From: Chitinophagales bacterium 65-1
GTDB lineage: Bacteria > Bacteroidota > Bacteroidia > Chitinophagales > Chitinophagaceae
Reading direction: 5' to 3'
Assembly: GCA_002050465.1 (NCBI GenBank)
Contig: MWYX01000050.1
Location: 1 to 51,023 of the forward strand
Length of the DNA stretch: 51,023 bases
A program made the translations under genes and the position numbers. This document shows positions 1-51,023 of this stretch, piece by piece. The number at the start of each line of letters is the position of its first letter. Position 1 is the stretch's first letter. A model generated the notes under the pieces. It had not been told where the DNA came from. It worked only from the letters and a program-made list of their open reading frames with translations, and searched no databases.

Positions 1-1582
1 CTTCATAAGCTATGCCTGCACTTCCTGAAACATTAGAATAATTCTTTGTAAATGCAGGAAATTTTATAACAGCGCCTTCGATAAACTTTTTTGAATCTAG
101 TGAACGATTGTCAAAGCGCACACCGCCACTGATGGTAGCCTTTTCCATTCTCTTCTGAGTATATAAAAATCCACCCACATCAAACATTGAATATTCAGGG
201 ATTAAAACTTCCTCTCCTTTATTTTTATTTGCCTGTTGCATTCCATTAACACCAACACTTATCTTCCAGTTCTTTTGTTCAGAAAAGTGATATAGCACGT
301 TATAGTTTATTGTTCTTAAATCAAAGAATAATTCTTTTTCTAAAGGATCCAGCACATTACCAAACTCCTGTCGTTTATTATTTTGGTAGCCTAGAACCAA
401 TGTTAGCCTGTCTTTGCCAACTCTAAAGCTGTTGTCTGCTGCTATTTTAAAATGTTGCAACCGTTGTTTTGGAATGTAAGGTGCTGTTGAAGTAAAGTCT
501 TTATCAGTGGCAATCTCTTCTGCTTCTGTTCCATTATTATTTACAAGCTTTAAAAATTTACCGGTTGCACTATCACGTTCGCCTTCAACCAAACCGGGTT
601 GCTGATTAAAATGGCTTACATACAAATGTGAGTATCCCCAATTCTTATTCATACCAATATATCCTCCAAAATCTTTTTCATTGAATTTGGAATTAAACAC
701 ATAGCCATCATATTTATTTTTGTAATCTGCTGCTGCTTTGTATGTGCCTGAAAAGCCCCATACAAATCCATTATTGTTTCCATTAAGGTCTGCATGAAAA
801 TTACGCTGCCGGTTATTGGTTTGGTATCCACCTAAAATATTTCCTTTAATAGTGCCTTGCGGGGCGGTTTGAAAAGAAATAATATTAACCACTCCGGCTA
901 ATGCATCGCTGCCATACATAAGTGAGGCGGCACCTTTCAATACTTCTACCCTGCTTACATTTAGCTCATCTATTTCAATTCCATGCTCATCACCCCATTG
1001 CTGGCCTTCCTGGCGTATGCCATCATTTACTACAATTACCCTATTATATCCCAAACCGCGGATAAAAGGTTTTGAAATTGCAGGGCCGGTTGATACCTGT
1101 GCTACACCCGGGGTTTTGCTTAAGTTATCAATAAGATTAGTAGCAACATTATTAAAAAGATTTTCCTTTCTTATAATATTCACAGGGATAGGTGTTCTTC
1201 TTGTGGAGGTGGCTGTTGAAACTCCGGTTATAGTTATTGCTTCATTTTCAATAACAGAAGGGTTAAGGGTAAAATCTTTTTGAGTGTCACCATTTAAATC
1301 GATTGATTCAACAAGAGAAGAAAAACCAACAAAACTGATTTCCACAAGATACCTGCCGGCAGGAAGATTGCGCAAAACATAATTTCCATTTACATCAGTA
1401 GCGGTTCCTGTTTTAAGATCAGGCAAATAAACGCTTGCACCTTGTAAGGGAGAATTTGTTTGTATTGCAGTAATTTTTCCCGATAAAGTTGCCCGGATTT
1501 TCCCTGGTGTTGTGTTTTGTGCATATAACATATTTATATGCAGAAATAATATAACAGTAAGCTGTATAGTAATTTGTTTCAT
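1..1582 (-). CDS. TonB-dependent outer-membrane receptor, 3' end missing
   Basis: About 527 N-terminal residues of an outer-membrane TonB-dependent receptor; the remaining beta-barrel strands lie beyond base 1. A signal peptide (MKQITIQLTVILFLHINMLYA) is followed by a carboxypeptidase-regulatory-like beta-sandwich (about residues 28-105) and a plug domain. The plug carries GVAQVSTGPA, FIRGLGYNRV, NDGIRQEGQQWGDEHG and VEVLKGAASLMYGSDA, all typical of the family. It is preceded by 60 bp and a small membrane protein in the same direction, so the two are probably co-transcribed. The acidic/His plug segment (WGDEHGIEID) recalls receptors for metal ions or metal complexes, but the substrate is not proved by sequence. 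The ATG at 1580-1582 was chosen because it gives a clean signal peptide. I am sure of the family and unsure of the ligand. Confidence 0.93.
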   Translation of the reverse strand, partial: MKQITIQLTVILFLHINMLYAQNTTPGKIRATLSGKITAIQTNSPLQGASVYLPDLKTGTATDVNGNYVLRNLPAGRYLVEISFVGFSSLVESIDLNGDTQKDFTLNPSVIENEAITITGVSTATSTRRTPIPVNIIRKENLFNNVATNLIDNLSKTPGVAQVSTGPAISKPFIRGLGYNRVIVVNDGIRQEGQQWGDEHGIEIDELNVSRVEVLKGAASLMYGSDALAGVVNIISFQTAPQGTIKGNILGGYQTNNRQRNFHADLNGNNNGFVWGFSGTYKAAADYKNKYDGYVFNSKFNEKDFGGYIGMNKNWGYSHLYVSHFNQQPGLVEGERDSATGKFLKLVNNNGTEAEEIATDKDFTSTAPYIPKQRLQHFKIAADNSFRVGKDRLTLVLGYQNNKRQEFGNVLDPLEKELFFDLRTINYNVLYHFSEQKNWKISVGVNGMQQANKNKGEEVLIPEYSMFDVGGFLYTQKRMEKATISGGVRFDNRSLDSKKFIEGAVIKFPAFTKNYSNVSGSAGIAYE

Positions 1583-1642
1583 AGTAAAAATTTAATTTAT
1601 CGTTTTTAAAAAAGATTGGGATGCATAAAGCATCACTATAAA

Positions 1643-1978
1643 TTAAATATTTACCGGTGGGCCACGGAGAGATGAAAAGATTTTCTGTGAAGATGAAAAG
1701 GAAATATTGCTGAAAATATATCCGGAATAAGCAGAGAATAAAGCAAATTCAAAAGAGGATTGGTGAGCATCAAATGCAGATTGTGCTACAAGGTTGTCAT
1801 CATCGCAATTATACCCTGAAAGATTAAGCTGGTAAGGAGTGTTATCAGTTTTTTTATTCCCGCTATCAATATGTTTTGCAAATACATTATGCAGAAATCT
1901 TTTTGGAGTAATACTTAATGCAAAAACAAATAGCAGTACACCTGCAAGAACTCTTTTTATATAATCAAAAATTATCAA
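1643..1978 (-). CDS. Small membrane-anchored protein with C-terminal RGPP motif
   Basis: A 111-residue protein with one N-terminal hydrophobic segment (about 7-24), which may be a signal anchor or uncleaved signal peptide. The short exported part contains His30 and His36, an acidic Cys motif (YNCDDDNLVAQSAFDAH, Cys58 and His72) and a C-terminal SLRGPPVNI. I recall small Bacteroidota proteins with this layout (Cys/His residues, NLVAxSxF, ending RGPP) encoded beside TonB-dependent receptors and metal-efflux genes. That recollection has not been checked here. It lies 60 bp upstream of the receptor gene on the same strand, so it is probably the first gene of a two-gene operon. A role in periplasmic metal handling is inference; no enzymatic motif is visible. 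Confidence 0.7.
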   Translation of the reverse strand: MIIFDYIKRVLAGVLLFVFALSITPKRFLHNVFAKHIDSGNKKTDNTPYQLNLSGYNCDDDNLVAQSAFDAHQSSFEFALFSAYSGYIFSNISFSSSQKIFSSLRGPPVNI

Positions 1979-1997
1979 AAACTATATTTTCTTATTA

Positions 1998-2005
1998 CAA
2001 ATGTA
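1998..2005 (-). promoter_or_regulatory. Bacteroidota -7 element for the RGPP protein and receptor
   Basis: On the minus strand the sequence reads TACATTTG, a perfect TAnnTTTG, 20 bp upstream of the ATG at 1978. No clear TTG occurs at the usual 19-bp spacing, so only the -7 half is supported. Confidence 0.4.
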
Positions 2006-2134
2006 ATATTTAAAAACAAAATTGCATTTAGCAGTACTATAATAAACAGCTTACATTTTTATAAAAGTTGGGAAGGGAACGGATAATTATAAATGCTATT
2101 AAAGCAAATCTTCGGTAATACTAAAAGTGGATGT

Positions 2135-3709
2135 TTATTTTCCTTTCATCATAGTTCGCACCTGCTGAATAATTCCATTTTGTAACCTTGCATAATAAAT
2201 TCCTGTCGGCAAGGCCCCACTGTAAAATGTAGTAGTGTATGTTCCAGCCTGTGTATAATCCTGATCAACAGGTGTTGAAAGTACCCGGCCCATTGTATCC
2301 ATAATTTGGATTAATGTATGGCCACCGGCAGTGGTAAATTTTAGTGTAGTAGAAGATGCAAATGGATTAGGATCATTGGTAATAAGATTAGTACCACTTG
2401 TATTAGGAACTACATTTTTACAGGAAGCGCTGTTAACTAATGGAAGATTTGGAAAATTTTTAAGCATGATAGCTTGGAGGTCACTGTTTTTTACACAAAG
2501 CCAGTTTTCCAGCAAAGATGCATATACACTTCTGAAATCGTATTGCATAGGAATATTATCATTCACGGTTGCATTGGCCGGCAATGTAGGGTTATTGCCC
2601 CAAACCGCAGGCATAACATTTTTCCCGAACAGTATCATCGGTGCTGCCGCTCCATGATCAGTACCACCACTGGAATTACTTTTTATTCTTCTTCCAAATT
2701 CTGAAAAAGTCATACCAACCACCCTTTCATCAACGCCTAAATTTTTAATATCATCCTGAAAAGCTTTTATTGCATCTGAAACATTTTTTAATAAAGTAGC
2801 ATGCGTGCCCGTTGTAGTATCAGCAGGGTTAACCTGAAGTGAGTGATTATCAAACCCTCCATAGCTTACCATATACAATCTTGTTTTTAATCCTCCTTTG
2901 ATAAGCCTTGCAACAATTTTTAACTGGTCAGCCAATAGATTAGGTGTTGGATAAACTCCCTGAGAAGGAACTTTATCTGCAGCACTTTTTATAACCGTTG
3001 CGTATTTCTGGGTTTGTTTTGATACAAGCCTTACATATTTTAATTCTTTACCCGCCGGGGTATTGGGCGCAGGATCTTCAACCCCATTTAATAAATTATA
3101 AAAACTGGTAGGGTTGCTTATACTCATACCCATATTAACAGCGGGGCCCTGAAAAGTTAATGAGGTAACTGAACCTATCTGGATTCCTAAAGGGTCGGGC
3201 ATAGTTGAATTTGGATAACCATTGGGAAAATTGGGATATTCATAATTTAAATACCTGCCTCCCCATCCGCTGGTTAATACCTGGTTGCTGTCTGTAGCAC
3301 TCATCCAGATATCTGTTGCACGAAAGTGGGAAAAGTTTGGCTGCGGATAACCCACTGATTGTACAATACCAAGGCTACCTTCATTGAATAATGTCTGTAT
3401 TCCCCGCATTGAAGGATGTAAACCTGTTTTATCAAATTTATTTAAGGAAAGTATTTTTGATTCGGGAATTGCAATGTTGGTACGGGCATTATTATATGCT
3501 GAATAATTATCTTTTGGCAATACCATATTTAAACCATCGTTGCCGCCATTTAGCTGAACAATTACTAATACATGATCTGTTTCTGTTGCATTTGCCAATA
3601 AAGTATTAAGGGGTGAATCTTCACCAAACGATCTTAGTGAAAAGCCACCAATAACTGCAGGTATAACAGCACCAGTTCCGGTCTTTTTAAGAAAATCTCT
3701 TCTTTTCAT
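2135..3709 (-). CDS. DUF1501 family secreted protein with T9SS sorting domain
   Basis: A 524-residue DUF1501 protein. The N-terminus has a twin-arginine motif (KRRDFLKK) and a hydrophobic stretch, fitting Tat export. The middle carries DUF1501 family features (VIVQLNGGNDGLNMVLP, FSHFRATDIW, VVGMTFSEFGRRI, TDHGAAAPMILFG), related to the alkaline-phosphatase/sulfatase fold. The last roughly 85 residues (from about NDPNPFASSTT to the C-terminus, with IMDTMGRVL and LPTGIYYARLQNG) match a type A sorting domain of the type IX secretion system. The protein is therefore probably passed to the cell surface or released. It follows the DUF1800 gene by 17 bp on the same strand; the two families are commonly paired in Bacteroidota and Planctomycetes. 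The biochemical function of the pair is unknown. Confidence 0.93.
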   Translation of the reverse strand: MKRRDFLKKTGTGAVIPAVIGGFSLRSFGEDSPLNTLLANATETDHVLVIVQLNGGNDGLNMVLPKDNYSAYNNARTNIAIPESKILSLNKFDKTGLHPSMRGIQTLFNEGSLGIVQSVGYPQPNFSHFRATDIWMSATDSNQVLTSGWGGRYLNYEYPNFPNGYPNSTMPDPLGIQIGSVTSLTFQGPAVNMGMSISNPTSFYNLLNGVEDPAPNTPAGKELKYVRLVSKQTQKYATVIKSAADKVPSQGVYPTPNLLADQLKIVARLIKGGLKTRLYMVSYGGFDNHSLQVNPADTTTGTHATLLKNVSDAIKAFQDDIKNLGVDERVVGMTFSEFGRRIKSNSSGGTDHGAAAPMILFGKNVMPAVWGNNPTLPANATVNDNIPMQYDFRSVYASLLENWLCVKNSDLQAIMLKNFPNLPLVNSASCKNVVPNTSGTNLITNDPNPFASSTTLKFTTAGGHTLIQIMDTMGRVLSTPVDQDYTQAGTYTTTFYSGALPTGIYYARLQNGIIQQVRTMMKGK

Positions 3710-3726
3710 TTTTACTTTTTAAGAGA

Positions 3727-5406
3727 TTATGCTAATTGAAATTCTGCAAGCCGCATTAAATATTGATAAAAATCACGCAACCTGTTTCTTACGATATTGG
3801 CATTTATTGTATCAGCCGGATTTGCAATGTAAGCAGTCCATGCATCTGTCCAATAATGATCCTGTGTTTGACCACTTAATAAAATATCAGTCTTCAATTG
3901 ATTTTTTGAAGCCTGGCTTAGTGGCAAACGATATAAATAGGTTAGAGAATCATTTATCAATTCATTTGGATCACCGGGATTAGGCATCGTTTTGGCAAAT
4001 GCTATGAAATCAATCTTAATATTTTTCCCATTTCTTGTATATCCATTGTTAGCCATCGTATCACTGAATTGATTACGCTTGGGTAACGTATCAGAATTGA
4101 TCCATATTTCATAAAACTGAGGGGCCTGATAATATGATTTCCATCCTGCAACATCCGGTGGGTCACCAATATTTTGTTGCATATTGAATGATTGGATTCT
4201 TAAATAATCCCACATGTAATAGGCATTTACATAATCTGATGCAGATGGAAAAACAACATTAAATTCACGACATAAGCTAACATTTAGATCTACAGGGCTT
4301 TTTATCTGGCAACCCTGATTAAGAACATCAAAGAAATGCTCGCTTTTTAAAAGGGCATTCAAAACAGGTTTTATCTCATAATTATTACTGCGGAAAATTT
4401 GAGCCAGTGGGGTAATAACATTTGCTTCAGTTGCGGCGTCAATATCATAATAAACAAACCAGCGATATAATCTTCGGCAAATGTACTGGGCTACATCATT
4501 TGTAGAGAATATCATATTCAGCATATCATCTAATTCATTTGCACCCGTTGCACCGCTTCTTCCGGTTATAATGGTATTATTATAAAAAGAAGAGAATTGC
4601 TTATTGGTGATATCGTGTTTCGGAGAATTGAAATAAGAAGTGTTGGTAGTATTATTAACCGTCCAGCCGGTTAAAACTTTTGCAGCAGCTTTTACATCTG
4701 CTTCGGAATAGGGGGGTGTTCCATTATCAATACCTTTTCCAACAGTAAATAATTCCTGTAATTCTCTTCCGTAATTTTCATCAGGTGCTGTATTAGTATT
4801 CAGGTATCCGTTAAGATAACGAAGCATTCCGGTATCAAGGGTAATATCTTTTACAAATTGTTTAAAATTTCCTAAAGCATTTTTTCTGAGGATGGTATTG
4901 TTTTGATAACACCATATAGCCCTGCCTATATCAGTTGTTTCTGTAGCAAAATGATTATGCCAGAATAAAACCATTTTTTCCAGGATGCTTTTGTTTTGAT
5001 TTATCATTAATCCCTGCCACCAGCTTTTAAAAGAACTTCTTCTTTGTGCATCTACTCCTCCGTCGTTAGTGTTTGTATCAACCCATGTGGACCCCGCCGT
5101 TACAGCCACATCAAGATCTCCTGCTGTCACAGAATTTGGGTAATTTTTTACGGGTGGTGATGGTGGCACTGACGGAACAGTGAGCAACTCATTTATTGCC
5201 TGGGATAAGGTTTTTGTCCTAAAATAATCCACATCGGCTTTTGCAGCTCCGAACATGGTTCTCTTTAAAAGATGAATGATCTCGTTTACACCAAATGTTC
5301 CTGTATAGGGTGAGAGTCCCGTATTTGTTCTTGATACTTTAAACCCCGAAAGATCAGGAGTGGCAAGTGCTTTTTTTGCCGGGGTTAAGAAATCTCTTCT
5401 ATCCAT
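3727..5406 (-). CDS. DUF1800 domain-containing protein
   Basis: A 559-residue DUF1800 protein, largely alpha-helical. Family features include HLLKRTMFGAAKADVDYF near the N-terminus, MVLFWHNHFATE, ENYGRELQELFTVG, AAAKVLTGWTV, FICRRL-like YICRRLYRWFVY, and NIGDPPDVAGWKSY. It is the upstream partner of the DUF1501 gene and almost certainly shares its transcript. The N-terminus MDRRDFLTPAKKA has a twin-arginine-like motif, but no hydrophobic h-region follows it. Either it is exported in complex with the DUF1501 protein (hitch-hiking on Tat), or it stays in the cytoplasm, or the motif is vestigial. The molecular function of the family is not established. Confidence 0.92.
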   Translation of the reverse strand: MDRRDFLTPAKKALATPDLSGFKVSRTNTGLSPYTGTFGVNEIIHLLKRTMFGAAKADVDYFRTKTLSQAINELLTVPSVPPSPPVKNYPNSVTAGDLDVAVTAGSTWVDTNTNDGGVDAQRRSSFKSWWQGLMINQNKSILEKMVLFWHNHFATETTDIGRAIWCYQNNTILRKNALGNFKQFVKDITLDTGMLRYLNGYLNTNTAPDENYGRELQELFTVGKGIDNGTPPYSEADVKAAAKVLTGWTVNNTTNTSYFNSPKHDITNKQFSSFYNNTIITGRSGATGANELDDMLNMIFSTNDVAQYICRRLYRWFVYYDIDAATEANVITPLAQIFRSNNYEIKPVLNALLKSEHFFDVLNQGCQIKSPVDLNVSLCREFNVVFPSASDYVNAYYMWDYLRIQSFNMQQNIGDPPDVAGWKSYYQAPQFYEIWINSDTLPKRNQFSDTMANNGYTRNGKNIKIDFIAFAKTMPNPGDPNELINDSLTYLYRLPLSQASKNQLKTDILLSGQTQDHYWTDAWTAYIANPADTINANIVRNRLRDFYQYLMRLAEFQLA

Positions 5407-5596
5407 AACTTACAAATTAATTAGAAGACAGGACCCACATTTTTTTGATTAGTAGCCTATATTGACCTTGAAGTTACTAATTAGTTTAATAGCAGATGAT
5501 AATTTATTTAACAATGTTGCCTGTAGAATATTCTAAATATAACAACTTGTTTAACACTAATTAATTAGATAAGCCAGGAATGGTGTAATGGAGGTT

Positions 5597-6775
5597 TTAA
5601 TTTATATTCTCAATAATACCTGCAATACCCTGTCCGCCACCAACACAGGCAGTTACAATCCCATATTTTTTACTAAGCCGCTTCATGTCATTTGTAATTT
5701 GCACAGTAAGTTTTGTGCCTGTACAACCCAACGGATGCCCCAAGGCAATAGCCCCGCCATTTATATTTACGATCTCAGGATTCAATTCTAATTTATTAAT
5801 CACTGCCAAAGCCTGCGATGCAAAAGCCTCATTCAATTCTACCAGATCAATTTGTGAAAGATTCATTCCTGCCTGCTTTAAGGCTCTGGGCACAGCTTCT
5901 ACGGGACCAATACCCATAACCCTTGGATGAACTCCTGCGCTTGCACATGCAACCAAACGGGCAATGGGTTTTAATCCTAATTCAATCATCATTTTTTCAC
6001 TCATCACAATCACAAAAGCGGCTCCGTCGCTGGTTTGAGAAGAGTTACCGGCAGTAACCGTTCCGCCGGCAGCAAAAGCTGGCTTTAATTTAGAAAGTGC
6101 TTCAATATTTGTATCAGCCCTTACTCCTTCATCAGTATCAACAACAAAACTTTTTTTTTGCTTTTTTCCTTTTTCATCAAGATAAATTTCTTCGACGTTC
6201 ATAGGAAGAATTCCTTTTTTAAAGTAACCTTTTTCAATTGCTTCTTTTGCTTTTCTGTGAGAATGAAAACTAAATTCATCCTGCGATTCTCGGCTTATAG
6301 AATATTCTTTGGCAACAGCCTCCGCTGTTAATCCCATACCCAAATAATAATCCGGTGTATCTGAAGTAACTGAATATGCCGGTACAGTTTTCCACCCTGC
6401 TGTCGGTACCATGCTCATACTTTCGGTTCCCCCTGCTACAATACATTCTGCCTGTCCGCTCCGTATTTTTGCAGTTGCAATTGCAATTGTTTCCAGTCCA
6501 CTGGCACAATAACGATTTACTGTCATACCCGGTACTTCAATTCCAAGTGCTCTCACACTTATCATTCTGCCTACCTGTAAGCCTTGCTCAGCTTCGGGTA
6601 CAGCATTCCCAACAATCAGGTCATCAACTCTCTTGGCATCTAATTGCGGAACTGTTGCCATTAAACCTTTTATTACATCCACCGCCAGATCATCCGGACG
6701 ATAAAATCTAAAACCACCTTTCTTTGATTTGGTAACTGCTGTTCTGAATCCTGCAACTATATAAGCTTCCTGCAT
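5597..6775 (-). CDS. Acetyl-CoA C-acyltransferase (thiolase)
   Basis: A 392-residue thiolase that cleaves 3-ketoacyl-CoA with CoA, or condenses acyl-CoAs in reverse; cytoplasmic. The nucleophile is Cys90 in VNRYCASGLE. The second catalytic pair is His347 in GGAIALGHPLGCTG and Cys377 in ACVGGGQG. ELNEAFASQA supplies the conserved Asn loop. Length and N-terminus (MQEAYIVAGFRTAVTKS) match degradative thiolases of the FadA/FadI type more than biosynthetic acetoacetyl-CoA thiolase, but the two are hard to separate by eye. It stands alone here: the usual FadB/FadJ partner is not in the window. The 190 bp between it and the DUF1800 gene hold no other gene. Confidence 0.93.
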   Translation of the reverse strand: MQEAYIVAGFRTAVTKSKKGGFRFYRPDDLAVDVIKGLMATVPQLDAKRVDDLIVGNAVPEAEQGLQVGRMISVRALGIEVPGMTVNRYCASGLETIAIATAKIRSGQAECIVAGGTESMSMVPTAGWKTVPAYSVTSDTPDYYLGMGLTAEAVAKEYSISRESQDEFSFHSHRKAKEAIEKGYFKKGILPMNVEEIYLDEKGKKQKKSFVVDTDEGVRADTNIEALSKLKPAFAAGGTVTAGNSSQTSDGAAFVIVMSEKMMIELGLKPIARLVACASAGVHPRVMGIGPVEAVPRALKQAGMNLSQIDLVELNEAFASQALAVINKLELNPEIVNINGGAIALGHPLGCTGTKLTVQITNDMKRLSKKYGIVTACVGGGQGIAGIIENIN

Positions 6776-6856
6776 TTGAAATATAAATTTGATATTTGAA
6801 ATTATATTGCAATTTACTTTTAAAAAATATTAAATGAGGAAGAATTCAATAAACAA

Positions 6857-6897
6857 AATCCTAATAATCCTTTAATCCCAAAAATCCTGGTTCAGAC
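6857..6897 (+). repeat. AATCC-period repeat ending in TGGTTCAGAC
   Basis: Four AATCC words start at 6857, 6866, 6874 and 6883, a 9-8-9 spacing, and the array ends in AATCCTGGTTCAGAC. It matches the right arm of the element at 34309-34414 at about 34 of 41 positions with the same 9-8-9 spacing. It ends 6 bp before the pyrD start codon, so it forms most of the pyrD leader. Confidence 0.8.
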
Positions 6898-6903
6898 GAT
6901 TTC

Positions 6904-7959
6904 ATGTATAAGCTGCTCCGTAATATTTTGTTTTTGTTTGATGCAGAACAGGTTCATTATTTTTCTATGAATCTTTTAAAAGCTGTTTGCAAAATTGGTT
7001 TTTTGAAAAAAATAATTACCAAGAAATATACCCCTACAAATTCTCCTGTAAATATTCTTGGATTACAATTTAAAAATCCGATAGGTCTGGGTGCTGGGTT
7101 TGATAAAAATGCAAAATATTTAACTGGACTGGAAGCTCTGGGATTTGGTTTTATTGAAATCGGAACCGTTACGCCATTACCTCAACAAGGAAATGATAAA
7201 CCAAGATTATTTCGCCTCCCAAAAGATAAAGCACTAATAAATAGAATGGGATTTAATAATGACGGAGCTAAGGTAGTGGCGGAGAGACTAAAGGTGTGGA
7301 AAGGCAGTCGACAGTCGACAGTCGACAGTCGACAGTTAATTATTGGTGGCAATATTGGTAAAAACAAGCAAACTCCAAATGAAGATGCATGGAGGGATTA
7401 TGAGATTTGTTTTATGGAATTATTTGATTGGATTGATTATTTTGTAGTGAATGTAAGTTCTCCAAATACACCGGGTTTAAGAGATCTTCAGCAAAAAGAT
7501 TTTTTGAGAAAAATATTAACACATCTTCAAAGCCTGAATAATAAACAGGCAATTTCTAAACCTATCTTACTAAAAATATCTCCTGACCTTAATGAAAGAG
7601 AAACTGATGATATTATAGAACTTGCAATTGAAATAAATTTAGATGGGTTTGTAGTAAGTAATACAACTATCAGCAGAGATAAACTACAAACCACAAACTA
7701 TAAACTACAACCTATGGGAGCAGGAGGTTTAAGCGGCAAACCATTAAAACAATCATCAACAAAAATTCTTGAATACATTTGTAAAAAATCAGATAATAAA
7801 ATACCTGTAATTGCAAGTGGCGGAATTTTTACAGGCAATGATGCCAAAGAAAAAATAGAGGCAGGAGCTTTATTAATACAGGTATGGACAGGTTTTATTT
7901 ATGAAGGACCGGCAATTGTAAAAAACATTAGCAAAAGCCTTGCTTATATTTACAAATAA
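6904..7959 (+). CDS. pyrD: Quinone-dependent dihydroorotate dehydrogenase
   Basis: A 351-residue class 2 dihydroorotate dehydrogenase that oxidises dihydroorotate to orotate in pyrimidine synthesis and passes electrons to membrane quinone through FMN. The N-terminal helices (about 1-40) are the membrane-associated quinone-tunnel extension of class 2. Family motifs are LGAGFDKNAKYL, EIGTVTPLPQQGN, RMGFNNDGA, the catalytic-Ser loop VNVSSPNTPGLRDL (Ser185/186), VSNTTISRD, GAGGLSGKPL and ASGGIFTGNDA. Two stretches are unusual. Residues 134-145 (around SRQSTVDSRQ) and 260-269 (KLQTTNYKLQ) are encoded by heptanucleotide arrays, the first adding about 10 residues before the NIGKNK strand compared with the E. 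coli enzyme. Catalytic motifs are intact, so the enzyme is probably active. TerC follows 10 bp downstream. Confidence 0.96.
   Translation: MYKLLRNILFLFDAEQVHYFSMNLLKAVCKIGFLKKIITKKYTPTNSPVNILGLQFKNPIGLGAGFDKNAKYLTGLEALGFGFIEIGTVTPLPQQGNDKPRLFRLPKDKALINRMGFNNDGAKVVAERLKVWKGSRQSTVDSRQLIIGGNIGKNKQTPNEDAWRDYEICFMELFDWIDYFVVNVSSPNTPGLRDLQQKDFLRKILTHLQSLNNKQAISKPILLKISPDLNERETDDIIELAIEINLDGFVVSNTTISRDKLQTTNYKLQPMGAGGLSGKPLKQSSTKILEYICKKSDNKIPVIASGGIFTGNDAKEKIEAGALLIQVWTGFIYEGPAIVKNISKSLAYIYK
7305..7336. repeat. Heptanucleotide array CAGTCGA x4.6 inside pyrD
   Basis: Four perfect tandem copies of CAGTCGA plus CAGT. The array lies in frame and encodes the SRQSTVDSRQ insertion in PyrD. Confidence 0.95.
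7681..7708. repeat. Heptanucleotide array AAACTAY x4 inside pyrD
   Basis: Four heptamers (AAACTAC, AAACCAC, AAACTAT, AAACTAC) encode KLQTTNYKLQ. This is the second array in the same gene, with a different word and the same period. Confidence 0.85.
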
Positions 7960-7969
7960 TTTTTAATTG

Positions 7970-8779
7970 ATGGAACATTTATTTACCAGTGAAAGTATTA
8001 TCAGTTTTTTAATTCTTGTAGTTTTAGAAGTGGTACTGGGTATAGATAATGTGATTTTTGTAAGCATTATCATGAACAGGTTAAAGGATGCGAAAGACAA
8101 AGCGAAAGCCAGGATGATATGGATGATAACCGGCATTCTGTCAAGAAGTATATTATTATTAGGCTTAGGATGGCTGCTTTCACAAAAAGGCAAATCTATT
8201 TTTACATTATTTGGAAAAGGATTTGACCTGGCTAGTATCGTAATGATTTTAGGCGGATTATTTCTTATATATAAATCGGTAAAAGAAATACATGGTAAAT
8301 TGGAAGGAGAGGATCCCAATGAAAATTTAAAAGGTAAAGCAGGAATTTCTTTAGGTAATGCCATAGGACAAATAATGCTGATTGATGCGGTATTTTCTTT
8401 TGACAGTATTATTACAGCAGGAGGAACTGCAAAATATGTTGAGATAATGATTGCCGCAGTTGTGATTGCTATGACCGTAATGTTTTTGTTCAGTCCTAAA
8501 ATTTCCTCTTTTATTCATAAACATCCAACATTAAAAATGTTGGCACTTTCATTCTTAGTAATGATCGGCTTAAGTCTTGTTATGGAAGGGTGGAACTCGG
8601 AAGCAGCCCACCAGTTAGGACTAAAAAATTATATTTATTTCGGGATGGCGTTTTCTTTTATTGTAGAAATGCTGAATATGTTTATGCTAAAAAAACAAAA
8701 AAGGACTACACGCCCTGTAGAATTACATGAGCCTTATTATAAAGCATCAGAACCTCATGATGGTGATGCTGCACGATAG
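7970..8779 (+). CDS. TerC family integral membrane protein
   Basis: A 269-residue polytopic membrane protein of the TerC/YjbE/YkoY group, with about seven hydrophobic helices. Diagnostic features are the acidic first-helix motif FLILVVLEVVLGIDNVIF and its second-half counterpart QIMLIDAVFSFDSIITAGG, in which the conserved Asp residues sit in the membrane. TerC-type proteins are linked to Mn or Ca handling and tellurite resistance; recent work ties homologues to Mn export during secretion. Assigning manganese to this copy is inference. An ATG at 7970 follows an in-frame TTG at 7967; ATG is preferred. It starts 10 bp after pyrD and may be co-transcribed with it. A soluble C-terminal tail (KKQKRTTRPVELHEPYYK) ends in HDGDAAR. 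Confidence 0.9.
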   Translation: MEHLFTSESIISFLILVVLEVVLGIDNVIFVSIIMNRLKDAKDKAKARMIWMITGILSRSILLLGLGWLLSQKGKSIFTLFGKGFDLASIVMILGGLFLIYKSVKEIHGKLEGEDPNENLKGKAGISLGNAIGQIMLIDAVFSFDSIITAGGTAKYVEIMIAAVVIAMTVMFLFSPKISSFIHKHPTLKMLALSFLVMIGLSLVMEGWNSEAAHQLGLKNYIYFGMAFSFIVEMLNMFMLKKQKRTTRPVELHEPYYKASEPHDGDAAR

Positions 8780-8849
8780 TAATGTATAATAAACTGCCGA
8801 ATTTGTTGAATTAATTTAGTTTTAGCAAAAATGCAACTTTGGGTTTTGC

Positions 8850-9221
8850 CTATTCTTCCTTCCTCTTTACAATCAGATACCAATCATTTTCAAGTGGCAA
8901 ATATCCATACTCATAACAAAAAAAATAAGTGTTTCCTTTCTTATTAATATATGAATGTGTGATATACTTAAATTGAAAGCCTTTCTGTATTAATCTTTCT
9001 TTTGTGGTTTTTATCATTTCTGTTTCTTTATCCAATAGCCCTTCAAGTATCCGGCGGTTTTTTATTAAAGTATTATTGATATTCCGAACTATACTATTGG
9101 TAACTGTTTTAAGCTGGTTGTTATAGATGTTGCGGCAATAATCATTACAAAACTTCTTATCTGTTCGCCCTTGAAGCACCTTATTACAAGCCAAACATTG
9201 TTTTTTTAGGGTTTCTGCCAT
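8850..9221 (-). CDS. Small zinc-ribbon protein of unknown function
   Basis: A 123-residue basic protein. The N-terminus carries four cysteines in a C-x2-C ... C-x3-C pattern (Cys9, Cys12, Cys25, Cys29; CLACNKVLQGRTDKKFCNDYC), which should bind one zinc ion. A Lys/Asn-rich helical middle follows (about 30-85), then a short aromatic C-terminal part (TYFFCYEYGYLPLENDWYLIV). Comparable zinc-ribbon proteins are common in Bacteroidota but I do not know a function. It is convergent with terC and divergent from ssb; the 197 bp between it and ssb hold palindromes that could regulate either gene. Nucleic-acid binding is a guess from the basic charge and zinc ribbon. Confidence 0.75.
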   Translation of the reverse strand: MAETLKKQCLACNKVLQGRTDKKFCNDYCRNIYNNQLKTVTNSIVRNINNTLIKNRRILEGLLDKETEMIKTTKERLIQKGFQFKYITHSYINKKGNTYFFCYEYGYLPLENDWYLIVKRKEE

Positions 9222-9275
9222 ACCAATTGCTTTTTTATTTTATGTAAGATAATCAATAATTTATCCGTGTACAAA

Positions 9276-9287
9276 CGTTTATAAACG
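9276..9287. promoter_or_regulatory. 12-bp perfect palindrome between divergent genes
   Basis: CGTTTATAAACG is a perfect 12-bp dyad, 54 bp upstream of the zinc-ribbon gene and 131 bp upstream of ssb. It is a candidate operator for either gene; no regulator can be named from the sequence. Confidence 0.4.
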
Positions 9288-9351
9288 GTTATAGCCGAAA
9301 AGAAACGAATAAAAACCGAATACCGCTTTTGGGTGATAGCATCTTTGCTCT

Positions 9352-9377
9352 GTCAATCATTGGCGCCGATGGTTGAC
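9352..9377. promoter_or_regulatory. 26-bp dyad upstream of ssb centred on GGCGCC
   Basis: GTCAATCATTGGC / GCCGATGGTTGAC are inverted arms, matched at 11 of 13 DNA positions; the other two are G-T wobbles in RNA. The dyad ends 41 bp before the ssb ATG and lies just after a -7-like CATCTTTG (9340-9347), so it would sit at the transcription start or in the leader. Confidence 0.55.
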
Positions 9378-9418
9378 TGAAATAAAAAAAATTTAAAAAC
9401 ATTCAAAAACTAAAAATC

Positions 9419-9760
9419 ATGTACGCATTAAAAAACAAAGTTCAATTGATCGGTAATCTCGGAGGCACTCCTGAAATAAAAAATACCGAAACAGGAAAAA
9501 AGCTGGCACGTTTCAGCGTTGCAACTAACGAAGTATATCGCAATGCAAAGGGCGATAAAGTAACAGAAACACAATGGCATAATTTAGTTGCCTGGGGTAA
9601 GGTTGCAGATATTGCTGAAAAATATCTTACCAAAGGAGCTGAAGTTTGTATTGAGGGTAAACTGATAAACCGCAGCTATACTGATAAGGACGGTAATAAA
9701 AAATATATAGCGGAAGTGCAGGTGAATGAACTGCTGATGCTTTCCAAAGCTGCATCATAA
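9419..9760 (+). CDS. ssb: Single-stranded DNA-binding protein, short form
   Basis: A 113-residue SSB consisting of one OB fold. Family features are the N-terminus MYALKNKVQLIGNLGGTPEI, the strand RFSVATNEVY, TQWHNLVAWGKVADIAEKYLTKGAEVCIEGKL and RSYTDKDGNKKYIAEVQV. It binds single-stranded DNA during replication and repair. The chain stops right after the OB fold (LMLSKAAS): there is no flexible linker and no acidic C-terminal tip of the DDDIPF type that recruits partner proteins in standard SSBs. It is therefore more like a secondary SSB; a full-length SSB probably exists elsewhere in the genome. A strong dyad precedes it and a hairpin terminator follows it. Confidence 0.95.
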   Translation: MYALKNKVQLIGNLGGTPEIKNTETGKKLARFSVATNEVYRNAKGDKVTETQWHNLVAWGKVADIAEKYLTKGAEVCIEGKLINRSYTDKDGNKKYIAEVQVNELLMLSKAAS

Positions 9761-9772
9761 TTAATTCACCCT

Positions 9773-9811
9773 AATAACTGCTGCAGCATTTTGTTTGCAG
9801 CAGTTATTTAT
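9773..9811 (+). terminator. Terminator after ssb
   Basis: A 13-bp perfect stem (AATAACTGCTGCA / TGCAGCAGTTATT, loop of 10) starts 12 bp after the ssb stop codon and is followed by an A/T-rich tail with a short T run. Confidence 0.75.
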
Positions 9812-9825
9812 TTAAGTTAGCACAG

Positions 9826-12339
9826 ATGACAGAGATTGATCACAGTAATAAAATTTTTCAGCTTGCCGCTGACCTCGTGAGCCAGAGCTGCCGTAATATT
9901 TTTATTACCGGTAAAGCAGGTACAGGCAAAACAACTTTCCTCAAATACATCAGAGATAATTGTGCAAAACAAATTGCAGTAGTAGCACCAACCGGTGTTG
10001 CGGCCATAAATGCGGGAGGAACAACCATACATTCATTTTTCCAGCTTCCATTAGCACCTTTTATTCCGGAGTCAAAAAATTTCGCAGGCAAGGATTCTGT
10101 AATAAGCAGGCATAACCTTATCGGGAGAATTAAACTCACTAAAGAAAAAATAAAAATATTTCAGCAACTGGAATTATTGATAATTGATGAAATAAGCATG
10201 GTAAGATGTGATACGCTGGATGTCATTGATACTGTTTTAAAACATTTTCGTAACCGAAATAATGAGCCATTTGGCGGCGTGCAGATTGTATTAATAGGCG
10301 ATATGTTTCAACTGCCGCCTGTGATGCCGGAGGAAGAATGGAAATTACTATCACAGTTTTATAAGAGCCCTTATTTTTTTGACAGCCGGGTCTTTTATCA
10401 GATACCACCGGTATATATAGAGTTTCAAAAAATTTACCGCCAAAGCGATTATACTTTTATAAACCTGCTTAACCAGGTTAGAAATAATAATTTAGATAAT
10501 GAAGAATTACTACTCCTACAAAAAATTTATCAGCCTGCTTATGAGGTTACAAATGATGAAGGTTGTATTATTCTTACTACCCACAATTACAAAGCAGATG
10601 CTATAAATAGTAGCCAACTGGCAAAATTAAATAGCAAGGCATTTTCTTTTAAAGCCGAAATAAAAGGTGAGTTCTATGAAAAGGCATACCCTGCTGATGA
10701 TTTGCTAACTTTAAAAACAGGCGCACAGGTTATGTTCATTAAAAATGATAAAGAAAAAATCAGGCGGTATTTTAATGGCAAAATTGGCGTGATTACAAAA
10801 ATTGATGAAAATAATATCCGGATCAAATGTGCCGGAAATGAAGATGAGATTGAAGTAGCTAAAGAAACCTGGGGAAACATCCGGTATGCACTTAATAAAT
10901 CATCCCACCAGTTAGAAGAAGATGTAATAGGATCTTTTACACAATACCCGCTGCGGCTTGCCTGGGCAATTACTATTCATAAAAGCCAGGGCTTAACTTT
11001 TGAAAAAGCGGTAATTGATGCCGGTGAGGCTTTTGCTCCGGGACAGGTGTATGTTGCACTAAGCAGGTGTACAACACTTGATGGTATTGCACTTCAAAGT
11101 AAAATAACTGCAGCAAGTCTGCACAGTGATGAAAGAATTATTCAATTCTCAGATCAACATGCTACTGAACAAACGCTTCAGCAGGAATTAGAGCTATCAA
11201 AAAAATTGTATCAGCAACAAATTCTTTTTACATTATTTGACTGCATAAATATTGAAAAAGAAATTACAGATGTGAAGAAATTAATTATAGAGAATACAGC
11301 CGCTTACAATGCCATAACGCTTATATGGATCAGTGAGTTGGAAAATAAAATAATTGCTATGCAGGAAGTGTCTAAAAAATTCAAGGATCATTTGTATAAA
11401 TTTTTTGCTGATGATACTCTACCGGAAGAAAATCATTTTTTACAAAAGAAAATAAAAGATGCAGCTGAATGGTTTGTAACTCAATTGGAAAATATTATAC
11501 AATATATTCTAACATCCCCCGCAGATACTGATAGTAAGCAACATGCCAAAGTATATAACGAAGGTTTAAAAGATGTATTTACCTTATTGGCTGAGAAAAA
11601 ACATCTGCTGCAAAGTTGTACAACTGCCTTTACCATAAAAAATTATTACTCTAATAAAACCAATTTCATTCTCCCGCAGTTTACCGTAAATGCGTATGCC
11701 ACTGCATCACATGAAAAATTCCATACACCGCATCCAGTTTTACACAGGCAGTTGCGTGACCTTCGTAATAAATTATGTGAACATAAAAATATACCCATCT
11801 ATTTTGTAGCCGGCAGTAAATCCATTGATGAAATGAGTCAACATCTTCCGCAAACAATTGATGAGCTGCTAAAGATCAGTGGGTTTGGGAAATCAAAAGC
11901 TAAACAATATGGTCAACAATTTTTAGATATAATAATTTCTTATTGTAAGCAACATGGTCTAGCCTCGCTTATTCATGAGAAAATACCTAAAAGAGAAAGA
12001 AAAGTAAAAGATCCATCAAAACCGGATACAAAAACCGAAAGTTATAATTTATATAAAGAAGGTCATCAGGTCTCTGATATTGCAAAAACAAGAAATCTTG
12101 CCATTTCAACGATTAAAGGGCATTTGTGTTTCTATGTTCAAAATGGAATGATACCTGTAAATGAATTTATAAATAATGAAAAGCTATTTTTAATTGAACC
12201 GTACCTGGAAAATATAAACGGCAACTCAATTATGTCTATAAAAGAGAAACTTGGAGATGCTGTTACTTTTAGCGAAATAAGATTTGCTATTGCGTCTAAA
12301 CTTTGGAAAGAGAAAAGTAATTTAGAAAGTATATCTTAA
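9826..12339 (+). CDS. PIF1-like helicase with HRDC and helix-turn-helix C-terminus
   Basis: An 837-residue SF1B helicase. The N-terminal AAA/PIF1 core has Walker A (GKAGTGKTTF, 29-38), Walker B (LLIIDEISMVR), GDMFQLPPV, and late motifs AITIHKSQGLTFEKAVID and VYVALSRCTTLDGI. A helical middle section follows. The C-terminal third carries an HRDC-like domain (LHRQLRDLRNKLCEHKNIP ... QTIDELLKISGFGKSKAKQYG) and a final helix-turn-helix segment (ESYNLYKEGHQVSDIAKTRN), the HTH_40 type found at the end of some RecQ-like helicases. HRDC and HTH are usually nucleic-acid-binding modules. It probably unwinds structured DNA such as G-quadruplexes or stalled forks. It stands alone after the ssb terminator and converges on rsmE with 12 bp between. 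Confidence 0.9.
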   Translation: MTEIDHSNKIFQLAADLVSQSCRNIFITGKAGTGKTTFLKYIRDNCAKQIAVVAPTGVAAINAGGTTIHSFFQLPLAPFIPESKNFAGKDSVISRHNLIGRIKLTKEKIKIFQQLELLIIDEISMVRCDTLDVIDTVLKHFRNRNNEPFGGVQIVLIGDMFQLPPVMPEEEWKLLSQFYKSPYFFDSRVFYQIPPVYIEFQKIYRQSDYTFINLLNQVRNNNLDNEELLLLQKIYQPAYEVTNDEGCIILTTHNYKADAINSSQLAKLNSKAFSFKAEIKGEFYEKAYPADDLLTLKTGAQVMFIKNDKEKIRRYFNGKIGVITKIDENNIRIKCAGNEDEIEVAKETWGNIRYALNKSSHQLEEDVIGSFTQYPLRLAWAITIHKSQGLTFEKAVIDAGEAFAPGQVYVALSRCTTLDGIALQSKITAASLHSDERIIQFSDQHATEQTLQQELELSKKLYQQQILFTLFDCINIEKEITDVKKLIIENTAAYNAITLIWISELENKIIAMQEVSKKFKDHLYKFFADDTLPEENHFLQKKIKDAAEWFVTQLENIIQYILTSPADTDSKQHAKVYNEGLKDVFTLLAEKKHLLQSCTTAFTIKNYYSNKTNFILPQFTVNAYATASHEKFHTPHPVLHRQLRDLRNKLCEHKNIPIYFVAGSKSIDEMSQHLPQTIDELLKISGFGKSKAKQYGQQFLDIIISYCKQHGLASLIHEKIPKRERKVKDPSKPDTKTESYNLYKEGHQVSDIAKTRNLAISTIKGHLCFYVQNGMIPVNEFINNEKLFLIEPYLENINGNSIMSIKEKLGDAVTFSEIRFAIASKLWKEKSNLESIS

Positions 12340-12351
12340 ACAAAAAATCTG

Positions 12352-13056
12352 TTAAGCCGGAGCATTAGCTGTCATTAGTACTGCAGCAGCTATACCTGCA
12401 GTTTCTGTTCTTAATCTTGTTTTGCCTAATGATACAGGAATAAAATTATTTTGCTTAGCCAATTCAATTTCTGGCTCTGTAAAATCGCCTTCGGGGCCAA
12501 TGAGAATTATTGAGAATAGATTAATTGTTTTATTGCTTAATTGTTTTTTTTCATCTTCACTGCAATAAGCTATGTATTTATTTTGTTGAGTAGAAATTTT
12601 TATTACCTCGCCAAATTTTATTGGTTCATGTAATTTGGGTAACCATGCCTGCTGGCTTTGAAGCATAGCGCTTATAAGAATATTTTTCATCCTGTTGTGA
12701 CGAAACGTTTGTCTTTCTGTTCTTTCACAAATCATTGGGATGATCTCTGAAACGCCCAATTCCGTTGCCTTCTCCAAAAACCATTCAAAGCGGCTGGTAT
12801 TTTTTATTAAAGAGATTGCTATTGTAATGTTTGATGTACGATGTGGGATGTTTGATGTTGAGAGTACTTTTATTTCTGCTTTTTTATATTCAGAAATAAT
12901 TTCTGCAGTGATTATTTTGCCTTTACCATTTGTGAGTTGAAGATTTTCACCCGCCTTCATTCTCAATACTTGTATAATGTGTTTTGATGTTTCTTCAGAT
13001 AATGTAAAAGAAGATGCGGATGCTAATTCTTCTTCAAAAAAAACAGGTAGTGACAT
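12352..13056 (-). CDS. rsmE: 16S rRNA (uracil1498-N3)-methyltransferase
   Basis: A 234-residue SPOUT methyltransferase that methylates N3 of U1498 in 16S rRNA using S-adenosylmethionine. The N-terminal PUA-like domain (LPVFFEEELA, HIIQVLRMKAGENLQLTNGKG) is followed by the SPOUT domain (LIKNTSRFEWFLEKATELGV, MICERTERQ). The knot motifs are LIGPEGDFTEPEIELA and VSLGKTRLRTETAGIAA. I chose the ATG at 13056 (MSLPVFF). An in-frame ATG at 13140 would add 28 residues read out of a dispersed repeat and would overlap dnaB by 35 bp. GGAGAAG 7-10 bp before this ATG may be the ribosome-binding site and comes from that repeat. Residues 66-78 (STSNIPHRTSNIT), between the two domains, are encoded by a heptanucleotide array. 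Confidence 0.93.
   Translation of the reverse strand: MSLPVFFEEELASASSFTLSEETSKHIIQVLRMKAGENLQLTNGKGKIITAEIISEYKKAEIKVLSTSNIPHRTSNITIAISLIKNTSRFEWFLEKATELGVSEIIPMICERTERQTFRHNRMKNILISAMLQSQQAWLPKLHEPIKFGEVIKISTQQNKYIAYCSEDEKKQLSNKTINLFSIILIGPEGDFTEPEIELAKQNNFIPVSLGKTRLRTETAGIAAAVLMTANAPA
12825..12859. repeat. Heptanucleotide array NGATGTN x5 inside rsmE
   Basis: Five heptamers: TAATGTT, TGATGTA, CGATGTG, GGATGTT, TGATGTT. The array encodes the linker between the PUA-like and SPOUT domains. The same word family occurs in rluB at 46239-46266. Confidence 0.85.
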
Positions 13057-13060
13057 TATA

Positions 13061-13108
13061 TTAATCTTCTCCATTTCTCCCCTTTCGGGGGAGATAGAGG
13101 GGGCTTTA
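13061..13108 (-). repeat. C/G-rich dispersed repeat starting at the dnaB stop codon
   Basis: On the minus strand it reads TAAAGCCCCCTCTATCTCC, then CCCGAAAGGGGAG, then AAATGGAGAAGATTAA. It matches 44627-44676 over about 50 bp with four substitutions and one indel. CTCCCC/GGGGAG forms the stem of a hairpin. The first three bases are the stop codon of dnaB, and the distal end supplies the region before the rsmE ATG. Confidence 0.85.
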
Positions 13109-14671
13109 AAAAGGTGTTTCGTCATCAAACTCGCCATCATTCATTTTACTTCCTTTTTGAATGTAGAGTTTAGCGCTGTCGCCGTCAATATCACTAACCG
13201 GTTTCCAGTTACCGGTACCGGGAAACTGGCTGCTGAGATCACTTCCATCTTCTTCGATAAATTTCTGAATATGAAGTAAAGCTTTTAAATTAATTTTTTC
13301 AAGTTGCCCGTTTCTATGCTTTGCAATGCGCAGAATTGTTTCACCTTTGTTGCTTTCACCCATTTCATTTGCAGTAATGTCATAATATTCCGGACGGTAT
13401 AAAAACATTACCATGTCAGCGTCCTGCTCAATAGCACCGGACTCTCTAAGGTCACTCAGCTGTGGCATTTTTTGACCATCTTTTGCACCCCGCTTTTCAA
13501 CTTCACGGCTCAGCTGGCTTAAAGCAACAATCGGAATATTCAATTCTTTTGCAAGCCCTTTCAAATCTCTCGATATACGGCTTATTTCCTGCTCACGGTT
13601 ACTGTTTCGGTTTTCACCCGTTCCGCTCATTAACTGCAGGTAATCAATAATTATTAATCCAACATTGTGTTTATTTTTTAAACGGCGGCATTTAGCCCTT
13701 AATTCAAAAATATTCAACGCTGCTGTATCATCAATGTGAATCGGTGCCGATGCAAGTCTTTCAATTCCCTTCTTGTAGAGCTGTTTCATTTCATGTTCTT
13801 CCAAACGACCTCTTGAAATTTTCTCTAACCATATCTCGCTTTCAGAGCTTAATATTCTTTGCACCAGCTGCCCTGCACTCATTTCTAAAGAAAAAAAGCC
13901 TACTGAAGTTGGCTTTGTTGGATGCAATGCTGCATTCCGTGCAAGATTAAGTGCAAATGCAGTTTTACCAACAGACGGACGTGCGGCAAGTATTATTAAA
14001 TCAGCAGGTTGCCATCCATAGGTTATTCTATCTAACAGATGAAAGCCAGTAGGAACACCACTTATTTCATCTTGCCGGGTGCGCAGATCTTCAATACGTT
14101 GAATAGTTTTTACCAGAACATCGCTTATAGCTGCATAATCCTTACGAAGATGATTATTGGTTATTTCAAACAATTTAGCTTCTGATTCATCTAATAAATC
14201 GAACACGTCAGTACTGTCTTCATAAGCATCGCCAATAATTTCACCGCTAATCCTGATAAGTTCTCTTTGAATAAATTTCTGCAGAATAATTCTTGAGTGG
14301 GCTTCAATATTTGCAGAAGAAACAACTGCATTAGTAAGCTTTGAAACATAATAAGGCCCTCCAACAATATCCAATTCTTCGCGGAATTTTAATTCTTCAA
14401 CAACGGTCAACAAATCAATGGGTAAATTTTTCTGCTGCAATCCCTGCATGCTCCTGTAAATACGCTGATTGGCTTCTACATAAAAGCATTCAGGTTTTAA
14501 AATTTCAGCAACGATATCAAAGGCACTTTTTTCAAGCATTATTGCACCAAGTATAGCTTCTTCAAGGTCTTTTGCCTGGGGTGGAACCTTGCCATACATC
14601 ATTGTTCCAAGGTCGAGTGAGCCGCTTTTTCTACGCGTTTTTCTATCCTTATTCAGGTTGGTAAGATCCAT
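13106..14671 (-). CDS. dnaB: Replicative DNA helicase
   Basis: A 521-residue hexameric replicative helicase. The N-terminal DnaB domain (PPQAKDLEEAILGAIMLE ... about 30-140) is followed by a linker and a RecA-like ATPase domain. The latter has GVPTGFHLLDRITYGWQP, Walker A ARPSVGKTAFALN, FSLEMSAGQLVQRI, Walker B LIIIDYLQLMSG, and ESGAIEQDADMVMFLYRPEYY. No intein is present. The last residues NDGEFDDETPF resemble the acidic DDxxPF tip of SSB proteins (see findings). The stop codon is the first codon of a dispersed C/G-rich repeat. rsmE lies downstream on the same strand, separated only by that repeat, so co-transcription is likely. Confidence 0.97.
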   Translation of the reverse strand: MDLTNLNKDRKTRRKSGSLDLGTMMYGKVPPQAKDLEEAILGAIMLEKSAFDIVAEILKPECFYVEANQRIYRSMQGLQQKNLPIDLLTVVEELKFREELDIVGGPYYVSKLTNAVVSSANIEAHSRIILQKFIQRELIRISGEIIGDAYEDSTDVFDLLDESEAKLFEITNNHLRKDYAAISDVLVKTIQRIEDLRTRQDEISGVPTGFHLLDRITYGWQPADLIILAARPSVGKTAFALNLARNAALHPTKPTSVGFFSLEMSAGQLVQRILSSESEIWLEKISRGRLEEHEMKQLYKKGIERLASAPIHIDDTAALNIFELRAKCRRLKNKHNVGLIIIDYLQLMSGTGENRNSNREQEISRISRDLKGLAKELNIPIVALSQLSREVEKRGAKDGQKMPQLSDLRESGAIEQDADMVMFLYRPEYYDITANEMGESNKGETILRIAKHRNGQLEKINLKALLHIQKFIEEDGSDLSSQFPGTGNWKPVSDIDGDSAKLYIQKGSKMNDGEFDDETPF

Positions 14672-15029
14672 ATTTACTTGCAGTTGTTAGGGGTTAATAA
14701 ACTGATCCATTAAGCAAAAAATGAATGCAGGGCGGCTAAGGTAAATGACAAAATTTGAAAAGAAATTAATAGTTTATTCAAAAGTTGTTCAATCTGCGCT
14801 CACTTAGATATCCTCACAATAATCCGTTTGTTAACATTCAATTTCGCCTTTTCCACAATTTAAAAAAATTTTCCGTTTTTTTTCAATTCATATTCACAAA
14901 ATTGGGTGGAGAAAAATAATTTTAAATTTTTGATGTTAATTTCATTTTATTTCCTATGCAACTGAAAAGCAATTTTACCCATTACATTCATCTTTCTTAT
15001 TTTTGAAAGAGTTCCTATAAATACATAAA
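14672..15029. other. 358-bp divergent intergenic region between dnaB and pheT
   Basis: A very A/T-rich stretch with runs of T and A (around 14865-14945) and no coding potential that I can support. It must carry the divergent promoters of dnaB and pheT. The only clear element is the pheT-side TATTTTTG. No RNA gene is recognisable. Confidence 0.6.
14998..15005 (+). promoter_or_regulatory. Bacteroidota -7 element for pheT
   Basis: TATTTTTG matches TAnnTTTG and lies 24 bp before the pheT ATG. The -33 side is weak (TTTTAC at about the right spacing). Confidence 0.45.
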
Positions 15030-17447
15030 ATGAAAATCAGTTACAATTGGCTTAGTGAATACCTGATGGAGATACCGGAACCGGAAAAGTTAAGCAGCAT
15101 ATTAACTTCGGTTGGGCTTGAAGTAGAAAGCCTGGAAAAGTTTGAAGAGGTAAAAGGGGGATTTGAAGGGTTGGTAATAGGTGAAGTAACAGAATGTATA
15201 AAACATCCTGAAGCTGATAAATTAAGCATTACGAAAGTAAATATTGGAACGAAGGAGCTTCAAATAGTTTGCGGTGCACCTAATGTTGCCATTGGTCAAA
15301 AGGTAGTAGTAGCAACAGTAGGCACTACAATACATCCTTTAATAGGGGAAGCTGTTACAATGAAAAAAGCAAAGATCCGTGGCCAGGAAAGCTATGGAAT
15401 GATTTGCGCCGAAGATGAAATTGGGATGGGAGAAAGCCACGAAGGAATAATTATATTACCAAAGGATGTTAAAACCGGCAGTAAGGCGTCAGCATATTTT
15501 ACTCCTTATTCGGATTGGATATTTCAATTAGGCATCACTCCCAACAGGATGGATGCTATGAGTCATTTAGGTATAGCCAGGGATGTGTGTGCTTATTTAT
15601 CTCACCATAATAAAAAAAGTACAGCAATAAAATCTCCTTTTAAAAACAATTTTAAAGTTGATGATCAAAAACTGTCAATTGAAGTTATTATAGAGAACCA
15701 AGAATCTTGTCAGCGTTATTCTGGTGTAAGCATTAGCAATATAAAAGTTGCGGAAAGCCCGAAGTGGTTACAACAAAAATTAAAAAGTATTGGCCTTTGC
15801 CCGGTAAATAATATAGTTGATATCACTAATTATTTACTGCATGAAACCGGACAACCTTTACATGCATTTGATGCTGATGAAATAAAAGAAAGAAAAGTAA
15901 TTGTAAAAAATCTTCCGGAAGGAACTTCTTTTGTAACACTGGATGAAAAAGAAAGAAAAGTAAATGCAGAAGATCTGATGATTTGTAATGGAAAAGAAGA
16001 ACCGATGTGCTTTGGTGGTGTTTTTGGTGGAATTAATAGTGGTGTAAAAGATACTACAACAAACGTTTTTTTAGAGAGTGCATGGTTTGAACAAAAATCC
16101 ATAAGAAAAACATCTTTACGGCATAATCTAAGAACTGATGCATCAAGCCGGTTTGAAAAGGGGGTTGATATAATCAATACTGTAAATGTTCTTAAAAGAG
16201 CAGCAATGTTGATAAAGGAAATTGCCGGTGGGAAAATTTCCTCGAAGGTTGTTGATGTTTATCCAAACCCAAAAGAGAAAACAGAAGTAGTTTTAAAAAA
16301 TCATTACCTGAAAAAAATAAGCGGAAAGAATTATCATCCTGATATCATCAAACAAATTTTACAAACCTTAGACTTTGAAGTATTAAAAGAAGGATTGGAT
16401 GACATAAGGGTTGCAGTACCATTTAGTAAACCTGATATTAATTTCCCTGCTGATATTATTGAAGAAATAATGCGCATTGATGGATATGATAATGTTGAAA
16501 TTCCATCCGTCATTACAATTACGCCGTCTACAGAAACAACAGGATATGAATCTGCATACAAAGAAAAGATTGCTAATTTTTTAATTGGGTTGGGCTTTAC
16601 TGAAATACTAACTAACTCACTAACCAACAGCGGATATTATAACGAACATATTTTAAATAATTCAGTAAAGCTTTTTAATAGTATAAGTACAGAGCTGGAT
16701 ATAATGCGTCCTTCTCTTTTGGAAACTGGTCTGGAATGTATATTACATAACAATAATCATAAGAACAATAACCTGTTACTATTTGAATTTGGAAAAACAT
16801 ATTCGACTTCTGCAATTGGAAACTACACTGAAGCAGAGCATCTATGCTTATTTGCTTCAGGAAATAAAAATGAACAAGGATGGAGAGATAAAGAATCCCG
16901 GGCAGATTTCTATTTTATAAAAGGGGTTTGTAAAAGATTATTTCGGTTGTCTGGAGTTGAAGATGTAAATTTTAAAGTCTCAAATGATATTACAAATGCT
17001 TTTATTAATAATGAATTAGTTGCACAAATAAGTTTTGTAGATAGTAATAAACTGGAACAATTCTCTATAAAAGAGCCGGTATTTTTTGCCGATATAAACT
17101 GGGAAAAGCTAACAGCATTAACTAAGAAAATAAAAATTGAATTTGCACCCATATCAAAGTACCCGGAAGTACATAGAGATATATCTATGATATTGAATAA
17201 AAATATTGCTTATGAAAATGTGGAAAGGTTAACCAAGGGGTTAAACATTTCTAAACTGGTTAACATTAATTTGTTTGATATTTTTGAAAGTGAAAAATTA
17301 GGAATGGATAAAAGGTCTCTTGCTATTACCTTCACATTTTCTGACAGGGAAAAAACACTCACAGATAAAGAGATTGATGCAATGATAAATACAATAATTG
17401 TATCTTATGAAAAAGAATTGGGCGCAGAAATAAGAAAAGCTTCTTAG
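15030..17447 (+). CDS. pheT: Phenylalanine--tRNA ligase beta subunit
   Basis: An 805-residue beta subunit of the heterotetrameric phenylalanyl-tRNA synthetase, which charges tRNA-Phe with phenylalanine. Domains in order: N-terminal start MKISYNWLSEYL; an OB-type tRNA-binding domain (about 40-150; EGLVIGEVTECIKHPEADKL, VVCGAPN-like IVCGAPNVAIGQKV); the B3/B4 editing domain (LCPVNNIVDITNYLLHETGQ, HAFDADEI); B5 (PNPKEKTEVVLKNHYLKKI, DIIEEIMRIDGYDNV); a catalytic-like core (GFTEILTNSLTN, LLLFEFGKTY); and a C-terminal FDX-ACB anticodon-binding domain (PISKYPEVHRDISMILN, FTFSDREKTLTDKEIDAM). Length is normal. pheS is not in the window. A long hairpin element follows the stop codon. Confidence 0.97.
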   Translation: MKISYNWLSEYLMEIPEPEKLSSILTSVGLEVESLEKFEEVKGGFEGLVIGEVTECIKHPEADKLSITKVNIGTKELQIVCGAPNVAIGQKVVVATVGTTIHPLIGEAVTMKKAKIRGQESYGMICAEDEIGMGESHEGIIILPKDVKTGSKASAYFTPYSDWIFQLGITPNRMDAMSHLGIARDVCAYLSHHNKKSTAIKSPFKNNFKVDDQKLSIEVIIENQESCQRYSGVSISNIKVAESPKWLQQKLKSIGLCPVNNIVDITNYLLHETGQPLHAFDADEIKERKVIVKNLPEGTSFVTLDEKERKVNAEDLMICNGKEEPMCFGGVFGGINSGVKDTTTNVFLESAWFEQKSIRKTSLRHNLRTDASSRFEKGVDIINTVNVLKRAAMLIKEIAGGKISSKVVDVYPNPKEKTEVVLKNHYLKKISGKNYHPDIIKQILQTLDFEVLKEGLDDIRVAVPFSKPDINFPADIIEEIMRIDGYDNVEIPSVITITPSTETTGYESAYKEKIANFLIGLGFTEILTNSLTNSGYYNEHILNNSVKLFNSISTELDIMRPSLLETGLECILHNNNHKNNNLLLFEFGKTYSTSAIGNYTEAEHLCLFASGNKNEQGWRDKESRADFYFIKGVCKRLFRLSGVEDVNFKVSNDITNAFINNELVAQISFVDSNKLEQFSIKEPVFFADINWEKLTALTKKIKIEFAPISKYPEVHRDISMILNKNIAYENVERLTKGLNISKLVNINLFDIFESEKLGMDKRSLAITFTFSDREKTLTDKEIDAMINTIIVSYEKELGAEIRKAS

Positions 17448-17456
17448 AAGCTAACG

Positions 17457-17528
17457 GGTGTCCTACACCTATAAAAAAGGTTTTATTTTTTCAGGTCACA
17501 GGAATTACAGGTGTAGGACACCTTTTTT
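17457..17528 (+). terminator. Hairpin with 14-bp perfect arms after pheT
   Basis: GGTGTCCTACACCT (17457-17470) and AGGTGTAGGACACC (17509-17522) are perfectly complementary arms around a 38-base loop and are followed by TTTTTT. This fits a terminator. Each arm is itself nearly palindromic (GGTGT-CCT-ACACC), so it can also fold as two small hairpins. It lies 10 bp after the pheT stop and 16 bp before the next ATG. Confidence 0.7.
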
Positions 17529-17543
17529 ATCCAACGGTAATTA

Positions 17544-17831
17544 ATGAATAATCTTGAAACACATATTAAATCCGTTAACGAAAAACTTCAGCAGTTATTA
17601 AAAAAACATATTGCTTTAAAAAAAGATAATGAAAACCTGAGAGAGGAACTTAAGAAGTGTAAAGAAAAGGAAGCAGAATATAAATATGCCCTGCATGATC
17701 TTGACCAAAAGGTATATGTTTTAAAAGCGGCATCGGGTCAAATGAGTGAAGTAGATCAAAAAGAATTTGAAAAACGAATTAACCAATATATAAAAGAGAT
17801 TGATAAGTGCGTTGGATTGTTAAGTGATTAA
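17544..17831 (+). CDS. Small coiled-coil protein upstream of zapA
   Basis: A 95-residue, almost entirely helical and highly charged protein. Heptad-like spacing of Leu/Ile/Val runs through NNLETHIKSVNEKLQQLLKK and EDNLREELKK-like KDNENLREELKKCKEKEAEY, predicting a coiled coil over about residues 3-60, with a second short helix (EFEKRINQYIKEIDKCVGLL) at the C-terminus. It lies 2 bp before zapA and almost certainly shares its operon. By size, coiled-coil character and position it may be a division-associated partner of ZapA, functionally like ZapB, but there is no sequence proof. It begins just after the long hairpin at 17457-17528. Confidence 0.78.
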   Translation: MNNLETHIKSVNEKLQQLLKKHIALKKDNENLREELKKCKEKEAEYKYALHDLDQKVYVLKAASGQMSEVDQKEFEKRINQYIKEIDKCVGLLSD

Positions 17832-17833
17832 TT

Positions 17834-18121
17834 ATGGAAGACCAACTCATCCCAATAAATATTTTAATCGGCGACAGAAGCTATCGCATAAAAAGCCTGC
17901 CTAAGGACGAAGAAATAATCCGGAAAACCTTAAAAATAATCAACGATAAAATAATAGAGTTTAAAACACAGTTTGCCGGTAAGGATATGCAGGATTATAT
18001 TGCTATGGTGTTAATTTGGTATGCTACCCAGGCTGCTTCAGGCGGTAATGATCAGCAAATAGAAGGTGAATTTCAAAAAATTCTTTCAGGCCTGGAGCAT
18101 CAGATTGATAAGGTATTATAG
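17834..18121 (+). CDS. zapA: Cell division protein ZapA
   Basis: A 95-residue ZapA homologue, a cytoplasmic protein that bundles FtsZ filaments at the division site. The N-terminal globular part has the family pattern IPINILIGDRSYRIKSLPKD followed by EEIIRKTLKIINDKIIEF. The C-terminal half is a helix suited to coiled-coil tetramerisation, and the alanine/tyrosine segment DYIAMVLIWYATQAASGG is typical of Bacteroidota members. It starts 2 bp after the coiled-coil gene, which implies translational coupling. rny follows after 125 bp in which I see no further gene. Confidence 0.88.
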   Translation: MEDQLIPINILIGDRSYRIKSLPKDEEIIRKTLKIINDKIIEFKTQFAGKDMQDYIAMVLIWYATQAASGGNDQQIEGEFQKILSGLEHQIDKVL

Positions 18122-18246
18122 GCCTTACCTCGGTTGTCCATTAATTTCCACACTTTTTATTTATCTTCGTTTTATTACGATTCTCATTTGAGTATAAGAT
18201 TATTAAGCAGTAAAGATTATGAACCGTTCTAAAATAAAAATTATCA

Positions 18247-19809
18247 ATGACAGAAATACTTCCAATAATTATTGGCATTGCCGCATTAATAGCAGGTATC
18301 CTGCTGGGTAAGTTCCTCTTCGCAAAAAACACTAAAAAACAGTTAGAAGAAGCAGATCAACAGGCACAAAAAATTATCTCGGACGCAAAAACTCAAGCTG
18401 AAACCTTGAAGAAGGAGAAATTACTGGAGGCTAAAGAACAATTTGTTCAAATTAAAGCCGATCATGATAAAGAGGTATTCCAACGTAATCAAAAACTAAG
18501 TGAAGCGGAGAACAGGCTTAAGCAAAAAGAACAATCTGTAAACCAAAAGGATCAGGGCATTGCCAAGATGCTTAAAGATAATGAGGTTATAAAAGAGAAC
18601 CTTAACCGCCAGCTTGAAGTGGTAAATATTAAGCGTACTGAACTTGAAAAACACCAGGAAGAGCACATACGCAGGCTCGAAAAAGTTGCCGGCTTAACAG
18701 CAGACGAAGCAAAGACACAATTAATAGAAAGTTTGAAGCAGGAGGCACATTCCCAGGCGCTCAGCATCCAGCAGGAAATTATTGATGATGCAAAGCTTAG
18801 AGCTAATAAAGAAGCAAGAAAACTTATCATTCAAACTATTCAGCGTACAGCTGCGGAGCAGGCTATTGAAAATGCAATAACTGTTTTTAACCTCGAAAGT
18901 GATGAAATAAAGGGTTCTATAATTGGGAGGGAAGGAAGAAATATACGTGCAATAGAAGCTGCAACAGGTGTAGATCTTATAGTTGATGATACTCCGGAGG
19001 CAATCATTCTTTCTTCATTTGATCCCCTGCGTCGTGAGATAGCCAGACTATCATTGCAGCGTTTAGTAGCTGATGGTCGTATTCACCCGGCACGTATTGA
19101 AGAGGTGGTAGAAAAAACCCGTAAACAATTAGAAGATCAAATAATAGAGATTGGTGAAAGAACGGTAATTGAACTCGGTATTCATGGCCTCCATAAAGAA
19201 TTGGTTCGTATTGTTGGTAAAATGCGGTTCCGTTCTTCTTATGGCCAAAATCTGTTGATGCACAGCCGCGAAGTAGCAAATCTTTGTGGTATAATGGCTG
19301 CCGAACTGGGAATGAATGCAAAACTTGCTAAGCGAGCCGGCCTTTTACATGATATAGGGAAGGTTCCCGATGAAGAAACCGAATTAAGCCATGCTTTGCT
19401 TGGAATGAAGCTGGCAGAAAAATATGGTGAAAATCCTGCGGTTTGTAACGCTATTGGCGCCCATCATGATGAAGTGGAAATGCAATATGTCATCTCTCCT
19501 ATTGTTCAGGCATGTGACTCTATGAGCGGTGCCAGACCGGGAGCCCGCCGGGAAATTATGCAGCAATACCTGCAACGTATAAAAGATTTGGAAAATACTG
19601 CTCTCGGTTATCCAGGGGTTGAGAAAGCATATGCAATCCAGGCCGGACGTGAATTACGGGTTATTGTTGAAGCTGATAAAGTATCAGATATTGACAGTGA
19701 TAAACTGAGTTTTGAGATTGCCCAGAAAATTCAAACCGAAATGACCTATCCCGGACAGATAAAGGTTACGGTTATTAGGGAAAAAAGAGCGGTGAACATT
19801 GCGAGGTAA
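18247..19809 (+). CDS. rny: Ribonuclease Y
   Basis: A 520-residue membrane-anchored endoribonuclease that starts mRNA decay. The N-terminal transmembrane helix (about 4-24, [20 protein letters not shown]) is followed by a long coiled coil (about 30-200), a KH domain with [17 protein letters not shown] (227-243), and an HD domain with the metal-binding HD pair H368-D369 in [14 protein letters not shown] plus [10 protein letters not shown]. The C-terminus ([17 protein letters not shown]) is the conserved family end. All catalytic motifs are intact. It lies downstream of zapA on the same strand, a gene order I recall from other Bacteroidota. A TATCTTCG element in the upstream gap (18162-18169) may be its own promoter. 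Confidence 0.97.
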
Positions 19810-19851
19810 ATGTTTCAGACGTTAAGAAGTTCCACAGGTTCAATAAGTTCT

Positions 19852-19907
19852 TTAAACTTTTGAACCCTTGAACCTTTTAAACTTTTGAACTCTTTAATCC
19901 TTTGAAA
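19852..19907. repeat. Octanucleotide array (TTGAACCT-like) x7 before rplS
   Basis: Seven octamers in exact phase: TTAAACTT, TTGAACCC, TTGAACCT, TTTAAACT, TTTGAACT, CTTTAATC, CTTTGAAA. The last unit supplies the TTTG of the rplS -33 element. Confidence 0.8.
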
Positions 19908-19931
19908 CCTTTTAAACTTTCCTTACCTTTG
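19901..19931 (+). promoter_or_regulatory. rplS promoter, TTTG-N19-TACCTTTG
   Basis: TTTG at 19901-19904 and TACCTTTG at 19924-19931 are separated by exactly 19 bp, a full match to the Bacteroidota housekeeping promoter. The ATG of rplS is 20 bp downstream. Confidence 0.8.
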
Positions 19932-19950
19932 CGCTCTTAAAATTAAAGTC

Positions 19951-20301
19951 ATGGATGCTGTAGCTTTTGTTCACGAGCAATTAACTGCAAAAAAAGAATT
20001 ACCCAAATTTAAAGCCGGGGATAACATAACTGTTAACTATAAAATTCAGGAAGGCACTAAAGAGCGTATCCAAAGCTTTAAAGGTGATGTTATCAAGCGG
20101 CAGGGCGAAGGTGGTACAGCAACATTTACTGTACGTAAAATTAGCGATGGTATTGGTGTTGAACGTTTATTCCCCCTATTCTCACCCAACATTGACAGTA
20201 TTCAATTACATAAAGTTGGAAGAGTTCGCCGTACAAAACTGTATTTCCTTAGGGAAAGAAGCGGAAAGAGTGCCCGTATCAAGGAAAAAAGAATGAAATA
20301 A
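19951..20301 (+). CDS. rplS: 50S ribosomal protein L19
   Basis: A 116-residue L19 protein of the large subunit at the 30S interface. Conserved features are the N-terminal helix ([20 protein letters not shown]), [51 protein letters not shown] and the basic end [22 protein letters not shown]. Length is normal. It has its own consensus promoter and is followed by a strong terminator, so it is a single-gene unit here rather than part of an rpsP-rimM-trmD-rplS operon. rpsP and rimM sit 20 kb away in this window and trmD is not seen. Confidence 0.98.
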
Positions 20302-20328
20302 TAGTCTTAATAAAATTATAATGTTTAG

Positions 20329-20358
20329 CCGAAGGCCATGAAGCCTTCGGTTTTTTAT
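20329..20358 (+). terminator. Rho-independent terminator after rplS
   Basis: A perfect 8-bp stem CCGAAGGC / GCCTTCGG with loop CATGAA, followed by TTTTTT, starts 28 bp after the rplS stop. Confidence 0.93.
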
Positions 20359-20412
20359 TTAATATTGAATGAGGGTTAATTCACAAGATCTATTTACCCA
20401 GAATAATAAAAA

Positions 20413-20535
20413 ATGAAAAAGACAGTAGTTATTGCTTTGCTGTTCATGCTATTCACATCAGGTTGTTCCCGCGGACTTACAACCTATGAAGCTGCCAATG
20501 GGAAACAAAAGTGCCAAAGAACATACATTAAATAA
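20413..20535 (+). CDS. 40-residue putative small lipoprotein
   Basis: ATG at 20413 opens a 40-codon frame. A Lys-rich N-terminus (MKKTVVIALLFMLFTSGC) and hydrophobic core end in a Cys at residue 18, fitting a lipoprotein signal with a relaxed lipobox (FTSGC). The mature peptide would be only about 23 residues (SRGLTTYEAANGKQKCQRTYIK) with a second Cys. I recall similar Bacteroidota peptides in which a YEAANGKxKC segment follows a lipobox, but have no function for them. It lies between the rplS terminator and the tatA promoter, so it would be an independent transcript. Confidence 0.5.
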   Translation: MKKTVVIALLFMLFTSGCSRGLTTYEAANGKQKCQRTYIK

Positions 20536-20622
20536 ATTTGTACATCTTCATTTTAATTTATTTCGTAAATAATTAAACAGTTGTTATTTTTTAGTAATTT
20601 CAATTAGGTTATTTAAATAATG

Positions 20623-20630
20623 TATCTTTG
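20623..20630 (+). promoter_or_regulatory. -7 element for tatA
   Basis: TATCTTTG matches TAnnTTTG and lies 19 bp before the tatA ATG. The -33 region at 19-bp spacing is TCAA, so only the -7 half fits. Confidence 0.45.
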
Positions 20631-20649
20631 AACTCCTAATTTTAATATT

Positions 20650-20952
20650 ATGTTAGTAGCATTTTTAAACACATTTTTCCTTCTTTCCATGCCAGGCGGA
20701 TCGGAGTGGATATTAATACTTTTGGTTGTCTTATTATTTTTTGGTGGAAGAAAAATTCCTGACCTGATGAGAGGTATTGGACGTGGGGTTCGTGAATTCA
20801 ATGATGCCAAGACCAATGTGAAAAATGAGATTGAAGCAGGCATGAGCGAAAAAGATAAAAAAGAAAAGGAAGCCGAACTTGAAGTAAAGCAGGCACAGGA
20901 AAGATTGCGGCAGACACAGGCAGCGCATATGCAAACTGAATTGCCTAAATAA
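20650..20952 (+). CDS. tatA: Twin-arginine translocase subunit TatA/TatB family
   Basis: A 100-residue Tat component. After a short lead (MLVAFLNTFFLLSMPGG) comes one transmembrane helix (about 18-33, EWILILLVVLLFFGG) ending in the conserved Phe-Gly hinge (FG, 31-32). The amphipathic helix RKIPDLMRGIGRGVREFNDA and a charged Lys/Glu/Gln-rich tail follow. Together with TatC it forms the channel for folded proteins carrying RR signal peptides; the DUF1501 protein and the superoxide dismutase in this window are plausible clients. An alternative start at 20689 (MPGG) cannot be excluded. It stands alone with its own -7 element and terminator; tatC is not in the window. Confidence 0.92.
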   Translation: MLVAFLNTFFLLSMPGGSEWILILLVVLLFFGGRKIPDLMRGIGRGVREFNDAKTNVKNEIEAGMSEKDKKEKEAELEVKQAQERLRQTQAAHMQTELPK

Positions 20953-20967
20953 ATTTTATTCTATTAG

Positions 20968-21024
20968 AACGGCTGAAGTGTTCGATATCCCTTAATGGAT
21001 TTCCTGCGCTTCAGCCGTTTTTTT
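20968..21024 (+). terminator. Terminator after tatA
   Basis: An 11-bp perfect stem AACGGCTGAAG / CTTCAGCCGTT with a 30-base loop is followed by a run of T. It begins 16 bp after the tatA stop codon. Confidence 0.8.
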
Positions 21025-21043
21025 ATAAATTATTTCCCTTTAA

Positions 21044-22474
21044 TTGTTAGTAACCAAAACTATACAACAATATCAATATGATATTTTCAACCATAAAAAC
21101 GGTTGCGAGAATATAGTTAAGTCTTTTCTTGAAAAAATTGAATCTTATAAACCCCTTAATGCTTTTATTGAAGTATACGAAGAAGAAAGTATAAAACGGG
21201 CAAAGGAGTTAGATACAAAACGAATAAACGGCAATCCATTAGGAAAACTTTATGGAGTTGTTGTAGCGCTTAAAGATGTTATCTGTTATAAAGATCACAA
21301 GATAAGTGCAGCCTCAAATATTTTAATTGGTTTTACTTCTGTTTATAATTCTACCGTAGTTGAAAAATTACTGGCAGAAGACGCTATCATTATTGGTAAC
21401 TGTAATTGTGATGAATTTGCGATGGGCAGTACCAATGAAAATTCTGCTTATGGGAATGTTTTAAATGCATTAGATGAAACAAAAGTTCCGGGAGGATCTT
21501 CAGGAGGTTCGGCAGTAGCCGTACAGGCTGGTATGTGTATGATAAGTTTGGGAAGTGATACGGGAGGGTCAGTAAGGCAGCCGGGAGATTTTTGCGGAAT
21601 TATTGGTTTAAAACCAACTTATGGCAGAATATCAAGGCATGGATTGATTGCTTATGCCTCTTCTTTTGACCAGATAGGGATTTTTGGAAATAATATAGAA
21701 GATGTGGGTCTGGTATTAGAGGTTATTTCAGGTGGGGATGATTATGATAGTACGGCTTCTAATAATAAATTAGAAAAAATTACTGCTTTAAATAATAACT
21801 CTCTATATAGGTTTGTCTATTTAAAAAACGCCTTAAACCACTCCTCTCTGGATCCTGAAATAAAAAATAGAATAGAAAACCTCATTCAAAAACTTAAAAA
21901 AGAGGGTCATGTAGTGGAGGGAATTGATTTTGAGTTATTAGATTATATAGTGCCTGCCTATTATGTTCTGGCCACAGCCGAGGCCTCTAGTAATTTATCC
22001 CGATACGATGGGGTTAGGTATGGAATTAAGGATACATCCGTTACAAATATCACAGAAATGTATACCAAAACCCGAACAATGGGATTTGGAAAGGAAGTAA
22101 AAAGAAGAATTATGTTAGGCACTTTTGTATTAAGTTCCGGATATTATGATGCTTACTTTAGTAAGGCTCAACAAGTTAGAAGATTGTTGGTTGAAGAAAC
22201 GGAAAAGATATTTAAACAATATGATGCTGTTATCTTACCCACTACACCCTGCACTGCCTTCAGTATTGGCCAAATGGAAACAGATCCTGTAGCAATGTAT
22301 TTGGCTGATATCTATACTGTATTTGCTAATCTTACAGGTATTGCCGCTATTTCTTTACCGTTATTTAAACACATTAATAACATGCCTTTTGGAGTGCAGA
22401 TTATGTCAGATAAATACAATGAGGTAACTTTGCTACACATCTCTGAGATGCTTTTGAAGGATTATAAACAATGA
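21044..22474 (+). CDS. gatA: Aspartyl/glutamyl-tRNA amidotransferase subunit A
   Basis: A 476-residue amidase subunit of GatCAB, which converts Glu-tRNA(Gln) to Gln-tRNA(Gln) by releasing ammonia from glutamine. The Ser-cisSer-Lys triad is visible: Lys77 (VVALKDVICY), Ser152 (VPGGSSGGSAVA) and Ser176 (GSDTGGSVRQPGDFCG). The conserved LKPTYGRISRHGLIAYASSFDQ follows. The frame is closed by TAA at 21041, and no early ATG exists, so the start is TTG at 21044, which gives the normal family N-terminus (TIQQYQYDIF). The following transglycosylase gene begins within the gatA stop codon. gatB and gatC are not in the window. Confidence 0.95.
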   Translation: MLVTKTIQQYQYDIFNHKNGCENIVKSFLEKIESYKPLNAFIEVYEEESIKRAKELDTKRINGNPLGKLYGVVVALKDVICYKDHKISAASNILIGFTSVYNSTVVEKLLAEDAIIIGNCNCDEFAMGSTNENSAYGNVLNALDETKVPGGSSGGSAVAVQAGMCMISLGSDTGGSVRQPGDFCGIIGLKPTYGRISRHGLIAYASSFDQIGIFGNNIEDVGLVLEVISGGDDYDSTASNNKLEKITALNNNSLYRFVYLKNALNHSSLDPEIKNRIENLIQKLKKEGHVVEGIDFELLDYIVPAYYVLATAEASSNLSRYDGVRYGIKDTSVTNITEMYTKTRTMGFGKEVKRRIMLGTFVLSSGYYDAYFSKAQQVRRLLVEETEKIFKQYDAVILPTTPCTAFSIGQMETDPVAMYLADIYTVFANLTGIAAISLPLFKHINNMPFGVQIMSDKYNEVTLLHISEMLLKDYKQ

Positions 22475-23616
22475 GAAATATTCTATTCATATTCTTCTGT
22501 CTAATTGTAATAAACTATAATTCTGTAGCAAAAAGCTTTGCATATAATAATTCTTTACAAGTAAGTTCTGTAGATACAATAGTAAAATCTCTGGAGACTG
22601 ATCGGGCTATAGATGAAGTATTAAAATCACGTGAACTTCCCAAAAAAGAAAAGATCGAATACCTGAGCCAGGGAACAAAATATGGCTTTAAAAATCTTTT
22701 TAAAAATTATTCTTACAACCCGTCGATGCCATATTCATCCCAGGTAAATCCTCATGCTGAAGGTTATATGAACGATTACTTACAGGCCCATGGCAGTTAT
22801 CTTCAAAAATTAAAAAGTACATCAGTACTAAAATTTAATTTCATTGATAATATCCTGGCTCAATATGGATTACCTAAGGAATTAAAATATCTCGCTGTTA
22901 TTGAAAGCAATTTAAAAGCTACTGCTACTTCCTGGGTGGGTGCCCGTGGGCCCTGGCAGTTTATGAGCTATACAGCCGAAGGGTATGGTTTACGGGTAAA
23001 TAGTTTTGTTGACGATAGAACAGACTATTATAAAAGCACACATGCGGCTGCCAGATATTTACTATCCTTATACAAAGATCTGAAAGATTGGTTACTTGTT
23101 ATAGCTGCTTATAATGGTGGACCGGGCAGAGTTCATACAGCTATGAGAAAAAGTGGATCAAGAAATTTTTGGGCTTTGCAGAATTATCTGCCCACTGAAT
23201 CAAAAAACCATGTAAAGAAATTTATTGCCACTCATTATATTATGGAAGCAGGTAATAATCTATCGAATATGGATTATTCAGGATTAAATACAGGTAATAA
23301 AATTAAACCAGCAGCTGCAGAAGATTTTACCGGTACTAATGAAGTATTAAAATTATCCGGAAAGTATAATTCTGTAATTATTGCTAAAAACCTTTCCATG
23401 GATATAACGGAATTTAATCGTTTAAATCCCGGCTTTGATATGGCAATGTCATCAGGTGAAACATTTGATCTTAGATTACCCCCCGAGAAAATGAATGTTT
23501 TTGTAACCAATAAATATTCTATTCTAAGTGAGTGTGTTCATGTTTTGTTGAATACTGTTAATGTAGATAATAAAATGGCTTACCCTGGAACTAAAAAAAT
23601 CAAGAAAAAAAATTAA
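22471..23616 (+). CDS. Lytic transglycosylase (MltD-like) with degenerate LysM region
   Basis: A 381-residue exported peptidoglycan lytic transglycosylase. After a signal peptide (about 1-21) and a linker, the SLT domain (about 120-260) has catalytic Glu145 in YLAVIESNLKA, the GARGPWQFM motif, RTDYYKSTHAAARYL and AAYNGGPGR (212-220). It cleaves the MurNAc-GlcNAc bond, leaving anhydro-MurNAc. The C-terminal region (EVLKLSGKYNSVIIAKNLSM, FNRLNPG, GETFDLRLP) looks like a weak LysM module. The ATG overlaps the gatA stop (ATGA), suggesting translational coupling although the functions are unrelated. Its 3' end overlaps the convergent pabB-like gene by 4 bp. Confidence 0.9.
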   Translation: MRNILFIFFCLIVINYNSVAKSFAYNNSLQVSSVDTIVKSLETDRAIDEVLKSRELPKKEKIEYLSQGTKYGFKNLFKNYSYNPSMPYSSQVNPHAEGYMNDYLQAHGSYLQKLKSTSVLKFNFIDNILAQYGLPKELKYLAVIESNLKATATSWVGARGPWQFMSYTAEGYGLRVNSFVDDRTDYYKSTHAAARYLLSLYKDLKDWLLVIAAYNGGPGRVHTAMRKSGSRNFWALQNYLPTESKNHVKKFIATHYIMEAGNNLSNMDYSGLNTGNKIKPAAAEDFTGTNEVLKLSGKYNSVIIAKNLSMDITEFNRLNPGFDMAMSSGETFDLRLPPEKMNVFVTNKYSILSECVHVLLNTVNVDNKMAYPGTKKIKKKN

Positions 23617-24905
23617 TCACTGAGCACTTTTTTCATCGCTTCAATCTTCATCAGGCATTCTTCATATTCATTTTCTGCATCACTATAAAAGGTAATTGCT
23701 GAGCCGGCTGATATACTGATATATTTATTGGTTGAGTTATAAAGTATACTCCTAATTACTACATTAAAATCAAAATCTCCTTCGGGTGTTATGTAACCGA
23801 TTGTACCGGAAAATAATCCACGCTTTGTTTTTTCATATTTTTCAATCAAATTCATAACACTTTTCTTCGGAACCCCCGTCATGGAACCCATCGGAAATGT
23901 TGCTTTTAAAATATCGGAAATACCTGCAGTTTTGTCAATTATACCGCTTACAGTTGAAATCATTTGATGAACCTGGGGAAATGTATAAAGTCCAAAAAGT
24001 TCTTCTACTTTTACTGATCCTTCTATACATACTTTACTTAGATCATTCCGAACAAGATCTACCACCATTACGTTTTCGGATGTTTCTTTTTTGCTATTCA
24101 GTAATTTTTCTTTATTGCTTTTATCTTCTTTTAGATTACTTAAGTTTCTTTTGGAGGTTCCTTTTATAGGCTGCGAAAATATTTTATTGCCAACTTTCCT
24201 TAAATATCTTTCAGGACTGGAACACAAAAGAAATTTGTCGTTACACCTATAAAATGCAGCAAAGGGATTTGGAGAAAGATGACCGAGCTTTAAGTATACA
24301 TCGTGAGGATCTATATTGCAATTTTCAGCATAAAACTCCTGGCAGAAATTTATCTCATAGCAATCTCCACGAATAATATGCCGCTGAATTTGCTTAACTG
24401 TTTGTAAATATTCCTGCTTTGAAAACCTGCTATTTGTTTGGGGTAAGCTTTTTTTTGAAACCTGTTCTTCTGGGGATTCAGAAAGAATTTTTTTAAATAT
24501 ATCATCAGGATCACTTTTAATTATGCCTATTTCTAAACTATTTTTTTTTAAGATCAATACTATTTCAGGTACAAAAAAAAACATGTCCGGAAACTGAATA
24601 CCATCAAAATTATGAGAAGATAAATCCTCTACCTCATTTTTAAGATCATAGCTGAGATGCCCAAATATCCAATCCTGTTCTTCTTTTATAAAACGCTGCA
24701 GCGAATCAAAATTATTCCCAGGCCGGAAAGGCAAGACTTTCTCAGCGCCTGCTGCCAATAAACATTCAAACTCGGGTTCAGAAAAATTATATTGGTGATT
24801 ATCCAATAAGCAAAAAATGTTGAATTGTTTTATCCAACTCAACATTTTAGTTTTAACTTCCGGAAAATTGTTAATGGTGTAAGATGTAAACTTTCTATTC
24901 ACCAT
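23613..24905 (-). CDS. pabB: Aminodeoxychorismate synthase component I (anthranilate synthase I family)
   Basis: A 430-residue chorismate-binding enzyme. The C-terminal chorismate domain has KQEYLQTVKQIQRHIIRGDCYEINFCQEF, NPFAAFYRC, CSSPERYLR, SQPIKGTSKRN (the PIKGT lysine motif), VDLVRNDLSKVC, GSMTGVPKKSVM, RGLFSGTIGYI and ISAGSAITFYSDAENEYEE. The PIKGT-type lysine favours PabB, which makes 4-amino-4-deoxychorismate for folate, over TrpE. TrpE-specific motifs are not seen. The N-terminal third is short and divergent. An acidic-protein gene lies 29 bp upstream on the same strand. No glutamine amidotransferase partner (PabA) is in the window. Confidence 0.9.
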   Translation of the reverse strand: MVNRKFTSYTINNFPEVKTKMLSWIKQFNIFCLLDNHQYNFSEPEFECLLAAGAEKVLPFRPGNNFDSLQRFIKEEQDWIFGHLSYDLKNEVEDLSSHNFDGIQFPDMFFFVPEIVLILKKNSLEIGIIKSDPDDIFKKILSESPEEQVSKKSLPQTNSRFSKQEYLQTVKQIQRHIIRGDCYEINFCQEFYAENCNIDPHDVYLKLGHLSPNPFAAFYRCNDKFLLCSSPERYLRKVGNKIFSQPIKGTSKRNLSNLKEDKSNKEKLLNSKKETSENVMVVDLVRNDLSKVCIEGSVKVEELFGLYTFPQVHQMISTVSGIIDKTAGISDILKATFPMGSMTGVPKKSVMNLIEKYEKTKRGLFSGTIGYITPEGDFDFNVVIRSILYNSTNKYISISAGSAITFYSDAENEYEECLMKIEAMKKVLSD

Positions 24906-24934
24906 TGTTTTATTAATACAAAATAATATAGCCT

Positions 24935-25342
24935 TTAATAATCTTCCTCATCATCATCTATTTCTCTTCCCTCATTAAACAGGTCAAGTGTTTTAAAGTC
25001 ATCATCAAGATCGATATCATCATCTCCTTTACCTTTTATTGAAGGGCCTGTTTTTATTTTTGATTTAGGAATGTCAAATTCTTCAAAATCAGGATCGAAG
25101 TCATCATCTGTCTTTTCCCAATCGTCTTCCACCTCTTCGTCTAGGTCATCATCATTAGCTTTTCCCTTTTTGGCCGATGTGCTTCCTCTTTTTGCAGGTT
25201 TCTCCTCAATGTCATAATTATCGGTATCCTCATCATCGTTTAGATCATCTTTTGAAGACGCCTTTTTTGAGGTAGTATTATTATCACCAGAAGAAGATTT
25301 TTTAATCGGGGCACCTTTCTCCTTATCAAATTTTGATTTCAT
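24935..25342 (-). CDS. Asp/Glu/Lys-rich low-complexity protein
   Basis: A 135-residue, strongly charged protein with no recognisable domain. Blocks of acidic residues (DDLNDDEDTDNYDIEE, DDDLDEEVEDDWEKTDDD, REIDDDEEDY) alternate with Lys/Ser-rich stretches (KKSSSGDNNTTSKKASSK, AKRGSTSAKKGKA). It has no signal peptide and no hydrophobic core, so it should be intrinsically disordered and cytoplasmic. The short pattern F(D/E)EFDIPKSKI in the middle is the only candidate binding motif. It sits between purA and pabB on the same strand. It could be a polyanionic chaperone-like or nucleic-acid-mimic protein; that is speculation. Confidence 0.75.
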   Translation of the reverse strand: MKSKFDKEKGAPIKKSSSGDNNTTSKKASSKDDLNDDEDTDNYDIEEKPAKRGSTSAKKGKANDDDLDEEVEDDWEKTDDDFDPDFEEFDIPKSKIKTGPSIKGKGDDDIDLDDDFKTLDLFNEGREIDDDEEDY

Positions 25343-25442
25343 ATATAATGAGATTAATAATGTAAATTTCTGCGAGTTTTTTAATTAGCCAAAAAATATT
25401 TTGGAAATTTTTGCGGCTAAACTATTTTGTTGTTTGTCGCAA

Positions 25443-26742
<1,300 letters not shown>

Positions 26743-26973
26743 TACAGGTAAAAATAAAATGAAAAAAAGTAAATGCAGTTTATATTTCAGCATTGTTTGA
26801 AAATAGTGGAAAAAGAAACATTCTACGTAAATGAACTAACAATTAAGGCGCAATTATAAGATACTGGAATTAGTGGTATCAATATTCTGCATGAAAAGCT
26901 GAATATAGGTATTCAGTTGAAGTGAGTGACACAACGATGTTTAATAGTAGTGCAAAAGCTAGTCCCAAAAATT

Positions 26974-28212
26974 TTATGCTACTTTTAAAATACTTAGTTT
27001 ACTAATATTGAATTTGCGCTGAGCATACTCTATGGTTAGATTAAAGCTTTTTACTTTTTGAGACGGAAGCTCATACATGGCATCGGTAAGAATACTTTCG
27101 CATATACTTCGCAAGCCGCGGGCACCTAATTTATATTCCATTGCTTTTGTAACCATAAAATCATACACCTCGTTATCAATTACAAGTTCGATGCCCTCTA
27201 TCTGAAATAACTTTACATATTGCTTGATAAGTGCATTCCGTGGCTGGGTTAATATACTGCGAAGTGTTGAAGCATCAAGCGGGTTTAAATAGGTTACAAC
27301 CGGCAACCTTCCCAATAACTCGGGTATTAAACCAAATGCTTTGAGGTCCTGTGCATTTACAAATTGCAATAAATTTTTACGCTGGTATTCCTGCTGGTCC
27401 TTATTTACATTAAACCCGATTGCATTGGTATTTATCCTGCGGCCAATTAATCTGTCAACTCCGTCGAAAGCACCGCCGCAAATAAATAAAATATTACTCG
27501 TATTTAATTTTATGAGTTTTTGTTCGGGATGTTTTCTTCCGCCTTGTGGTGGCACCAATACATCTGTACCTTCCAACAATTTAAGTAAACCCTGCTGCAC
27601 ACCCTCTCCGCTAACATCTCTGGTAATGCTTGGATTATCACTTTTGCGTGCAATTTTATCTATTTCATCAATATAAACAATTCCTTTTTCAGCAGCAGTA
27701 ACATCATAATTACATACCTGTAATAAACGGCTAAGAATACTTTCAACATCCTCACCAACATATCCTGCTTCTGTAAAAACAGTAGCATCAACAATAGCGA
27801 ATGGAACATTCAGGACCCTGGCAATTGTTTTGGCCAATAATGTTTTACCCGTACCTGTTTCACCTACCATTACAATATTGCTCTTTTCAATCTCTACATC
27901 ATTATCAACCTTTTGATTCATACGTTTGTAGTGGTTGTAAACTGCAACTGCCAAAACCTTTTTTGCATCGTCTTGACCAATTACATATTCATCAAGGAAT
28001 TTTTTTAATTCCATGGGTTTCTTTACTGAAAGTTTATAGTTAGATGGAGCTGCAGATTTATCAGGCTGATTAATCATTTCCTGACCAATAATCTCCTGTG
28101 CATGTTCAACACAATTTTCACAAATATGACCTTCCTGTCCTGCGATAAGAATTTTTACCTCGTCACGGTTTCTGCCACAAAATGAACAGTGTAAAGTTTG
28201 TTGCTTGGCCAT
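26974..28212 (-). CDS. clpX: ATP-dependent Clp protease ATP-binding subunit ClpX
   Basis: A 412-residue hexameric AAA+ unfoldase that feeds substrates to ClpP. The N-terminal zinc-binding domain has Cys9, Cys12, Cys31 and Cys34 (HCSFCGRNRDEV, HICENC). The AAA+ core has Walker A VGETGTGKTLLAKT (115-128), Walker B GIVYIDEIDKIARK, the pore loop region EAGYVGEDVES, and sensor motifs. The ClpP-docking loop is IGF (RRINTNAIGFNVN). Sensor 2 is LGARGLRSICE. It lies 90 bp downstream of the second clpP gene and has its own -7 element (TATCTTTG at 28238-28245), so it may also be transcribed separately. Confidence 0.97.
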   Translation of the reverse strand: MAKQQTLHCSFCGRNRDEVKILIAGQEGHICENCVEHAQEIIGQEMINQPDKSAAPSNYKLSVKKPMELKKFLDEYVIGQDDAKKVLAVAVYNHYKRMNQKVDNDVEIEKSNIVMVGETGTGKTLLAKTIARVLNVPFAIVDATVFTEAGYVGEDVESILSRLLQVCNYDVTAAEKGIVYIDEIDKIARKSDNPSITRDVSGEGVQQGLLKLLEGTDVLVPPQGGRKHPEQKLIKLNTSNILFICGGAFDGVDRLIGRRINTNAIGFNVNKDQQEYQRKNLLQFVNAQDLKAFGLIPELLGRLPVVTYLNPLDASTLRSILTQPRNALIKQYVKLFQIEGIELVIDNEVYDFMVTKAMEYKLGARGLRSICESILTDAMYELPSQKVKSFNLTIEYAQRKFNISKLSILKVA

Positions 28213-28237
28213 TTATTAATATTGGGTTAATAGTATA

Positions 28238-28245
28238 CAAAGATA
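28238..28245 (-). promoter_or_regulatory. -7 element for clpX
   Basis: On the minus strand TATCTTTG matches TAnnTTTG and lies 25 bp upstream of the clpX ATG. No clear TTG at 19-bp spacing. Confidence 0.4.
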
Positions 28246-28302
28246 ATTCACTGATGCGAACATCGGTGTTAAAAAGACAATATTATTGAAGTGATTGTTG
28301 CT

Positions 28303-28932
28303 TTAAAATTTTTCCATTATACCATCTACAATACCATAAGTGATACTCTCTTTTGCATCCATCCAGTAATCACGGTCAAAATTTTCCATTACTTTTTCAT
28401 AGGTTTGACCACAATTCTCCGCTAATATTCTTGCACCTAATTGTTTTGCTTTTAGAATTTGTATCGCCATAATTTCAAGGTCGGCACTGGTTCCTTGCCC
28501 CCCGCCGCTTGGCTGGTGTATCATCACCTCACCATGAGGAAAAATAAATCTTTTACCTTTAGTGCCCCCGCTTAATAAAATACTTCCCATACTGGCTGCC
28601 ATGCCCATGCATACAGTACTTACAGGAGAAGTGATCATTTTCATGGTATCATAAATTACCATACCGCTGGTAACTACACCACCCGGAGAATTAATATAAA
28701 AAGTGATCTCCTTGCCGGGATCGATAGCTTCCATATATAAAAGACGATTGGTAATATCTTTTGCGGTCTTATCATCAACTGCTCCCCATAAAAATATCTT
28801 TCTCTGTTCAATAAATTTTTTATCGAACATCATTCCCCCCATTATTTTTTCCATAGGATTTTCAGAATTTTCTTTTGGCTCTTTCTCATCTTCTTCTTCC
28901 ATCCCTATATACTGTCTGTTATAAAAATTCAT
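28303..28932 (-). CDS. clpP: ClpP protease subunit, second paralogue
   Basis: A 209-residue ClpP serine protease subunit. The triad is complete: Ser114 in [12 protein letters not shown], His139 in [11 protein letters not shown], Asp188 in [27 protein letters not shown] and YGIVDGIM are family features. Compared with the upstream paralogue it has a different N-terminus, with an acidic segment ([20 protein letters not shown]) before the axial-loop region. It starts 2 bp after the other clpP stop, so the two are translationally coupled. Two ClpP types can form mixed rings with different axial contacts; whether these do is not known. Confidence 0.95.
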
Positions 28933-28934
28933 AA

Positions 28935-29633
28935 TTAAGGCTTTAACTTTTTGTCTTTTTTTGAATTGATCAATAAAACTTCATCCACCAAACCATAGTC
29001 TTTGGCTTCAGGAGCAGTCATCCAGTAATCACGATTGCTGTCTTTGGCTATTTTATCTACAGGTTGCCCTGTATGGTAAGAAAGCACTTCATATAATTCA
29101 TGTTTTATTTTTCTTATTTCGTTCACCGTTATTTCTACATCGCTGGCCTGCCCCATTGCTCCTGCACTTGGCTGATGCATCATTATCCTTGAATGTTTTA
29201 ATGCTGTACGTTTTCCCGGTGCGCCTGCCGCCATTAAAACAGCTGACATACTCGCTGCCATGCCCGTACAAATAGTAGCAATATCCGGACTAACAAACTG
29301 CATGGTATCATACAAACCCAAACCTGCATATACAGCGCCGCCCGGAGAATTTATGTAGAGTTGAATATCTCTTGTACGATCAGTACTTTCTAAAAATAAA
29401 AGCTGTGCTGTTATAATATTGGCAACCTCATCACTTACTGGGTATCCTAAAAATATTATCCGGTCCATCATTAACCGACTGTAAACATCCATTACCGCAA
29501 TATTCATAGGCCTTTCCTCAATAATATTGGGCGTAAGATTAGTTACATTATGCTGCACATAATCATGTAAGGTATGGCTGCTTATACCCTGATGTTTTAC
29601 AGCGAATTTTTCAAACTCTTTGCCGTGATTCAT
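28935..29633 (-). CDS. clpP: ClpP protease subunit, first paralogue
   Basis: A 232-residue ClpP subunit with a complete triad: Ser128 in [12 protein letters not shown], His153 in [13 protein letters not shown], Asp202 in [20 protein letters not shown] 40-residue N-terminal extension ([20 protein letters not shown]...) precedes the core and may contain a propeptide. [20 protein letters not shown] and [20 protein letters not shown] are typical of the family. It is downstream of tig on the same strand (150-bp gap holding repeat arrays) and directly upstream of the second clpP. The order tig-clpP-clpP-clpX groups a nascent-chain chaperone with the Clp protease. Confidence 0.96.
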
Positions 29634-29720
29634 ATTAAATGTTTTGTAGAAGAAATATATCGATGAAAGTTCCCAAATATTATACCCCTCTCACATAAAG
29701 AGGTAAATGAAATTACAACT

Positions 29721-29785
29721 AATGATTTAATGACTTAATGACTTATTACTCCTGACAACTGACAACTAACTACTGACAACTAATT
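29721..29785. repeat. Octamer and heptamer arrays between tig and clpP
   Basis: Three octamers (AATGATTT, AATGACTT, AATGACTT; 29721-29744) are followed by five heptamers (CCTGACA, ACTGACA, ACTAACT, ACTGACA, ACTAATT; 29751-29785). The last unit runs into the tig stop codon. Confidence 0.8.
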
Positions 29786-31145
29786 AATGATGGTGATTGT
29801 GTTGCATAGCCGTAAGTTCTTCGGCAGTAACTTCTTTTTCTTCGGGTTTTACCTGGCCTTCTGCCCATGTAAATAATTTATCTGTGATAAGCCTTCTGTA
29901 ACTGGCGTCCACCTGTTTTTCATCTTTCATCATCCTGTCAACGTAACTTTCTATCCAGCTGGTGTCACCATCCATTTTCATCTGCCCAAAGTATTGAAGA
30001 ATTTCTTTCCTCATATTTTCTCTCAATTCCTCCTCGCTTACTTCTAAATTATATTCCCTGATAAATTTATCACTTATCAATGTCCATTTTAATTGATTTG
30101 TAAAAGATGGAAATTCTGCTTCCACTTCTTCGATAGATTTTTCTTTTTCACCACTTTTTTGGAGCCATTTTTTTAAAAAATCATCAGGAAACTGAATTGG
30201 AGTATCTAAAAGAAAATGATATATCTGGTCGTGCAATTGCACACGGCTTTGTGCATCCCAATGTTTTTGAATTTCCTCTCTTAATTCATTACGAAACCCT
30301 TCTTCAGTTTTTATTTCTTTACCAGGTAACACCTCATTAAAGAATTCTTCATTTAATTCTCTTTTTTCAACAAGGGCTACTTTGGTGATAGTCATTTTAA
30401 AATACTTATCGCCTGGGGACATATCATCTTTATTCAATCCTAAATCACCGATAATCCATTCTCTTTCCTTTTCCTCAAAGGCATTATTTAATTGCAGAAT
30501 AATATTATCGTCTTTCTTTTTACCCATTAACTGCTCACGAAAAGCGGGAGTAAAATATTTAACCAATAAAGAATTATCTTTTGAAACTCCGCCCTGTACC
30601 GGACTTCCTTCCGCATCAACTTCAACAAAATTTACATTAAGCACATTGTCTTCGGCAGTAACAGTTTCCGGCTCCAGCATTTTACCATGACGGTTTTGCA
30701 GCCTTTCAATTTCTTCATTGATCATTCCATCGGTAACCTTCACTTTATTACAATTAAGTTTAGCTTTTGAAAGATCAACATCAACCTGTGGTTTTAAACC
30801 GATCTCAAATGGAAATTCATAATCAGCTGGATTATTCATATCAAGATTCCGGAGATCGCTGCTTATTGGCAAAGGCTGTGCAAAAAAATCTGGTTTTTCA
30901 GTAGCAAGATATTTTTGTATTTCTTTTTCTACTTCCTTAATTACTGCATCATAAAATACGGAAGATCCATACATTTTTTTAACCATGCCTGCAGGAACCA
31001 TTCCTTTTCTAAACCCCGGAATATTTGCCTTCTTACTGTACTCTTTAATCGATTTTTCAAAAGAAGGATAATAATCCTCTTTGCTCAGTTTAACCGTTAA
31101 TTTATCATGCAATAAACCAATGTTTTCTCTTATAACTTCTGCCAT
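29784..31145 (-). CDS. tig: Trigger factor
   Basis: A 453-residue ribosome-associated chaperone. The N-terminal ribosome-binding domain has the signature loop ANIPGFRKGMVPAGMVKKMYG. The middle region that is a PPIase (FKBP) domain in Proteobacteria is hard to recognise here (VTAEDNVLNVNFVEVDAEGS ... YFKMTITKV), as is usual in Bacteroidota. The long helical C-terminal domain (about 260-440) forms the substrate cradle. The protein ends in a natural His-rich tail, MQHNHHH. It is first in the tig-clpP-clpP-clpX series. Upstream are heptanucleotide arrays and a tRNA-Leu on the same strand. Confidence 0.95.
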   Translation of the reverse strand: MAEVIRENIGLLHDKLTVKLSKEDYYPSFEKSIKEYSKKANIPGFRKGMVPAGMVKKMYGSSVFYDAVIKEVEKEIQKYLATEKPDFFAQPLPISSDLRNLDMNNPADYEFPFEIGLKPQVDVDLSKAKLNCNKVKVTDGMINEEIERLQNRHGKMLEPETVTAEDNVLNVNFVEVDAEGSPVQGGVSKDNSLLVKYFTPAFREQLMGKKKDDNIILQLNNAFEEKEREWIIGDLGLNKDDMSPGDKYFKMTITKVALVEKRELNEEFFNEVLPGKEIKTEEGFRNELREEIQKHWDAQSRVQLHDQIYHFLLDTPIQFPDDFLKKWLQKSGEKEKSIEEVEAEFPSFTNQLKWTLISDKFIREYNLEVSEEELRENMRKEILQYFGQMKMDGDTSWIESYVDRMMKDEKQVDASYRRLITDKLFTWAEGQVKPEEKEVTAEELTAMQHNHHH

Positions 31146-31161
31146 AATTTATTACTTTTAT

Positions 31162-31229
31162 GTCATTAGTCAATCGTCATTAAGTCAATGGGGATGAAAC
31201 ATAATGACCATTGACCATGGACCTATGAC
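31162..31229. repeat. Inverted pair of heptanucleotide arrays upstream of tig
   Basis: Left half: GTCATTA, GTCAATC, GTCATTA, A, GTCAATG (31162-31190). Right half: TAATGAC, CATTGAC, CATGGAC, CTATGAC (31202-31229). The right words are reverse complements of the left ones, so the element is palindromic around an 11-base spacer. Confidence 0.8.
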
Positions 31230-31240
31230 TTTTGATGAAG

Positions 31241-31322
31241 TGCCCATGGAGGGACTCGAACCCCCACACCTTGCGGCATCAGATCCTAAGTCTGACGTGT
31301 CTACCAATTTCACCACATGGGC
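31241..31322 (-). tRNA. tRNA-Leu (anticodon TAG)
   Basis: On the minus strand the acceptor GCCCATG (5') pairs with CATGGGC (3'), with discriminator A and no encoded CCA. The D-arm region GGTGAAATTGGTAGACAC, the anticodon arm TCAGA-CTTAGGA-TCTGA (anticodon TAG, reading CUN leucine codons), the long class II variable arm GCCGCAAGGTG and the T-arm GGGGGTTCGAGTCCC(TC) are all present. Length is 82. Confidence 0.95.
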
Positions 31323-31334
31323 TTTTAAGGGCTG

Positions 31335-31342
31335 CAAAAATA
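31335..31342 (-). promoter_or_regulatory. -7 element for tRNA-Leu
   Basis: On the minus strand TATTTTTG matches TAnnTTTG, 12 bp before the mature tRNA 5' end. The -33 side is not clear. Confidence 0.4.
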
Positions 31343-31459
31343 ATGGATTTAACTGAAAGGATTATTTGTTATACAGCTTATGTTCTTAATCCTTTTGCAG
31401 AAAAATGCTGCAATTTCAAATTGGATAATTTGAATATTTGAACCGGGTTTATCAATATT

Positions 31460-31491
31460 AAAAAAGCTGCTCAAATTTTTAAGCAGCTTTT
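31460..31491 (-). terminator. Terminator after the glycine-rich DUF937-like gene
   Basis: A 9-bp stem (AAAGCTGCT / AGCAGCTTT) whose minus-strand reading ends in a run of T. It lies 20 bp downstream of the stop codon at 31511. Confidence 0.85.
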
Positions 31492-31510
31492 AATAATTTT
31501 AGAAATAAAA

Positions 31511-32104
31511 TTATTTTGCAAATCCTTTTATGAGGTCAAGCAGGTTACCGTTTTTTTGCTGTTGCTGCTGTGCCCCGCCTGCAAGCCCTTTTATAATATC
31601 CATTATCCCTCCACCACTTGCCTGCCCGCCTCCGCCAAATTGTTTTAGCAGATCGCTTATGCCTCCACCTGCTGTACTTTGAGTAGCTGCGTTTTTATTG
31701 CCTGTAATAGAACCTAATAATTTTTCAAGACTAAAACCTGAGTCGTTTGGATCATTTGTTTTGTTTATCAGGCTTCCCAGCACATCGGGTATAAGGTTAC
31801 CTGATAATTGATTTGCCTGGTTGTTATTCAGCCCGAATTTATTCATAAGCTTGCCGGCAAAGTGGCCCATCATCATAGATACGATAGGGTTGCTCAGTAA
31901 TCCTTTTTTATTACTTCCACCACTACCAAATAAATTGAGAAGGCTTTGTACTCCGCCGCCTGCTACCACATTACGGAGCCCTGATGCAACGGTGTTGGTG
32001 GCTTCTGCCACTACTTCCTCATTTTTTTCATTGGGCACATCGGGGTTATTGATAACCGTTTCATTGGCATGTCCTTTTACGAGATCAAATAATTCTTTTA
32101 GCAT
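31511..32104 (-). CDS. Glycine/glutamine-rich DUF937-like protein
   Basis: A 197-residue protein resembling the DUF937/YidB group. A helical N-terminus (MLKELFDLVKGHANETVINN) is followed by a DUF937-like core (ATNTVASGLRNVVAGGG, SNPIVSMMMGHFAGKLMNKFGLNNNQANQL, LIPDVLGSLINKTNDPN). The C-terminal part is low-complexity, with three repeats of a hydrophobic helix after a Gly/Gln run (GGGISDLLKQFGGGG, GGGIMDIIKGLAGG, NGNLLDLIKGFAK). No signal peptide is obvious. Function is unknown. It has a good terminator and appears to be a single-gene unit. Confidence 0.75.
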   Translation of the reverse strand: MLKELFDLVKGHANETVINNPDVPNEKNEEVVAEATNTVASGLRNVVAGGGVQSLLNLFGSGGSNKKGLLSNPIVSMMMGHFAGKLMNKFGLNNNQANQLSGNLIPDVLGSLINKTNDPNDSGFSLEKLLGSITGNKNAATQSTAGGGISDLLKQFGGGGQASGGGIMDIIKGLAGGAQQQQQKNGNLLDLIKGFAK

Positions 32105-32205
32105 AATATATTTTTAAATGAAAAATAGGAAAATAAATATAGGGAATGTTTATGACTATAGATAACTTTCGGTTAATAAATAATGACGATGCACCGGAAG
32201 TGAGA

Positions 32206-32655
32206 TCAGTTAATTGAAATAATTGTAGCCTGTCTTGCTGTTAATTTCCACGTACCCTTTTCTTTCATCCATATGTTGGTAAACCTTCTGGTAATTGTTT
32301 TTTCGGCATTTTGTGTTGATCCCTGAGGTACTAAGATCTCTTTTCCCATCACTACTGCAGTATTTTTAAAAAAAGATACTTTTTCAATATGTCTTTCAAA
32401 AGATGCGTAATTGATCTTTCCTGCTCTGATTCTATCAATAACTTGCCTGAAGCCAACTATAGTGTTTTCAGGATTTTGGATAACAATTTTATGAGACATT
32501 AATTGGTAAAGGCTGGCAGTATCTCCCCTTAAAATTGCTTCACGTTCTGCATTTTCAAGACCTCTAATTATTGTTTCAAATGAATGTTGCGCAAAAGAAA
32601 AATTGCTCGTCAGAAGAAAAAAACTGATTAAGAGAGTTAGCCTGATCTTTTTCAT
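32206..32655 (-). CDS. Exported NTF2-fold (DUF4440/SnoaL-like) protein
   Basis: A 149-residue protein with a cleavable signal peptide (MKKIRLTLLISFFLLTSNFSFA, about 22 residues) and one NTF2-like domain. Family pattern: an initial helix with NAEREAILRGDTASLYQLMS, HKIVIQNPENTIVGFRQVIDRI, KVSFFKNTAVVMGKEIL, then TRRFTNIWMKEKGTWKLTARQATII. The periplasmic cone-shaped fold is used for small-ligand binding or simple catalysis, but nothing identifies the ligand here. It follows the M20 peptidase on the same strand by 46 bp and may share its transcript. Confidence 0.85.
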   Translation of the reverse strand: MKKIRLTLLISFFLLTSNFSFAQHSFETIIRGLENAEREAILRGDTASLYQLMSHKIVIQNPENTIVGFRQVIDRIRAGKINYASFERHIEKVSFFKNTAVVMGKEILVPQGSTQNAEKTITRRFTNIWMKEKGTWKLTARQATIISIN

Positions 32656-32701
32656 TTAAAGATTTAATTGTATTGCTGATAGTATGTCTATAGATCAAAC
32701 T

Positions 32702-34069
32702 TCACTTCATCTCTGCAAAATATTTATGGAAATAAGGTATCGTTTCTATACCCTTATAAAAATTAGCAAGATCAAATTTTTCGTTGGGGCTATGCAGGTT
32801 ATCACTATCCAAACCAAAGCCAAGAAAAACTACTTTAATACCTAATTCTTTTTCAAATAAAGCGCAGATGGGTATGCTACCGCCGCCACGAACAGGTATT
32901 GGTTTTTTACCAAAAGTTGTTTCCATTGCTTTTGCAGCTGCCTGGTAAGCTTTGCTGTCAATCGGTGTCATATAAGGTTCGCCACCATGATGTTCAAATG
33001 CATTTACGGTAACACCGACAGGAGCAATGCTTCTAAAATAGTTCAATAAAATCTCTGTTATTTTTTTTGATGATTGGTTGGGAATCAGCCTTGCAGAAAT
33101 TTTTGCAGTTGCCTTGGAGGGCAAAACCGTTTTTGCGCCTTCTCCCTGGTACCCACCCCAAATTCCATTTAATTCAATCGTAGGACGAATACCTGTTCTT
33201 TCATTGGTTGTAAATCCTTTCTCTCCCCATAATTCTTTTACGCCGAGATCTTTTTTATATTCCTCTTCATCATAAGGTGCGGCAGACATTAGCTTTCTTT
33301 CTTCATCAGTTGCTATGGCAACATCATCATAAAAACCGGGTATAGTTACATGATTATTCTCATCATGACAGGCTGCTATCATCTTTGCTAAAATAGTAAT
33401 GGGATTCGCAACTGCGCCGCCGTAAACCCCACTATGCAAATCCCGGTTAGGCCCGGTAACTTCTACTTCAATATAACTCAGGCCCCGTACACCGATGTCT
33501 ATGCTGGGGTTTTCCAGGCTTATCATTGCTGTATCACTAATCAATATTACATCAGCTTTAAGCAGATCTTTATTATTGGCAACAAATTTTCCAAGATTGG
33601 GTGAGCCTACTTCTTCTTCACCCTCAATAATAAATTTTACATTGGTTTGCATAGTGTTGGTCTGCATCATTGTTTCAAATGCTTTTATGTGCATATAAAA
33701 CTGTCCTTTATCATCACAGGAACCTCTTGCAAAAATTTTTCCATCTTTTATTACAGGCTCAAAAGGCCCGCTGTGCCAAAGTTCCAACGGTTCCGGAGGC
33801 TGTACATCATAATGCCCATATACCAATACAGTTGGCTTAGAAGAATCAATCATTTTCTCACCAACAACAACCGGATGTCCATCAGTTGAATAAAGCTCAA
33901 CCTTATCAGCGCCTGCATCAAGCAATCGTTGTTTAACTGCTTCGGCGCATTTTATAAGATCTTGTTTATTTTCAGTTTTAGCACTTATCGAAGGAATACG
34001 CAGCAGTTCTAATAATTCTTCTAAAAATCTATCTTTATTTTTTTCCTGGTAATCTTTCCATGTTTGCAT
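32702..34069 (-). CDS. M20 family dipeptidase
   Basis: A 455-residue cytoplasmic metallopeptidase of family M20, close to dipeptidases annotated as peptidase M20 or beta-Ala-His dipeptidase-like. The metal site residues are visible: His86 and Asp88 in VYGHYDVQPPEP, the bridging Asp in GSCDDKGQFY (119/120), the catalytic Glu pair in IEGEEEVGSP (about 151-152), LISDTAMIS, and the C-terminal His in DNLHSPNEKF. The dimerisation (lid) domain spans about 200-370 with RGLSYIEVEVTGPNRDLHSG. No signal peptide is seen, so it probably handles imported or recycled dipeptides. Confidence 0.93.
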   Translation of the reverse strand: MQTWKDYQEKNKDRFLEELLELLRIPSISAKTENKQDLIKCAEAVKQRLLDAGADKVELYSTDGHPVVVGEKMIDSSKPTVLVYGHYDVQPPEPLELWHSGPFEPVIKDGKIFARGSCDDKGQFYMHIKAFETMMQTNTMQTNVKFIIEGEEEVGSPNLGKFVANNKDLLKADVILISDTAMISLENPSIDIGVRGLSYIEVEVTGPNRDLHSGVYGGAVANPITILAKMIAACHDENNHVTIPGFYDDVAIATDEERKLMSAAPYDEEEYKKDLGVKELWGEKGFTTNERTGIRPTIELNGIWGGYQGEGAKTVLPSKATAKISARLIPNQSSKKITEILLNYFRSIAPVGVTVNAFEHHGGEPYMTPIDSKAYQAAAKAMETTFGKKPIPVRGGGSIPICALFEKELGIKVVFLGFGLDSDNLHSPNEKFDLANFYKGIETIPYFHKYFAEMK

Positions 34070-34414
34070 AGCAAAAAAAAATTTTAAAAGTAAGAAGCGA
34101 ATATAGTTTAAGAAACTAAAATATGCAGCCCATTAACTTCAATATTGAACATTAACAGTAAAGATTAAAATATTTTTGGATATAATTATTTTGTTATTAA
34201 ATTTGCCTCAGATTGCTTTTCAACTTGTCTGGCAACAGGCAGGTACATCAGCCTTTGTTTTAGTTGTATCGTTTATAAAGATGCCTCTGATCAAAGGCTG
34301 AGTCTATTTTGTCTGAACTGTGATTATGGGGAGTTATGGGAAGATTGGGATAAAGAATATCTGCATTTTTTTATCCCATTAATCCACTAATCCCATAAAT
34401 CCTGGTTCCGACAA
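34070..34414. other. 345-bp intergenic region rich in hairpins
   Basis: No gene is visible. It contains three inverted-repeat structures: ACTTGTCTG-GCAA-CAGGCAGGT (34222-34243), TCAGCCTTTG ... CAAAGGCTGA (34248-34301, 10-bp arms) and the larger palindromic element at 34309-34414. It separates the sod gene from the peptidase gene, both on the minus strand. Confidence 0.7.
34309..34414. repeat. Palindromic element TTGTCTGAAC...GTTCCGACAA abutting the sod stop
   Basis: Terminal inverted repeats TTGTCTGAAC and GTTCCGACAA enclose two inverted arrays of about 9-base period (TTATGGG words on the left, ATCCCA words on the right) around a short A/T spacer. The right arm matches the pyrD leader repeat at about 34 of 41 positions. 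The outer end is the base adjoining the stop codon of sod. Confidence 0.8.
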
Positions 34415-35182
34415 TTACACCGGTACATTAAAATAAACAGCATATCGCTGCCACACAAAATCCCAGTTCACTACATTCCACCAGTTATCAATATAATCTG
34501 CTCTTTTATTTTGATATTTTAAATAATAAGCATGTTCCCAAACATCCAGGCCGAGTAAAGGGAAGCCTTTTACATCACTTAAGTTCATCAGTGGATTATC
34601 CTGGTTGGGAGTAGAGCCAATCTGAAGCTTATTATTTTTATCAGCATACAACCATGTCCAGCCGCTACCGAAGCGATTTTTACCTGCCTCACTAAATTGA
34701 GTTTTAAAGTTGGCAAATGAAGTAAAGTTCTTTTCAATTGCTTCCATTAATTGTTTACCTGGTTTATTATCTGCCAGCTTAGGCCGCATATTTTGCCAAA
34801 ACATTTCATGGTTATAATGTCCTCCACCATTGTTTCGCACCTTTGCAGAATACTTTGAAATATTTGCAAGAATATCCTCTACTGATCTTGCGGCGTCAAT
34901 TCCCTCTGCCTGTACGGCTTCTTTTAAATTTTTTGAATAGGTTGCCGCATGCTTTGAATAATGGATCTCCATAGTTGCTGCATCAATTACATTTTCCAAT
35001 GCATCATATTTATAGGGCAATGGTTTTTGATCAAATCCTGTTTTAAAGGGAGATGCAATAATTGTTTTTGCAGTTGAACAGGATTGTAATAAAGAACCTA
35101 CGGCACTGCTGCCAATACTTACAGCTACTGTTCCCTTTACCGAATTCTTTAAAAAATTGCGTCTATCAGTTTTTTGTGACAT
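34415..35182 (-). CDS. sodA: Exported Mn-type superoxide dismutase
   Basis: A 255-residue Fe/Mn superoxide dismutase that converts superoxide to oxygen and hydrogen peroxide. Metal ligands are His74 (MEIHYSKHAATY), His125 (GGHYNHEMFW), Asp213 and His217 (LDVWEHAYYLKYQ). The Gly-Gly before HYNHEMFW and the Gln in TPNQDNPLM (Gln194) are the manganese-type arrangement. Unlike cytoplasmic enzymes it has a 50-residue N-terminal addition with a twin-arginine motif (DRRNFLKNS), a hydrophobic stretch and a possible lipobox (LLQSC, Cys35). Export by Tat, perhaps as a lipoprotein, would place it in the periplasm. The stop codon adjoins a palindromic repeat. Confidence 0.94.
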   Translation of the reverse strand: MSQKTDRRNFLKNSVKGTVAVSIGSSAVGSLLQSCSTAKTIIASPFKTGFDQKPLPYKYDALENVIDAATMEIHYSKHAATYSKNLKEAVQAEGIDAARSVEDILANISKYSAKVRNNGGGHYNHEMFWQNMRPKLADNKPGKQLMEAIEKNFTSFANFKTQFSEAGKNRFGSGWTWLYADKNNKLQIGSTPNQDNPLMNLSDVKGFPLLGLDVWEHAYYLKYQNKRADYIDNWWNVVNWDFVWQRYAVYFNVPV

Positions 35183-35211
35183 AAAAAATAGTTTATTTAA
35201 GATAATGATTT

Positions 35212-36729
35212 CTATTTTCTTACTCCAAAGGAGTTTTTGTGTACAGAAGAATCCTTACGGATAAATATACCTGATACCCGTTTAAGAAACATAAAATAAG
35301 CTTCTTTATTAAAGATCTGGGAATCCCTTGTTGCTTTCCAGGTAAGAAAAACACCCACAGGGAATAACACAATAATGGGGAGCCACATCCCCATCATCGG
35401 CGTTAAGTTTTGCTGCTTTACCAATTTTTCACCAAATGTACTTAGTAAATGAAAGATAGTGAAGAATGTAAGCCCTACAAGAATTGGCATGCCTAACCCT
35501 CCTTTTCTGATAATAGAGCCTAATGGTGCTCCGATAAAAAGAAGAACCAGGCAGGCAACAGATAAAGAGAATTTTCTGTGCCATTCTATTAATATGGTAC
35601 GCACATTGCGCACATTTGTTAGGTATTCTGCGCCGGTAATTTGAAGTAAATTTCTTGAACTGCTTACTGCATATAATGCAGTTTGATTTACATCTTTTTC
35701 TAAGGTATCCGGTATAATGTCATCAAAAGTTTTTATTGTAATGTTATCTGTTGAGGTTTTTACTTTATCCTTATCTGATAAAGTTTTTACTTTATCCTTA
35801 TCTGATAATGCAGAATTTTGTTGTGTTGCCATTTTATCGTTAGAAAATTTAAAAAAAGGGCTTAGCTCTGTATCTGTTCTTTTTCCAAAAGACTCTTTTT
35901 TCTTATTTATAGAGTCAAGTACATTATCAAGCTGCCTCAGTGTTTGCATTTTAAAATTATTCCTATACAAGCTATCCGGCGTAAATTGTATATCAAGCTG
36001 GCTAAGGTCAAAAAGTTTATTATATTCCTTAAAGCTCAATCTTACAAATTCATTATTCGCGCCATTATAATTGCCTTTTTCTTCATACCGATAGCCGTTT
36101 TGTAATTTAAATTCCAGGAATTTTTTATCAGGGCTCATATTCATTGCCCCTTTTTCAGAAATTACAGTATTATCCTGAGGACCATTTGACTGTTCATAGA
36201 TTAAAATCCCTTTCAAACTTGTTTTGTCCTTTTCTTTTTTTGCCACTTTTATTGAATACCCTTTAAAACCATTATAAAATACTCCATCTTTTAAATTGAA
36301 AGCAGGGCTTTTGCGAAGGATATCATTATAAATTGTTGCAAATTTTAAATTAGCAACAGGAATTACGTAATTAGCAAACAGAAAGGTGATAAAACATAAT
36401 ATAAGTGCTACAAAAAAAAGAGGGCGCATAAATCTTAACAGGGAGATTCCGGAAGATTTAATGGCGACCAATTCAAAACTTTCTCCAAGCTTCCCAAAAG
36501 TCATTATCGATGAAAGCAAAATTGCAATAGGCAATGCCAGCGTTATTAATGTGGTACTGGCATAAATAATAAATTTTGTAAATGTAATTATATCCAGGCC
36601 CTTGCCAACCAGATCATCAATATACTTCCATAATATCTGCATTATTAAAACAAACAGTGTAATAAAAAATGTAACGATAAACGGCCCTACAAAAGCTTTA
36701 AGAATCAGTTTATCTAATTTTTTAATCAC
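35212..36729 (-). CDS. LptF/LptG family permease
   Basis: A 505-residue inner-membrane permease of the YjgP/YjgQ family, which with LptB extracts lipopolysaccharide towards the Lpt bridge. The N-terminal half has helices starting at KLILKAFVGPFIVTFFITLFV and ITLALPIAILLSSIMTFGKLGESFELVAIKSSGIS; the C-terminal half has FSLSVACLVLLFIGAPLGSIIRKGGLG. The periplasmic jelly-roll domain (about 130-380) contains KGAMNMSPDKKFLEFKL-like segments and an insertion with a perfect tandem duplication of nine residues (SDKDKVKTL, about 307-325). One such gene is seen; Bacteroidota often encode several LptF/G-like permeases. It is divergent from the gene at 36771. Confidence 0.92.
   Translation of the reverse strand: MIKKLDKLILKAFVGPFIVTFFITLFVLIMQILWKYIDDLVGKGLDIITFTKFIIYASTTLITLALPIAILLSSIMTFGKLGESFELVAIKSSGISLLRFMRPLFFVALILCFITFLFANYVIPVANLKFATIYNDILRKSPAFNLKDGVFYNGFKGYSIKVAKKEKDKTSLKGILIYEQSNGPQDNTVISEKGAMNMSPDKKFLEFKLQNGYRYEEKGNYNGANNEFVRLSFKEYNKLFDLSQLDIQFTPDSLYRNNFKMQTLRQLDNVLDSINKKKESFGKRTDTELSPFFKFSNDKMATQQNSALSDKDKVKTLSDKDKVKTSTDNITIKTFDDIIPDTLEKDVNQTALYAVSSSRNLLQITGAEYLTNVRNVRTILIEWHRKFSLSVACLVLLFIGAPLGSIIRKGGLGMPILVGLTFFTIFHLLSTFGEKLVKQQNLTPMMGMWLPIIVLFPVGVFLTWKATRDSQIFNKEAYFMFLKRVSGIFIRKDSSVHKNSFGVRK
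35756..35809. repeat. 27-bp tandem duplication inside the LptF/G gene
   Basis: Two head-to-tail copies of a 27-bp unit (35756-35782 and 35783-35809), identical except for the last base. In frame it duplicates SDKDKVKTL. Confidence 0.95.
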
Positions 36730-36770
36730 AGAAGAACTATGTTTAACTTTATAAAAGGAGCAACATTAGA

Positions 36771-37445
36771 ATGGAAACTTCAGCAAAAATACAGCTTTCA
36801 CCACAGGAATTGGAACTGGTGCAAAATACAGAGTGGCTAGTAACGAAGCGGATTATTACCAAAAAAGTATATGAAATGTTTGGTGATATTAGCATAATAC
36901 TGAAGGATGAAATAAGTTCTTCATATAATTTTTTATTCCCAGAAAATATTAAGCATAAAACAGGAAAGATTTCCCAGGGAGAGAATTACCAGTTGTTTCC
37001 TTATGTTATCCTGGATTATCCGGCTTTCTTTTGGAAGGACAGAATCTTTGCTGTAAGAACTATGTTCTGGTGGGGAAATTTTTTCAGTGTTACATTACAT
37101 TTATCAGGCATTTATAAACAAAACTTCATTCACAATTTTCCTAACCTTCTTTTGCAGTTACAAAAAAATAATTTTTTTATTTGTGTAAATGAGAACGAAT
37201 GGCAGCACCATTTTAAAGAAGATAATTACATACCTAGCTCATCCATTACATTGAAAGACTTTGAAACAATAAATGAAAAAGATTTTTTTAAGGTTTCAAA
37301 AAAGCTACCGCTATCTGAATGGGCAAACGCAAATAAATTTATAATAAATACTTTCAGGGAAATTATGCAGTTGCTTGATATCAGTTACCCAACCGGTAAA
37401 AAAGGTCTTTTACCTGAGTTTCCCAAAGCTGGCTCTGATCTTTAA
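36771..37445 (+). CDS. Hypothetical protein, aromatic-rich, 224 residues
   Basis: I do not recognise this family. The protein has no signal peptide or membrane helix and is rich in Phe, Trp and Tyr (YVILDYPAFFWKDRIFAVRT, FWWGNFFSVTLHLSG), suggesting a compact globular domain. It begins METSAKIQLSPQELELVQNTEWL. A good Shine-Dalgarno-like AAAGGAG (36754-36760) lies 10 bp before the ATG, which is unusual for this phylum. It is divergent from the LptF/G gene by 41 bp, and its last 65 bases overlap the convergent START-like gene, both frames being read. The intact length and RBS support a real gene. Confidence 0.75.
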   Translation: METSAKIQLSPQELELVQNTEWLVTKRIITKKVYEMFGDISIILKDEISSSYNFLFPENIKHKTGKISQGENYQLFPYVILDYPAFFWKDRIFAVRTMFWWGNFFSVTLHLSGIYKQNFIHNFPNLLLQLQKNNFFICVNENEWQHHFKEDNYIPSSSITLKDFETINEKDFFKVSKKLPLSEWANANKFIINTFREIMQLLDISYPTGKKGLLPEFPKAGSDL

Positions 37446-37764
37446 TTTCTTTCTTTTCGGCAAAATCAGTGATAGTAAGAATTGTTTGGCCTGTAACTTC
37501 TGATTTATCTATTTTAAATTCAAAAAATTCATCTTTTGGAGATTTTATCCAATGGTATCGAATAAATTTATTTTCTTCACTTTCCATTACTTCTGCTTCT
37601 TCTTCTTCTGATCCATCCCACGAAAAACTAAATAGCCCGTCACGCTCTTCTACTTTATCAGCAAACCATTCCTGTAACCCGGTTTGACTGGATAAAAAAT
37701 CATATAAAATTACTGGGGAACATCTTACCGGGTATTCTAATGTGTACTTAACTTTCTTACTCAT
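37381..37764 (-). CDS. START-like/SRPBCC domain protein
   Basis: A 127-residue single-domain protein of the SRPBCC (START-like, AHSA1-type) helix-grip fold. Family pattern: KVKYTLEYPVRCSPVILYDFLSS at the start, LQEWFADKVEERDGLFSFSWDG, KFIRYHWIKSPKDEFFEFKI, TILTITDFAEKKE, then a long C-terminal helix (QLWETQVKDLFYRLGN). The fold makes a hydrophobic pocket; the ligand is unknown. Its C-terminal helix is encoded antisense to the end of the preceding gene (65-bp overlap). The helix is a normal part of the fold, so I take the overlap as genuine on this side. Confidence 0.88.
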   Translation of the reverse strand: MSKKVKYTLEYPVRCSPVILYDFLSSQTGLQEWFADKVEERDGLFSFSWDGSEEEEAEVMESEENKFIRYHWIKSPKDEFFEFKIDKSEVTGQTILTITDFAEKKEIKDQSQLWETQVKDLFYRLGN

Positions 37765-37981
37765 CTTGATAAATTCGTATTGTATAGGTGCAATAATAGA
37801 AAATAAATCAACTAAACAAAATTTTATTTAAGTATTAATAATAAATTACTGCGTAGCCGAGTAAATACACAAATAAAAATTTCTTTATATACTATAAATA
37901 TTATAATTTACGTTAGATGCAGAATTAACAAATTTTTAACCCCTACAAACACTTTACGAAATACAATCCGACCCTATGAGT

Positions 37982-38848
37982 ATGCGCCAGCTCAAGATCT
38001 CAAAATCTATCACTAATCGTGAAAGCCAGAGTTTGGAAAAATACCTGCAGGAAATAGGTAAGGTTGACCTGATTACGCCAGAGGAAGAAGTAAAACTTGC
38101 GGTTCTTATAAAACAGGGTGATCAAAAAGCTTTGGACAGATTAACTAAAGCCAACCTACGTTTTGTAGTTTCAGTTGCAAAACAATATCAAAACCAGGGT
38201 CTTACATTACCCGATCTTATTAATGAAGGGAACCTGGGTTTAATAAAGGCAGCACAACGCTTTGATGAAACACGTGGATTTAAATTTATTTCGTACGGAG
38301 TTTGGTGGATACGCCAAAGTATTTTACAGGCACTTGCAGAACAGGCAAGAATTGTACGCCTGCCTTTAAATAAAGTAGGCTTAACCAACCGCATTAGCAG
38401 GGCGTATTCGCAGTTGGAGCAGGAATTTGAAAGAGAGCCAACACCGGAAGAGCTGGCTTTTCACTTAGATATGGATGCTGAAGAGGTGGCAGCTACATTA
38501 AACATGGCTACACGCCATGTAAGTATGGATTCTCCTATGAGTGCGGGTGAAGACAGTACCCTTATTGATATTATGCGCAATCCAAATGCTGATAGCAGCG
38601 ATCTTAAAATAGAATTTAAAGAATCCCTGAAAACAGAAATTGACCGTTCTTTAAGCGCTTTAACCGAAAGGCAAAAAGATGTTATCCGGTATTTTTTTGG
38701 AATTGGCATAGATCATCCCATGAGCCTGGAAGATATTGGTACTCATTTTCACTTAACCAGGGAAAGGGTAAGACAGATAAAAGATAAAGCTTTAATAAAG
38801 TTAAGATCAGCCACAAGATGTGATATGCTGAGAGCATATATGGGATAA
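37982..38848 (+). CDS. rpoD: Primary RNA polymerase sigma factor (RpoD/SigA)
   Basis: A 288-residue sigma-70 factor. Regions: 1.2 ([23 protein letters not shown]), 2 ([17 protein letters not shown] ... [20 protein letters not shown] ... [10 protein letters not shown]), 3 ([20 protein letters not shown]) and 4 ([16 protein letters not shown] ... [19 protein letters not shown]). It lacks region 1.1 and the large non-conserved region of E. coli RpoD, as is normal in Bacteroidota. It should recognise the TTTG/TAnnTTTG promoters seen in this window. The start MRQLKI is the usual family start; an in-frame ATG two codons upstream (37976) is possible. The stop codon TAA is the first codon of a C/G-rich repeat. 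Confidence 0.97.
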
Positions 38849-38872
38849 AGCCCCTAACCCCGAAGGGGAACA
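38846..38872 (+). repeat. Short C/G-rich repeat starting at the rpoD stop codon
   Basis: TAAAGCCCCTAACCCC followed by GAAGGGGAAC, with CCCC/GGGG able to pair. It resembles the longer elements at 13061-13108 and 44627-44676 and, like them, its TAA is the stop codon of the gene. There is no T run, so it is not a standard terminator. Confidence 0.65.
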
Positions 38873-38964
38873 AAGTATAGAATTCCTTAATTTCGTATAG
38901 ATATTAGTGAATATGACAATAGTTTATATTCACTTTTTTATTTTTACCATTTCAAATCATATAG

Positions 38965-40287
38965 ATGTTCGAATCATTAAGTGATAAATTAGATTCCGCC
39001 TTTAAAAATCTAAAAGGTCAGGGAAGAATAACTGAATTAAATATCGCCTCTACTTTAAAAGAAATTCGCCGTGCACTTGTTGATGCGGATGTAAACTATA
39101 AAATCGCTAAAGAATTTACAGATTCCGTTAAAGAAAAAGCTACAGGCGAAAAGGTTATCAATGCTATTAGCCCTGGGCAATTGATGGTGAAAATTGTAAA
39201 GGATGAGCTTGCGGAATTGATGGGGGGCACAGAAAGTGATCTCGACCTGAAAGGTAACCCCACCATCATTTTAATAGCAGGATTGCAGGGAAGTGGTAAA
39301 ACAACTTTCAGTGGTAAGTTGGCTAATTATTTAAAAACCAGAAAAGGAAAATCGCCGTTGCTGGTGGCTGCAGATATTTACCGGCCTGCAGCTATAGATC
39401 AATTAAAGATTCTGGGAGAACAGGTTAATGTAGATGTATACAGTGAGCCTGAAAATAAAGATGCAGTATCAATTGTACAAAATGCTATTAAAGAGGCAAA
39501 GTCTAAAAATAAAAATGTAGTAATTATAGATACCGCCGGCCGTTTAGCGGTTGATGAAGTGATGATGACGGAGGTTGCCAATATTAAAGCATCTGTTAAC
39601 CCCCAGGAAATTTTATTTGTGGTTGATAGTATGACGGGTCAGGATGCGGTGAATACGGCAGCGGAATTTAATAAGAGATTGGATTTTACGGGGGTGGTGT
39701 TAACCAAGCTTGACGGAGATACAAGGGGCGGTGCGGCAATCTCTATTAAATACACAGTTACTAAGCCCATAAAGTTTACCAGCAGTGGCGAAAAAATGGA
39801 TACCCTGGATATTTTTTATCCTGAGCGTATGGCGCAGCGGATATTAGGTATGGGAGATATTGTTAGTCTGGTGGAAAAGGCGCAGGATCAATTTGATGAA
39901 GAGCAGGCAAAGAAACTGGAGAAAAGGATCCGTAAAAACCAGTTTGATTTTGAGGACTTTAAAACCCAGTTACAGCAAATTAAAAAAATGGGTAACCTCA
40001 AAGATCTGATGGGAATGATACCCGGCGTAGGCAAGCAAATAAAAGATGTAGATGTTAATGACGACTCTTTTAAAGGAATAGAAGCAATGATAAATTCCAT
40101 GACGCTGGAAGAGCGGAGAAATCCTGATATAATAAACCCAAGCAGAAAGCATCGGATTGCCAAAGGAAGTGGTAAAGACATTGCCGAACTGAATGCGTTT
40201 ATAAAGCAATTTGAACAGATGAAGGATATGATGAAGATGATGAATAAAATGCCTATGGGAAAGCTGGCAGGTTTGGCAAAAAGATAA
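38965..40287 (+). CDS. ffh: Signal recognition particle protein Ffh
   Basis: A 440-residue SRP54 GTPase that, with SRP RNA, targets nascent membrane proteins to FtsY. The N domain (1-95, with ALVDADVNYKIAKEF) is followed by the G domain with G1 GLQGSGKTTFSGKLA (106-120), AADIYRPAAIDQL, DTAGRLAVD and TKLDGDTRGGAA. The M domain (about 300-440) contains RGxGKxxxxxN-like HRIAKGSGKDIAELNAFIKQF and Met-rich helices (MKDMMKMMNKMPMGKLAG) for signal-sequence and RNA binding. rpsP follows after 98 bp with its own promoter. No SRP RNA gene was identified in the window. Confidence 0.97.
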   Translation: MFESLSDKLDSAFKNLKGQGRITELNIASTLKEIRRALVDADVNYKIAKEFTDSVKEKATGEKVINAISPGQLMVKIVKDELAELMGGTESDLDLKGNPTIILIAGLQGSGKTTFSGKLANYLKTRKGKSPLLVAADIYRPAAIDQLKILGEQVNVDVYSEPENKDAVSIVQNAIKEAKSKNKNVVIIDTAGRLAVDEVMMTEVANIKASVNPQEILFVVDSMTGQDAVNTAAEFNKRLDFTGVVLTKLDGDTRGGAAISIKYTVTKPIKFTSSGEKMDTLDIFYPERMAQRILGMGDIVSLVEKAQDQFDEEQAKKLEKRIRKNQFDFEDFKTQLQQIKKMGNLKDLMGMIPGVGKQIKDVDVNDDSFKGIEAMINSMTLEERRNPDIINPSRKHRIAKGSGKDIAELNAFIKQFEQMKDMMKMMNKMPMGKLAGLAKR

Positions 40288-40298
40288 TTATTATTTCA

Positions 40299-40330
40299 TT
40301 TGGATTTTTATATTCCAAACCTTATCTTCG
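40299..40330 (+). promoter_or_regulatory. rpsP promoter, TTTG-N20-TATCTTCG
   Basis: TTTG at 40299-40302 and TATCTTCG at 40323-40330. The -7 differs from TAnnTTTG at one base, a variant also seen upstream of the peroxiredoxin gene (43954) and rny (18162). Confidence 0.55.
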
Positions 40331-40385
40331 CTGTCCTTTAAGAAAACACTATTAACTAACAACCCAAAAAAAATTTCTATTTTTT

Positions 40386-40889
40386 ATGGCTGTAAAAATG
40401 AGATTGCAACGGCATGGCTCAAAGAAGAGACCATTTTACTTTATTGTAGTTGCAGACGGACGCAGTCCGAGAGATGGTAAATTCATTCAGAAATTAGGCT
40501 CTTATAACCCTTTAACTGTTCCTGCTTCTATACAAATTGACCGGCAAAAAGCATTGGATTGGCTGCACAAAGGTGCCCAACCAACTGATACGGTACGCCG
40601 AATATTAAGCTTTAAAGGAGTGTTGTTTCTTAAGCATTTATTGCGTGGAGTAAGCCTTGGTTTATTTGATGAAGCAACAGCTATGGAAAAATTCACAAAG
40701 TGGAGCGGAGAGCATGAGCAGGAATTTGCCAAGCGCCAGGATAGTCATAAAAAAGCCAGACCCAAAGGTAACCAGTCTTATGTAAGAAAAGAAGCTCCTA
40801 AAAAAACTGAAGAAGTTACTCAGGTTTCCGAAACTGTGTCCCAGGATACTGAAGCAGGTGTTGAAGCTGAGCCCAAAACCCAAGAATAA
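40386..40889 (+). CDS. rpsP: 30S ribosomal protein S16 with C-terminal extension
   Basis: A 167-residue S16. The conserved core is residues 1-80 ([41 protein letters not shown], split here as two motifs: [16 protein letters not shown] and [12 protein letters not shown]). [21 protein letters not shown] ends the core. The remaining 85 residues, absent in E. coli (82 residues in total), are charged: a helix ([19 protein letters not shown]), then a Lys/Pro stretch and a Glu/Thr-rich acidic tail ending EPKTQE. Such tails are common in Bacteroidota S16. It is followed by a terminator, a palindromic repeat, then rimM. Confidence 0.96.
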
Positions 40890-40911
40890 TCACAATAAAT
40901 ATTTACTTAAG

Positions 40912-40938
40912 GTCCCGGTTTTTATCGGGACTTTTTTT
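40912..40938 (+). terminator. Terminator after rpsP
   Basis: Stem GTCCCG / CGGGAC with loop GTTTTTAT, followed by seven T. It lies 22 bp after the rpsP stop. Confidence 0.88.
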
Positions 40939-40948
40939 ATTTAATTTC

Positions 40949-41029
40949 ACGCAAAGGCGCTAAAGAAGCAAAGCCGCAAGAAACTTTAATATACTTAGCG
41001 CCTTATATTTACTCTGCGCCTTAGCGAGA
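40949..41029. repeat. Palindromic GCAAAG-type repeat between rpsP and rimM
   Basis: Left arm has words CGCAAAG, GCGCTAAAG, AAGCAAAG, CCGCAAG at about 8-9 base spacing. Right arm has the inverted words CTTAGCGCC and GCGCCTTAGCG. It ends 6 bp before the rimM ATG, so it forms the rimM leader. Confidence 0.75.
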
Positions 41030-41035
41030 CATATT

Positions 41036-41551
41036 ATGGATAATTATTTTAAAATAGGCAAGCTTGTAGCCACTTACGCTCTCAAAGGAGAAATAATCTT
41101 ACAGCACAGTCTTGGTAAAAAATCTTCTCTCAAAGGCTTGGAAACTCTGTTTATAGAGGAAAAAAGAGACAGTTTTATCCCCTACTTTATTGAATCAGCA
41201 AAAATAAAAAGTGATACAGAAACATATGTAAAGTTTGAAGGAATAGACAGTAAAGAAGCCGCCCATAAACTTATACAAAAAGAAATATGGCTACTGGAAA
41301 ATGAGTTTAAAAAGTTTGCTGATAAATCTGCTCCTATTTCTTTATTAGGTTTTACCATGATAAATGAAGAAGAAGACCTTGGAGAAATATTGGAAATTAT
41401 TGAACAGCCTCACCAGGTATTATGTAAAATATTATTGAATGGCAAAGAAGCATTGATACCTATCCATGAAGAATTTTTAGATAAGATCGATAAAAAGAAC
41501 AGGAAGGTTTTTGTAATGTTGCCGGATGGTTTGCTGGAGATTTACAGGTAA
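41036..41551 (+). CDS. rimM: Ribosome maturation factor RimM
   Basis: A 171-residue 16S rRNA processing protein that binds S19 in pre-30S particles. The N-terminal beta-barrel domain (YFKIGKLVATYALKGEIIL, VKFEGIDSKEAAHKLIQKEIWLL) precedes the PRC-barrel domain (SLLGFTMINEEEDLGEILEIIEQP, CKILLNGKEALIPIHEEFLD). The normal HGxxGE motif of the first loop appears as YALKGE. It lies downstream of rpsP as in many bacteria, but a terminator and repeat separate them; trmD does not follow. The next gene is convergent, with only 1 bp between the stop codons. Confidence 0.93.
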   Translation: MDNYFKIGKLVATYALKGEIILQHSLGKKSSLKGLETLFIEEKRDSFIPYFIESAKIKSDTETYVKFEGIDSKEAAHKLIQKEIWLLENEFKKFADKSAPISLLGFTMINEEEDLGEILEIIEQPHQVLCKILLNGKEALIPIHEEFLDKIDKKNRKVFVMLPDGLLEIYR

Positions 41552-41552
41552 T

Positions 41553-42245
41553 TCATCTTTTTTCATCTTTCATTAATTTATTTATCATTATCCCAGCACC
41601 AATTGGGCTAAATCCCTTTTCAATACACGCTTTATTTAACAATTCTGCAGTTATGCCAGAAGCATACATATCATAAACTTTTGTTTTAGTATAAGTATCA
41701 ATCAGGTGTTTGTATTTTGGATTTTTTATTTCTTCAACAACTTCTTCAGCATCAGTTTTAGTTATTATTTTTTTCAAAGCAAAAAGCTCATTGTAGTAAA
41801 CGTCACTAAAAAAGGTGAAGAAAAATTTGTCCTTGAATAATTTAGCATCTACTATATGTAAAGTATCAATCTGATTCTTGGTTAATCCAAAATTCTGTTG
41901 CAGAACACCTAATTCTTTATTAGATATATTTTTAAGTATGAGCAAAGAGTACCTAGTTTCAGGATATGGATCATTTGTCATCTGTAACGAATCTAATTTC
42001 TCTAATTTGAAGACAGTAATTTCGTTATCCGTTATTGAGGAAACAATTTTGTAATGTTCGCGGGAATTTTCAATACATGGTCTATCAATAAAACATTTGT
42101 AAAGGTAAATCGTATCATTCCTTTTATGAAGTTTTCTTACCTCTCCATCTATTCCAATAAACTTGTAATCTTGTTTTAAATTAAATTGCCCTTTTGCACA
42201 ACCTATCAATGAAATAAGTAAAAGATAAAAAAGTGTTTTATACAT
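41553..42245 (-). CDS. Putative lipoprotein of unknown function
   Basis: A 230-residue protein with a lipoprotein signal (MYKTLFYLLLISLIGCAKGQ; lipobox LIGC, Cys16). No domain is recognised. The mature part is mixed alpha/beta and charged, with a C-terminal motif IKNPKYKHLIDTYTKTKVYD, MYASGITAELLNKACIEKGF and SPIGAGIMINKLMK. Its stop codon is 1 bp from that of rimM and its start is 46 bp from dinB, leaving little room for regulation. Outer- or inner-membrane anchoring in the periplasm is expected. Confidence 0.8.
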   Translation of the reverse strand: MYKTLFYLLLISLIGCAKGQFNLKQDYKFIGIDGEVRKLHKRNDTIYLYKCFIDRPCIENSREHYKIVSSITDNEITVFKLEKLDSLQMTNDPYPETRYSLLILKNISNKELGVLQQNFGLTKNQIDTLHIVDAKLFKDKFFFTFFSDVYYNELFALKKIITKTDAEEVVEEIKNPKYKHLIDTYTKTKVYDMYASGITAELLNKACIEKGFSPIGAGIMINKLMKDEKR

Positions 42246-42297
42246 AGCCTATACTATTAGCTCAACTAAATATACATTACTCTCCATAATTTTGCTC

Positions 42298-43452
42298 ATG
42301 CCCTCCTCCGTCCAACATATCAATGCCCATTTTGATTTGGATTCATTTTTTGTTTCAGTCGAAATATTAAATAACCTATCCTTAAAAGGCAAGCCTGTAA
42401 TTGTTGGTGGCGCTGAACGTGGCGTGGTAGCCGCCTGCAGCTATGAAGCAAGGAAATTTGGTGTGCATTCTGCGATGCCATCTTCCCAGGCAAAGAGGCT
42501 TTGCCCGCAGGCAATTTTTGTAAAAGGAAATTACGCAGAGTATAGCCGGTATTCCAGATGGGTTACAGAAATTATTGCTTCCAGGGCACCGCTGTTTGAA
42601 AAAGCTTCAGTAGATGAATTTTATTTGGACCTTACCGGAATGGATAAATATTTTGACGCACTGCAATGGACTATCGATCTGCGGCAGCTAATAATTAATG
42701 ATACAGGCTTGCCCATCTCCTTTGGATTAGCCAATAATAAAATGGTGGCTAAAATGGCTACCAACGAAGCAAAACCAAACGGTTTTTTACAGGTTCCTTT
42801 CGGAAAAGAAAAAGAATTTTTAGCTCCTCTTGATGTAAATAAAATTCCCGGTGTGGGTGAACAAACGGAACAGGTTTTAAAACATATGGGAATAAACATC
42901 ATTGCTGATATTCATAAAAATACTCCTGATGAGTTGGAGAAAAAGTTAGGCAAATGGGGCATTGACTTGTGGAATAAGGCGCAGGGAATACATACATCTA
43001 AAGTAGTTCCCTATCATGAAGCAAAATCAATTTCAACAGAAAATACTTTTGATGAGAACGTTCTTGATATGAAATTTTTAATGAGTGAAGTGGTAAGAAT
43101 GACAGAACGAATTGCCTATGAACTAAGGCAGGAGGGAAAAGTTGCAGGCTGCATAGCAGTGAAGATCCGCTATCCTGATTTCCAAACAACTTCACGGCAA
43201 ACAACAATTCCCTATACAGCTGCAGAAGATGAAATGATACCGGTAGTAAAAGACCTCTTTCATAAATTATATAAAAAAGGTACACCTGTCCGCTTGCTGG
43301 GCGTACGTTTAAGCGAACTGACCAATAATGCTGTGCAGACAAATTTGTTTAGTGATAAAGAGAAAAAAACAGACTTATATAAAGCGATTGATGATGTAAA
43401 AAATCGTTTTGGGAAAAGCAGTGTATTAAGAGCTGCGGGAAAATTTAAATAA
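42298..43452 (+). CDS. dinB: DNA polymerase IV
   Basis: A 384-residue Y-family translesion polymerase. Active-site acidic residues are in HFDLDSFFVSVE and KASVDEFYLDLTG. Other features are KPVIVGGAERGVVAACSYEARKFG (split: PVIVGGAERGVVAACSY, EARKFGVHSAMP), GLANNKMVAKMATNEAKPNG, the helix-hairpin-helix IPGVGEQTEQVLKHMGI and a little-finger domain (about 240-345). It ends NRFGKSSVLRAAGKFK without a clear C-terminal beta-clamp motif. A TAATTTTG at 42287-42294 would place transcription start at about the ATG, so the message may be leaderless. It overlaps the convergent rrf2 gene by 8 bp. Confidence 0.95.
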   Translation: MPSSVQHINAHFDLDSFFVSVEILNNLSLKGKPVIVGGAERGVVAACSYEARKFGVHSAMPSSQAKRLCPQAIFVKGNYAEYSRYSRWVTEIIASRAPLFEKASVDEFYLDLTGMDKYFDALQWTIDLRQLIINDTGLPISFGLANNKMVAKMATNEAKPNGFLQVPFGKEKEFLAPLDVNKIPGVGEQTEQVLKHMGINIIADIHKNTPDELEKKLGKWGIDLWNKAQGIHTSKVVPYHEAKSISTENTFDENVLDMKFLMSEVVRMTERIAYELRQEGKVAGCIAVKIRYPDFQTTSRQTTIPYTAAEDEMIPVVKDLFHKLYKKGTPVRLLGVRLSELTNNAVQTNLFSDKEKKTDLYKAIDDVKNRFGKSSVLRAAGKFK

Positions 43453-43870
43453 CCAACCGCTGCCCGCTAAGGATATCTGCCAGCGTTTTCTTTTCCAATA
43501 TCTTTAAAGTAGCGTCTCTTGTGAGCGCCATCACCCTTCGCAATCCGCAATTTTCTTCGTTGCAATCTTCACACCTTCTATAAAAATTCAGGCTTACACA
43601 AGGTAGTAAAGCAATAGGGCCATTAATTATCCTTATAACAGCCGCAAGATTTATTTTTTTAGGAGAATGTTTTAAAATATATCCGCCCCCTTTTCCCTTT
43701 TTACTTTCTAAAAAATCAGCCTTTTTAAGTTCATTCAAAATATTTTCTAAAAACTTCAACGGAATATTTTTGCGGTTGGCAATATCACAGATTAGTATGG
43801 GGCCTTTGCCATAATTTTCGGCAAGATCAGTTAATGCCCTGAATGCATATTGGGTCTTTTTGGAAAGCAT
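43445..43870 (-). CDS. Rrf2 family transcriptional regulator
   Basis: A 141-residue Rrf2-type winged-helix regulator. The N-terminal DNA-binding domain reads MLSKKTQYAFRALTDLAENYG, ANRKNIPLKFLENILNELKKADFL, KGKGGGYILKHSP. The effector region has four cysteines, Cys91, Cys100, Cys103 and Cys108 (CVSLNFYRRCEDCNEENC), a C-x8-C-x2-C-x4-C pattern that suggests an iron-sulfur cluster as in IscR/NsrR-type members. It is divergent from the peroxiredoxin gene, 120 bp apart, so it may control that gene and itself in response to oxidative stress or cluster status. That regulatory link is inference. Confidence 0.92.
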   Translation of the reverse strand: MLSKKTQYAFRALTDLAENYGKGPILICDIANRKNIPLKFLENILNELKKADFLESKKGKGGGYILKHSPKKINLAAVIRIINGPIALLPCVSLNFYRRCEDCNEENCGLRRVMALTRDATLKILEKKTLADILSGQRLVI

Positions 43871-43912
43871 CGTGCTGTAAAACTATTATGAGATAAGCTG
43901 TTCTATTAAACA

Positions 43913-43961
43913 AATTTATAACATAATAATCTATCAATTTAATAGGATATTAATATCTTCG
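43913..43961 (+). promoter_or_regulatory. Peroxiredoxin promoter region with inverted repeat
   Basis: CTATTAAA (43913-43920) and TTTAATAG (43938-43945) are an 8-bp perfect inverted repeat with a 17-bp spacer. A -7-like TATCTTCG lies at 43954-43961, so the repeat covers the -33 region. It is a candidate operator for the divergent Rrf2 regulator. Confidence 0.45.
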
Positions 43962-43990
43962 CTGCTATTCTTATACAAAAAGTACATTTT

Positions 43991-44629
43991 ATGAGTTTAC
44001 GTTTAGGAGATATTGCTCCCAATTTTAAAGCTAATACCACCGAAGGGGAAATAGATTTTTATGAATACTTAGGCGATAGCTGGGGAGTTTTATTTTCGCA
44101 CCCTGCAGATTACACCCCTGTTTGTACTACAGAATTAGGCAAAACAGCATTGCTCAAAGAAGAGTTTGCAAAAAGAAACGTGAAAGTGCTTGCAGTTAGT
44201 GTTGATCCGATTGATAAGCATTTAGGCTGGAGGAATGATATTAATGAAACACAAAACTGCACAGTTGATTTCCCAATCATCGCTGATGAAGACAGAACTG
44301 TAGCCAACCTTTATGGAATGATCCATCCAAATGCTTCTGAAACTTTTACAGTGCGCTCATTATTTATAATTGGCCCTGATAAAAAAATAAAATTAACGCT
44401 TACTTATCCAGCATCAACAGGAAGAAATTTTCATGAAGTTTTACGGGTGATAGATTCTTTACAACTTACAGCAAAATACAGTGTTGCAACGCCTGCTGAT
44501 TGGAAACATGGAGAAGATGTAATTGTTGTTCCGGCTGTTAGCACAGAAGATGCAATGAAGAAATTTGAAAAAGGGATAAAGGTTATTAAGCCATATTTGC
44601 GTTATACCCCACAACCGAATATTGATTAA
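43991..44629 (+). CDS. Peroxiredoxin (Prx6-like)
   Basis: A 212-residue thiol peroxidase that reduces hydrogen peroxide and organic peroxides. The peroxidatic Cys45 is in SHPADYTPVCTTELG, the classic Prx1/Prx6 motif. VDPIDKHLGW, DFPIIADEDRTVANLYGM and the arginine-containing RSLFIIGPDKKIKLTLTYPASTGRNF follow. Length, and the C-terminal domain with VATPADWKHGEDVIVVPAVS and KGIKVIKPYLRYTPQP, place it in the Prx6 (1-Cys) group. A second Cys90 exists but not at the usual resolving position. It is divergent from an Rrf2 regulator. Its TAA stop codon is the first codon of a C/G-rich repeat. Confidence 0.95.
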   Translation: MSLRLGDIAPNFKANTTEGEIDFYEYLGDSWGVLFSHPADYTPVCTTELGKTALLKEEFAKRNVKVLAVSVDPIDKHLGWRNDINETQNCTVDFPIIADEDRTVANLYGMIHPNASETFTVRSLFIIGPDKKIKLTLTYPASTGRNFHEVLRVIDSLQLTAKYSVATPADWKHGEDVIVVPAVSTEDAMKKFEKGIKVIKPYLRYTPQPNID

Positions 44630-44676
44630 GGCCCCCTCTATCTCCCCCGATGGGGGAGGAAATGGAGAAGATCAAT
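44627..44676 (+). repeat. C/G-rich dispersed repeat starting at the peroxiredoxin stop codon
   Basis: TAAGGCCCCCTCTATCTCC, then CCCGATGGGGGAGG, then AAATGGAGAAGATCAAT. It is the partner of 13061-13108, in the opposite chromosomal orientation but the same orientation relative to its gene. Confidence 0.85.
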
Positions 44677-44705
44677 TCGATGATTTGCCCGGGATTTAAT
44701 ATTCA

Positions 44706-45467
44706 TTAGTTTCTGCTCTTTCTTAATTGCTGCAAAAGCGCTCTCATATCTTTGGGCATTTCTGCTGTAAGATCAAACTCTTTATTAACCCTGTCTTTAA
44801 ATTTTAATTTATAAGAATGGAGTGCCAGCCTGTTTATCATAGGTCTTTCTTCCTCATCATGTTTGCTAAGCTTGAATTTTTTTTTAAAAGAAGATAATAA
44901 AACCGGTGTTGGATCCCCATATAATTCATCGCATACAATCGGGTGACCAAGATGCTTCATATGAACACGTATCTGGTGGGTTCTCCCCGTATGTATCTGA
45001 AATTGAACTAAAGAATAAATTCCATATTCTTCCAATATTTCATATTCAGTTAATGAGGATTTTCCTTTAGCATGCACAATCATGCCTTTGCCGGCAGGAT
45101 GTTCCATAATAGGTTCTTCAATTATTCCTTTTTTATTTTGAAGTGTTCCCTGTATTACCCCCCTATAATATTTTTCTATTTTTCTCTGCTCAAACAGTTG
45201 GGAAAGAAATTTATGCGTTGCTTCATCTTTGGCAAATAATATTAATCCGCTTGTTTCCCTGTCTAACCGGTGAACAATAAATATTTTGCCATACTGCTCT
45301 TGTAAAGTTTTATACAAAGAGTTAATTGTATCATCATGCCTGTCAGGAATGGTTAATAATCCTGAGGGCTTATTAACTGCAACAAAGTTTTCATTTTCAA
45401 ATATGATACCCCCTGCCCCCCTAAAGGGGCGATTGAGATGTAAACTATTTAACGAAGTGCTATTCAT
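44706..45467 (-). CDS. RluA family pseudouridine synthase
   Basis: A 253-residue RNA pseudouridine synthase. The catalytic Asp is in VHRLDRETSGLILFAK. NFVAVNKPSGLLTIPDRHDD, KKGIIEEPIMEHPAGKGMIV, LVQFQIHTGRTHQIRVHMKHLGHPIVCDELYGDP and NRLALHSYKLKF are the family motifs. There is no S4 domain. The first roughly 20 residues (MNSTSLNSLHLNRPFRGAGG) are read from a short C/G-rich repeat (CCCCTTTAGGGGGG at about 45408-45435), so the ancestral start may have been nearer IIFENENFVAV. Its start codon shares a base with the rluB-type stop codon (TAATG), so the two synthases are translationally coupled. Confidence 0.92.
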   Translation of the reverse strand: MNSTSLNSLHLNRPFRGAGGIIFENENFVAVNKPSGLLTIPDRHDDTINSLYKTLQEQYGKIFIVHRLDRETSGLILFAKDEATHKFLSQLFEQRKIEKYYRGVIQGTLQNKKGIIEEPIMEHPAGKGMIVHAKGKSSLTEYEILEEYGIYSLVQFQIHTGRTHQIRVHMKHLGHPIVCDELYGDPTPVLLSSFKKKFKLSKHDEEERPMINRLALHSYKLKFKDRVNKEFDLTAEMPKDMRALLQQLRKSRN

Positions 45468-46543
45468 TATTGAGGATTGCTCATTTCTTTCTCCTTCCCC
45501 TTGGGGGAAGGACGGGATGGGGCTGTGTATTTAAGCTGCCTGATCTCTTTCTCACTCAGGTAACGCCACTTTCCTCTTTCTACATTTTTTTTGGTAAGGC
45601 TTGCATACATAACCCTGTCCAGTGCTTTTACGTCATACCCAAAATGTTCAAAAATGCGTCGTACGATACGGTTTCGTCCGCTGTGTATCTCTATTCCTAT
45701 AATTGCTCTATCATTGGAATCAGCATAAGCCAGGGCATCAGCATGTATCTCGCCATCCTCAAGGGTAATACCGCTTACTATTTTATCAAAGTGTGCCTTT
45801 GTAACCGGCTTATCTAATTTTACCTCATACACTTTTTTTATATTATAGCTGGGATGGGTTAGCTGTTGTGTTAGTTCGCCATCATTTGTAAAAAGTAAAA
45901 CGCCTGAAGTGTTTCTATCCAACCTGCCGATGGGGTAAACTCTTTCGGTAGTAGCATGCTTTATTAGTTGAAGAACTGTTTTTCGGCCTTGCGGATCATC
46001 AGTTGTGGTTATATAATCTTTAGGTTTATTTAAAAGAATATATACCATGTTCTTTGTAACAAATAATTTTTTGCCGTTAAACATAATCACATCTTTATCC
46101 GTTACTTTAAACCCCGGCTCTGTAACTATAGTACCATTCACTGTTATCTTTCCTTCTTTAATTAATGGCACGGCATCTCTTCGTGAACCTACGCCGCAAT
46201 GCGCAATAAATTTATTCAAAGGCATTTCAGAAAATGCTTGATGTACGATGTTTGATGTACCATGTTGTGTAGGTGATGGGGACTGTTGTTTGTTACTTGT
46301 TGCCTGTTGTTTATTGCCTATTCCTTTCTGTGGATATTTTTGTCTTTTATCAGGTTTCTGCTGTTGTGGAATTTGTGCGGAAGGCGAATAGCCTTGTCTT
46401 TTTAAAGCTCTTTTTTCTTCAAATCTTTTATTAATCCCTTCCGCCCTTTCTTTTTTAGCTTGTTTTTTTTCCTGCTTGAATTTTTCTTTTATCGCAGCAT
46501 TATTTTTTTTTACTACAAATTTTTTAAAGGGTTGCTGACTCAT
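45467..46543 (-). CDS. rluB: RluB/RsuA family pseudouridine synthase with repeat-derived N-terminal linker
   Basis: A 358-residue rRNA pseudouridine synthase that probably acts on 23S rRNA. Layout: a basic low-complexity N-terminus (1-72, KKQAKKERAEGINKRFEEKR), a linker from two heptanucleotide arrays (73-102, including GNKQQATSNKQQSPSP), an S4 RNA-binding domain (about 105-165, MPLNKFIAHCGVGSRRDAV), and the catalytic domain with the Asp in YPIGRLDRNTSGVLLFTND and GRNRIVRRIFEHFGYDV. The C-terminal tail (YTAPSRPSPKGKEKEMSNPQ) is encoded by another C/G-rich repeat (CCTTCCCCCAAGGGGAAGG at about 45494-45514). Long basic N-terminal tails are usual in Bacteroidota members. Confidence 0.93.
   Translation of the reverse strand: MSQQPFKKFVVKKNNAAIKEKFKQEKKQAKKERAEGINKRFEEKRALKRQGYSPSAQIPQQQKPDKRQKYPQKGIGNKQQATSNKQQSPSPTQHGTSNIVHQAFSEMPLNKFIAHCGVGSRRDAVPLIKEGKITVNGTIVTEPGFKVTDKDVIMFNGKKLFVTKNMVYILLNKPKDYITTTDDPQGRKTVLQLIKHATTERVYPIGRLDRNTSGVLLFTNDGELTQQLTHPSYNIKKVYEVKLDKPVTKAHFDKIVSGITLEDGEIHADALAYADSNDRAIIGIEIHSGRNRIVRRIFEHFGYDVKALDRVMYASLTKKNVERGKWRYLSEKEIRQLKYTAPSRPSPKGKEKEMSNPQ
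46239..46326. repeat. Two heptanucleotide arrays inside rluB
   Basis: TGATGTA, CGATGTT, TGATGTA, CCATGTT (46239-46266) are followed by an 18-bp spacer and GTTGTTT, GTTACTT, GTTGCCT, GTTGTTT, ATTGCCT, ATTCCTT (46285-46326). The first array shares its word with rsmE (12825-12859). Confidence 0.87.
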
Positions 46544-46633
46544 GCATTGAAGTGTTTACTGTTTTACAACAGGGATGAACACCAAAGGTAAAGAAGTCTT
46601 TATTCCCATGTGTGAATACATTGGAGCTAACCT

Positions 46634-48403
46634 TTACTCTATTTTCCTTGCCTTCATATCAATTGTAAGCACATCTGCAGACAGGCTTTGGCGACGTATG
46701 AAGTGTGTTACTTGTCCTGCGGCATTCTTTACAAAAGTGAACCGCATAAGATGATTTTTGTGTAAAAATTCATTTTTCGATTTCGGGATCAATTCAGATT
46801 TTCCTCCCAGCTCTCCCTGTAAAAAAAGACGGTCTCCCTCTTTAGAAATGGTAACAATGACCGTGGTTACAAATTCATACTTACCTGCATATGCATCAAA
46901 TAATTTTGGATCAACCTTCACAGGTGTTTTATCATCCAATCCTGCACGTAATTTTAATTCAGCTTTTTCCTCTGCTTCTTTATTTACTTTTTTTCCGTTT
47001 TTCTTAGCCCAAAAAAGTGCAGGGTCATTTGTTTTTTTCATCCAGGCACTTAATTGACTAAGCAACTGATTACGAACGGTACGCATGGCTGGTTTATAAA
47101 TAATATTCGTGTTTTCATGTGGATCAGCAATCAGATTATACAATTCATCTGGTTTATCTGGCTTGTCCCACCGGATAAGTTTATAATGAGGTGTACGTAT
47201 CAACCGGTGTGTATAATTACGAAACTGGCTTTCTGTATCGGCCCATTCGCTGATGGCGTAATCAATCCCATGCTTTTTACTTCCTTTCAGCAGCGGTTGC
47301 AGATTACGACCAGGCCAATTTTTAGGGATTGAAACACCCGCCATTGAAAGTATTGTGCCGGGAAGATCAAGGCTGGATACAGGTGCATCAGTTCTTCCTT
47401 TGATAACAACAAATTTTGGAGCATAAATAATTAATGGAACACGCACAGATTCTTCCCAGGGCACAACCTTACCCCTTAAACCACGGCTGCCGGCCATCAA
47501 TCCATTATCACCTAAAAAAACTATAATCGTATTTTCAGCTAAACCTTGTTTGTCTAATGTTGCCAACACCTGGCCAACCAAATTATCGAGATAGCTAACA
47601 GATGCATAATAGTCAGCTAAATTGGGTGCGACAGAATCTGCATTTACATCAAGTGGAATTTGCACGGTTGTATTTGATGGAAAGCCCGGCGGAACCAAAT
47701 CTGCGTCTGTTTTTCCTTCATACATATGTTCAAAGAGTGATGGGTTGGGCTTGGTTGGCGCATGTGGAATAGTGCTGGCCAGCCATAGAAAAAATGGTTT
47801 TTCTTTTGCTGCTGCACCAGCAAGAAACTCAATTGCATCCTCTGCAAAAATTCCATTAATGAAACCTTTTGTTTCCATTTTTTTGCGTGAGTTGCCCCTG
47901 GCAAGCCTGGCATCAACATAATCTGCACCTGCTTCAGGCAACCAGGTGCGAACATCAGAAAAACCTGTAAGCCATGGGTCGGTTGCAAGATGCCACTTAC
48001 CTACTAATACCGTTCGATAGCCGGCTTGTTGCAGCAGCCCCGGCATGGTTGGCACAGTAAAGCGGTCAGCCCATTGCAGATCATCACTAATAAAATTATT
48101 TGCATAATATCCATTCTGGTGTGGTGACAATCCCGTTAAAAGTGTTGCACGGCTAGGTGCACATACCGACACGTGAATAGTTGCCTGCCGAAAATAAACA
48201 CCTTCACGGGCCAGCTTATCAAGCACAGGCGTTTTAATTTTTGTATTGCCTGCAGCGCCAAGTGCATCCCAACGATGGTCGTCGGAAATGATGAAAACGA
48301 TGTTGGGTTGTTTGGTGGCTTTTGTTTTTTGCGCAATTACAGGAAGTGCAAAAAGTATTATGCCAAATACCAAAAGCAACTTGATTATATTTTTCATTTG
48401 CAT
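46634..48403 (-). CDS. Exported type I sulfatase
   Basis: A 589-residue sulfatase with a signal peptide (about 1-24, ending LPVIAQ). The formylglycine motif is C-A-P-S-R (Cys81, VSVCAPSRATLLTG), so it needs a maturase. Metal ligands include Asp41-Asp42 (IISDDHRWD) and FLGDNGLMAG; GKWHLATDPW gives the conserved Lys/His. The sulfatase domain spans about 33-420, and YKLIRWDKPDKPDELYNLIADPHE is the usual end. An additional C-terminal part (about 490-589, DAYAGKYEFVTTVIVTISKE) looks like a small beta domain of the DUF3471 type. It follows the putative alpha/alpha-toroid enzyme gene by 27 bp on the same strand, suggesting joint action on a sulfated polysaccharide or on sulfated glycoprotein. The exact sulfate ester is unknown. 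Confidence 0.92.
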   Translation of the reverse strand: MQMKNIIKLLLVFGIILFALPVIAQKTKATKQPNIVFIISDDHRWDALGAAGNTKIKTPVLDKLAREGVYFRQATIHVSVCAPSRATLLTGLSPHQNGYYANNFISDDLQWADRFTVPTMPGLLQQAGYRTVLVGKWHLATDPWLTGFSDVRTWLPEAGADYVDARLARGNSRKKMETKGFINGIFAEDAIEFLAGAAAKEKPFFLWLASTIPHAPTKPNPSLFEHMYEGKTDADLVPPGFPSNTTVQIPLDVNADSVAPNLADYYASVSYLDNLVGQVLATLDKQGLAENTIIVFLGDNGLMAGSRGLRGKVVPWEESVRVPLIIYAPKFVVIKGRTDAPVSSLDLPGTILSMAGVSIPKNWPGRNLQPLLKGSKKHGIDYAISEWADTESQFRNYTHRLIRTPHYKLIRWDKPDKPDELYNLIADPHENTNIIYKPAMRTVRNQLLSQLSAWMKKTNDPALFWAKKNGKKVNKEAEEKAELKLRAGLDDKTPVKVDPKLFDAYAGKYEFVTTVIVTISKEGDRLFLQGELGGKSELIPKSKNEFLHKNHLMRFTFVKNAAGQVTHFIRRQSLSADVLTIDMKARKIE

Positions 48404-48430
48404 GTTTTTTTAAATGATATAACTTAAATA

Positions 48431-50035
48431 TCAATAACTCCAATCAATTTTTCCATCTCCTGCCGGTGATTTTTCAGCCAAATGAATTCTTAGCAATCCC
48501 GCTACAAAATTTCCAACACCGTTCAAACTTTCATAATAAGGATCACCAACACGGCGGGCAAAGAGTCCGTTTCTCCAAAGACCTGCAATGCCAAGGTTAG
48601 CATACTTTATTGACAAATCAAGCAGGTTACGATTTTTGGTTATCTCATAAACATCCATCAGAAAATGGATCCGATCGGCAACCTCACGGGCACTAAAATT
48701 TTTCTTCAACGTATCCCGTTCCATTAAATCAATCATTCTTCTTGCTATCAAAAGAAAATGTTGGTCTTTTTCCCGGCTATAAAAGTAGGCGGCTATCCGC
48801 CCGATAGGTGCTCTGAACACCGGTTTCACAGGCAATGTTTTAACCTGGTCGCCACGAAACAATATAGGCCTGTTAAACCTTGGGTCATCCCCTTTCACAA
48901 GGCTACCATCCATGTTCAGTTCATTTACATAGATTTTATCTTTTGCCTGCCATGCATACTTTTCTGCTGCCTTGAATAATGTAATGGCCTGGCTTCGCAT
49001 TTCTTTTTCCGTTGGATTTAATTCATATGCCTGGTAGAGCCTGTAAGCAAAATGAGCGGTCTGCCCAAACTGAGGTTCGGGTATTCCATAGGAAGTGAGA
49101 TTCCATGAGGTAAGGTTTGTAGTTTTATTGCGATAAGTCCAGTGTAGATTACCAATACCCCGGGACCATTTCAACCACAGCGGGTTTTTTGTTTTTGCAT
49201 GCAGAAACATGAATGAATAAGAGAATAATCCGGCATGGCCAATAAAGGGAGCCTTCCAATCATATTGGTATTGTTCAAGCCCGGGAAGTCCCAATATAGT
49301 TTTACTTATTTTATGCCAGTTAGCATGCCGGTTAAAAATAAATGTTTGCGTGTTTGGGCCATCAAAATGATATTTCAAACCCTCAATAGCCCTAGCAGTG
49401 CGTTCAGGGCTTACCTGCCACAACTTTTCCCATATAGGTTTTTTTGGAAGAAATTCGTGCGTATAATCAGAGTCTCCGGCGTTCATTCCACCCACCGTAA
49501 CCTCGTCTTTGTAAAAATCATAGTACATGTGTTCGCCCCAGCCAAGCAAACCAGTGAATTCATTTTGTGTGTTGTAGAGAAAAGCAGAAACATAATCTTT
49601 TGCAGCTTTCTCATATTTATTATCACCTGTTAGCAAACTAAGGAGTTCAAAAACGTGTATGGTTTCAAAATCGTGATAGATGTTTGCTCCACCTACTGAA
49701 CGCCGTTCAAATACATCCGAATATCCATCGCCCCCTTTTGTACGCTCTGCTTCTTCTGCTGTTCCTTTTGGAACGGAATAGTTTCTTGTGTCAATGAGGC
49801 CTGCCCACATAGGAAGGTGTTTGGTTCCGTACTTATCTGTACCATATGCTAATAATGTGTCTGCAAATTTGCGGACGTAGTAGAGATAATCATTTTTAGA
49901 ATTTGAATTGGTAGTGGCTGAGATTTCTTTTTTCAACTCTTGTTTACTCTTCTTTGCCTGTGCTGATACAGTAAAAGAAACGAATAAAAAGAAGACAACA
50001 AGCAGCAATCCGCTTAAAAAAAATAGTTGTTTCAT
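48431..50035 (-). CDS. Secreted protein, probable alpha/alpha-toroid enzyme
   Basis: A 534-residue exported protein (signal peptide about 1-26, ending TVSAQA). The mature part is helical with aromatic motifs typical of alpha/alpha-toroid carbohydrate enzymes: YLYYVRKFADTLLAYG, LPMWAGLIDTRNYSVPKG, NIYHDFETIHVFELLSLLTGD, GLLGWGEHMYYDFYKDE, HEFLPKKPIWEKLWQVSPE, FIFNRHANWHK, WSRGIGNLHWTY, and FAYRLYQAYELNP. Several His, Tyr, Glu and Asp residues in these loops could form an active site. I recall similar proteins annotated as pectate-lyase-like or hypothetical in Planctomycetes and Bacteroidota, but cannot name a CAZy family. It is the likely first partner of the sulfatase (27-bp gap). Confidence 0.7.
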   Translation of the reverse strand: MKQLFFLSGLLLVVFFLFVSFTVSAQAKKSKQELKKEISATTNSNSKNDYLYYVRKFADTLLAYGTDKYGTKHLPMWAGLIDTRNYSVPKGTAEEAERTKGGDGYSDVFERRSVGGANIYHDFETIHVFELLSLLTGDNKYEKAAKDYVSAFLYNTQNEFTGLLGWGEHMYYDFYKDEVTVGGMNAGDSDYTHEFLPKKPIWEKLWQVSPERTARAIEGLKYHFDGPNTQTFIFNRHANWHKISKTILGLPGLEQYQYDWKAPFIGHAGLFSYSFMFLHAKTKNPLWLKWSRGIGNLHWTYRNKTTNLTSWNLTSYGIPEPQFGQTAHFAYRLYQAYELNPTEKEMRSQAITLFKAAEKYAWQAKDKIYVNELNMDGSLVKGDDPRFNRPILFRGDQVKTLPVKPVFRAPIGRIAAYFYSREKDQHFLLIARRMIDLMERDTLKKNFSAREVADRIHFLMDVYEITKNRNLLDLSIKYANLGIAGLWRNGLFARRVGDPYYESLNGVGNFVAGLLRIHLAEKSPAGDGKIDWSY

Positions 50036-50139
50036 TTTATGTTTTAAGAAGTTGTTCGATTATTTACATATTACTTCCGCCTGTCTTTTGGAATATTTAA
50101 ATGAGTATGAGTTTGCAATGTCGGCTAAAGTTTTAAACT

Positions 50140-50682
50140 TCAATTTTTTTGTGTTGTATCAGCTTTAATATTATTGTTATTTTCCTTCATTTCCCGGAGG
50201 TCGGCTACACGATGCACTTTTATCTGCCAGTTATTATTAAGTTTTTTATAAATCTGTGTCATACGAATATGGCGAGGGGGAACAATCCTTCCAGTTTTTG
50301 GTAATTTTTGACCTTCAATGGTCTGATAGATATCTACTAAAGCAATGTTATGTGATATGCAACCAATTTTAATATCAGTTGTTATTTCCTTTGCTGTTGA
50401 AAATTGAGTGATTAAGTTAGCATATAACTTTTCTATTTCCTTACGTCCATTTCTTCTACCCCCAAATGCATTTTCCCAATCTGCATCTTCGGCAAATAGA
50501 GCCATGTACTTATTAAGATTTTTTTCGGCCCAGGCGCTATTAAATTCATTGACAACTTTACGTATCGCAGTTTCATCTTTTGGATTGCATTTTGTAGTTT
50601 GCGACATGGCTGTAACGTTTATTGCAAGGAAGAAAACTATCATTCCTTGAATAAGTTTAATCAAATTTTGATTTTTTTTCAT
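50140..50682 (-). CDS. Exported SgcJ/EcaC-like NTF2-fold protein
   Basis: A 180-residue protein with a signal peptide (about 1-28, IQGMIVFFLAINVTAMS) and one NTF2-like domain of the SgcJ/EcaC type. Features: DETAIRKVVNEFNSAWAEKNLNKYMALFAEDADWENAFGG (read as FNSAWAEKNLNKYMALF and EDADWENAFGG), NGRKEIEKLYANL, and the strand end RHIRMTQIYKKLNNNWQIKV. An Asn/Lys-rich tail (KENNNNIKADTTQKN) follows. It is upstream of the toroid and sulfatase genes on the same strand (104-bp gap) and may belong to the same transcript. Catalysis or ligand cannot be read from the sequence. Confidence 0.85.
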   Translation of the reverse strand: MKKNQNLIKLIQGMIVFFLAINVTAMSQTTKCNPKDETAIRKVVNEFNSAWAEKNLNKYMALFAEDADWENAFGGRRNGRKEIEKLYANLITQFSTAKEITTDIKIGCISHNIALVDIYQTIEGQKLPKTGRIVPPRHIRMTQIYKKLNNNWQIKVHRVADLREMKENNNNIKADTTQKN

Positions 50683-50761
50683 AATTTATTATATTTCATA
50701 CATGCATTTCATTTTATCTCCTTGCAGGTTGTTGTTGCGTATCGCAATGAAATTTATTTTT

Positions 50762-51023
50762 TCATAAACCTTTAAAAATATCCGTCTCCTTTCCAGTTGT
50801 TACAGGGAACACAAGCCGCAGGTATACTTTTCCTCCAAGGGTTGTGGCCAATCTTTCATACCATTGTTCCTGCCATTGTTTGTTTTCATCTCTTTTTATA
50901 AGGGAGAAACAGGCAAGGGCGCTGCGTGTTTGTTTGAGGTAATCCTTTGCATTGATTACTGTTGTAATAAAGACATCGGTGACTGTTCCAAAAGGCCCTG
51001 CCTCATTATTGTTGGCATTACTA
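50762..51023 (-). CDS. 3' end of an unidentified gene
   Basis: An open minus-strand frame runs from the window edge to a TGA at 50762-50764, giving the last 86 or so residues of a protein whose start is outside. Visible features are NNNEAGPFGTVTDVFITTVI, a helix with KDYLKQTRSALACFSLIKRD, then QWQEQWYERLATTLGGKVYL and RLVFPVTTGKETDIFKGL at the C-terminus. Codon use and amino-acid make-up look like a real protein, but I do not recognise the family. It precedes the NTF2-fold gene by 79 bp on the same strand. Confidence 0.6.
   Translation of the reverse strand, partial: SNANNNEAGPFGTVTDVFITTVINAKDYLKQTRSALACFSLIKRDENKQWQEQWYERLATTLGGKVYLRLVFPVTTGKETDIFKGL

Follow-up and report, generated by a model that had tools for sequence, protein, structure and literature searches.

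Introduction

The closest described counterparts of the repeats analysed here are heptanucleotide repeats, which in cyanobacteria are named STRR, and the intervening sequences (IVS) of the 23S rRNA of Coxiella and Leptospira. The Coxiella IVS is 428 nt long, carries an S23p ORF with two or three tandem GACAGAT heptamers and a degenerate one before its start codon, ends in 28-bp terminal inverted repeats and is excised by RNase III (PMC4990558). The cas loci, too, have been reported to hold S23/IVP genes, 18 in number and frequently accompanied by Cas4 or Cas6 (PMC3936711), and the DGR accessory protein Avd is a homologous four-helix bundle (FHB), a homology stated in PMC10053308. One FHB relative with a solved structure is a pentamer. 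No function for the S23/FHB protein was found in the part of the literature that was searched.

The heptameric repeats of Nostoc and Xanthomonas resemble those described below in forming heptamer arrays, in being over-represented in non-coding DNA and in changing their copy number (PMC4692102). X. campestris ATCC 33913 has such heptamer repeats and X. campestris encodes the FHB protein XCC0516, whose structure has been solved; the accessible part of PMC4692102 draws no tie between the repeats and FHB genes. TAACTGA repeats of Beggiatoaceae, Cyanobacteria and five Bacteroidetes are likewise heptamer arrays, many of them near start codons, and in Bacteroidetes other heptamer repeats occur alongside; unlike the changing words found here, they consist of one exact word (MacGregor 2015, PMC4679880). 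The main text of that paper, as far as accessible, does not mention S23, four helix or intervening. Mrazek et al. (2007), cited in PMC4679880 and PMC4692102, explained such repeats by slippage, and in the part of the literature that was searched we found no origin of heptanucleotide repeats proposed beyond slippage or unexplained transfer. Miniature elements built of tandem repeats are known from Bacteroidota as well: BrickBuilt of P. gingivalis has units of 23 nt and ends in small inverted repeats (PMC4596501). Our search, mostly at title and abstract level, found no report that connects flanking arrays with FHB genes located outside rRNA.

Results

Arrays of period 7 and 8 in the window and in the genome

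The window, i.e., the whole stretch analysed, comprises 51,023 nucleotides of contig MWYX01000050.1 of Chitinophagales bacterium 65-1. The initial annotation described one scattered family of arrays with a constant period of 7 or 8 and changing words, and all of these words (CAGTCGA, AAACTAY, GATGTNN, RTTRYYT, RRGTTRY, ACTGACA, the CATTGAC type and the octamers) were found in place. With a threshold of at least 12 for the self-match score, the window holds 6 arrays of period 7 and 3 of period 8, vs. a mean of 0.6 for either period and maxima of 4 and 2, respectively, in 20 block-wise dinucleotide shuffles. We also analysed a wider sample of 410,318 of the 1,957,690 bases of the genome (about one-fifth), consisting of the window and 20 further stretches, three of which (L019, L021, L033) were picked for GATGT arrays already present and supply 9 of the 33 merged arrays. 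This sample gave 31 degenerate arrays of period 7 and 8 of period 8, each vs. a mean of 0.2 in five shuffles. Period 14, twice 7, gave 15 arrays vs. 1.2, and period 9 gave 2 vs. 0.6; periods 4–6, 9–13, 15 and 16 had 0–3 arrays each. At 7 places in the whole genome we found the pattern GATGTNNGATGTNNGATGT, with 10 overlapping matches in total; the backwards control matched once. A chance origin is thus rejected, since shuffled sequence gives far fewer arrays in both the window and the sample; as in the STRR type of repeat, tandem 7-mers are dispersed and above chance. The annotation was right about the repeat family: the count against shuffled sequence that it had named as a refuting test did not refute it on this one-fifth of the genome. 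Its view that Bacteroidota have no equivalent is contradicted by the TAACTGA arrays cited above, and it missed the inverted pairs and the in-frame arrays.

The arrays of the window are all given on the + strand, except for one right arm. Five of them lie inside genes, several in frame in housekeeping genes. In pyrD (6904–7959), 4.6 exact copies of CAGTCGA (7305–7336) are read in frame within a linker that varies among relatives in both its length and its repeat word; the closest FHB-arm match is L095/L077. The AAACTAY array of the same gene (7681–7714) occupies a loop of unchanged length and its words match the arms of the FHB genes L112 and L113 of the same genome and of L093. A GATGTNN array (12827–12859) lies inside rsmE (12352–13140, − strand), and both this and the AAACTAY array are common to genomes G000, G008, G010 and G015. 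The gene of an rluB-like, S4-domain pseudouridine synthase (45467–46543, − strand) contains another GATGTNN array (46234–46266) and an RTTRYYT array (46284–46322), the latter matching the arms of FHB gene L145.

The remaining arrays are intergenic. An octamer array of the TTTGAAC type (19851–19920) separates rny (18247–19809) from rplS (19951–20301); the ORF following it was considered as a FHB gene and ruled out, as it is rplS. An RRGTTRY array (26711–26743) just upstream of purA (25443–26708, − strand) is weak, not significant alone, and absent from both the TRF list and the period-7 list of the window. Upstream of clpP (28935–29633, − strand) and past the stop of tig (29784–31145, − strand), an octamer array of TTAATGAC (29720–29745) adjoins an ACTGACA array (29752–29781) that directly follows the tig stop and matches both arms of FHB gene L073. 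Between the tig start and a tRNA gene (31241–31322, − strand), the sole match of the Rfam search, lies an inverted pair with no FHB gene: a GTCATTA/GTCAATG left arm (31162–31190), matching the arms of FHB gene L127, and a CATTGAC/TGACC right arm (31205–31235, − strand), which only reaches the score threshold and whose score in the partner test is within the random maximum. The corresponding hairpin (31158–31240) has a z of −3.6. TRF lists 46234 and 31162 at periods 14 and 15, and both are absent from the period-7 list of the window.

Inverted arrays enclose FHB genes

Genes for FHB proteins (TIGR02436; PF05635, "23S rRNA-intervening sequence protein") are flanked on the left and on the right by arms of this same word vocabulary, inverted relative to each other. 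All three FHB proteins tested matched PF05635, two above the curated cut-off and one just below it; one of the three also matched PF22296 (bAvd) weakly, below the curated cut-off. There are 84 TIGR02436 matches in 18 of 20 genomes of the genus. The window contains no FHB gene, the six matches of its own genome all being on other contigs. We compared inverted arms of each locus with those of mismatched loci, and the own-locus score exceeded the 95th percentile for 63 of 79 FHB genes of the genus (16 failed), including 4 of the 6 of the own genome, vs. 5 of 339 non-FHB ORFs. Fourteen of the 79 loci passed as direct repeats too; some words are near-palindromic. In the own-genome sample, where most arrays are away from any FHB gene, an inverted partner within 600 bp was found for 13 of 39 tested arrays and a direct one for 3.

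A complete element measures ~450–620 bp and consists of a 7/8-mer array, a FHB ORF of ~115–150 codons and an inverted array of the same word. Between the arms of L059, L055 and L057 we found the FHB gene or its remains only and no transposase, which would set them apart from the DGR setting of Avd. In RNA folds of two full elements, the stem formed by the arms closes the ORF (z −4.4 for L059 and −7.5 for L247). The elements are thus similar to the 23S IVS in gene family, in having one ORF per element, in their stem-forming terminal inverted repeats and in size, and to the Coxiella IVS also in the tandem heptamers upstream of the ORF (PMC4990558). In contrast to the IVS, those whose neighbours were read sit between protein genes (rnz, accB-accC, nrdB-nrdA, cas6-cas4) and not in rRNA; each of the two arms is a phased array of degenerate 7/8-mers, and a genome has several copies with differing words. 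Inverted pairs without a FHB gene resemble tandem-repeat miniature elements (MITEs) such as BrickBuilt (PMC4596501), but here the arrays themselves are the ends.

In a comparison of vocabularies, 8 of the 11 window arrays outscored both controls in their match to FHB arms, 12827 and 29720 with a lead of only one point; the same one-point lead over both controls was seen for one of four unrelated tandem repeats. The exceptions were 26711, 31205 and 19851, the last matching no better than its reversed control. The pair at 31162–31235 looks like an element that lacks the FHB gene, and we infer that the remaining window arrays are solo arrays derived from FHB elements.

Spread across phyla and coupling of word and protein

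The array-FHB-array layout also occurs in Flavobacterium, Verrucomicrobiota, Planctomycetota, Nitrospirota and cyanobacterial plasmids. Inverted arms were found at 6/6 FHB genes of Flavobacterium sp. LPB0248, 8/9 of Cerasicoccus frondis and 11/14 loci measured (of 17 matches) in a Nitrotoga MAG. For the cyanobacterial plasmids, 20 loci were fetched from 41 records and heptamer arrays flank the FHB gene in inverted orientation at 9, in line with the annotated likeness to cyanobacterial repeats; 11 failed the test, and L251 and L262 have arrays that point the same way on either side of the gene. Transposase, integrase or recombinase genes adjoin the FHB gene in 6 of these 20 loci. One FHB query against 50,697 phage records gave no match at E 1e-5.

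Similarity of words tracks FHB identity among non-orthologous pairs (Mantel r 0.455, p 0.001, 177/179 loci), a coupling that follows from shared element descent and is therefore no proof that the FHB protein recognises the word. In one FHB subfamily, a GGC[AT] 7/8-mer word was present, among the matches listed, at 27 of 31 loci not labelled Bacteroidota (wrong-oriented somewhere in 5 of the 31) vs. only 17 of 49 Bacteroidota loci, and in only 4 of 80 FHB genes of the genus, all subfamilies included. Across the 80 listed loci of this subfamily, the own-versus-other arm score exceeded the 95th percentile in 25, a weak result explained by their common word family.

Occupied, empty and decayed sites

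At rnz, 10 of 17 genomes have no array and 3 have arm-FHB-arm, while G003 and G005 have arrays of other words and no FHB gene. At accB-accC, 5 of 18 genomes have arm-FHB-arm, 7 are short and empty (27–49 nt) and the remainder are decayed, FHB-less or array only. The array word at this site differs among relatives, and TTTTCAAA (G014, G005) is similar to the accC leader found there, so the site itself may at times supply the word. A copy located elsewhere, L146, aligns with L055 and L059 over a block that runs from within the left arm to the final codons of the ORF; beyond this block, similarity is not significant. Since L146 has an internal deletion and a right arm of only about two units, a moved block is supported at the left end only. 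No enzyme for movement was identified at the FHB elements, nor, at the divergence of the available sequences, a target-site duplication. The pyrD (7681) and rsmE arrays replace loops of the same length, which counts against simple insertion.

Discussion

Drawing on the inverted arms and their enrichment at FHB genes, the common vocabulary, the word-protein coupling and the occupied, empty and decayed sites, we propose, with a probability of about 0.7, that the arrays are terminal arms, or leftovers of arms, of small selfish IVS-like elements residing outside rRNA. Such an element would be transcribed with its neighbouring genes, its arms pairing into an extended stem whose loop holds the FHB ORF, and this stem could let it be cut out or tolerated. 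It would move as a unit, from array to array. Copies losing the FHB gene would turn into short inverted pairs and then into solo arrays like those of the window. Slippage of units, together with the use of one arm as template for the other across the hairpin, may hold both arms to one word while this word drifts, and under the proposal that would be why the period is fixed and the words differ between elements.

The order of events could also be reversed, with FHB genes homing into existing arrays or hairpins that spread by another route. Solo arrays and FHB-less inverted pairs do outnumber FHB genes in the own-genome sample, and G003 and G005 have other-word arrays at rnz without the gene. 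We nevertheless regard this order as unlikely, given the ten rnz and seven short accB-accC sites without an array, the tracking of FHB identity by word similarity and the left arm that L146 brought along to its second site. Less probable still are ordinary slippage repeats, in which a polymerase favouring a 7-base unit would generate arrays independently in tolerant DNA; the dominance of period 7, the permissive linkers and gaps that the arrays occupy and the homogeneous arrays of some more distant genomes fit this, but the units here are degenerate rather than identical, and slippage does not account for the same word inverted around one gene family (63/79 vs. 5/339) or the word-FHB coupling across unlinked sites and phyla, so its pure form is rejected. 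That the arrays bind a translational regulator, as proposed for the TAACTGA repeats of marine Beggiatoaceae (MacGregor 2015, PMC4679880, argues for such a role), is very improbable and we reject them as the sites of one regulator: although arrays precede the start codons of rplS, purA, tig and clpP in the window and of accC and rnz in relatives, their words differ by site and at accB-accC already between relatives, many relatives have no array at the same gene, word similarity tracks FHB identity, and arrays lie inside pyrD, rsmE and the rluB-like gene.

The pyrD and rsmE arrays suggest that arrays of this kind can change the loops of housekeeping enzymes while keeping the reading frame. The link between arrays and FHB genes also allows a simpler reading of the S23/IVP genes of cas loci, as passengers of operon gaps and not defence genes; in L246, a FHB gene with GGTGACA/TGTCACC arms lies between cas6 and cas4. 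More tentatively, and with odds we would put somewhat below even, these may belong to a class of mobile elements whose sole gene is FHB and whose ends are a self-renewing 7/8-mer array recognised by, and co-evolving with, the protein; most bacterial heptanucleotide repeats (cyanobacterial STRR, TAACTGA, GGGAATC and the in-frame repeat peptides of Bacteroidota) would then be such ends or their scars. The link between FHB genes and arrays joins the heptanucleotide repeats to the S23/FHB protein, makes both directly testable and could provide a class of bacterial repeats with a shared origin.

Period-7 and Period-8 Arrays Exceed Chance

The initial annotation had described about ten loci of degenerate period-7/8 arrays with changing words. 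Its words were found in the window at the positions given, though several of the loci are weak as arrays when taken alone, chiefly 26711-26743 and 31205-31235. Arrays were scored as self-match at a fixed shift (+1 for a match, -1 for a mismatch). At a score of at least 12 the window holds six period-7 and three period-8 arrays; 20 block-wise dinucleotide shuffles averaged 0.6 for each period. A wider sample of the source genome (410,318 bases: the window and 20 stretches, three of them picked for GATGT arrays already present) also showed an excess over shuffled sequence, with 31 period-7 and 8 period-8 arrays at a score of at least 14, where five shuffles gave 0.2 for each period; raising the score to 16 left 22 and 5 arrays, and none in the shuffles. 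Other periods in this sample stayed near background, except for 14 (2 × 7).

Inverted Arrays Flank Genes for a Four-Helix-Bundle Protein

Three units of GATGTNN, whose NN varies, gave 10 overlapping matches at 7 places in the source genome (backwards control 1) and were found in 17 of 59 genomes, the source genome counted, with a maximum of 31 matches in genome G010 (backwards control 8). Some matches form inverted pairs spaced by 60-1800 bp, as seen at 7 of the 20 places read. Such pairs surround an intact small ORF at locus L059 and damaged versions of it at L055 and L057; the pairs at L052, L054, and L056 lack this ORF, and that at L058 spans 1.8 kb of other sequence. The ORF encodes a four-helix-bundle protein (FHB; TIGR02436) with solved structures among its sequence relatives (2gsc, 2rld); the Xanthomonas one is a homopentamer, according to excerpts of PMC4990558. 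When folded as RNA, the elements at L059 and L247 enclose the ORF with a stem formed by their two arms (z -4.4 and -7.5), and the miniature pairs at L056 and L028 also close arm to arm (z -5.7 and -3.9).

Matches to TIGR02436 numbered 84, spread over 18 of 20 genus genomes, with none in 14 control genomes. With three two-piece genes counted once each and one 36-residue piece left out, these represent 80 places, of which 79 (one at a contig end was dropped) were scored: the sequence ahead of the FHB match (at most 200 bases) was compared with the reverse complement of the sequence behind it (same limit). Flanks of the same locus had a median arm score of 21, vs. 10 for mismatched loci, and 63 of the 79 places exceeded the mismatched 95th percentile (16); compared as direct repeats, the same flanks did so at 14. 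In the source genome, four of six FHB genes passed. Among the 358 ORFs of the source-genome sample, both FHB ORFs exceeded 16, as did 5 of the 339 non-FHB ORFs with enough flank, two of which (L028 and L033) have visible arrays.

Arm words vary by locus and include, among those listed, AGGCAAG, GTGAATG, AATTGAC, TTCAAGR, GTTAATT, CAGTCCA, and AACTACA. Word similarity and FHB identity were compared across FHB loci whose flanks are periodic (177 of 179), using 15,238 pairs after 338 with similar outer flanks had been dropped, a set that may still hold distant orthologues. The two were correlated (Mantel r 0.455, p 0.001; highest of 999 permutations 0.08), also for the genus loci alone (r 0.330). 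Words were unrelated below 30% identity (mean cosine 0.01-0.02) and common to 35% of pairs at 60-80%. Shared descent of the element explains this coupling, with no need for recognition of the word.

Occupied, Empty, and Decayed Sites

Upstream of rnz, compared in 17 genomes, arm-FHB-arm elements were present in G008, G015 (ORF broken), and G010 (internal deletion and, by eye, an adjoining second miniature copy). G000, at a contig end, retains a decayed FHB with a single arm. Short arrays built from other words are present in G003 and G005, and 10 of the 17 have no array (10-121 nt); G012 was left out of the state classes.

The accB-accC gap is occupied by arm-FHB-arm in 5 of 18 genomes, four with GCTAATTA-type arms and G014 with a different word. 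An FHB remnant with no detected array is found in G019, and an FHB-less 79-nt inverted pair of a different word in G015 (hairpin z -4.6). Arrays are present in G005 and G008, with a weak one in G001; the 106-nt gap of G012, in which no array was detected, by eye resembles a decayed pair. Seven gaps are short and empty (27-49 nt). At L320, L324, and L323, the array word TTTTCAAA is similar to the native accC leader of short-site genomes, as if words could come from the target site.

Elsewhere in G010, L146 aligns to L055 and L059 over a block that begins within the left arm and runs to the final codons of an internally deleted ORF; no significant similarity extends beyond this block, and the right arm of L146 has only about two units. 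This copy and the site states support the view that elements insert as a unit and then decay, the block ends being approximate.

Arrays Inside the Window

The TIGR02436 search found no FHB gene in the window. Of its arrays (genes named from Pfam/NCBIfam), two lie within pyrD (7305 and 7681), one within rsmE (12827), and two within an rluB-like gene, the rest adjoining rplS, purA, clpP, tig, and a tRNA. The one at 31162-31235 resembles an inverted pair that lacks an FHB gene: the left arm passes the inverted-partner test and the right arm fails, and 31158-31240 forms an arm-arm hairpin (z -3.6), the sole clear case among five window pieces folded. Folding was marginal for 19825-19925 (z -2.1) and gave no clear hairpin for 12820-12862, 29716-29785, and 46230-46325. 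All other window arrays are solo. When the window arrays were matched to 320 sequences flanking FHB genes, 8 of the 11 beat both controls (a set of more distant flanks and a backwards reading of the same array); those at 19851, 26711, and 31205 did not. Of four other tandem repeats of the window, three did not beat both controls and 40217-40244 did so by one point.

Four genomes share the arrays at 7681 and 12827, which fill loops of constant length. The 7305 site is a linker of variable length with differing arrays in G000, G008, G015, and G019. Constant-length overwriting of the loops is not predicted by simple insertion; as a guess, replacement by template switching between arrays might produce it. 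In the pyrD linker (L268, L267), a CCGATAGCTATCGGGA-like palindrome lies next to a heptamer array in G010 and is degenerate in G015.

A separate period-9 array (AATCCTAAT...) at 6857-6900 and 34373-34410 ends in GGTTCAGAC / GGTTCCG, and similar TCTGAACC-linked repeats adjoin ORFs at L020 and L033; these are possibly a second repeat family. A 27-bp tandem repeat (3.1 copies, 35726-35808) within ORF 35212-36729 was not above the vocabulary controls.

Spread Beyond the Genus

A single FHB query against GTDB genomes gave at least 80 named loci, examined as one subfamily set. Many of these 80 have inverted AGGCACAA, AGGCAGA, AGGCATTA, or AGGTTCAAA arrays on either side, in Flavobacterium and, by record title, in Planctomycetota, Verrucomicrobiota, Nitrospirota, KSB1, Elusimicrobia, Kiritimatiellae, and deltaproteobacterial groups. 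Only 25 of the 80 exceeded the 95th percentile in the own-vs.-other arm test, which is weak here because the loci have one word family in common. A GGC[AT] 7/8-mer word was found in at least one arm at 27 of the 31 loci labeled non-Bacteroidota by title (one titled only "uncultured bacterium"), and in both arms at 17 of these 31. Within the same subfamily, 17 of 49 loci from Bacteroidota have the word; for the genus, with every FHB subfamily counted, the figure is 4 of 80 loci. With FHB genes of any subfamily, in three further genomes each contributing one locus already among the 80, the mismatched 95th percentile was exceeded by 6/6 genes in Flavobacterium sp. LPB0248, 8/9 in Cerasicoccus frondis, and 11/14 with enough flank in a Nitrotoga MAG (G059). 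The latter has 17 TIGR02436 matches (L331-L360), apparently many for a 2 Mb genome.

Searching plasmids with one FHB query returned 41 records, mainly cyanobacterial; 9 of 20 loci fetched passed the arm test. Passing loci include an nrdB-FHB-nrdA locus with GGGAGTA/TACTCCC arms and a cas6-FHB-cas4 locus with GGTGACA/TGTCACC arms. Among the failing loci are some with arrays on one side of the FHB only (L250, L255) or on both sides in the same direction (L251, L262), and L249, which has no arms. On two cyanobacterial plasmids (L246, L251) the FHB gene lies between cas6 and cas4. S23/IVP-type genes in cas loci are listed in a published survey (PMC3936711, excerpts), and a second shows the family in a figure of CRISPR-linked proteins. 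At 6 of the 20 loci (L248, L250, L253, L255, L263, L264), the FHB has an annotated transposase, integrase, or recombinase gene as a neighbor, such genes being common on plasmids anyway.

Relation to Known Systems

Intervening sequences (IVS) of 23S rRNA, cyanobacterial STRR heptanucleotides, and TAACTGA repeats are already known. Excerpts of PMC4990558 describe a Coxiella IVS with an ORF of the same family, 28-bp terminal inverted repeats, and tandem heptamers (two or three, depending on the strain, plus one degenerate); RNase III cuts this IVS. It already unites heptamers, inverted ends, and an FHB-family gene, with no generalization in that text. An open-access literature search, with excerpts examined from a few papers, found no report that connects FHB genes lying outside rRNA with arrays of heptamers. 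The FHB elements share the gene family and the stem with 23S rRNA IVS but not, where neighboring genes were read, the rRNA location, and are therefore kept apart from IVS members.

Our data establish a unit structure, inverted arms of the same word, enrichment at FHB genes, and both occupied and empty sites. In the proposed mechanism, the arms would pair within transcripts and a double-strand RNase would process the element, which may move from array to array while its word drifts through slippage and arm-to-arm copying. We read the arm-FHB-arm elements as IVS-like selfish elements located outside rRNA.
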